A stretch of 32,645 nucleotides of DNA from Alphaproteobacteria bacterium RIFCSPHIGHO2_12_FULL_66_14 (GCA_001767945.1 MEMN01000046.1:679-33323), one strand, 5' to 3'. Positions 1-32,645 are shown, numbered from the stretch's first letter. Translations and numbers: made by a program. The notes: generated by a model from the letters alone, not told the origin.

Positions 1-3000
1 CAGTCGACCTTGCCGAGCTTGCGCAACACCACGAACTCGTCGCGGTTGGTCCCGATGGTGCCGTAGTAGTTGAAGCCGTAGGCCTGCTGGGCATAGCCGC
101 CGATCATGTGCGTCGGCTTCATCACCACGCGCGTGACCGAGTTGTGGATGCCGCCGCGGTTGCCGGTCATCTCCGAGCCCGGCACGTTCACGATCTTCTC
201 CTGCGCGTGGTACATGAAGAGCGTGCCTTCCTTCATGCGCTGGGAGACGACGGCGCGGGCGACCAGGGCGCCGTTCACGTTGTAGGCCTCGATCCAGTCG
301 TTATCGACGATGCCTGCCTTTGCCGCATCGACTTCGCTCAGCCACACGATCGGACCGCCACGCGACAGGGTCAGCATCATCAGGTTGTCGGTGTAGGTGG
401 AGTGGATGCCCCACTTCTGATGCGGCGTGATGAAGTTCAGCACGATCTGCTTCTCGCCGTTCGGCCGGCTGTCGATCACCGGCTTGACGGCGCGGAGGTC
501 GAGCGGCGGGCGGTAGACGCACAGGCCCTCGCCGAACGCCAGCATCCAGAGATGATCCTGGTAGAGCTGCTGGCGCCCGGTGAGCGTGCGCCACGGGATC
601 AGTTCGTGGACGTTGGTGTAGCCCGCGTTGTAGCAGACCTTGTCGCTTTCCAGCCCCGACCAGGTCGGCGCCGAGATGATCTTGCGCGGCTGTGCCACGA
701 CATCGCGGAAGCGGATCTTCTCGTCTTCCTTGGGCAGCGCGAGATGGGTGTGGTCGCGGCCCGTCATTTTCGACAGGGCCGCCCAGGACCGCACGGCCAC
801 CTCGCCGTTGGTCTCGGGCGCCAGCATCAAGAGGGTTTCGGCGGCGTCGATGTCGCTTTCGATCCGCACCAGGCCCTTGGTCGCGCCTTCCGCGGTGACG
901 ACGCCATTCAGCTGCTTCAGGAGCTCGACCTCGTGGCCGGTCGGCCAGGCGATGCCCTTGATACCGTTGCCGATCTTGTCCATCAGCGGCCCGAGCGAGG
1001 TGAAGCGCTTGTAGACGTTGGGATAGTCGCGCTCGACGACGGTGATGGCCGGCATGGTCTTGCCGGGGATTGGCTCGACCTCGCCACGCTTCCAGTCCTT
1101 GACGTCGAAGGGCTGCGCGATCTCGCCCGGGCTGTCGTGCATGATCGGCGTCAGCACGACGTCCTTCTCGACGCCCAGGACCTCGGGCGCCACACGCGAA
1201 AACGCCTTGGCGATCGACTTGTAGATTTCCCAGTCGCTGCGCGCCTCCCACACCGGATCCACCGCGGCCGTCAGCGGATGGATGAAGGGATGCATGTCGG
1301 AAGTGTTGAGGTCGTTTTTCTCGTACCAGGTGGCCGTCGGCAGGACGATGTCGGAGTAGACGCAGGTCGTGGACATGCGGAAGTCGAGCGTGACCAGCAG
1401 GTCGAGCTTCCCTTGCGGCGCCTCCTCGTGCCACACGGCTTCTGCCGGCTTCGCCTTGCCTTCCTGCCCGAGATCCCTGCCCATGACGCCGTGCGTCGTG
1501 CCGAGCAGGTGCTTCAGGAAATACTCGTGCCCCTTGCCCGAAGAGCCGAGCAGGTTGGAGCGCCACACGAACATGTTGCGCGGCCAGTTCTTGGGACCGT
1601 CGGGATCCTCGCAGGAGAGCTTGAGCTCGCCACTCTTGAGCTTTTGGGCCACGTAGTCCTTGGCCTCCATGCCCGCCGCGGCGGCATCGCGCGCCACCTG
1701 CAGCGGATTGGTCTCGAGCTGCGGCGCTGACGGCAGCCAGCCCATGCGCTCGGCCCGGATGTTGTAGTCGATGATCGCGCCATCCCAAGCGCCGGGCGGG
1801 GCAGTCGGCGAGATAATGTCACCGACATTCATGGTCTCGTAGCGCCACTGGTCACTGTGGGCATAGAACGCCGACGTCGAGTTCTGCTGCCGCGGCGGGC
1901 GGCCCCAGTCGAGGGCGAAGGCGAGCGGCGCCCAGCCGGCCTGCGGCCGGAGCTTCTCCTGGCCGACATAATGCGCCCAGCCGCCGCCCGACTGGCCGAC
2001 GCAGCCGCACATCGCCAGCATGTTGATCACGCCGCGATAGTTCATGTCGGCGTGGTACCAGTGGTTCATCGCCGCGCCGATGATGATCATCGAGCGGCCG
2101 TTGGTCTTTTCGGCGTTGGTCGCGAACTCGCGCGCCACCTGGATGATCTTGTCGCGCGAGATGCCCGTGATCTTCTCGGCCCACGCCGGCGTGTAGGGAA
2201 CGTCGTCGTCGAGCGACCGGGCGACATTGGGTCCGCCCAGACCGGCATCGACGCCGTAGTTGGCGACGAAGAGGTCGTGGACCGAGGCAACGAAGGTCTC
2301 GCCGTCGACCAGCTTCAGGGATTTCACCGGCACGCGCCGCTTCAGGACGCCCGCGTGATCGGTCGAGGCGAAATGCTCGTGCTTGATGTTGCCGAAATAG
2401 GGAAAGCCGACCTCGACGACATCGTCCCGGACCTCGGCGAGCGACAGCCGCAGGGCGACGTCCCTGCCCGAGGACTCCTTGTTCTCGAGGTTCCACTTGC
2501 CGCTCTCGCCCCAGCGGAAGCCGATCGAGCCGCGCGGCGCCACGACGTCGCCGGAGGTCTCGTCGAAGGCGACGGTCTTCCATTCGGGATTGTTCGACTC
2601 ACCCAGCGAGGCGTCGAAATCGGAGGCGCGCACGAAGCGGTCGGGCACGTACATGCCGTCGCGCTTGGCGAGCCTCACCAGCATCGGCATATCGGTGTAC
2701 TGCCGCACATAGTCGCGGAAATACTTCACCGGCCGATCGACATGGTATTCCTTCAGGATCACGTGGCCCATCGCCATGGCCAGCGCCGAGTCGGTGCCCT
2801 GCTTCACCGACAGCCAGATGTCGCCGAACTTCGACGCCTCGGAATAGTCGGGGCAGATCACCGCGCTCTTCATGCCGCGATAGCGGGCCTCGGTGTAGAA
2901 ATGGGCGTCGGGCGTGCGCGTCTGCGGCACGTTCGAGCCCCACAGGATCACGAAGCCCGCGTTGTACCAGTCGGCCGACTCAGGGACGTCGGTCTGCTCG

Positions 3001-3695
3001 CCCCAGGTCTGCGGCGAGGCCGGCGGCAGATCGCAGTACCAGTCGTAGAACGACATGCAGACGCCGCCGATCAGCGACAGGTAGCGCGAGCCCGCGGCAT
3101 AGGAGACCATCGACATGGCGGGGATCGGCGAGAAGCCGAAGATTCGGTCCGGTCCGTAGGCCTTGGCGGTGTAGGCGTTCGCCGCGGCCACGATCTCGGT
3201 CGCCTCGTCCCAGCCGACGCGCACGAAGCCGCCGTGCCCGCGCTTGCTGGTGTAGGCCTCGCGCTTCTTTGGATCCTCGACGATCGAGGCCCAGGCAGCG
3301 ACCGGCGTCAGGGTGGCGCGGGCCTCGCGCCACAGCCGGAGGAGGCGGGAACGCGCCAGCGGATATTTCACGCGATTGCCGGAATAGAGGTACCAGCTGT
3401 AGCTGGCGCCGCGCGAACAGCCGCGCGGCTCGTGGTTCGGCAGTTCGGGGCGCGTGCGGGGATAATCGGTCTGCTGCGTCTCCCAGGTGACGATTCCGCC
3501 CTTGACGTAGATCTTCCACGAGCACGAGCCGGTGCAGTTGGCGCCGTGCGTCGAGCGCACGATCTTGTCGTGCTGCCAGCGCTTGCGGTAGGCGTCCTCC
3601 CAACCGCGGCTCTCTTCGGTGGTGATGCCGTGGCCGTCGGCGAACGGCTCCCTGACCTTCTTGAAGAACGTCAGGCGATCGAGGAAGTGCGACAT
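1..3695 (-). CDS. narG: Respiratory nitrate reductase alpha subunit NarG (3' end cut by window edge)
   Basis: This is the catalytic subunit of the membrane-bound nitrate reductase. It reduces nitrate to nitrite at a bis-MGD molybdenum centre on the cytoplasmic side, taking electrons from NarH and NarI. My reading of the minus strand from ATG 3695 gives about 1231 codons, against about 1247 in E. coli NarG, so only a few C-terminal residues are missing. H50, C54, C58 and C93 of the FS0 iron-sulfur site and the molybdenum-ligand Asp222 (FYDWYCD) fall at the same numbers as in E. coli. The WGSNVPQTRTPDAHF block and the closing GFNYYG region are also present. AAGGATA sits 8 bases before the start. 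The gene follows narK by 12 bases, so they are probably co-transcribed; narHJI should lie beyond the left edge. The ORF track omits it and lists only shadows here. Confidence 0.97.
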   Translation of the reverse strand, partial: MSHFLDRLTFFKKVREPFADGHGITTEESRGWEDAYRKRWQHDKIVRSTHGANCTGSCSWKIYVKGGIVTWETQQTDYPRTRPELPNHEPRGCSRGASYSWYLYSGNRVKYPLARSRLLRLWREARATLTPVAAWASIVEDPKKREAYTSKRGHGGFVRVGWDEATEIVAAANAYTAKAYGPDRIFGFSPIPAMSMVSYAAGSRYLSLIGGVCMSFYDWYCDLPPASPQTWGEQTDVPESADWYNAGFVILWGSNVPQTRTPDAHFYTEARYRGMKSAVICPDYSEASKFGDIWLSVKQGTDSALAMAMGHVILKEYHVDRPVKYFRDYVRQYTDMPMLVRLAKRDGMYVPDRFVRASDFDASLGESNNPEWKTVAFDETSGDVVAPRGSIGFRWGESGKWNLENKESSGRDVALRLSLAEVRDDVVEVGFPYFGNIKHEHFASTDHAGVLKRRVPVKSLKLVDGETFVASVHDLFVANYGVDAGLGGPNVARSLDDDVPYTPAWAEKITGISRDKIIQVAREFATNAEKTNGRSMIIIGAAMNHWYHADMNYRGVINMLAMCGCVGQSGGGWAHYVGQEKLRPQAGWAPLAFALDWGRPPRQQNSTSAFYAHSDQWRYETMNVGDIISPTAPPGAWDGAIIDYNIRAERMGWLPSAPQLETNPLQVARDAAAAGMEAKDYVAQKLKSGELKLSCEDPDGPKNWPRNMFVWRSNLLGSSGKGHEYFLKHLLGTTHGVMGRDLGQEGKAKPAEAVWHEEAPQGKLDLLVTLDFRMSTTCVYSDIVLPTATWYEKNDLNTSDMHPFIHPLTAAVDPVWEARSDWEIYKSIAKAFSRVAPEVLGVEKDVVLTPIMHDSPGEIAQPFDVKDWKRGEVEPIPGKTMPAITVVERDYPNVYKRFTSLGPLMDKIGNGIKGIAWPTGHEVELLKQLNGVVTAEGATKGLVRIESDIDAAETLLMLAPETNGEVAVRSWAALSKMTGRDHTHLALPKEDEKIRFRDVVAQPRKIISAPTWSGLESDKVCYNAGYTNVHELIPWRTLTGRQQLYQDHLWMLAFGEGLCVYRPPLDLRAVKPVIDSRPNGEKQIVLNFITPHQKWGIHSTYTDNLMMLTLSRGGPIVWLSEVDAAKAGIVDNDWIEAYNVNGALVARAVVSQRMKEGTLFMYHAQEKIVNVPGSEMTGNRGGIHNSVTRVVMKPTHMIGGYAQQAYGFNYYGTIGTNRDEFVVLRKLGKVD

Positions 3696-3707
3696 GATGG
3701 ATATCCT

Positions 3708-6455
3708 TCAGCGAGCAGGACTGACCGACGGCACGGACACCGAGGCGCGACCGCGCTCGATGTCGAACAGCAGGCCGCCCCGGCGAGTGTAGAAGAACCA
3801 GGTGATGAAGATGCAGCTGAGGTAGAAGGCGAGGAATCCGTAGAGCGCGAGAGACGCGCCGCCGGTCATCGCGATCGAGGAGCCGAAGCTCTTGGGAATG
3901 AAGAACGCGCCGTAGGCCGCAATCGCCGAGGTGAAGCCGATGATTGCCGCCGATTCCTTGTCGGACTGCATGCGGCGGGTATCGGCCGACGCACCAGGCA
4001 TCAGCCGGTCCATGTCCTTGCGCATGATCGCCGGGATCATCTGGAAGGTCGACGCGTTGCCGACGCCGCTGGCGAAGAACAGCAGCAGGAACATGGCGAA
4101 GAAGCCGGCGAAGTTCTTCTCGCCCAGAAAATGCACGACACCGAGCGCGCCCAGCGCCATGACGGCGAACACCCAGAAGGTGACGCGGCCGCCGCCCCAG
4201 CGGTCGGCTACCCAACCGGTCAGCGAGCGCGAGAGCGCGCCGACCAGCGGCCCGAGGAACGCGTACTGAAGGGCGTTGATCTCGGGGAACTGCGTCTTGG
4301 CGAGCAGCGGAAAGCCCGCCGAGTAGCCGATGAAGGAGCCGAAGGTGCCGGTGTAGAGCCAGCACATGATCCAGTTATGCCGGCGCTGGAAGATCACCGA
4401 CTGCTCGGCGAACGAGGCCTTGGCCGAGGCGATGTCGTTCATGCCGAACCAGGCCGCGAAGGCGGAGGCCGCGATGAACGGCACCCAGATGAAGCCTGCG
4501 TTCTGCAGCCACATCTTGCCGCCGCCGGCGTCCGTCACGACCTGCGGATCGCCGCCCAGCCAGCCGAACACGCCGGCCGTGATGACCAGTGGCACGACGA
4601 ACTGAACGACGCTGACGCCGAGGTTGCCGAGCCCCGCGTTCAGGGCCAACGCGTTGCCCTTCTCCGCCTTGGGGAAGAAGAACGAGATGTTGGACATCGA
4701 GGAGGCGAAGTTGCCGCCGCCGAAGCCGCAGAGCAGCGCCAGGACGAGGAAGATCCAGTAGGGCGTGGCCGGGTTCTGCACGGCGTAGCCGATGCCGACC
4801 GCCGGGATCATCAGCGACCAGGTCACCACCGTCGTCCACAGCCGGCCGCCGAAGATCGGGACGGTGAAGGAATAGAAGATGCGCAGCGTCGCGCCGGTGA
4901 CGCCGGGCAGCGCCGCAAGCCAGAAGAGCTGATCGGTGGTGTAGCGGAAGCCGATCGAGGGCAACTTGGCCACAACCACGGACCACACCATCCAGACCGC
5001 GAACGACAGCAGCAGGGCGGGGATCGAGATCGCGAGATTGCGCCGCGCGATCTGCCGCCCCTTCTCCTCCCAGAACGTCTTGTCCTCCGGGCGCCAATCC
5101 TCGAGGGTTTTGCCCGAGAGCTTGCCCACGTGCTGCGGTCCGTGGATTTCCCGCATTTCCGGCAGTTCGGGCAGCCTATCCAGCGCCTCGCCCGCCGCCT
5201 CGCGCTCCATGGCGCGGATCGAGACATGCATCCAGACCAGCGAGACGGCAGCGACCAGGAACATGAGCATGAAGCAGCTCGTCCAGACGCCCGTCAGATC
5301 GTTCAGGACTCCGAAAGCGATCGGCAGCACGAAGCCGCCAAGTCCGCCAACCAGGCCGACCACACCGCCGACGGCGCCGACATGCTTGGGATAGTAGACC
5401 GGGATGTGCTTGTAGACCGCTGCCTTGCCGAGGCTCATGAAAAAGCCCAGCACGAAGGCCGCCACGGTAAAGGGCACCAGACCCATCTCCAGCGTGAAGG
5501 AGATCGGCCCGGTGATGCCTTTCACGATGTACTGGGTCGGCGGATAAGACATCACGAAGCAGGCGGCCACCGAGACGCCGAACGTCCAGTACATCACGCG
5601 CCGTGCGCCGAACTTGTCCGATAGAATGCCGCCGTAGATACGAAACAGGCTGGCCGGCACCGAATAGGCGGCGCCGATCATTCCGGCCGTCGTGATGTCG
5701 AGCCCGTAGACGCCGATCAAATAGCGCGGCAGCCACAACGCCAGCGCTACGAAGCCGCCGAAGACGAAGAAGTAGTAGAGCGAGAAGCGCCAGACCTGGA
5801 TATTGCGCAGCGGCTCAAGCATTGCCGAAATCGGCTCCGGCTTGGTCCCCGCTTTGCGCCGTGCCGCGACCTGCGGGTCGTCCTTGGTGGTGAACCAGAA
5901 GATCACCGCCATGACGACGAGCGCCACGGCCCAGATGTCGGCGACGGCTTTCCAGCCGTACGCGACCATGATGAAAGGCGCCACGAACTTGGTGACGGCG
6001 GCGCCGACGTTGCCGGCGCCGAAGATGCCCAGCGCGGTACCCTGCTTACCCGCGTCATACCAACGGGACACATAGGCGATGCCGACCGCGAACGAGCCGC
6101 CGGCGATGCCGACGCCGAGTGCCGCCAGGAGGAAAGTCGGATAGTCGTAGGCGTAGGTGAGCAGCCAGGTCGCCACCGCTGCGGCGATCATCACGCCGAC
6201 ATAGACGACGCGCCCACCGTACTGGTCGGCCCAGATGCCGAGAACCAGCCTGATCAGCGAGCCGGTCAGGATCGGCGTGCCCACCAGCAGGCCGAACTGC
6301 GTGTCGCTGAGCCCGAGGTCCTTCTTGATCTGGATGCCGATGATGGAAAAGATCGTCCAGACGGCAAAGCAGACGGTAAAGGCGAAGGTGCTCATGCCGA
6401 GCGCCACGCCACGTCCTTCTGCAGGTGTCTCTTGAACGGTCGTCGGTCGTTGCAT
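3708..6455 (-). CDS. narK: NarK1-NarK2 fused nitrate/nitrite transporter
   Basis: At 915 residues this is twice the length of a normal NarK and contains two complete major-facilitator domains, roughly residues 16-415 and 471-905, joined by a charged hydrophilic linker. In Paracoccus such fusions combine a NarK1-type proton/nitrate symporter with a NarK2-type nitrate/nitrite antiporter in the inner membrane. Seen here: the substrate-binding arginines of the first half (R69 in TPILTGSLIRL and R272 in ASLFRIYGG), the matching arginine near 525 in the second half (GATLRIFYSF), and glycine-rich nitrate signatures (FGAGNVGAAV; NAGLGNLGVSVVQ). It feeds nitrate to NarG, which starts 12 bases downstream. 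A Fnr-type box lies 67 bases upstream of the ATG, consistent with induction under oxygen limitation. Which half does which transport reaction is inferred from family knowledge. Confidence 0.95.
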   Translation of the reverse strand: MQRPTTVQETPAEGRGVALGMSTFAFTVCFAVWTIFSIIGIQIKKDLGLSDTQFGLLVGTPILTGSLIRLVLGIWADQYGGRVVYVGVMIAAAVATWLLTYAYDYPTFLLAALGVGIAGGSFAVGIAYVSRWYDAGKQGTALGIFGAGNVGAAVTKFVAPFIMVAYGWKAVADIWAVALVVMAVIFWFTTKDDPQVAARRKAGTKPEPISAMLEPLRNIQVWRFSLYYFFVFGGFVALALWLPRYLIGVYGLDITTAGMIGAAYSVPASLFRIYGGILSDKFGARRVMYWTFGVSVAACFVMSYPPTQYIVKGITGPISFTLEMGLVPFTVAAFVLGFFMSLGKAAVYKHIPVYYPKHVGAVGGVVGLVGGLGGFVLPIAFGVLNDLTGVWTSCFMLMFLVAAVSLVWMHVSIRAMEREAAGEALDRLPELPEMREIHGPQHVGKLSGKTLEDWRPEDKTFWEEKGRQIARRNLAISIPALLLSFAVWMVWSVVVAKLPSIGFRYTTDQLFWLAALPGVTGATLRIFYSFTVPIFGGRLWTTVVTWSLMIPAVGIGYAVQNPATPYWIFLVLALLCGFGGGNFASSMSNISFFFPKAEKGNALALNAGLGNLGVSVVQFVVPLVITAGVFGWLGGDPQVVTDAGGGKMWLQNAGFIWVPFIAASAFAAWFGMNDIASAKASFAEQSVIFQRRHNWIMCWLYTGTFGSFIGYSAGFPLLAKTQFPEINALQYAFLGPLVGALSRSLTGWVADRWGGGRVTFWVFAVMALGALGVVHFLGEKNFAGFFAMFLLLFFASGVGNASTFQMIPAIMRKDMDRLMPGASADTRRMQSDKESAAIIGFTSAIAAYGAFFIPKSFGSSIAMTGGASLALYGFLAFYLSCIFITWFFYTRRGGLLFDIERGRASVSVPSVSPAR

Positions 6456-6522
6456 CGGATGCTCCCGGTCCGTCGCACGGTGGCGACGTCGGGCAGCATC
6501 GGGGCAACGCGCCCCGGTTTAC

Positions 6523-6536
6523 TTGACGTGCATCAA
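6523..6536. promoter_or_regulatory. Fnr/Dnr/Nnr-type operator
   Basis: TTGACGTGCATCAA is a near-perfect match to the Fnr-family palindrome TTGAT-N4-ATCAA. It lies between the divergent narK (67 bases upstream of its ATG) and the Crp/Fnr-like gene (115 bases upstream of its ATG). The distance suits activation of narKG by an oxygen- or NO-responsive Fnr-family protein. The TTG at its left end is the spurious start of the extended ORF given in the track. Confidence 0.75.
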
Positions 6537-6568
6537 GCCCGGTATCGGCGGCGGGAAACTTCGGCTAT

Positions 6569-6614
6569 CCGTTCTCTTTTGCGAACGGAGCCCGTTCACA
6601 TTTGGTAAGAACGG
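6569..6614. repeat. Array of four CCGTTC/GAACGG half-sites
   Basis: The sequence runs CCGTTC-N8-GAACGG-N3-CCGTTC-N11-GAACGG, that is two consecutive inverted repeats of the same hexamer in the 5' region of the Crp/Fnr-like gene. Either pair could also fold as a 6-bp hairpin in the mRNA leader. An operator array is the more natural reading because four equal half-sites are grouped within 46 bases. The binding protein is unknown. Confidence 0.5.
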
Positions 6615-6651
6615 CGCGTCGAGGCTTCAGGCGGGAGGGCAGGACCAGATC

Positions 6652-7335
6652 ATGCGTACGACCGATCTACCGCTGATCCGCCGCTCGCGCCTGTTCGCCC
6701 AGGTGGCGGAGCCCGATCTGGCGGCGATGCTGACCGCCTGCTTCGTCCAGACGCTGCCCGAGGGCGCCGTCCTCTGTCGCCAGGGCGAGAAGGCAGAGTT
6801 TCTCCATGTCGTCCTGTCCGGCCGCGTCGGCCTGTTCGGCGAGGCGGCCCGCGACGAGGCGCTGGTCGAGTTCTTCGGACCGGGTGACGCCTTCATCGTG
6901 CCCGCCGTGGTGCTCGACGCCCCCTATCTGCTGACGGCGCGGCTGCTGGGCGAGGGCCGCATCCTGATGTGGCCGGCGCCGGCATTCCGCGCCCAGGTGC
7001 GGGCGACCGGCCCCTTGGCGTATGGCGCCGTGCTCCTGCTGTCCGGCTACTGGCGGACGCTGGTCGGTCAGATCAAGGACCTGAAGCTGCTGTCGGCGAT
7101 CGAGCGGCTCTCGGCGTTCCTGCTGGCGCTGGCGCCGCGCGATACAGGACCCGTCACGGTAACCCTTCCCGGCGGCCGGCGGCTGATGGCGGGACGGCTG
7201 GGCGTCACGCCGCAGAGCCTGTCGCGGGCGTTTGCCGCGTTGCGGCCCCTCGGCGTCAGTGGCGGCGGTCGCCAGGTCGTCATCGCCGATCCGGCACGTC
7301 TGCGCGAATTCGCGGGGGCCCGTGCCCTGAAGTAA
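6652..7335 (+). CDS. Crp/Fnr-family transcriptional regulator
   Basis: A 227-residue protein with an N-terminal cyclic-nucleotide-binding-type beta roll (about 10-120, with LPEGAVLCRQGEKAEFLHVVLSGRVGLF), a dimerisation helix (about 125-160) and a C-terminal winged helix-turn-helix (about 172-215; AGRLGVTPQSLSRAF). The start was taken at ATG 6652, preceded by GGGAGGGCAGG; the track's earlier TTG start would lie in an operator. It has only two cysteines near the N-terminus and lacks the four-cysteine cluster of Fnr, so it probably does not carry a 4Fe-4S oxygen sensor. A Dnr/NnrR-like nitrogen-oxide sensor or a Crp-like protein is more likely. The recognition helix has Q-S-L-S-R where Fnr has E-T-I-S-R. 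Divergent placement from narKG suggests it regulates nitrate respiration, which is an inference. Confidence 0.88.
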   Translation: MRTTDLPLIRRSRLFAQVAEPDLAAMLTACFVQTLPEGAVLCRQGEKAEFLHVVLSGRVGLFGEAARDEALVEFFGPGDAFIVPAVVLDAPYLLTARLLGEGRILMWPAPAFRAQVRATGPLAYGAVLLLSGYWRTLVGQIKDLKLLSAIERLSAFLLALAPRDTGPVTVTLPGGRRLMAGRLGVTPQSLSRAFAALRPLGVSGGGRQVVIADPARLREFAGARALK

Positions 7336-7469
7336 CGGGCGCGGCGGAACGGAGAACGGACTGCGACCAGGATGTGATCCTCGCCTGAACGGCACGGCAC
7401 GTCTTTGCACAAGCATACGGGTCAACGCGGATGATCAACGGCGTCTTCGGCCCAAATTGGGGCATGCCC

Positions 7470-7485
7470 ATCACCCATTGATCAC
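7470..7485 (+). promoter_or_regulatory. EPS box 1, upstream of FkbM methyltransferase
   Basis: ATCACCCATTGATCAC matches the recurring box ACCACAGRTTGRTCAC at 13 of 16 positions, including the whole TTGATCAC core. It ends 62 bases before the GTG start at 7548. A possible -10 element, TAGCAT, begins 23 bases after the core. The rest of the 212-base gap (7336-7547) holds only a second, inverted TTGATCAT (7431-7438) without matching flanks. Confidence 0.55.
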
Positions 7486-7547
7486 ACGCGCTTCCCCATT
7501 GTCTCTCTAGCATCGACGCTCCGTTTGTCCTCTCGGGAGAAATCGCC

Positions 7548-8324
7548 GTGGCAGTCAGCGACACTAAGGAGCCTACGCAGCGCGAAGTAGCGCTCGGGCA
7601 GGCGCTCAAGGCCCGTCTCAAGGACGTGCTGCGACCGCTGGCTTCAGCTCTGCCGGATCTCTCGGGCCTGCCCTCGTGGCCACGCACGATGGCAATGCTT
7701 CAGCGTGGCGGCTTTTCTCCGACCACCGTCTTCGACATCGGCGTCGGCTACGGCACCTTCCCGCTCTACCGGGCGTTCCCAAGCGCATTCTATCATCTGG
7801 TCGATCCAGCGCGGGAGTCGCTCGCCTATATGCAAAAATTGTCGCGCCGATTGCGCTGTGAAATTCACCCCGTCGCTCTCGGTGATCACGATGGAGAGGC
7901 AGTGCTCGAAGTCCGCGCCGACATCCAGGAATCGACCCTGCTCGAGGAAGTCGGGCAGCGGCAGGTGCGCCGCATCGACCGAGTCCCGATCCATCGGTTC
8001 GACACCCTATTCGGCCCGATTGCACGGCCCGCTTTTTGCAAGATCGACGTGCAAGGCGCCGAGCTGATGGTGCTGGCCGGCATGACCGGGCGACTCAGCG
8101 AGATTGATGCCTTGGTGATCGAGACCAGCACCATCGCCACAGTCAAGGGTGGGGCAGAGGTCCATGACATCGTGCGCTTCCTGGGTGAACACGGATTTTT
8201 CCTGGCCGATGTCGTCGGCCTGCGCCGTCGGCCGCTCGATGGCGCAACGGCGCAGCTCGATCTGCTGTTCGTGCCCAACAATGCTGCGCCGCGCCATGAT
8301 CGGCGTTGGTCGGCCCGCCTCTGA
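7548..8324 (+). CDS. FkbM-family SAM-dependent methyltransferase
   Basis: This 258-residue protein has the FkbM methyltransferase layout: a SAM-binding glycine loop (VFDIGVGYGTFPLYRAF, about 62-78), the acidic end of beta-2 (HLVDPARESL), and the FkbM-typical block FCKIDVQGAELMVLAGM near residue 165. Family members O-methylate natural products and surface glycans. In this context a sugar of the exopolysaccharide is a likely target, though the sequence does not show the substrate. The GTG start is preceded by CGGGAGA at good spacing. It stands alone between a box-type promoter and a hairpin terminator, so it is probably monocistronic. A second FkbM gene lies at 29951-30709 and the two are clearly diverged. 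Confidence 0.87.
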   Translation: MAVSDTKEPTQREVALGQALKARLKDVLRPLASALPDLSGLPSWPRTMAMLQRGGFSPTTVFDIGVGYGTFPLYRAFPSAFYHLVDPARESLAYMQKLSRRLRCEIHPVALGDHDGEAVLEVRADIQESTLLEEVGQRQVRRIDRVPIHRFDTLFGPIARPAFCKIDVQGAELMVLAGMTGRLSEIDALVIETSTIATVKGGAEVHDIVRFLGEHGFFLADVVGLRRRPLDGATAQLDLLFVPNNAAPRHDRRWSARL

Positions 8325-8342
8325 GAATTCAGCGTCCGATCC

Positions 8343-8370
8343 ATTGCGGCGTGAGACCGCAATCTTTATA
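8343..8370 (+). terminator. Rho-independent terminator after FkbM gene
   Basis: A perfect 7-bp stem, ATTGCGG/CCGCAAT, with a 7-base loop is followed by CTTTATAATT. It begins 19 bases after the methyltransferase stop. The T tract is short and interrupted, so termination may be partial. Confidence 0.6.
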
Positions 8371-8530
8371 ATTGTTGCGTCAACGGTGGCCAAGCTGTGA
8401 CCATGCGATGTGTGGTGCTGGCAGGCTTGCACTGCGACTGTGCACGCGCAACATCTGGCCAGGTTCGAATTTCGTCCACGTGCCTGCGATGAGTTGTCAA
8501 AATTGAACGACATGCGGAACCGAAACATTC

Positions 8531-8554
8531 CTGTGTCGTTTTGCTGTGTCGTTT
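8531..8554 (+). repeat. Direct repeat CTGTGTCGTTT, two copies
   Basis: Two exact 11-base copies start 13 bases apart (8531 and 8544), about 80-100 bases before the lipoprotein start. OmpR/PhoB-type regulators often bind direct repeats, so this could be the autoregulatory site of the response regulator two genes downstream; this is inference. Elsewhere in the roughly 310-base gap 8325-8633 I see the terminator above and no convincing gene. Confidence 0.35.
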
Positions 8555-8633
8555 GTGTGATCGGGTCCACGGTATGCCGCAAACCCGCCACACGACTCGC
8601 CTAGGCCTCTCACAACGCTCTTGCGGAAGTAAA

Positions 8634-9212
8634 ATGAGGATCGGAAGCCTGATGAAGCAGACCGTGGGGGTCGGACTACTGCTCTTGTCGGGGTGTGAGG
8701 TTGCTCGCAATGCACGGGACGACTTCGTCCGGTTGACGTCGTCCCAACCTACATCCTCACAAGCGCGCAAGACCACCTCGGCCCCGCCTCAAGTGGCATC
8801 CAGGGCGCGGAGCACGTCGTCACCGGCAACGGACACCTTCGAACCCTCTATTATGGGCAACGGCGCGACCCCCGCGCCCACGACCGAGGCGAACGATACG
8901 CCGACCATAGAACTTGCCGGCACCAGCGAGACCAAGCTACGGGCGCTGCTTGGCGCCCCAACAAGCGAGGAGAATCAGCCACCAGGAAAGCGGTGGCAGT
9001 ACCGCGACGGGAAATGCACGCTGGACGTCCAGCTCTACCCGGACGTCCAAACGAAGCAGTTTGGCACTCTAGCGTACAAGGTGAAGAGCGATGACAACAC
9101 AGATGAAGGACAACGTCTCTGCTTGGCCCAGCTCCAATCCCGGCTTCAGGCCCGACGCAAACGACGCCACCACGGACCGGCGAATCCACCTCGCCTTCGT
9201 CGAGGACGATGA
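8634..9212 (+). CDS. Small putative lipoprotein of unknown function
   Basis: About 192 residues from ATG 8634 (GGAAG 4 bases upstream); ATG 8652 with its own GGAAG is an equal alternative. The N-terminus is a lipoprotein signal (QTVGVGLLLLSGC, lipobox LSGC). A long Ser/Thr/Pro/Ala-rich linker follows (about 35-95), then a compact domain of about 70 residues (TKLRALLGAPTSEE, WQYRDGKCTLDVQLYP, FGTLAYKV). The end is arginine-rich. I do not recognise the family. The compact part has the look of a small periplasmic domain, with LxxLLGxP and a WxY-C-LDVxLYPD motif. Its last 122 bases overlap the response regulator in another frame, so the two are probably translated from one message. The protein could be an accessory sensor of the two-component system, but nothing in the sequence proves that. 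Confidence 0.72.
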   Translation: MRIGSLMKQTVGVGLLLLSGCEVARNARDDFVRLTSSQPTSSQARKTTSAPPQVASRARSTSSPATDTFEPSIMGNGATPAPTTEANDTPTIELAGTSETKLRALLGAPTSEENQPPGKRWQYRDGKCTLDVQLYPDVQTKQFGTLAYKVKSDDNTDEGQRLCLAQLQSRLQARRKRRHHGPANPPRLRRGR

Positions 9213-9891
9213 TGACTACCGCGAGGCCGTGACAGGCGAACTGGGCGATCACGGTTTTGTGGTCGAAAGCTTCGGCGATGGCCCGGCCTTGCTTGACTCT
9301 TTTGCCGCGGGCGGGGAAGCAGAAATCATCCTGCTCGACTGGAACCTGCCCAGTGTATCAGGCATCGATCTCCTGCCGAAGCTTCGCCGCAATGGGATAG
9401 CGCTGCCGGTTGTCTTCCTCACCGGGCGGTCGCAGCCAGTCTACGAGAAGCTCGCCTTCGACCGCGGTGCGCTCGACTTCGTGGACAAGGCTCGCGGTGT
9501 GCCGATCCTGGCGCAACGGCTGAGGTTGATCGCCGAATCGGCCAAGAAGCCCGCAGAGCCGGAATTCGAAGGTAACTTCCATTGCGGTCGCCTGATGCTC
9601 AAGCCTGGCGTGAGCCGTGCCTATTGGGACGATTCCGATATCAATCTCACACTAACCGAATTTAAGATCGTGCATCTTCTGGCCTCGAATGTGGGCCGCT
9701 ACGTAACCTATCGTGCCGTCTACGACTGCATGCATTACGTAGGCTTTATCGCTGGGAGCGGCGAAAATGGCTATCGAACAAACGTCCGCTCCTGCATCAA
9801 GCGGATACGAAACAAGTTCCGCACGATCGATCCAGACTTCGCCGAAATCGACAATTACCAGTCCTTCGGCTACCGATGGGGCAAGACCTAG
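9091..9891 (+). CDS. OmpR/PhoB-type response regulator (ChvI-like)
   Basis: 266 residues. The receiver domain (about 30-150) has the acidic pocket FVEDDDDY, the phospho-acceptor aspartate in IILLDWNLPSVSG, the conserved threonine in VVFLTGRS and the lysine in DFVDKARG. The C-terminal winged helix (about 170-265) includes LTLTEFKIVHLLASN and NGYRTNVRSCIKRIRNKF, resembling ChvI-class regulators. The start at ATG 9091 is supported by AAGGTGAAG; apart from ATG 9103 no in-frame start exists before the receiver domain. The first 30 or so residues are therefore overprinted on the lipoprotein C-terminus. The last 125 bases overlap the histidine kinase. A role in controlling the adjacent exopolysaccharide genes is plausible because ChvI relatives regulate succinoglycan in rhizobia, but it is not shown here. 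Confidence 0.93.
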   Translation: MTTQMKDNVSAWPSSNPGFRPDANDATTDRRIHLAFVEDDDDYREAVTGELGDHGFVVESFGDGPALLDSFAAGGEAEIILLDWNLPSVSGIDLLPKLRRNGIALPVVFLTGRSQPVYEKLAFDRGALDFVDKARGVPILAQRLRLIAESAKKPAEPEFEGNFHCGRLMLKPGVSRAYWDDSDINLTLTEFKIVHLLASNVGRYVTYRAVYDCMHYVGFIAGSGENGYRTNVRSCIKRIRNKFRTIDPDFAEIDNYQSFGYRWGKT

Positions 9892-11413
9892 CTCCCGAAC
9901 ACCGAGCCGGCGATCACCATTCCGCCGGCTCGCCGCGTCACTGACGCTTAAACTGGTTGCTCTGGTAGGCATCTTCGTTGCCCTGCCGGTGGTGCTCTAC
10001 TTTCAGTTCGAAAGCGCCGATCGGCAGATGCGCGAGTTGGTCACGCGCGCCATCCAGGACCGCAGCGGCCTGATTGCCGACGCGCTCAGGCCGGCATTGA
10101 AAGATGCGGACACCGCGGCACCCCTGGCACTCAATAAGGAGCTTGCCCGATACAGCAGCGATGGCACAGTGCTGAAGCTGATGTTCCAGCCCGCCGCCGA
10201 GCGCGCGGCGGGCCGCTTCTACTTTGTTGCCTCGGCCCCACAGATCCGCAGTGATGCCGTTGCCGCCGAGCTCGACGAGCTCGACCATCGCGGTATCCTG
10301 CAGCGCCTCTCTCAGGCATGCATGTGGGACGCCACCGACGAGATCCGCTATCGGCAAGCCGACGGCACCGTGGAGCTCCTGACCTCGATCATTCCGATCC
10401 GTGTCCGCGACAGCTGCTGGGTATTGACCTCGACACATGTCACGTCGGAATTCCTCAATACCTCGATCGGGCGACCATATTGGGAAACGCGAGAGATTCG
10501 CGTGGCGGCGATCATCTACCTCGTCGGCGCCGTTCTGGCGTTCCTGGTGGCGTTCAGCATCCGGCTCAGCCTTCGCCGCTTCCGTACGGTCGCCAACGAA
10601 ATCAGCCAGGGCCGAATCGGCGACCATGCTTTCGCCCGCCGCAACGTCGTGCCCGAGTTGTCGAGCGTGGCGGGCGACTTCGACAAGCTGGTGCATGATC
10701 TGAGACGTGTTTCGCGCCAGATCAGGCAGTCCGCCGAGGACAATGCACACTCCTTCAAGACACCGCTTGCCGCCATCCAATCGGCGTTGCAACCGGTACG
10801 GCGCGCCATCCCCGAGAACGACCCCCGTGCGCGGCGAGCTATCGAGATCGTCGATTCCTCGCTGACACGGCTACTCGCTCTGGTGAATGCCGCGCAGCAC
10901 TATGACATCAGCACTGCAGAGATGCTCGAGGCACCGCGCCTGCCGATCGACGTCACCGAAGTGGTCGGCGAAGCCGTCCGCCACTTCCGCGAGATCCTGG
11001 CCAGCCGCGACATCCGCCTGATCCGCCGCCTCGACGATGGCGTCGTGGTCCGCGCTGGCCGAGGCATGCTTGAACTCGTGCTGCAAAACGTGCTGGAGAA
11101 CGCGACCAGCTTCTCGCCGCCAGGCAGTACCATCGTGGTGACGCTGACCGCCAACGAGGAAACGGCCGAACTGCAGATCGACGATGAAGGGCCGGGGATC
11201 GATCCGGCCAAGATCGACCATGTCTTCGAGCGCTACTTCTCGTCACGCCCCAGAGATGCCGAGGGCAGTGGCGAGCCCGGCGAGCATTCCGGCCTCGGGC
11301 TCTGGATGGTGCGCCGGAATGTCGAGGCGCTCGGTGGTCAGGTAAGCGCTTCCAACCGAATCGGCGGTGGCCTTTCGGTTGTCATTGTTCTGCCGCGCAG
11401 TGGTCATCGGTAG
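9767..11413 (+). CDS. Membrane sensor histidine kinase (ChvG/PhoQ-like)
   Basis: 548 residues. A hydrophilic Ser/Thr/Pro/Arg-rich N-terminus (1-55) precedes transmembrane segment 1 (LTLKLVALVGIFVALPVVLY, about 59-79). A periplasmic sensor region (about 80-240), a second membrane segment (VAAIIYLVGAVLAFLVAFSI, about 245-266) and a HAMP-type linker follow. The phospho-acceptor histidine is in EDNAHSFKTPLAAIQ. The ATPase domain has the N box (LVLQNVLENATSF), G1 (DDEGPGIDP), F box (VFERYFSS) and G2 (HSGLGLWMV). ATG 9767 has GGGAGCGGCGAAA just upstream, and the frame offers no other ATG, GTG or TTG before the first membrane helix. The gene therefore overlaps the response regulator by 125 bases. 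It should phosphorylate that regulator. Confidence 0.93.
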   Translation: MAIEQTSAPASSGYETSSARSIQTSPKSTITSPSATDGARPSSRTPSRRSPFRRLAASLTLKLVALVGIFVALPVVLYFQFESADRQMRELVTRAIQDRSGLIADALRPALKDADTAAPLALNKELARYSSDGTVLKLMFQPAAERAAGRFYFVASAPQIRSDAVAAELDELDHRGILQRLSQACMWDATDEIRYRQADGTVELLTSIIPIRVRDSCWVLTSTHVTSEFLNTSIGRPYWETREIRVAAIIYLVGAVLAFLVAFSIRLSLRRFRTVANEISQGRIGDHAFARRNVVPELSSVAGDFDKLVHDLRRVSRQIRQSAEDNAHSFKTPLAAIQSALQPVRRAIPENDPRARRAIEIVDSSLTRLLALVNAAQHYDISTAEMLEAPRLPIDVTEVVGEAVRHFREILASRDIRLIRRLDDGVVVRAGRGMLELVLQNVLENATSFSPPGSTIVVTLTANEETAELQIDDEGPGIDPAKIDHVFERYFSSRPRDAEGSGEPGEHSGLGLWMVRRNVEALGGQVSASNRIGGGLSVVIVLPRSGHR

Positions 11414-11423
11414 CAACCAGCGG

Positions 11424-11439
11424 ACCACAGGTTGATCAC
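11424..11439 (+). promoter_or_regulatory. EPS box 2, upstream of manC
   Basis: ACCACAGGTTGATCAC matches the box consensus at all 16 positions and ends 66 bases before the manC ATG. The 17 bases 11426-11442 recur exactly, inverted, at 28658-28674 ahead of the minus-strand sugar operon. A weak -10-like TAGCTT starts 24 bases after the core. Confidence 0.65.
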
Positions 11440-11505
11440 TGGTCGCTGGGCCGGGTGGTGCCTAGCTTCCGGCTTGGCGAACGTCTCGCTGCGGCAGGGA
11501 GTTCC

Positions 11506-12972
11506 ATGGATACCGTCACCAGCCTCGCGCGATTCCAGCAACTGGGCTCGGCGCAGATTCATCCCGTCATCCTGTCGGGCGGCGCCGGTACACGGCTGTG
11601 GCCGCTCTCGCGCGCGGCATATCCCAAGCAGCTTCTAAAGCTCGTTTCGGACCGCTCGTTGCTGCAGGAGACCGCGGCGCGCGGTTTGGCCGACGTCGGC
11701 TTCGCGCCGCCTGTCGTCGTCTGCAACGAGGACCATCGCTTCCTGGTCACCGACCAACTTGAGGAGATCGGCATCAGGCCTCAGGTGATCCTGCTGGAAC
11801 CGCTGGCCCGCAACACCGGGCCGGCCATCGCCGCGGCGGCGCTGTGGCTTCAGGCACGTGATCCCGACGCCCTGATGCTGGTGCAGCCCTCTGACCACGT
11901 CATTGGTGCGCTGCCCGAGTTCCACGGCGCAGCCATGCGCGGACTGGCCGCCGCCCAAGCCGGCCGTCTCGTGACGTTTGGCATCAAACCCGGCCGACCC
12001 GAGACGGGCTACGGCTACATCCAGGCAAGCGACCCACTCGAGGGTATCGACGACGGTGTGCTGGGCGTCGACCGGTTCGTCGAAAAGCCCGATCGGGCCA
12101 CCGCGCAGCGCTTCATCGACAGCGGCGCATTCTACTGGAACAGCGGCATCTTCCTCCTGAGCGCACGCACTTATCTCGACGAACTGGCCCAGATCAACGC
12201 CGCGATGTTCGAGGCCTGCCGAGCCGCCGTCACGGAGGGCCGCGAAGAAGCCAGTTGTGTGCGCCTCGACGTCCGGCATTTCGCCCAAGCGCCCGCTCTG
12301 TCGATCGACCACGCCGTGATGGAACACACCGAGCGTGCCGCCGTCGTGCCAGTGGACATGGCCTGGAGCGACGTCGGCTCCTGGTCGGCTTTGCAGGGCA
12401 TCGGCGCCGCTGACGCGGAGGGCAATGTCGTGCGCGGGGACGTGATCCACCAAGGAGTGAAGAACTGCTACTTGCGTTCGGAGGGGCGCCTGGTTGCCGC
12501 GATCGGACTGGAGAACATCACCGTGGTGGCGACGGACGACGCCGTCCTGGTTGCCGGTGCCGGCGAAGCAAATGCGGTTTCTCGTGTCGTCGAGACCCTG
12601 CGCCAGCAGAACCGGCCGGAGCCCCACCAACACACGACCTGTCATCGCCCCTGGGGCGACTACCGCACGGTCGACTCCGGCGAGCGCTTCCAGGTTAAAC
12701 GCATAACGGTGAAGCCGGGGGGCAAACTCAGCCTCCAGAAGCACTACCACCGCGCAGAGCATTGGGTCGTGGTCCGTGGCACGGCGATCGTGCAGTGCGG
12801 CGAGGAGCGCAGGCTGCTGCACGAAAATCAGTCGATCTACATCCCGATCGGCACCGAACATCGCCTGGAGAACCCGGGCAAACTGCCCCTGCAGCTGATC
12901 GAAGTGCAGTCCGGCGCCTATCTTGGTGAAGACGACATCGTGCGGATGTCGGACACCTACGGCCGCGTTTGA
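11506..12972 (+). CDS. manC: Mannose-1-phosphate guanylyltransferase / mannose-6-phosphate isomerase, type II
   Basis: A 488-residue bifunctional enzyme of the ManC/AlgA/XanB class. It interconverts fructose-6-phosphate and mannose-6-phosphate and makes GDP-mannose from mannose-1-phosphate and GTP. The N-terminal nucleotidyltransferase has the signature HPVILSGGAGTRLWPLSR and the sugar-binding FVEKPDRATAQ. The C-terminal cupin carries the isomerase motif QKHYHRAEHW. The length is normal for the fused type. ATG 11506 is preceded by GCAGGGAG; the track's earlier start lacks this. Its product feeds Gmd and Fcl (25414-27442) to yield GDP-L-fucose. The phosphomannomutase that links the two activities is not in this window. 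It is followed by a 27-base tandem duplication and the next box, so it is probably transcribed alone. Confidence 0.95.
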   Translation: MDTVTSLARFQQLGSAQIHPVILSGGAGTRLWPLSRAAYPKQLLKLVSDRSLLQETAARGLADVGFAPPVVVCNEDHRFLVTDQLEEIGIRPQVILLEPLARNTGPAIAAAALWLQARDPDALMLVQPSDHVIGALPEFHGAAMRGLAAAQAGRLVTFGIKPGRPETGYGYIQASDPLEGIDDGVLGVDRFVEKPDRATAQRFIDSGAFYWNSGIFLLSARTYLDELAQINAAMFEACRAAVTEGREEASCVRLDVRHFAQAPALSIDHAVMEHTERAAVVPVDMAWSDVGSWSALQGIGAADAEGNVVRGDVIHQGVKNCYLRSEGRLVAAIGLENITVVATDDAVLVAGAGEANAVSRVVETLRQQNRPEPHQHTTCHRPWGDYRTVDSGERFQVKRITVKPGGKLSLQKHYHRAEHWVVVRGTAIVQCGEERRLLHENQSIYIPIGTEHRLENPGKLPLQLIEVQSGAYLGEDDIVRMSDTYGRV

Positions 12973-13023
12973 GGCCGGCCCGATGCCCGTGATGTCTGGG
13001 GCCGGCCCGATGCCCGTGATGTC
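12973..13023 (+). repeat. Tandem duplication, 24-base unit with 27-base period
   Basis: GGCCGGCCCGATGCCCGTGA plus TGTC occurs at 12973-12996 and again without mismatch at 13000-13023, separated by TGG. It begins directly after the manC stop and abuts EPS box 3. An exact copy implies a recent slippage duplication or a selected double site. Confidence 0.9.
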
Positions 13024-13036
13024 CCGGATTGGTCAC
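13021..13036 (+). promoter_or_regulatory. EPS box 3, upstream of the export operon
   Basis: GTCCCGGATTGGTCAC matches 12 of 16 box positions with an intact TTGGTCAC core. It lies 101 bases before the OPX lipoprotein ATG, further than the other boxes. A possible -10, TATGTG, begins 24 bases after the core. Its first three bases overlap the tandem duplication. Confidence 0.45.
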
Positions 13037-13137
13037 ACCGCCCGAACCTGGTCGCGCGTTATGTGATTGAGCTGGCTCGCGGCTCCCATCTCTCGGGGTG
13101 CGCGGGGCCAGCGTCATCCTGCCTACAGGTGAAAGAC

Positions 13138-13803
13138 ATGCTGGCTGACACCTTCCCTATCGCCTTCATGCGCCGCTGGCGCCTGCTGTGGGCGATGCTT
13201 GCGCTCGCGTTCCCTTTGGCCGCCTGCGAGACCGACCCGACCCCGATTGTTGAAGACTCGCCGTCCGCCGAAGCGGGTCTTCAGCTGACTTCGACGAGCA
13301 TGCCCGGTGGCCGATCCCGCGCTGGCTCGGGCAACGCCATCTCCGACTACCGGCTCGGACCAAATGACCGAACTCGGATCATAGTCTTCGGCCAACCTGG
13401 TCTCACCGGAGAGTTCGTGCTCGATGGCGCTGGTGTACTGGCCTTCCCGCTGATCGGCAGCGTGCCCGCCAACGGCATGACGCCCCGCGAACTCCAACAG
13501 GCGATTGCCGCCAAGCTCGATCCGCAGTACCTGCGCGACCCCAACGTGACGGTCGAGGTACTGACGCGCCGGCCCTTTTACGTTCTGGGCGAGGTACAGA
13601 AACCCGGCAACTATCCCTACGTCACCGGCATAACCGCGCTCCACGCCGTGGCGATGGCCGGCGGATATACCTATAGAGCCAAGACCACCGGGTACTACAT
13701 CAAGCGTCTCAATGGTGACGGCAAGATGGTCCGCGTCGTCGCCAAACCCGAGACGATTATCCGCCCAGGCGACACCCTCGAAGTACGCGAGCGGTACTTC
13801 TGA
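13138..13803 (+). CDS. Short OPX polysaccharide export lipoprotein (Wza/GumB-like)
   Basis: 221 residues from ATG 13138, which has AGGTGAAAG just before it. The lipoprotein signal ends in FPLAAC (cysteine about 30), so it should be anchored to the outer membrane. A Poly_export domain follows (about 70-145; DYRLGPNDRTRIIVFGQPGLTGEF, quoted in part as a recognition block), then a single SLBB-like domain (about 150-215; FYVLGEVQKPGNYPY and AMAGGYTYRAKTTGYYIKR), closing with RPGDTLEVRERYF. E. coli Wza is about 380 residues and ends in the helix that forms the outer-membrane pore; this protein stops before such a helix. It therefore probably needs another outer-membrane channel. Its stop overlaps the start of the autokinase gene (TGATG), which indicates translational coupling. 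Confidence 0.92.
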   Translation: MLADTFPIAFMRRWRLLWAMLALAFPLAACETDPTPIVEDSPSAEAGLQLTSTSMPGGRSRAGSGNAISDYRLGPNDRTRIIVFGQPGLTGEFVLDGAGVLAFPLIGSVPANGMTPRELQQAIAAKLDPQYLRDPNVTVEVLTRRPFYVLGEVQKPGNYPYVTGITALHAVAMAGGYTYRAKTTGYYIKRLNGDGKMVRVVAKPETIIRPGDTLEVRERYF

Positions 13804-16112
13804 TGGTGCATATGCCCGACCAGCCCCAGCGGTTGACGCGCCGCGGCGCCTTCCTGCGCCCGGTGCCGTCAACGGCCCGCTACTATCCGGCCGAGCCGGC
13901 GTTGCGTGTGGCAACGTCCGGCGAGGCGGAGGGATTTGCCGAGACACTGCGCAAGTTGTGGCGGCAGCGGGGGCTGATCCTCGCCTGTACGGCGGTATTG
14001 GGCGGCGTGGCCGTGGCAGCGGCGTGGTCGATGCCTTCCTACTACGTCTCGGAGGCAAGGGTCCTTGTCGGCATCCAGGCGCCACGGGTGCTCAACGTCG
14101 AAGCCGTTCTGGCCGATATCAGTCCGGACGCCGAGCGCGTGCAGAACGAGGGCTTCATCCTCCAGTCCCGCGACATCGCCCGGCAGGTGATCGACCAGCT
14201 GAAGCTCAAGGACGACCCCGAATTCAATCCCGAGCTGCGCCAACCATCCCTGTGGGCGCGCCTTTTCGACTTTCGCGGCATGCTGCCCAAAACTGTTACT
14301 GCGTGGTTCGATCGCCTGCTGCCGCCAAAGCGGGTCGAGGCGCCGCTGCCCGACAGTGCGCTGGCAGTGATCCGCAACGATCGGATGATCGACATCCTGC
14401 TGTCGCACGTCGACGTATCGACGCTCGGGCGCAGTCACGTGCTCAGCATCAAAGCCGAGGCACAGAAGTCCGCGACCGCCGCCAGTGTCGCCAATGCGCT
14501 GGCTGAGCGCTACCTCGAGCACCAGCGCAGCGAGAAGATCGCGTCGATGGACAGGGTCGACAAATTCCTGCTGGGACGGATCGCCGAGTTGCGCGGGCAG
14601 GTTCGCAAATCCGACCAGGCCGTCGAGGACTACCGACGATCCAACGACCTCTACAAGAGCGCCGGCAGCGGCGTCACCGCCCAACAGCTGACCGAACTCA
14701 ACACCCAGCTTCTCACCGCGCAGACGGCCAAGGCAGAAGCCGAGTCAAAACTCCACGAGGCCCAGGAGATGCGCAAGGGCGGGCTTGACGGCGAGAGCGT
14801 GCCCGAGGTGCTGCGTTCGCCGCTGATCGCCGCGCTCAAGCAGCAGCTTGCCGATTCCGAAAGGCGCGGCGCCGAACTGTCGGCTTCGCTCGGCAACCGT
14901 CACCCCTCCATGGCGAAGGCCCAGGCCGAAATTGCCAACATTCAGCGCCGCGTCAATGCTGAGGTGGCGAAGGTCATCGATGGACTGTCGCGTGAAGCCC
15001 GGTCGGCCGACGCAAGGTACGAAGCGCTGGCCAAGAACTTCGAGCGCCTGAAACTGCAAATGGGAGCCGTGAACGACCAGTCGATCCAGCTCGAAGCGCT
15101 GGAGCGCGACGCGGTGGTGAACCGGAATCTGCTGGAGGCCATGCTGTCTCGCGCCAAGCAGACGATAGGGGCGGAGGACATTCTACAAGCCAACGCCAAG
15201 CTCGTGTCGCCAGCCGCCCCTGCGGCAGCTCCGAGCTATCCGCCGAAGTCACTGATCGCCCTGCTCGGCGTGGCCGGTGGCCTGATGGTCGGCGCGGCAA
15301 TTGCGCTGTTTCGCGAGAATGGCGACCACACATTCCGGCGCGCCGATCAGATCGAGGCGGTGACCGGGCTGCCGGTGATCGCGATGGTCCCACAACTCAG
15401 CGGGCGCGCGCCGCCCGCGATGCAGCCGCTGCGGCAACCGACTTCTGCCTATAGTGAGGCGTTGCGTCGGCTTCATATTGGCGTCGAACTCTCCGAGGCG
15501 GCCGAGTCGCCACGCACGATCCTGTTCAGCTCGGCCACCCCGGCGGAGGGGAAATCGGTCATGGTAGCCTCCCTTGGCCGCCTACTGGCCAGCAATGGCA
15601 AGCGCGTACTGCTGATCGATTGCGACTGGCGCAACCCCCGCCTGCATCAGATCTTCCATTGCTCCAACCGCGAGGGATTGGCCAGCCTGTTGACCGACAA
15701 GCCGGCGAACCTCGACGAGGTCATTCACCACGATGCCATATCCGGTCTCGACGTCATGACGGCCGGTCCATGGAGTCCCCGCTCGGCCCACCTCCTGAGT
15801 TCGGACCGTATGCGCCACCTGCTCGAGGCCGTCGCCGCGCACTATGAGTTCGTGCTCGTGGACACATCTCCCGCCTTGGTTACAGCCGACGTGCTGGCGC
15901 TGGCGCGCGTGGTCGAAAAGGTCGTCTTCGTGGTGCGCTGGGGCCACACCCGTCAGGAAAACGTGCTCGATGCTCTGAAGCAGATCATAGAAGCGCAAGG
16001 CGATGTTGCCGGAGTGGTGATGTCGCGCGTTGTGTCAAAGCAGTACCGTCAATACGGCCATCGCGACCCGTTCTATGAATTCGTCCGGCCAAGTCGGGCC
16101 ACCGTCGGGTGA
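13803..16112 (+). CDS. Polysaccharide co-polymerase with tyrosine autokinase domain (Wzc/ExoP-like)
   Basis: 769 residues. An N-terminal Wzz domain has its first membrane helix at about 60-80 (LILACTAVLGGVAVAAAWSM). A long periplasmic coiled-coil region follows (about 220-420), then the GNVR-type segment and the second helix (SLIALLGVAGGLMVGAAIAL, about 480-500). The cytoplasmic BY-kinase carries Walker A (SSATPAEGKS), Walker A' (VLLIDCDWRNP) and Walker B (FVLVDTSP). The tail QYRQYGHRDPFYEF has three tyrosines as candidate autophosphorylation sites, a smaller cluster than in E. coli Wzc. It should set chain length and couple polymerisation to export through the OPX lipoprotein encoded just upstream. 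No Wzb-type phosphatase gene is nearby. Confidence 0.94.
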   Translation: MVHMPDQPQRLTRRGAFLRPVPSTARYYPAEPALRVATSGEAEGFAETLRKLWRQRGLILACTAVLGGVAVAAAWSMPSYYVSEARVLVGIQAPRVLNVEAVLADISPDAERVQNEGFILQSRDIARQVIDQLKLKDDPEFNPELRQPSLWARLFDFRGMLPKTVTAWFDRLLPPKRVEAPLPDSALAVIRNDRMIDILLSHVDVSTLGRSHVLSIKAEAQKSATAASVANALAERYLEHQRSEKIASMDRVDKFLLGRIAELRGQVRKSDQAVEDYRRSNDLYKSAGSGVTAQQLTELNTQLLTAQTAKAEAESKLHEAQEMRKGGLDGESVPEVLRSPLIAALKQQLADSERRGAELSASLGNRHPSMAKAQAEIANIQRRVNAEVAKVIDGLSREARSADARYEALAKNFERLKLQMGAVNDQSIQLEALERDAVVNRNLLEAMLSRAKQTIGAEDILQANAKLVSPAAPAAAPSYPPKSLIALLGVAGGLMVGAAIALFRENGDHTFRRADQIEAVTGLPVIAMVPQLSGRAPPAMQPLRQPTSAYSEALRRLHIGVELSEAAESPRTILFSSATPAEGKSVMVASLGRLLASNGKRVLLIDCDWRNPRLHQIFHCSNREGLASLLTDKPANLDEVIHHDAISGLDVMTAGPWSPRSAHLLSSDRMRHLLEAVAAHYEFVLVDTSPALVTADVLALARVVEKVVFVVRWGHTRQENVLDALKQIIEAQGDVAGVVMSRVVSKQYRQYGHRDPFYEFVRPSRATVG

Positions 16113-16117
16113 GCTCC

Positions 16118-17338
16118 ATGACGTCAGCCTCTCAGGCTCTGTTCGTGTCGCGCTACTTCTGGCCGGAGCTGATCGGCTCGGCACCGTTCAGCACCGATAT
16201 CGCCGAGTGGCTGACGCGACACGGCCGCACCACGACCGTGGTCAGCGGTCTACCGCACTATCCCGAGCCGGACGTATTTCCCGCCTATCGCGATGGGCCC
16301 TGCCGTCGCGAGATGGTCGACGGCACCGCAGTGGAGCGGCTGCGCGTGGGCGCACCGCGTTCGAGTTCTGCCGTATCGCGCATCCTCAACGAGATCGAGT
16401 TCATGGTGCGCGGCATGGCGGCCCTGGCGGTCGGACGCATCGACCGACATCACGTGGTTCTGGCGCTCTGCCCGTCCATCCTGTCGGTGGCCTTGGGCGT
16501 GGCGGCGCGCCGACGCGGCGGGGTCTGTGTTGCCATCGTCCACGACATCCAATCGGGGTTGGCCGAGAAGCTCGGCATGGTCGGCGGCGGCGGCATGGCG
16601 CGTCTGATGCGTACCTGCGAACGCACGATCTTGAACTGGACCGACCTTGTCGTCGTGCTGTCTCCGGAGATGAAGGACCAGTTGCGCCGCATCGGCGTCT
16701 CGGTACCGATCGAGGTCGTGCCGCTGTGGGTCGATACAGACCTGATCAAGCCGATAGAGCCGGTGCCGCAGCCTGCCATAAAGGTGCTCTACAGCGGAAA
16801 TCTCGGTCGCAAGCAAGGATTGGGACAGATCGTCGAACTGGCCGAACGACTCGCCAGAGACCGGCCCGACATCGAAATCATCCTGCGCGGCAACGGAAGC
16901 CAAGGCACCGAGATCTCCGCAGAGATCGCGCGGCGGCGACTCGAGAACATCCGGCTCACCCAGCTGCAGCCGCACGAGGCGCTGGCCACGGCGTTGGCGA
17001 TCGGCGACATCCACCTCGTGCCGCAGAATCCGGAGGCAGCCGCGTTCGCCGTTCCTTCCAAAGTGTTCAACATCATGGCCGTCGGGCGACCCTTCGTGGC
17101 CACTGCCCTGCCCGGCAGCGTGCTGTGGCAGCTGCAGCGTGACAGCGGCGCGTTCCTCTGCGTGCCACCCGACGAGCCGTTAGGCTTCGCCGAAGCTGTG
17201 TTGCGGCTGGCCGACGACGCCCACCTGAGACATGAGCTGGGACGCCGCGGTCGTGAGTTCGTCGAACTCAACTACGCCAAGCCGCGGATTCTGGGCGATT
17301 TCCTGAGTCGGCTCGATGCGCTCGCGGCCTACACCTGA
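16118..17338 (+). CDS. GT4 glycosyltransferase (WcaI-like)
   Basis: 406 residues with a two-Rossmann GT-B fold. The N-terminus ALFVSRYFWPELIGSAPF and VVSGLPHYPE are typical of the WcaI group of the colanic-acid pathway. The C-terminal donor site includes VLYSGNLGRKQGL (about 225) and PSKVFNIMAVGRPFVA (about 310), the region that binds the nucleotide sugar. It should add one sugar to the lipid-linked repeat unit at the inner membrane; the sugar cannot be read from sequence. ATG 16118 follows GGGTGAG; an alternative GTG 16109 overlaps the autokinase stop. It belongs to the operon led by the OPX lipoprotein. Confidence 0.9.
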   Translation: MTSASQALFVSRYFWPELIGSAPFSTDIAEWLTRHGRTTTVVSGLPHYPEPDVFPAYRDGPCRREMVDGTAVERLRVGAPRSSSAVSRILNEIEFMVRGMAALAVGRIDRHHVVLALCPSILSVALGVAARRRGGVCVAIVHDIQSGLAEKLGMVGGGGMARLMRTCERTILNWTDLVVVLSPEMKDQLRRIGVSVPIEVVPLWVDTDLIKPIEPVPQPAIKVLYSGNLGRKQGLGQIVELAERLARDRPDIEIILRGNGSQGTEISAEIARRRLENIRLTQLQPHEALATALAIGDIHLVPQNPEAAAFAVPSKVFNIMAVGRPFVATALPGSVLWQLQRDSGAFLCVPPDEPLGFAEAVLRLADDAHLRHELGRRGREFVELNYAKPRILGDFLSRLDALAAYT

Positions 17339-18563
17339 CTTGACTGGTCCTCGAGTGCTCGTGTTGGAGCCCGACGCGGAGGGCCATTCGCAGGAATGGC
17401 TTCAGCACCTGATGGAATTCACGGTGGCGGACAAGAACAGCCCAGCCCTTTGCCTCGCCGCGCCGGCGGCCCTGTGCCGGACCCTGGCGCAGTCCATACC
17501 GGCCGACGCCGGTGAACGCATCCGCCTGATGCCGCTGACGCCACTTGAACTTCGGCTTTGTACCGATCGCCGTCTTTCGGTTGCGGCTTTCGCGCGTTGG
17601 TGGACGATGCGCCATTATCTTCGACGCAGTGGAGCCAGTTCCGGCTTCTTCCTGTCCCTCGACCTGCTGTCGCTGCCGCTGGCGCTGGGACTGGGCGCCC
17701 GAGGCAAGCCATTGTCGGGAATCCTCTTCCGACCCTCCGTCCACTACCGCAGTTTCGACGCCCGGAAGGCAAGCCGTCGCGAACGGCTGCGCGACTTGCG
17801 CAAGGACTTCCTGTACCGCCTGATGCTTCGCAATCCGGCACTGCGCCGTGTACTCTCGCTCGATCCGTTCTTTCCTGCACATGCCGCGCAGCGCTACGCC
17901 TGCGGCGAAAAAGTGCAAACACTGCCCGATCCGGCCCAGCCCGCCATCGGAACCGCGATGTCACCCGGCGATGCCGCCGACAGCCTGCCTCCGGAACGCA
18001 TCGGCTTCCTTCTGTTCGGTTACCTGACCGAACGGAAAGGACCGCTGATACTGCTCGAGGCACTCGAAAGACTGACGCCGCAGGTTGCCGCGCGGATCGC
18101 CGTTCTTCTCGCCGGGCGTGTCGACCCGGAAATCCGGGACCGCATGAACGCAGGCCGTCATCGGCTCGCAATCCGGCTTCCCCAGCTCTGGCTGCGCGTC
18201 GACGACCGACGACTGGAGCGCGCCGAACTCGAATCTCTGGTCGTGCGAAGCGACGTCGTGCTCGCGCCCTACCAGCGCTTCGTCGGTTCGAGTGGCGTCC
18301 TGCTTTGGGCGGCGAATGCCTGCCGGCCCGTGCTGGCCCAAGACTATGGCCTGGTGGGGCGTTTGACACGCGAACATCGTCTGGGACTTTCCGTAGATTC
18401 ATGCGACCCGGTGCGTTTGGCCGCCGCCATCACCCAGATGGTGGAGCGCGGGCCGCGAACCTTCATCGACCGGCATGCCGCACAGGCGTTCGTGCGATCA
18501 CAAACTCCCGGCCGCTTCGCGGCGATCGTGCTTGCCGGTGGCACCGCCGAACTCGCGGCCTGA
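17316..18563 (+). CDS. Glycosyltransferase, GT4-like
   Basis: 415 residues. The C-terminal half has the GT-B donor-domain pattern: IGFLLFGYLTERKGPLILLEAL (about 228-249, quoted in part as recognition), AVLLAGRVDPEI, and VVRSDVVLAPYQRFVGSSG around 308. The N-terminal half is less conserved, with GHSQEWLQHL near residue 23. ATG 17316 gives a 23-base overlap with the upstream glycosyltransferase; TTG 17340 is a possible shorter start and neither has a strong ribosome site. It is the last gene of the OPX operon, ending 12 bases before EPS box 4. The sugar and linkage are unknown. Confidence 0.82.
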   Translation: MRSRPTPDLTGPRVLVLEPDAEGHSQEWLQHLMEFTVADKNSPALCLAAPAALCRTLAQSIPADAGERIRLMPLTPLELRLCTDRRLSVAAFARWWTMRHYLRRSGASSGFFLSLDLLSLPLALGLGARGKPLSGILFRPSVHYRSFDARKASRRERLRDLRKDFLYRLMLRNPALRRVLSLDPFFPAHAAQRYACGEKVQTLPDPAQPAIGTAMSPGDAADSLPPERIGFLLFGYLTERKGPLILLEALERLTPQVAARIAVLLAGRVDPEIRDRMNAGRHRLAIRLPQLWLRVDDRRLERAELESLVVRSDVVLAPYQRFVGSSGVLLWAANACRPVLAQDYGLVGRLTREHRLGLSVDSCDPVRLAAAITQMVERGPRTFIDRHAAQAFVRSQTPGRFAAIVLAGGTAELAA

Positions 18564-18575
18564 AGGGTCCTGATG

Positions 18576-18591
18576 ACCCCAACTTGATCAC
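18576..18591 (+). promoter_or_regulatory. EPS box 4, upstream of the WcaJ-type operon
   Basis: ACCCCAACTTGATCAC matches the box at 13 of 16 positions with a perfect core, 66 bases before ATG 18658, the same distance as for manC. A weak -10-like stretch (CAATCT) begins about 25 bases after the core. Confidence 0.55.
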
Positions 18592-18657
18592 AACACCGGA
18601 TGCGACCGGCGTGGACAATCTAGCCATATCGTCGGGATCCACCTGTGGGAGCGCCAG

Positions 18658-20157
18658 ATGAAATCCGCCATCAGGCCGCAAGTTGCTGCTGTTTCCCTGA
18701 CGCCCTCTCTTGGAAGCCGGGAGCGGGCTGTCATTCCAGCCAATGGCTTCGACGGTGGCACCACCATCTCGGAGGCAATCGTCACCCGACTGGTCGCCGC
18801 TTTCGATGGCGTCGCGATCCTCGCTACCGGCGCTGGCGCCATGCATTGGGACACCTCGTCGATCGACTGGCGCCTCGAAGGCCTGGTCGTGCTGCTGGGC
18901 ACAGTGCTCGGCATCAACTTCCTTCATCTGGCGGGGGCGCATCGCTTCTCGCAGTTCGGCCATCTCGACGGCGCCCTGGGGCGGGTCTTGCTCGGCTGGC
19001 TGCTCACGCTCGCCACGTTGTTTGCGGCTACCTTCGCGATCGAGCCGGTCACGGCTGTCGATGGATCGTGGATTGGACTGTGGTTTGCCGGCGGAGTGAC
19101 GTTGCTGGCGGCAAGCCGCCTCGCGCTTCATCGCAAGATGCAACACTGGAGCCGCGACCGCCGGCTCGGCGAGCGCATTGCGATCGTTGGCGCCGGAGCC
19201 GTCGCGCAACACCTGCTGCGCAGCCTCAATGGCACAACCGGCACCGATCTGCGCATCGTCGGCGTCTACGACGACGAAGTCGCAGGATCACGGCGGCGCT
19301 GCATGGGCCACACCATTCTCGGCGGCATCGACGACCTGGTGCGTGATGTGCGCCAGCATGGCATCGATACGGTGATCGTGGCGTTGCCGATGTCGGCCGA
19401 TCACCAGCTTGTCGAGACGTTGAACAAGCTCAGCGTCGTTCCCGTCGATGTCCGGCTCTGCCCCGACAGCTTCGGCCTACGTCTCGGGTCGGTCTCGGTG
19501 AGCCATATCGGCGGGCATACATTCCTCAACGCGATCGACCGACCGCTGCGCGACTGGAAGTGGATTGCCAAGAACATCGAGGACCGGCTTGTCGCGGCCG
19601 CGATCCTGGCACTGATCGCACCGCTGCTGCTGACAATCGCACTGCTCATCAAGGTCGACAGCCCGGGGCCTGCGCTCTTTCGCCAGAAGCGCTACGGCTT
19701 CAACAATCGGCTGATCGAGGTCTGGAAGTTCCGCACCATGTACCAGGAAATGACCGACGCCAGCGCCCAGCAGCTGACGCGACGCAACGATCCCAGAATC
19801 ACCCGGATCGGCGCGTTCCTGCGGCGGACCAGCCTCGATGAGCTGCCGCAGTTCATGAACGTGCTACGCGGAGACATGTCGGTGGTCGGTCCACGTCCGC
19901 ACGCGACGGCCGCCAAGGCAGGTGCGCTCCTCTATCAGGAAGCCGTCAAGCACTATGACGCCCGCCATCGCGTGAAGCCCGGAATCACGGGCTGGGCCCA
20001 GGTCAACGGCTGGCGCGGCGAAACCGACACAGTCGACCAGATACGAAAGCGCGTGGAGCATGACCTCTATTACATCGAGCATTGGTCGATCGCATTCGAC
20101 CTCAAGATCATCCTGCGCACGGCCTTCGGCGGCTTTGCCGGCCGCAACGCCTTCTGA
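18658..20157 (+). CDS. Undecaprenyl-phosphate hexose-1-phosphate transferase (WcaJ-type)
   Basis: 499 residues. Four N-terminal membrane helices (about 40-155) precede a Rossmann-like CoA-binding-type domain (IAIVGAGAVAQHLL, about 177-190). A further membrane helix (about 315-335) leads to the catalytic bacterial-sugar-transferase domain, with SPGPALFRQKRYG, VWKFRTM and the Asp-Glu of SLDELPQF followed by GDMSVVGPRP. It transfers a sugar-1-phosphate, usually glucose-1-phosphate in this family, onto undecaprenyl phosphate and so starts the repeat unit. ATG 18658 follows GTGGGAG. It heads an operon with a glycosyltransferase, the polymerase and the beta-helix protein. Confidence 0.94.
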   Translation: MKSAIRPQVAAVSLTPSLGSRERAVIPANGFDGGTTISEAIVTRLVAAFDGVAILATGAGAMHWDTSSIDWRLEGLVVLLGTVLGINFLHLAGAHRFSQFGHLDGALGRVLLGWLLTLATLFAATFAIEPVTAVDGSWIGLWFAGGVTLLAASRLALHRKMQHWSRDRRLGERIAIVGAGAVAQHLLRSLNGTTGTDLRIVGVYDDEVAGSRRRCMGHTILGGIDDLVRDVRQHGIDTVIVALPMSADHQLVETLNKLSVVPVDVRLCPDSFGLRLGSVSVSHIGGHTFLNAIDRPLRDWKWIAKNIEDRLVAAAILALIAPLLLTIALLIKVDSPGPALFRQKRYGFNNRLIEVWKFRTMYQEMTDASAQQLTRRNDPRITRIGAFLRRTSLDELPQFMNVLRGDMSVVGPRPHATAAKAGALLYQEAVKHYDARHRVKPGITGWAQVNGWRGETDTVDQIRKRVEHDLYYIEHWSIAFDLKIILRTAFGGFAGRNAF

Positions 20158-20176
20158 GCGGCGCGGCGGACCGCCG

Positions 20177-21364
20177 ATGCGCTGCCTGTGGCTGACCTTG
20201 GCGGACCCCGAACCCCGCCATAACGGCCAGTTTATCTACTCCGGCGGACTGATCGACTCGATGGCCGGAGCGGGCAGCGAAATCGAGGTGCTGGGACTGA
20301 GGCGCCCGGAGTCGCGCAAGGGAAATGGCTGGCGGGAGGAGCGTGTGGTGTGGTGGTTGCCGAGCGACACTCCGCATTCACACTGGGGCAGCCTGGCTTC
20401 CGCTCTTCCTCACACGGCGTACCGATGTCGGACGGCCGGAATGCGCCGCACCCTCGATGAACTGCTGGCGTATGGCGACTGGGATGGCATTGTCTTCGAC
20501 GGAATTTCGGTCGGCTGGGCATTGCCGCACGTGCTCGATCACTACGCCGGCAGGGCCGATCGTCCACGCCTGATCTATGTCTCGCACAATCACGAGGAAA
20601 GCGTACGGGCCCAGATTGCCGAGAGCCAGCCGCTGTTCCTCAAGCGGCAGGCCGTCCGGTTCGACGCGCTCAAGGTATCATGGCTGGAGCGCGACCTGGT
20701 CGACTCGGTGGACTTCGTCACCGCCATTACGCCTGAAGATCTCTCGCTTTATCGCCGCCGGCGATGCGACAAGCCGATGGGCGTGCTGACGCCAGGATAC
20801 TGCGGTCGCCGGGTCGAGACGCGACGCATCTCGGAGGCGTTGCCCCGTCGCGCCGTCATCGTCGGCAGCTACGACTGGATCGCCAAGCGCATGAACCTCG
20901 CCGAGTTCGTCGACGTCGCCGACCCGATGTTCGCCGAGGCAGACGCCGAGCTTCAGGCAGTGGGCAGTGCCGATGAAGGATTCCTGGCACAGCTCCGGCA
21001 AAAGGTCGCCGCCACCGAGTTCACCGGCACGGTCCCCGAGATCGGACCCTATCTCGACAATGCCCGCATCGCGATCGTGCCGGAGCGCAACGGCGGCGGC
21101 TTCAAGCTCAAGGTCCTGGAGTATGTCTTCAACCGGGTGCCGGTGTTCGCGCTGACCGGCTCTTTTGCCGGCGTGCCATTGCGGCACAACGACAGCGTCA
21201 TGCTGTTCCCCGATCATGCATCGCTGGCGCACGGCGTACTGGAGGCGATCGACGACGTCGAGTTGCTGAATCGCCTTCAGGAACGGGCCTTTGTCGCCTG
21301 TCGCGACCAGTTCGACTGGTCGAGCCGCGGCCGCCAGATCCTGTCGGCGATCACGACGTCATGA
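20177..21364 (+). CDS. Glycosyltransferase, GT4-like
   Basis: 395 residues from ATG 20177, 19 bases after the WcaJ-type stop; the track's longer version runs into that gene and is unlikely. The N-terminal acceptor domain includes WLTLADPEPRHNGQFIYSGG and LIYVSHNHEES. The C-terminal donor half includes AVIVGSYDWIAKRMNL, FTGTVPEIGPYLDNARIAIVP and GGGFKLKVLEYVFNRVPVFA, with the glutamate of LKVLEY in the usual nucleotide-binding place. It should act on the lipid-linked intermediate just after the priming step. Its end overlaps the polymerase gene by ATGA, which points to translational coupling. Confidence 0.86.
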   Translation: MRCLWLTLADPEPRHNGQFIYSGGLIDSMAGAGSEIEVLGLRRPESRKGNGWREERVVWWLPSDTPHSHWGSLASALPHTAYRCRTAGMRRTLDELLAYGDWDGIVFDGISVGWALPHVLDHYAGRADRPRLIYVSHNHEESVRAQIAESQPLFLKRQAVRFDALKVSWLERDLVDSVDFVTAITPEDLSLYRRRRCDKPMGVLTPGYCGRRVETRRISEALPRRAVIVGSYDWIAKRMNLAEFVDVADPMFAEADAELQAVGSADEGFLAQLRQKVAATEFTGTVPEIGPYLDNARIAIVPERNGGGFKLKVLEYVFNRVPVFALTGSFAGVPLRHNDSVMLFPDHASLAHGVLEAIDDVELLNRLQERAFVACRDQFDWSSRGRQILSAITTS

Positions 21365-22707
21365 CCCTGGCAGCGACCCGTCTCCAGGCCGTCGACCGAC
21401 GCTTGACCGGTGTCGATTTAGCATTGATCGCACTTTTCCTGCTCGGTCTCTACCTCGGCGTCTCGCTGCAGATCACATCGAAGATCCCGCTCACCTGCGC
21501 GCCATCCGGGTTTGCCGGCCTCATTTTGCTCTGGCGTCGCCGCGACGACATTCAGCCGCGACATCTGGCCGGGCTGCTGGGCGTGATCGTGCTTTATCTT
21601 GCCTCGATCGTGATCGCGAGCGATCTCGCCTTCCTCAGCAAGCGCTTCACCGGCTTGCTGCAGCTCACCTATGGCATGGTGATTTCCTATGGCTTGTTCC
21701 TGACGCTGATCCGTGGCGAACGCCGGCAGATTGCCTGGATTCTGCTGGGCTTCTGCCTTGCCATCATCGTCGGCTGCATTCTCGAAAGCCATACCGGCCT
21801 GCGCGCGATCAGCGACAGGGTACGCGACCGGCTCTACGATGCCGGAACGGTTTATGACGCCGACCTGCGCGACCAGCTTCTTTATGGCCGCATCCGGCCC
21901 AAACTGTTCACCTCCGAGCCGTCCGCCGTCACCTTCGCCTATACTCATTATTGCGCGGTGTGGCTGATCGTCAGCCCTTGGCGCTGGAAGCTTCCGATCT
22001 ATCTCTGCCTGGTCGGGTTGGCGTTCGTGGTGCTGCCTGGGCCGACCTTGGTGCTGATGCTGCTGCTGATGATCCCTTATCTGATCTTCCTGTCGGGAGG
22101 GGCGAACCGTCGTTCGCCGACACGGATCGTCGGTGCGATCGCATTGTCCGTGCTGTTGCTCGGCGTCACCGTCGCCGTCGGCCAGTCCCTCTTCGCTGCC
22201 CGTCTGAACGAGCTGGCACGCGGAGAAGATGCGAGTTTCTTCTACCGCTTCACCGGGCCGATGCTCGTGGCTTTCGACATGTTCCGTCACCATCCGTGGG
22301 CCGGCGCCGGCCTCACCGGAGAGCCGTTCATCGCCGACAATGTGATGAACGTCTATATGAACTCCCCCTCGTTCCAGGCGGCCTGGAAGATCACCCGCAT
22401 TGGCGACGTGCTGACGAACTATTTTTGGCTGCACTGGATCTATCTTGGCCTGGTCGGTGGAGTGATCATGTTCGTCGCTCTCTCGGTCTGGCTCCGGATG
22501 CTGGGGGTGCCGAGCGTCCTTTACTGCTGGGCGGTATGGCTCATCCTGGGGCAAGCCTCGGGCTCCTACGTCGGGCCCAAAACGTGGGCGGTGTTGCTGA
22601 TCGCCGCGGCGACATCGATCTTGAATGTCGGTGCCATCCAACGCGAGAGCGCCGGTCAGCCGTGGCGACCGCCGTTCCCACGCGCGGCGCCGAGGTTGGC
22701 CGCATGA
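21361..22707 (+). CDS. O-antigen polymerase/ligase-type membrane protein (Wzy-like)
   Basis: 448 residues and strongly hydrophobic, with about 10-12 predicted membrane helices (for example LIALFLLGLYLGVSL, LLGVIVLYLASIVIA and IVGAIALSVLLLGVTVAVG). A larger periplasmic loop lies around 280-340, and the motif FTSEPSAVTFAY resembles the SEPS region of Wzy/WaaL proteins. In this locus it is the best candidate for joining repeat units in the periplasm. Polymerase and ligase cannot be told apart by sequence alone, but the absence of lipid A core genes favours polymerase. It shares ATGA overlaps with both the gene before and the gene after it. Confidence 0.85.
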   Translation: MTLAATRLQAVDRRLTGVDLALIALFLLGLYLGVSLQITSKIPLTCAPSGFAGLILLWRRRDDIQPRHLAGLLGVIVLYLASIVIASDLAFLSKRFTGLLQLTYGMVISYGLFLTLIRGERRQIAWILLGFCLAIIVGCILESHTGLRAISDRVRDRLYDAGTVYDADLRDQLLYGRIRPKLFTSEPSAVTFAYTHYCAVWLIVSPWRWKLPIYLCLVGLAFVVLPGPTLVLMLLLMIPYLIFLSGGANRRSPTRIVGAIALSVLLLGVTVAVGQSLFAARLNELARGEDASFFYRFTGPMLVAFDMFRHHPWAGAGLTGEPFIADNVMNVYMNSPSFQAAWKITRIGDVLTNYFWLHWIYLGLVGGVIMFVALSVWLRMLGVPSVLYCWAVWLILGQASGSYVGPKTWAVLLIAAATSILNVGAIQRESAGQPWRPPFPRAAPRLAA

Positions 22708-23975
22708 CGCCGGCCGATCCCCGACGCCGGCGTATGCTGGGCATGGGCGCCGGCCTCACGCTGGCGGGCCTGCCTATGGCGGCGATCGCCCAATCATCGC
22801 CGCGTGCAACCGATCGCGCCATGCTGTCAGCGGCAGCGTTTGGCGCTCGCGGCGACGGCACCACCGACGATACCGCCGCTCTCCAAGCGGCGCTCGACAG
22901 GACATTCGCGCCCGGCGGTCCCGGCTTTCTCGTCATTCCGCCCGGCACATACCGGGTGACCCGCACGTTGCGCGTGGCGACTGCGCGCGGAGAAAAAGGC
23001 AACATCGGGTATCGCCATGGCATCCTGGCACATGGTGCCAGGCTCGCCTCGGCGATCTCCGATGGCAGCAACGTCTTGGAGTTCATCAGCCATTCCACCG
23101 TCCGTTTCCTGCTCATCGAAGGACTGGACATCACCGGTAATGGCCGGGAAGGACATGGCATCCTGCTCGAGTGCGAGCATAAGGAGCACTATCTTTACAA
23201 CTTCTGCCTGCGTGACGTGGTCGTGCAGGGCTGCGGCGGCGACGGCTGCCGCATGATGGGCAACGTCTTCGAAGGCCAGGTGATCAACACCTACCTGCGC
23301 GACAACCGCAAGAACGGCATGACGCTCGGTCACGGGGCGCGTGCCGGCATCCTGTCGGCAATCCACGTGTTCGGCTGCGTGTTCGGCCAGAACGGCCAGT
23401 ATGGCGTTGCCATGGTCAACGGCTGCTACGACGCGGCTTTCCATGGCTGCTACTTCTTGCTGAATGGCAAGCATGGGCTCGCCGCCTTGAACGGCTGCAC
23501 CCTGCTGTCCAACTGCGGCTTCGAGAACAATCACGAAGCCGCCGCGGACTTCGACAAAGGCGGCCCCGGCATCTGGCTGCAGGGCTTCGGGACGCTGATC
23601 GGCTGCACCGCCTACTCCATGTTCAAGCAGAAGCGACTGATCGATGCCTATGTCGTCGGCCAGTTCGTGATGATCGGCTGCGCAGGCAGCGGCGACGCGC
23701 GCGCCAAGGGCGCCGGTCTCGCCCGCCTCGACGGCGAGAAGAAGGCGCGCGCCACCGTGATCGCGCCGAGCGGTACCATCGAGTACGTCAAGGATTTCGA
23801 CGCTGTCGAGATCTCGGCCCACGACGGCGGCGGTGTGCGGTTCGGCGCGCACTGGCAAAGTCGCAACCTCGCCCAGCTCGGTGCCTATCGGCTGTGGATC
23901 GACGCAAAAGGCCGGCTAAGGCTCAAGAATGGCGCGCCGACGTCGGACGAGGATGGCCGCGCGATAGGCGCCTGA
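22704..23975 (+). CDS. Tat-exported right-handed beta-helix protein (pectate-lyase superfamily)
   Basis: 423 residues from ATG 22704, which overlaps the polymerase stop (ATGA); the 674-residue version in the track is an open-frame artefact. The N-terminus has a twin-arginine signal (RRRRMLGMGAGLTLAGL then AIAQ). The mature protein begins with the pectate-lyase-superfamily block AAFGARGDGTTDDTAALQAAL (quoted in part) and runs through asparagine- and glycine-rich beta-helix turns (GLDITGNGREGHGI, NTYLRDNRKNGMTLGHGA, NGCYDAAFHGCYF). Such proteins in polysaccharide loci cleave or modify the polymer. The substrate and the active-site residues cannot be named from sequence. Its last 60 bases overlap the 3' end of the convergent flippase gene. 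Confidence 0.86.
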   Translation: MTPADPRRRRMLGMGAGLTLAGLPMAAIAQSSPRATDRAMLSAAAFGARGDGTTDDTAALQAALDRTFAPGGPGFLVIPPGTYRVTRTLRVATARGEKGNIGYRHGILAHGARLASAISDGSNVLEFISHSTVRFLLIEGLDITGNGREGHGILLECEHKEHYLYNFCLRDVVVQGCGGDGCRMMGNVFEGQVINTYLRDNRKNGMTLGHGARAGILSAIHVFGCVFGQNGQYGVAMVNGCYDAAFHGCYFLLNGKHGLAALNGCTLLSNCGFENNHEAAADFDKGGPGIWLQGFGTLIGCTAYSMFKQKRLIDAYVVGQFVMIGCAGSGDARAKGAGLARLDGEKKARATVIAPSGTIEYVKDFDAVEISAHDGGGVRFGAHWQSRNLAQLGAYRLWIDAKGRLRLKNGAPTSDEDGRAIGA

Positions 23976-25448
23976 GCGCAGGTCCTGCCTTGTCTCCGGC
24001 CACGCCAGCAGCACCAGCAGGATCGCCAGGAGAGCCATGGCACCGACTGCCGTCACCGCCTGCACAGACACCTCGCGCGACATGAACGCGCGCGCAGTCC
24101 ATGCTGCCGCGGCGGCGGCCAGGGCAGCCGACGCCGGCGGTGCGACAGCACGCCAAGTGTCGGCCACGGAGACCGGACCGCGGCGCGTCGCCAGCCAGAA
24201 GGCAACGGGCGTGCGGAGGACGAGGCCCACGATCGCCAGCGCGGCCGCGATGCCGACGGCGCCCCAGGGCAGACCGGCAATGATCGCGGCCAGGCAAAGC
24301 GCGGAATCGATCAGCGTGGCCCGCAACATCTCGCCGGTCCGGTCCTGCGTCAGGTAGAGGAGGCCCATCGTCAGCAGTACCGGTAGAAAGGTGGCTGATA
24401 CGCTGAACAGGATGGCAAGTGGCACGGCCTCCAGCCAGGAAGGCCCGAAGAGAATCTCGACCACCCAATCGGCCGCGACCGCCACAACGGCGAAGGCCGG
24501 CATGGTGAGCAGGCCCAGCTTCTGGACGATCTGGCGAAACATGGCCCGGTAACGTTCCGGCTGGTCGGCGAGCCTGCTGAGCGCCGGCATGCCCGCGGCA
24601 TAGACCGGCGCGTTGATGGTGTTCACCGGGAGCAGCAGCAGCCGCGAGGTACGCTCGTAGAGGCCGAGCACCGCCGGACCCCACAGCCAGCCGATCAGGA
24701 TCTGATCGAAGCTGCGTGCCAACGCCGTGGCGAGGCCGCTACCCGTCACCGACGCGCCGAAATGCAGCAATCCGCGCATGCCCGTGGAAGCGGGTCGTCC
24801 CGGCCGCCAGCGGCAAATCACCCAGCTGCCGACCATCAACACGGCAGGCGATACCAGCCGTTGCACAACAAGCGCCCAATAGCCTTTGCCGGCCAAGGCG
24901 AGTGCGATGGCTACGGCAAAGCCTGCATAATCGGCCACGGTTTCAAGGCCAGCTATGGCGGCGAAACGCATCTGCCGCCGCAGCAAGGCCCAATGCTGCA
25001 CGGTGAAGCCGCTCAGCACAAAGCCCAGTGCCAGCCAGCGCGTGACGGGGCCGAGTTCGGATTGGTCGTAGAATGCCGCCAGCAGTGGCGCCGCCAGCAC
25101 CAACGCCACGGCAAGCAAGATGCCGGCGGCGGCATTGATCCAGAACAACGCAGAGACCTGGGAATGCGCAAGATCGGGCTTCTGGATGGTCGCCGACGAG
25201 AGCCCGAGATCCTTCAGAAGGTCGAGGACAAGGCCAACCGCCGCGATCATCGCGAGCAGGCCGAAGGCTGCAGGTGGCAGCAGCCGCGCCAGCACCACCA
25301 GCGTGGCCATCTGCCCCAGCACGCGCACCATCTGCGCTCCCAGGAGAACAGCGCCGCCGTGCCGCGAACGGCGACCGATTTCGGCGACGAGATGGTCCGT
25401 CGCGAGCTCGGCCTCAGGCGACCGCGCGTCGCTTTTCGGAAGCGACAT
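23916..25448 (-). CDS. Polysaccharide flippase of the MOP family (Wzx/WzxC-like)
   Basis: 510 residues with about 12-14 membrane helices. The block RLLPPAAFGLLAMIAAVG and SSATIQKPDLAHSQVSALFW are characteristic of the WzxC branch. It should flip the undecaprenyl-linked repeat unit across the inner membrane. ATG 25448 was chosen because the longer frame in the track begins with low-complexity sequence inside the fcl gene. That start overlaps fcl by 35 bases, so it is the last gene of a minus-strand operon (glycosyltransferase-gmd-fcl-wzx). Its stop lies 60 bases inside the convergent beta-helix gene, leaving no room for a terminator between them. Confidence 0.92.
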   Translation of the reverse strand: MSLPKSDARSPEAELATDHLVAEIGRRSRHGGAVLLGAQMVRVLGQMATLVVLARLLPPAAFGLLAMIAAVGLVLDLLKDLGLSSATIQKPDLAHSQVSALFWINAAAGILLAVALVLAAPLLAAFYDQSELGPVTRWLALGFVLSGFTVQHWALLRRQMRFAAIAGLETVADYAGFAVAIALALAGKGYWALVVQRLVSPAVLMVGSWVICRWRPGRPASTGMRGLLHFGASVTGSGLATALARSFDQILIGWLWGPAVLGLYERTSRLLLLPVNTINAPVYAAGMPALSRLADQPERYRAMFRQIVQKLGLLTMPAFAVVAVAADWVVEILFGPSWLEAVPLAILFSVSATFLPVLLTMGLLYLTQDRTGEMLRATLIDSALCLAAIIAGLPWGAVGIAAALAIVGLVLRTPVAFWLATRRGPVSVADTWRAVAPPASAALAAAAAAWTARAFMSREVSVQAVTAVGAMALLAILLVLLAWPETRQDLRSGAYRAAILVRRRRAILEP

Positions 25449-26385
25449 TGTCGAGATACCAGCGGTAGGTAACTTCGAGGCCAGTTTGCAATGGCGTGTG
25501 TGCCCGCCAGCCGAGCGAGGCGGCATAGGACGTGTCGACCATCTTGCGCGGCGCGCCGTCCGGGCGCGATGTGTCGAAACGGACACCGCCCTTGTAGCCC
25601 ACGACCTTGCAGATCAGCCCGACCAGGTCCCGGATCGGCACGTCCGATCCGGGACCGAGATTGACGATCCCCTCGTCGGAATAATTTTGCATGAAGAAGA
25701 CCATGCCGTCGGCCGCGTCATCGACGAACAGAAACTCGCGACGCACCGCGCCGGTCCCCCAGACTTCCATCGACGGCGCGTTGGAAATCTTGGCCTGATG
25801 CGCCTTCACGATCAAAGCCGGCACGACATGGCTCTGCATCAAATCGAAGTTGTCTCCCGGTCCGTAGAGATTGGTCGGCATGACGGAAACGAAGTCGCAG
25901 CCGTACTGACGGCGGTATGCCTGGCCGAGCTTGATGCCGGCAATCTTGGCGACGGCATACCATTGGTTGGTTGGCTCGAGCGGACCGGTGAGCAGGGCGG
26001 ACTCCGGGATCGGCTGCGGCGCCAGCCGCGGATAGATGCAGGAGGAACCAAGCAGCATCAGCTTCTCGACACCAGCGCGCCTCGAGGCCTCGACGACGTT
26101 CGACTGGATCATCAGGTTGTCGTAGATGAACTCGGCCGGCCGGGTATCGTTTGCGTAGATGCCCCCCACCCTTGCTGCCGCCAGGAACACCGCCTGCGGC
26201 TTGGCCTCGCGCATCCATCGATCGAGCTGATCGGCGCGACGCAGGTCGACCGACTCGCGGGGCGCCGCGATAACGTCGCAGCCCTCACCCTGCAGGCGTC
26301 GCACCAGAGCGCTGCCCACCAGGCCGCTGTGTCCGGCGACCCAGACGCGCTTATTGCGCAGCGTGTAGGACGGGTTGATGGACAT
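25414..26385 (-). CDS. fcl: GDP-L-fucose synthase
   Basis: 323 residues, the normal length. It catalyses the NADPH-dependent 3,5-epimerisation and 4-reduction of GDP-4-keto-6-deoxymannose to GDP-L-fucose. Seen: the nucleotide-binding loop [16 protein letters not shown] at the N-terminus, LGSSCIYPR, and the catalytic tyrosine and lysine in [11 protein letters not shown] near 137. [11 protein letters not shown] is also typical. GGGGAA stands 6 bases before ATG 26385. The gene overlaps gmd upstream and the flippase downstream by 35 bases each. Together with ManC and Gmd it gives a route from mannose-1-phosphate to GDP-fucose, so the polymer probably contains fucose. Confidence 0.95.
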
Positions 26386-27442
26386 GACGATTCCCCATTC
26401 CTTTCAAGACGATGCGGTCGGCCTCGACCATTTCTGCCACGAGTTGCTCGAAGGTCGTTCGGTGACGCCAGCCCAGCTTGGTGAGGGCTTTCGCCGGATC
26501 CCCCAGCAGCAAGTCGACCTCCGTCGGGCGCCGATAGGCAGGATCAAGGGCCACGAGTACGTCGCCCGTCCGGTTGCAGCAGCCCTGCTCGGCCTCGCCG
26601 GAACCGCGCCATTCGATGCTGCGACCGATCTGGCGGAAGGCGAGTTCGACGAATTCGCGCACCGTATGGGTCTCGCCGGTGGCGAGCACGTAGTCATCGG
26701 GCTGCTCCTGCTGGAGGATCTGCCACATTCCCTCGACATAGTCGCGCGCATGACCCCAGTCCCGCTTGGCGTCGAGGTTGCCGAGATAGAGCCGCTCCTG
26801 GTAGCCGCACTCGATCGCGGCGACCGCACGGGTGATCTTGCGGGTGACGAAAGTCTCGCCGCGAATGGGCGACTCGTGATTGAACAGGATGCCGTTGGAG
26901 GCATGCATGCCGTATGCCTCGCGGTAATTCACCGTGATCCAGTAGGCATAGAGCTTGGCCACTGCATAGGGGCTGCGCGGATAGAACGGTGTCAGTTCAC
27001 GCTGCGGCGTCTCGCGCACCTTGCCGAAGAGCTCGGAAGTCGATGCCTGGTAGAACCGAACATGGTCCTGCATGTGCAGGATGCGGATTGCCTCGAGCAG
27101 GCGCAGGGTGCCCAGCGCGTCGGTGTTTGCCGTGTACTCCGGCGACTCGAAACTCACCTGCACGTGGCTTTGCGCCGCCAGATTGTAGACCTCGGTCGGC
27201 TTCACTTCGGCGAGCAGCCTGATCAGGTTGGTCGAGTCGGTCATGTCGCCGTAGTGCAGGAACAGTCTGACGTCGCTTTCGTGGCGGTCGCGGTAGAGGT
27301 AGTCGATGCGCCCTGTATTGAGCGAGGAGGAGCGTCGCTTGATGCCATGGACGACGTAGCCACGGCCGAGCAGGAAATCGGCGAGATACGCGCCATCCTG
27401 GCCGGTTATCCCGGTGATGAGGGCGGTCTTGTCGTTTGGCAT
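26351..27442 (-). CDS. gmd: GDP-mannose 4,6-dehydratase
   Basis: 363 residues, close to the family norm. It converts GDP-mannose to GDP-4-keto-6-deoxymannose, the precursor of fucose, rhamnose and perosamine. The dinucleotide loop [19 protein letters not shown] opens the protein. The catalytic region has STSELFGKV and [15 protein letters not shown] (Tyr-x3-Lys), and [14 protein letters not shown] is typical of the family. ATG 27442 follows GGAAGGTCG; the track's 516-residue version extends into the next gene and is rejected. The start lies 16 bases after the upstream glycosyltransferase stop. Confidence 0.96.
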
Positions 27443-27458
27443 GCTGGCGACCTTCCGT

Positions 27459-28640
27459 TCAGGAGAAGACGATCTGTTCGGCAACCCGGTCCCATGAATA
27501 GGCACCAAGCACGTGGCGTTGCGCGGCCATGGCCATGCGCTCGAGTCGAGCCGGATCAGAAATGGCGCTGAGGATCGCGGCGGCCAACGCGGCGGGGTCG
27601 GCACGATCGACCAGGAACCCGTGGCGTCCCCCGTCGACCAGTTCGGGCAGGCCGTTGCGCGCCAACCCCATGACCGGCGTGCGCGAGGCCATGGCCTCCA
27701 GATAGACCTGGCCCCACGGATCGTTGAGCATCGGCTGCACGAGCAGGGTCGACTCGCGGTAGAGGCGCTGCAGTTCGGACCACGGCAGGCGGGGACGGAA
27801 ATCGATGCCATGCCGCGATCCGATGAACTCGCGACTGCGCTCATCCCCGACGATGGTGAGAGCGACGTCGTCACGTTGGCGTCGGACCTCGGCAAAGGCA
27901 TCGAGCAACAGCATCCCGCCTTTGGCCTGGAACAAGTGCTTGGCGACGAATAGCAGCGCCGGTCGCGAATAATCCTTGGGCCCGAACCACGGCTCGATCG
28001 CCCCCATGCCGGAGCCGACTGCGGTCACACGATCGGCCGGCAGCCCGTAATGGGCAATGAGGTTGTCGCGCACATAGGCGCCGAAGGTGAAGATGTGCGC
28101 CAACCCGGCAAGTGCCTCGCGCTCGGTGTCCTCGAAGGCATGCAATGCCCTGGCGGTGTAACGGTCGGCATGGACGTGGTAGCGGCGCGCCAGCGCCCAG
28201 CTATGGTCGCAATAAAGATAGTGCTTCGTGCCGCGGATCAGGTCGCTCGCCGGCAAGTCGAGGGTCCCGGTGTGCAGCACGTGACGTATGCCGAGATGCT
28301 CCGCCTGCCTTGTCACTTCGTCGGCCATGCGGCGACGTGCGCGACGGCTGCGCAGGATCTGCTCGCCGCTGACCGGTCGACCGTGGCCAGCCAACATGTC
28401 GCGCGCCGCAATGCCAAGCTTTGCCAGTTTACCGAGGCGCGGGTAGATCGCCTCGACGACGACGCCCAGCCGCTCCATGGCCTTCGACACGTTCGCCGGC
28501 GCTCCCGACCAGGAGCGCGGGTCGCGCGGGTCGCCGAACACGCAGCTCACCGCCACGCGCTCGAAGCGCGGCACGTGGAAGGCTTGTGGCCTGTCGGCCA
28601 TGAGCGGGGCGGCAACGTTCATGATGAACCATCGAACCAT
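27459..28640 (-). CDS. GT4 glycosyltransferase
   Basis: 393 residues if ATG 28640 is used; ATG 28622 and ATG 28601 are alternatives and none has a clear ribosome site. If EPS box 5 places the transcript start near 28627, the shorter 28601 start (MADRPQ) becomes the most likely. The GT-B donor domain is clear: [33 protein letters not shown], and the E-x7-E type region [38 protein letters not shown] is also typical of GT4. It leads the operon with gmd, fcl and the flippase, which makes a GDP-mannose or GDP-fucose donor plausible but unproven. Confidence 0.9.
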
Positions 28641-28660
28641 CGTCCGACGCTTCGCGGCCA

Positions 28661-28676
28661 GTGATCAACCTGTGAC
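28661..28676 (-). promoter_or_regulatory. EPS box 5, upstream of the minus-strand sugar operon
   Basis: Read on the minus strand, GTCACAGGTTGATCAC matches the box at 14 of 16 positions. The 17 bases CACAGGTTGATCACTGG here are identical to those of box 2. The core ends 20, 38 or 59 bases before the candidate starts 28640, 28622 and 28601. No good -10 element was found at the usual spacing. Confidence 0.6.
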
Positions 28677-28710
28677 TACCCGGAAGGCTCGCCCGATCGC
28701 CTTGCGCGAC

Positions 28711-28726
28711 ACCACAGATTGGTCAC
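28711..28726 (+). promoter_or_regulatory. EPS box 6, upstream of plus-strand glycosyltransferase
   Basis: ACCACAGATTGGTCAC matches the box at all 16 positions. AATACT, the best -10-like hexamer among the seven sites, starts 23 bases after the core. Together with box 5, fifty bases away and inverted, it forms a divergent promoter region between two glycosyltransferase genes. Confidence 0.62.
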
Positions 28727-28823
28727 CGTGGCGTCGCGCATGTTCGCCAATACTCAGTGGCACATGCACGGATCCATCGACCTGTTCGAGGAAGACTTGG
28801 CCGCCACGGAAGAGACACGCACC

Positions 28824-29954
28824 GTGGCGAACAAGAAGCGCGCGCTTCTGTTTTTCTGTCCCGACGTCACGGATGCCAGCACTCTGAAGCGCGTTCAGCA
28901 GTTCACCGACCACGGTTACAGCGTCACGGTGTTCGGCTTCCGTCGCCAGCGATACAACAGCAGCTATCAGCCACCGTGGCCGCATGTACCGCTCGGCCTG
29001 ACCAGCGACGGACGTTACGGCCAGCGGCTGAGCGCGTTGTTGCGTGCCATTCCGACGATCCTGGCCAACCGTCACCTTCTGAAGGATGCTTCGGTCTTCT
29101 ACGCGCGCAACATCGATCAGCTCCTGCTGGCCATGTTGGCTCGAATCGTCGCCTTCTCGCGAGCGCCCCTGACCTACGAGGTGCTCGACATTCCACCGAT
29201 CCTGATGCGACGCGGTCTCGTACCTGGGCTGATCCGGGCCATCGAGCGACTCTGTCTGCGTCGAACGCGGATGCTGGTCCTTTCCTCACCCGGCTTCCAC
29301 CGCAACTTCTATGACGCCGTCCAGCACTATCGCGGCGAGTGGTTCCTGCTGGAAAACAAGCTGCACCCCTCTATCTCTCGCCGTGCCGCGGCACTGGCGC
29401 CTGGCGGAAGACGCCGGCCATGGGTCGTCGGCTATTTCGGGTTGATCCGCGGCGAGGAGACATTCGACCTGATGACCCGGTTGGCCGAGCGGTTGCAGGG
29501 GCGCGTGCTGTTCAAGTTCCGCGGCGTTCTCACCACCGTCGACAGCAAGAAGTTCGACGCCGTCCTGCGGCGTTGTCCGAATATCGTCTACGGCGGCCCA
29601 TACCTGCCTCATCAGGACCTCGAGGAGCTCTACGGCGATGTCGACTTTGCCTGGGCGCTCGACCTCGAACATGCAGACCACAATTCGCGCTGGCTGATGC
29701 CCTGTCGCTTCTATGAGGCTGGCTACTTCGGCGTGCCCTGCCTGGCGGTACGCGGCTTCGAGGTCGGGACGGCGCTCGAGAAGCACGACATCGGCTGGAC
29801 ATTCGAAACGCCGCTGGAGGAATCACTCGTGCGATTCTTCGAGCAATTGACGCCGGAGGCCTACGACCATGTCCGCGCGCGCCTGGGTGCGGCGCCTGCA
29901 AGCATGTTCGTTGCGGGCGAGGACGTCGCCCGGCTGTGCGCCATGCTTCGCTAG
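28824..29954 (+). CDS. Glycosyltransferase, GT4-like
   Basis: About 376 residues from GTG 28824, which has GGAAGAG 9 bases upstream and begins directly before the conserved first strand (KKRALLFFCPDVTDASTLKR). ATG 28740 and 28764 are possible but lack ribosome sites, and TTG 28719 lies inside EPS box 6. The N-terminal domain reads DHGYSVTVFGFRR; the donor domain has VVGYFGLIRGEETFDLM, GGPYLPHQDLEELY and PCRFYEAGYFGVPCLAV. It resembles acceptor-type glycosyltransferases of succinoglycan-like loci, a loose match only. Its TAG stop is shared back-to-back with the stop of the convergent methyltransferase. Confidence 0.85.
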   Translation: MANKKRALLFFCPDVTDASTLKRVQQFTDHGYSVTVFGFRRQRYNSSYQPPWPHVPLGLTSDGRYGQRLSALLRAIPTILANRHLLKDASVFYARNIDQLLLAMLARIVAFSRAPLTYEVLDIPPILMRRGLVPGLIRAIERLCLRRTRMLVLSSPGFHRNFYDAVQHYRGEWFLLENKLHPSISRRAAALAPGGRRRPWVVGYFGLIRGEETFDLMTRLAERLQGRVLFKFRGVLTTVDSKKFDAVLRRCPNIVYGGPYLPHQDLEELYGDVDFAWALDLEHADHNSRWLMPCRFYEAGYFGVPCLAVRGFEVGTALEKHDIGWTFETPLEESLVRFFEQLTPEAYDHVRARLGAAPASMFVAGEDVARLCAMLR

Positions 29955-30709
29955 GCCGCTGCCACGGCATCCCTGTTGACCATGACGCAGTCGAACTCCA
30001 CCAGGCGGAGCGAGCTGTCGCGGCTCACCGCATAGAGGCCGGTGATGTCGAAGCCACGGCCACCGAGGTAGCGAAGCGTATCCATGTAGTCCGGCATGCC
30101 CTTGTAGATGCCGATGACCGAAGCTTCGGTCTGCAGAGCCCGGACGGTTGGCAGGCTGTCATCGCCGCCGCGCAACACCTCGATGTCGAAGCCCTGTGTA
30201 TCGAGCTTCAGGTAGGGTCGGTCGAACCCGAGCCGCTCCTGCAGCACCGGCAGCACTACGTCGAGCGTGCGCACGGTGACTGTCTCCTTTGCACAGGGCA
30301 CGTTCAGCGCCGCGTAGTCGCGCACCTTGGCATTGTCGGGTTCGAGGAATGAACTGAACTGGTCCGACACCATGACGTTGATCGGCATGGCGCCGTCTTG
30401 ACTGCCAAGCGCATAGCCTTCGATGTGCCAGTTGCCGTCGTCGCGGCTGCGCTCCCGGAGCAGCTCGACGTGGCGCGCCACGGGCTCGAACGACACGATC
30501 AGGCCTTCATAGAGCACCCGCTGGCGCAGGAAATCATGGTACTGGCCGATGTTGGCACCGACGTCGAGGACGCAGTCGATGCGCTGTCTGATCAGCAATT
30601 CGCGAAGGTGCAGGGCGAAGTCGCGCTCACGCATCTCGCGCAAGGGCACGATGTCGTAGCCGAATGCCCGGCTGACTTTGAGCACCGAGTCCTTGACGAT
30701 CTTGAACAT
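29951..30709 (-). CDS. FkbM-family SAM-dependent methyltransferase
   Basis: 252 residues from ATG 30709, which follows GGAGAGAACGTC; the upstream ATG 30763 is less well supported. SAM-binding motif VLDVGANIGQYHDFL is near residue 43, VSFEPVARHVELL follows, and the FkbM block LKLDTQGFDIEVLRGG lies near 178. It probably O-methylates a sugar of the surface polymer; the target is not shown. The stop overlaps the convergent glycosyltransferase by four bases (CTAG). EPS box 7 precedes it by 65 bases. Confidence 0.87.
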   Translation of the reverse strand: MFKIVKDSVLKVSRAFGYDIVPLREMRERDFALHLRELLIRQRIDCVLDVGANIGQYHDFLRQRVLYEGLIVSFEPVARHVELLRERSRDDGNWHIEGYALGSQDGAMPINVMVSDQFSSFLEPDNAKVRDYAALNVPCAKETVTVRTLDVVLPVLQERLGFDRPYLKLDTQGFDIEVLRGGDDSLPTVRALQTEASVIGIYKGMPDYMDTLRYLGGRGFDITGLYAVSRDSSLRLVEFDCVMVNRDAVAAA

Positions 30710-30774
30710 GACGTTCTCTCCGCGCGACTTCGATTGCTGTGCTGCAGCATTCTTCAGAGACACCAGCCATGACA

Positions 30775-30790
30775 GTGATCATTCGGTGGT
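30775..30790 (-). promoter_or_regulatory. EPS box 7, upstream of second FkbM methyltransferase
   Basis: On the minus strand, ACCACCGAATGATCAC matches 14 of 16 box positions (core ATGATCAC, one change). It ends 65 bases before ATG 30709. A weak -10-like AATGCT begins about 24 bases after the core. Confidence 0.5.
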
Positions 30791-30917
30791 CCACGGGTCG
30801 TGCCAGCGACGCCGACAACTGATTGCACTCGGAACGAAGATTCCGTGGCCAGCACGTGATTCTCCGGCAGCCGCTGAACCCGCCACCACCGATGCCAGCA
30901 CGCATTGCCTCCATTGA

Positions 30918-30967
30918 GCAAACAGGGGAAGCATCGGGGTCGGACGGTGTGTTCCCTTGCCTGTTGC
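30918..30967. repeat. Imperfect inverted repeat ahead of the beta-barrel gene
   Basis: Left arm GCAAACAGGGGAA (30918-30930) pairs with right arm TTCCCTTGCCTGTTGC (30952-30967) with small bulges and a 21-base loop. It lies 65-115 bases before the beta-barrel start. It could be an operator or a leader hairpin. The rest of the 30710-31032 gap holds EPS box 7 and no further gene that I can support. Confidence 0.35.
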
Positions 30968-31032
30968 TGTTCAATTCGAAAGAATGGGTACTGATCATCT
31001 GAAGTTCAGCGTTGCGAAACGACGGGGAATGG

Positions 31033-32355
31033 ATGTCCGGGAGATCTGACGCGCGCACGCAGCGCTGGCTGGCTGGTGGTCTGCTGACGCTTTTCGTATT
31101 GATCGACAGCGGGGCCCACGCCCAGACACCGGGAAGCCCCGGCCCTCCCCCACCCCGGCAGGAGCGGCCCGACACGCGACCGCCGGCCGCCCGGGCGGCC
31201 GAAAATTATGATGCCGTCGGCATACGATTGGGGAGCTTTCGCCTGTTCCCGCTCCTCGAACTGGACGAGGGCTACAACGACAACGTCTTTGCCGTGCCCG
31301 CGGCGAGCGGACCGACCGCCAGCTTTGCCCAGTTCATCAAGCCGGCGCTCGAACTGCGATCGACCTGGGCCAGCCACATGTTGAACTTGTATGCACGCGG
31401 CAACTTCGGCTTCTACACGGCCGCGCCCGCCCAGAACTTCCAGGATTTTGCCGTGGGCGGCGATGGTCGCCTCGACATCCAGCGCAACTGGAACACCTAT
31501 GGCGGCCTGTCGTTCAACCGGGCTCACGAAGATCCCGGCGCACCGAACACAGTGAGCGGCGTCTCCGGCGTCACGGTCTACAATCAGCTGAGCGGCAACA
31601 TAGGCTACTATCAAAAGATCTCTCGCCTGAGCGGACGTGCCGAGTTCCGTGCCGACAATTTCAGTTACTACAACAACGGGTTGGGGCTGGCGAACGGCGT
31701 GGTTCCCAACAACGACCGAGATCGCACCGAACTGCGCGAGTCCCTGCGCGGCGGCTACGAATTCCTCGATGGCTACGAGATCTGGACGCGCGGTACTCTC
31801 AACCAGCGTCTCTACATCAATCCCGTCGACGCTGCGGGCTTTGCCCGCAATTCCAGCGGATGGGACCTGGTCGGCGGCATCTCGATCGATGTCGGAGGGC
31901 TGACGACGGCCGAACTGTTTGCCGGCTATCTCCAGCAGAACTACGTCGACTCCCGCTTCAAGACCCTGCAGGGCGTGCAGTTCGGCGCGGCAGCCTACTG
32001 GAATCCGCTGAAGGCACTGGTGGTGAAGCCCTATGTGCGTCGAACGGTCAACGAGGCGGCCTACATCGGAGACTCGGGATACCTCGGCACGTCGTTCGGC
32101 TTCAACGTGAACTATGATGTCCGGCCGAACATCAAGCTCAACGGCCTCGGCGACTACTCGATCGCCGATTACCAGAGCTTCTCATCCTCCAACCGGCTCG
32201 ACCAGTATTTCACTGTTTCCGCCGGCGTCATGTATCTGCCGGTGCCGGAATTCTTCGTCGGCCCCCAGTACCAGTACGTCAATCGCAATTCGAACCAGCC
32301 TGGCCTGAACTATGGCCAGAACGTCATCCTGCTGCGCCTCGGCGCCCGCCTTTAG
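31033..32355 (+). CDS. Outer-membrane beta-barrel protein (BBP2-type porin)
   Basis: 440 residues from ATG 31033, preceded by GGGGAATGG. The signal peptide is WLAGGLLTLFVLIDSGAHAQ. A proline-rich stretch follows, then a long run of alternating hydrophobic and polar beta strands rich in Tyr, Asn and Gly, starting with FRLFPLLELDEGYNDNVFAV, a typical opening of the putative beta-barrel porin 2 family. Strands recur every 15-25 residues (NLYARGNFGFYTAA, LSGNIGYYQKISRLSGRAEF, GFNVNYDVRPNIKLNGLGDY) to the end, VILLRLGARL. Barrels of this kind are common in exopolysaccharide loci and can provide the outer-membrane pore. Pairing with the short OPX lipoprotein is the natural reading here, but this is inference. 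Confidence 0.88.
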   Translation: MSGRSDARTQRWLAGGLLTLFVLIDSGAHAQTPGSPGPPPPRQERPDTRPPAARAAENYDAVGIRLGSFRLFPLLELDEGYNDNVFAVPAASGPTASFAQFIKPALELRSTWASHMLNLYARGNFGFYTAAPAQNFQDFAVGGDGRLDIQRNWNTYGGLSFNRAHEDPGAPNTVSGVSGVTVYNQLSGNIGYYQKISRLSGRAEFRADNFSYYNNGLGLANGVVPNNDRDRTELRESLRGGYEFLDGYEIWTRGTLNQRLYINPVDAAGFARNSSGWDLVGGISIDVGGLTTAELFAGYLQQNYVDSRFKTLQGVQFGAAAYWNPLKALVVKPYVRRTVNEAAYIGDSGYLGTSFGFNVNYDVRPNIKLNGLGDYSIADYQSFSSSNRLDQYFTVSAGVMYLPVPEFFVGPQYQYVNRNSNQPGLNYGQNVILLRLGARL

Positions 32356-32366
32356 CGTCCGACGGC

Positions 32367-32388
32367 CGAGGCGGAAGCCCTCGCAATT
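32367..32388 (+). terminator. Weak hairpin after the beta-barrel gene
   Basis: CGAGGC-GGAA-GCCCTCG can form a 6-bp stem with one bulged C and a GGAA loop, followed by CAATTTG. It starts 12 bases after the stop. The T tract is only three bases, so it may be a Rho-dependent or partial terminator. Confidence 0.3.
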
Positions 32389-32645
32389 TGCCTGGAGATG
32401 GCGTCCCAGCGTAGATGAAACCGATAACTACGTTTCCGCTGGAGCACTATGATTAGGTATCTAATTACTGCCTCCAATTCTCAAAACCGCGATGAACTAC
32501 GAAACCACACTACGCCGTCGGAGCGGACGGTGGCCCGAGAGGATGTGTGGTAGGTGCCCCTGATTGTAAGTCGTTGCGACTCCAGATCGTAGCGGCGGCT
32601 GGTCCAGCGAGCAGGCGCTGGGAACAGCGCAGAAAGCGCTGAAGG
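32389..32645. other. Non-coding right end, AT-richer, promoter-like
   Basis: No reading frame with a credible start and ribosome site was found. The part 32420-32510 is clearly richer in A and T than the rest of the window, and contains the perfect inverted repeat ATTAG-GTAT-CTAAT (32452-32465). This looks like an intergenic control region for a gene beyond the right edge. No tRNA fold was seen. Confidence 0.4.

Follow-up and report, generated by a model that had tools for sequence, protein, structure and literature searches.

CenKR of Rhodobacter sphaeroides is an OmpR-family system that recognizes the repeat TGA-N8-TGA; at promoters activated by CenR the site lies upstream of the -35 element, and at repressed promoters it lies over the start (PMC9275681). 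According to its published description, CenR is an essential protein in Rhodobacter and is conserved among alphaproteobacteria. The ChvG-ChvI (ExoS-ChvI) system is likewise an OmpR-family pair and regulates exopolysaccharide (EPS) production in rhizobia, and an 11-bp-spaced repeat is reported as the Sinorhizobium meliloti ChvI site (cited in PMC9731502). In Enterobacteria, PhoB, of the OmpR/PhoB family, acts through the pho box, whose tandem repeat of 11 bp takes the place of the -35 element.

The 16-bp box analyzed here resembles each of these sites to some degree. Of the sites compared, the CenR repeat TGA-N8-TGA comes nearest to it: the box too is an 11-bp-spaced direct repeat, with a TCA-N8-TCA core on the opposite strand and envelope functions as targets. 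When compared by way of the published motif, this core appears as YCA-N8-TCA in our box matrix, within a site that is longer and more specific, with AG..TTG between the half-sites. The targets also differ, being EPS and surface proteins here and cell division and Tol functions for CenKR. The response regulator of our locus is also missing from some congeners; CenR was compared with it through its published description. With the reported ChvI site the box shares the 11-bp period. The pho box is similar in its tandem 11-bp arrangement but has a different half-site, and the repeat described here lies about one helical turn farther from the -10 element than is reportedly the case at pstS, our point of comparison.

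An exopolysaccharide locus with recurrent boxes

The window, meaning the whole 32,645-nucleotide stretch that was analyzed (G000:C46:679-33323), lies within a 4.46 Mb draft genome. Pfam matches place narG and a narK-type transporter on the minus strand at its left end, followed rightward by a Crp/FtrB-like regulator, FkbM1, a lipoprotein-like gene, a response regulator (RR) and a histidine kinase (HK). Beyond HK come manC, OPX, Wzc, two glycosyltransferases, a WcaJ-type transferase, another glycosyltransferase, Wzy and a beta-helix protein, and then a minus-strand block of Wzx, an epimerase, Gmd and GT4; together these form the EPS gene cluster (11455-28640, not assigned to a single strand). 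A 411-aa gene, FkbM2 and a BBP2 porin occupy the right end. The lipoprotein-like gene (8541-9212, +), 5' of RR, accompanies it at almost every locus; its translation contains a lipobox-like LLLLSGC, and the product had no match in Pfam or NCBIfam. RR (9091-9891, +), the proposed box-binding activator, has the receiver (Response_reg), the winged-helix Trans_reg_C domain and the conserved phosphoacceptor Asp of an OmpR-family regulator, and its receiver residues D39, D40, D83, T111 and K133 and recognition helix are invariant in 12 orthologues. HK (9767-11413, +), the predicted cognate membrane kinase, has HisKA and HATPase_c domains; these coordinates are those of the open frame, and the true start is probably near the end of RR.

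A first-pass annotation of this DNA had proposed that a shared box marks an undescribed EPS regulon and had listed seven sites. The scan at up to three mismatches recovered all but box 3 at the stated positions, and six of the seven are good sites that are conserved at orthologous promoters; the seventh is weak. Box 1, ATCACCCATTGATCAC (7470-7485, +), lies ahead of FkbM1, where it is the top-conserved 16-mer of the promoter (rank 1 of 155, 14 orthologues), with a -10 candidate, TAGCAT, at 7508-7513. Box 2, ACCACAGGTTGATCAC (11424-11439, +), is an exact match ahead of manC, with a -10 candidate, TAGCTT, at 11463-11468; its position between HK and manC is kept across genera. Box 3, GTCCCGGATTGGTCAC (13021-13036, +), precedes OPX, with TTATGT at 13059-13064 as its -10 candidate. 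Although it has four mismatches to the consensus, we count it as real because orthologues have GCCCCGGATTGGTCACACC at the equivalent place. The box there ranks 46 among promoter 16-mers, the adjacent upstream coding DNA being conserved too, and is itself plainly retained. Box 4, ACCCCAACTTGATCAC (18576-18591, +), stands before the WcaJ-type transferase, with ACAATC at 18615-18620 as its -10 candidate, and box 5, GTCACAGGTTGATCAC (28661-28676, -), before the GT4-Gmd-epimerase-Wzx operon, with a weak -10 candidate and conservation assessed on n=6. Ahead of WcaJ, manC and GT4 the box ranks 4-6 among the 16-mers of the orthologous promoters. Divergent from box 5, box 6, ACCACAGATTGGTCAC (28711-28726, +), is an exact match ahead of the 411-aa gene (the gene at 28719); it ranks 1 in the orthologous promoter alignments and has a -10 candidate, AATACT, at 28749-28754. 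Box 7, ACCACCGAATGATCAC (30775-30790, -), ahead of FkbM2, is doubtful: it sits 12 bp from the FkbM2 start codon, the expected -10 position holds no hexamer, and no conservation was found in the FkbM2 promoter alignment (rank 146, n=3).

The first-pass annotation missed another conserved box, GTCACAGCTTGGCCAC (8386-8401, -), which lies 5' of the lipoprotein-RR-HK operon and is a putative autoregulatory operator; a TATAAT on the plus (operon) strand ends 13 bp before it. The remaining computed match in the window, 18634(-), looks like a chance occurrence.

Enrichment, conservation and promoter layout

At up to three mismatches, ACCACAGRTTGRTCAC has seven matches in the window. Dinucleotide shuffles predict 0.64, and none of 100 shuffles attained seven. 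Across the whole genome, a refined pattern, RYCMCNNNTTGRTCAC, has 13 matches, compared with two for the reversed control. Six of these fall in the window, two flank a paralogous RR on contig C39 and one, on contig C227, precedes a small exported protein; of the remaining four, three lie within genes. The refined pattern is concentrated ahead of genes rather than inside them (10 non-coding matches and 3 within genes, as read from predicted frames), which answers the concern that it might be equally frequent in both. This concentration, and conservation at orthologous promoters for six of the seven sites, support the proposal of a shared EPS regulon. The looser form originally proposed yields 16 genome matches at two mismatches, ten of which are outside the window's EPS locus and two other convincing sites. 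These ten are mostly within genes, so mismatch counting alone is noisy, and we set aside the two-mismatch matches on C14, C59, C77, C134, C161 and C223 and at C227:22076. A further pattern recurrent in congeners, ACGACAGGTTGATCAC, was also discarded: it lies within genes, mostly in a conserved frame of ~250-325 aa, and reflects coding conservation.

Beyond this genome, RYCACANNTTGRTCAC has about 70 matches in 41 Reyranella genomes, against 2 for controls. A position matrix built from 35 orthologous sites (17.9 bits) detects 129 sites at 16 bits or more, and none when reversed, in 80 loci fetched by RR homology (1.33 Mb) that overlap partly with the set used for training. The box is a cis-regulatory element of an EPS regulon in Reyranella. 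Its scope exceeds EPS synthesis: the small exported protein and secreted proteins of the malectin/Calx-beta type also fall within it.

Internally, the box consists of a direct repeat with an 11-bp period, RYCAC-N6-RTCAC, and an offset of 11 is the sole positive direct self-alignment of the matrix. Dyad scores over the whole matrix are weak, with the palindrome limited to the inner TGATCA, and the direct repeat dominates; its period falls within the 10-11 bp of OmpR/PhoB-family operators. The surrounding promoters have a regular layout. We examined 175 sites that were less than 75% alike across 56 nt. The -10-like hexamer that scored best was 22-24 bp downstream of the box in 82 of 128 cases, where about 9 would be expected, and no TTGACA-like signal is present in the stretch where a -35 element would fall. 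By this spacing the box spans about -51 to -36, an arrangement suggestive of an activator site that overlaps or replaces the -35 element.

Candidate binders of the boxes

Several lines of comparative evidence point to the OmpR-family RR at 9091-9891 as the most likely binder. Throughout Reyranella the order RR-HK-[box]-manC persists, with more boxes before OPX and WcaJ. It recurs with its boxes, and with some gene rearrangement behind them, in Vineibacter, Telmatospirillum, Ferrovibrio, Niveispirillum and Nitrospirillum. Boxes in the kinase-manC gap and before OPX and WcaJ are likewise found on a Hyphomicrobiales plasmid; RR identity in these other genera and the plasmid is 48-66%. On C39, a paralogous RR-HK pair is flanked by boxes on either side, and the box in forward orientation precedes secreted GSDH-like and malectin/Calx-beta proteins. 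Wherever boxes occur, the recognition helix has the constant sequence GYRTNVRSxIKRIR. In Azospirillum it reads RANVRAFIKRIR, and three RR-bearing Azospirillum plasmids (the plasmids being the replicons searched) contain 0, 0 and 1 box matches.

Boxes also co-occur with RR. Near-complete Reyranella genomes average 2.0 boxes with RR (n=21) and 0.17 without it (n=6; p=0.0007, uncorrected for phylogeny), a contrast that is partly confounded because loss of RR often goes along with loss of the EPS cluster and the species are not independent. At the retained small-protein/leuA promoter, ACCACAGCTTGGTCAC...TATAGA, both the box and the -10 element have decayed in RR-less genomes, reading AGCACAGACTGCTCAC in G031 and ACCACAGACCGGACGC in G025. 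There are counter-examples: G022 retains RR (92% identity) with a decayed small-protein box, G020 has one box match and no RR, and a minority of RR loci have no nearby box.

The first-pass annotation had named two candidates, the adjacent regulator, taken as ChvI-like, and a Crp/Fnr-type protein. The latter, encoded at 6523-7335, adjoins the boxes in the window and has FtrB as its top NCBIfam match, under the cut-off. It is, however, present in only 14 of the 41 Reyranella genomes, being missing from many box carriers, and has no homologue at the other EPS loci examined. Crp/Fnr-family proteins bind inverted repeats (TGTGA-N6-TCACA or TTGAT-N4-ATCAA), and dyad scores revealed no such operator in the box matrix, which is that of a direct repeat. 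We therefore rejected this protein, whose role as the box regulator is barely credible. As for the adjacent regulator, it is strongly favored, but it is not ChvI: a separate ChvI-ChvG pair resides on C197, and RR is only 30% identical to that ChvI. The C197 genes are ordered pckA-chvI-chvG-hprK-rapZ-EIIA-HPr-ahcY (locus L244), and the typical pckA-chvI-chvG-hprK-(rapZ)-ptsM-ptsH-ahcY synteny does not occur in the window. Sensor_TM1 and Stimulus_sens_1, both found in the C197 kinase, are missing from the window HK.

The true ChvI on C197 might itself bind the boxes, given that ChvI controls EPS genes in Sinorhizobium and that its reported site, GCC-N8-GCC, has the same 11-bp spacing (PMC9731502). 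Yet the half-sites of the box are YCAC rather than GCC, and the box matrix matches neither of the published ChvI motifs, GCC-N8-GCC or TTGC-N3-GCAA. ChvI-type matches (30% identity) are also found in RR-less genomes, where boxes are nearly absent, and boxes cluster around the family of the window RR instead. The box behaves like an OmpR-family operator and not like a ChvI site, and we consider binding by ChvI highly improbable. Another unlinked regulator, such as CenR or a MucR-like protein, could also be imagined, with the neighboring RR merely a fellow target; the reverse complement of the CenR repeat is, after all, contained in the box (PMC9275681). Against this stand the recurrent reverse box 5' of RR, the paralogous RR pair with boxes of its own, and the fact that box loss and change of the recognition helix both track the window RR family. 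Given the description of CenR as an essential, widely conserved alphaproteobacterial protein, it would not account for the loss of boxes in congeners that lack only this RR. Such an unlinked regulator seems to us very unlikely.

Proposed mechanism and reach

We think it very probable that, taken as a whole, the observations reflect a system in which phosphorylated RR binds the boxes and activates the EPS operons, with the reverse box providing feedback. On receipt of a signal, the neighboring membrane kinase would phosphorylate RR, which would then bind as a tandem dimer to RYCAC-N6-RTCAC just upstream of, and overlapping, the -35 region. At promoters with a -10 element 22-24 bp downstream and no usable -35 element, bound RR would recruit RNA polymerase and thereby switch on the EPS operons, along with a few surface-protein genes located elsewhere.

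The conserved reverse box 5' of the lipoprotein-regulator-kinase operon may feed back on RR itself. Among 70 non-redundant regions upstream of RR, 29 have a box on the opposite strand and three on the same strand (reversed-matrix control, one and zero, respectively). Our guess, by analogy with repressed CenR promoters, where the site lies over the start, is that this box represses the operon in a negative feedback loop. A -10-like hexamer 6-17 bp ahead of the reverse box on the operon strand, present in 11 of 26 cases, is suggestive only; inspection by eye revealed no -10 element on the reverse-box strand of the kind a divergent promoter would have.

More tentatively, the lipoprotein, RR and kinase may constitute an undescribed three-part envelope-sensing system that, with its own 16-bp box, serves as a dedicated EPS and surface regulator across several alphaproteobacterial groups. 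It would be distinct from the ChvI system and would regulate itself through the conserved reverse box, and its paralogous copies would extend its reach to other secreted matrix proteins. ExoR modulates ExoS, and the lipoprotein might act on the kinase in a similar way.

Neither RR nor the box appears to have been described before: in the open-access literature searched we found no paper on the box, on RR or on EPS regulation in Reyranella. The pairing offers a specific regulator and site for alphaproteobacterial EPS production, for which that literature held no counterpart, and scanning for the box makes it possible to predict genes for surface structures and biofilms across many genomes of uncultured bacteria. 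Control of EPS in these bacteria need not pass via ChvI; a separate RR, with a CenR-like operator core, seems dedicated to it.

Box matches elsewhere in the source genome

On contig C227 of the source genome (G000), a box at 11130-11145 (position 6631 of the fetched locus L082), ACCACAGCTTGGTCAC, departs from the 16-base consensus of the first-pass annotation by one mismatch and is followed by the -10 hexamer TATAGA. Downstream lie a gene for a small exported Tyr/Pro-rich protein (L082:6748-7098) and then a leuA-like gene (L082:7278-9104). An orthologous box is present in more than 10 other Reyranella genomes.

Four matches to the pattern in G000 resemble chance: L012 (C177:12412), in a gap, and L013 (C193:27935), L170 (C116:7939) and L171 (C217:13582), within genes.

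Paired boxes ahead of WcaJ

R. soli and certain related Reyranella genomes carry two boxes, spaced 31 bp apart, upstream of WcaJ (L071:10668 and 10699; L072:10749 and 10780; L073:10571 and 10602).

Regulator-kinase pairs and their neighbors

Contig C39 of G000 (L080:8312-14983) carries a second, paralogous regulator-kinase pair with a reverse box upstream; after the pair come a box and genes for secreted proteins of GSDH-like and malectin/Calx-beta type.

In the window, 8541-9212 is a lipoprotein-like gene of unassigned family that is kept together with the regulator-kinase pair at almost every locus; its product is possibly a periplasmic partner of the kinase.
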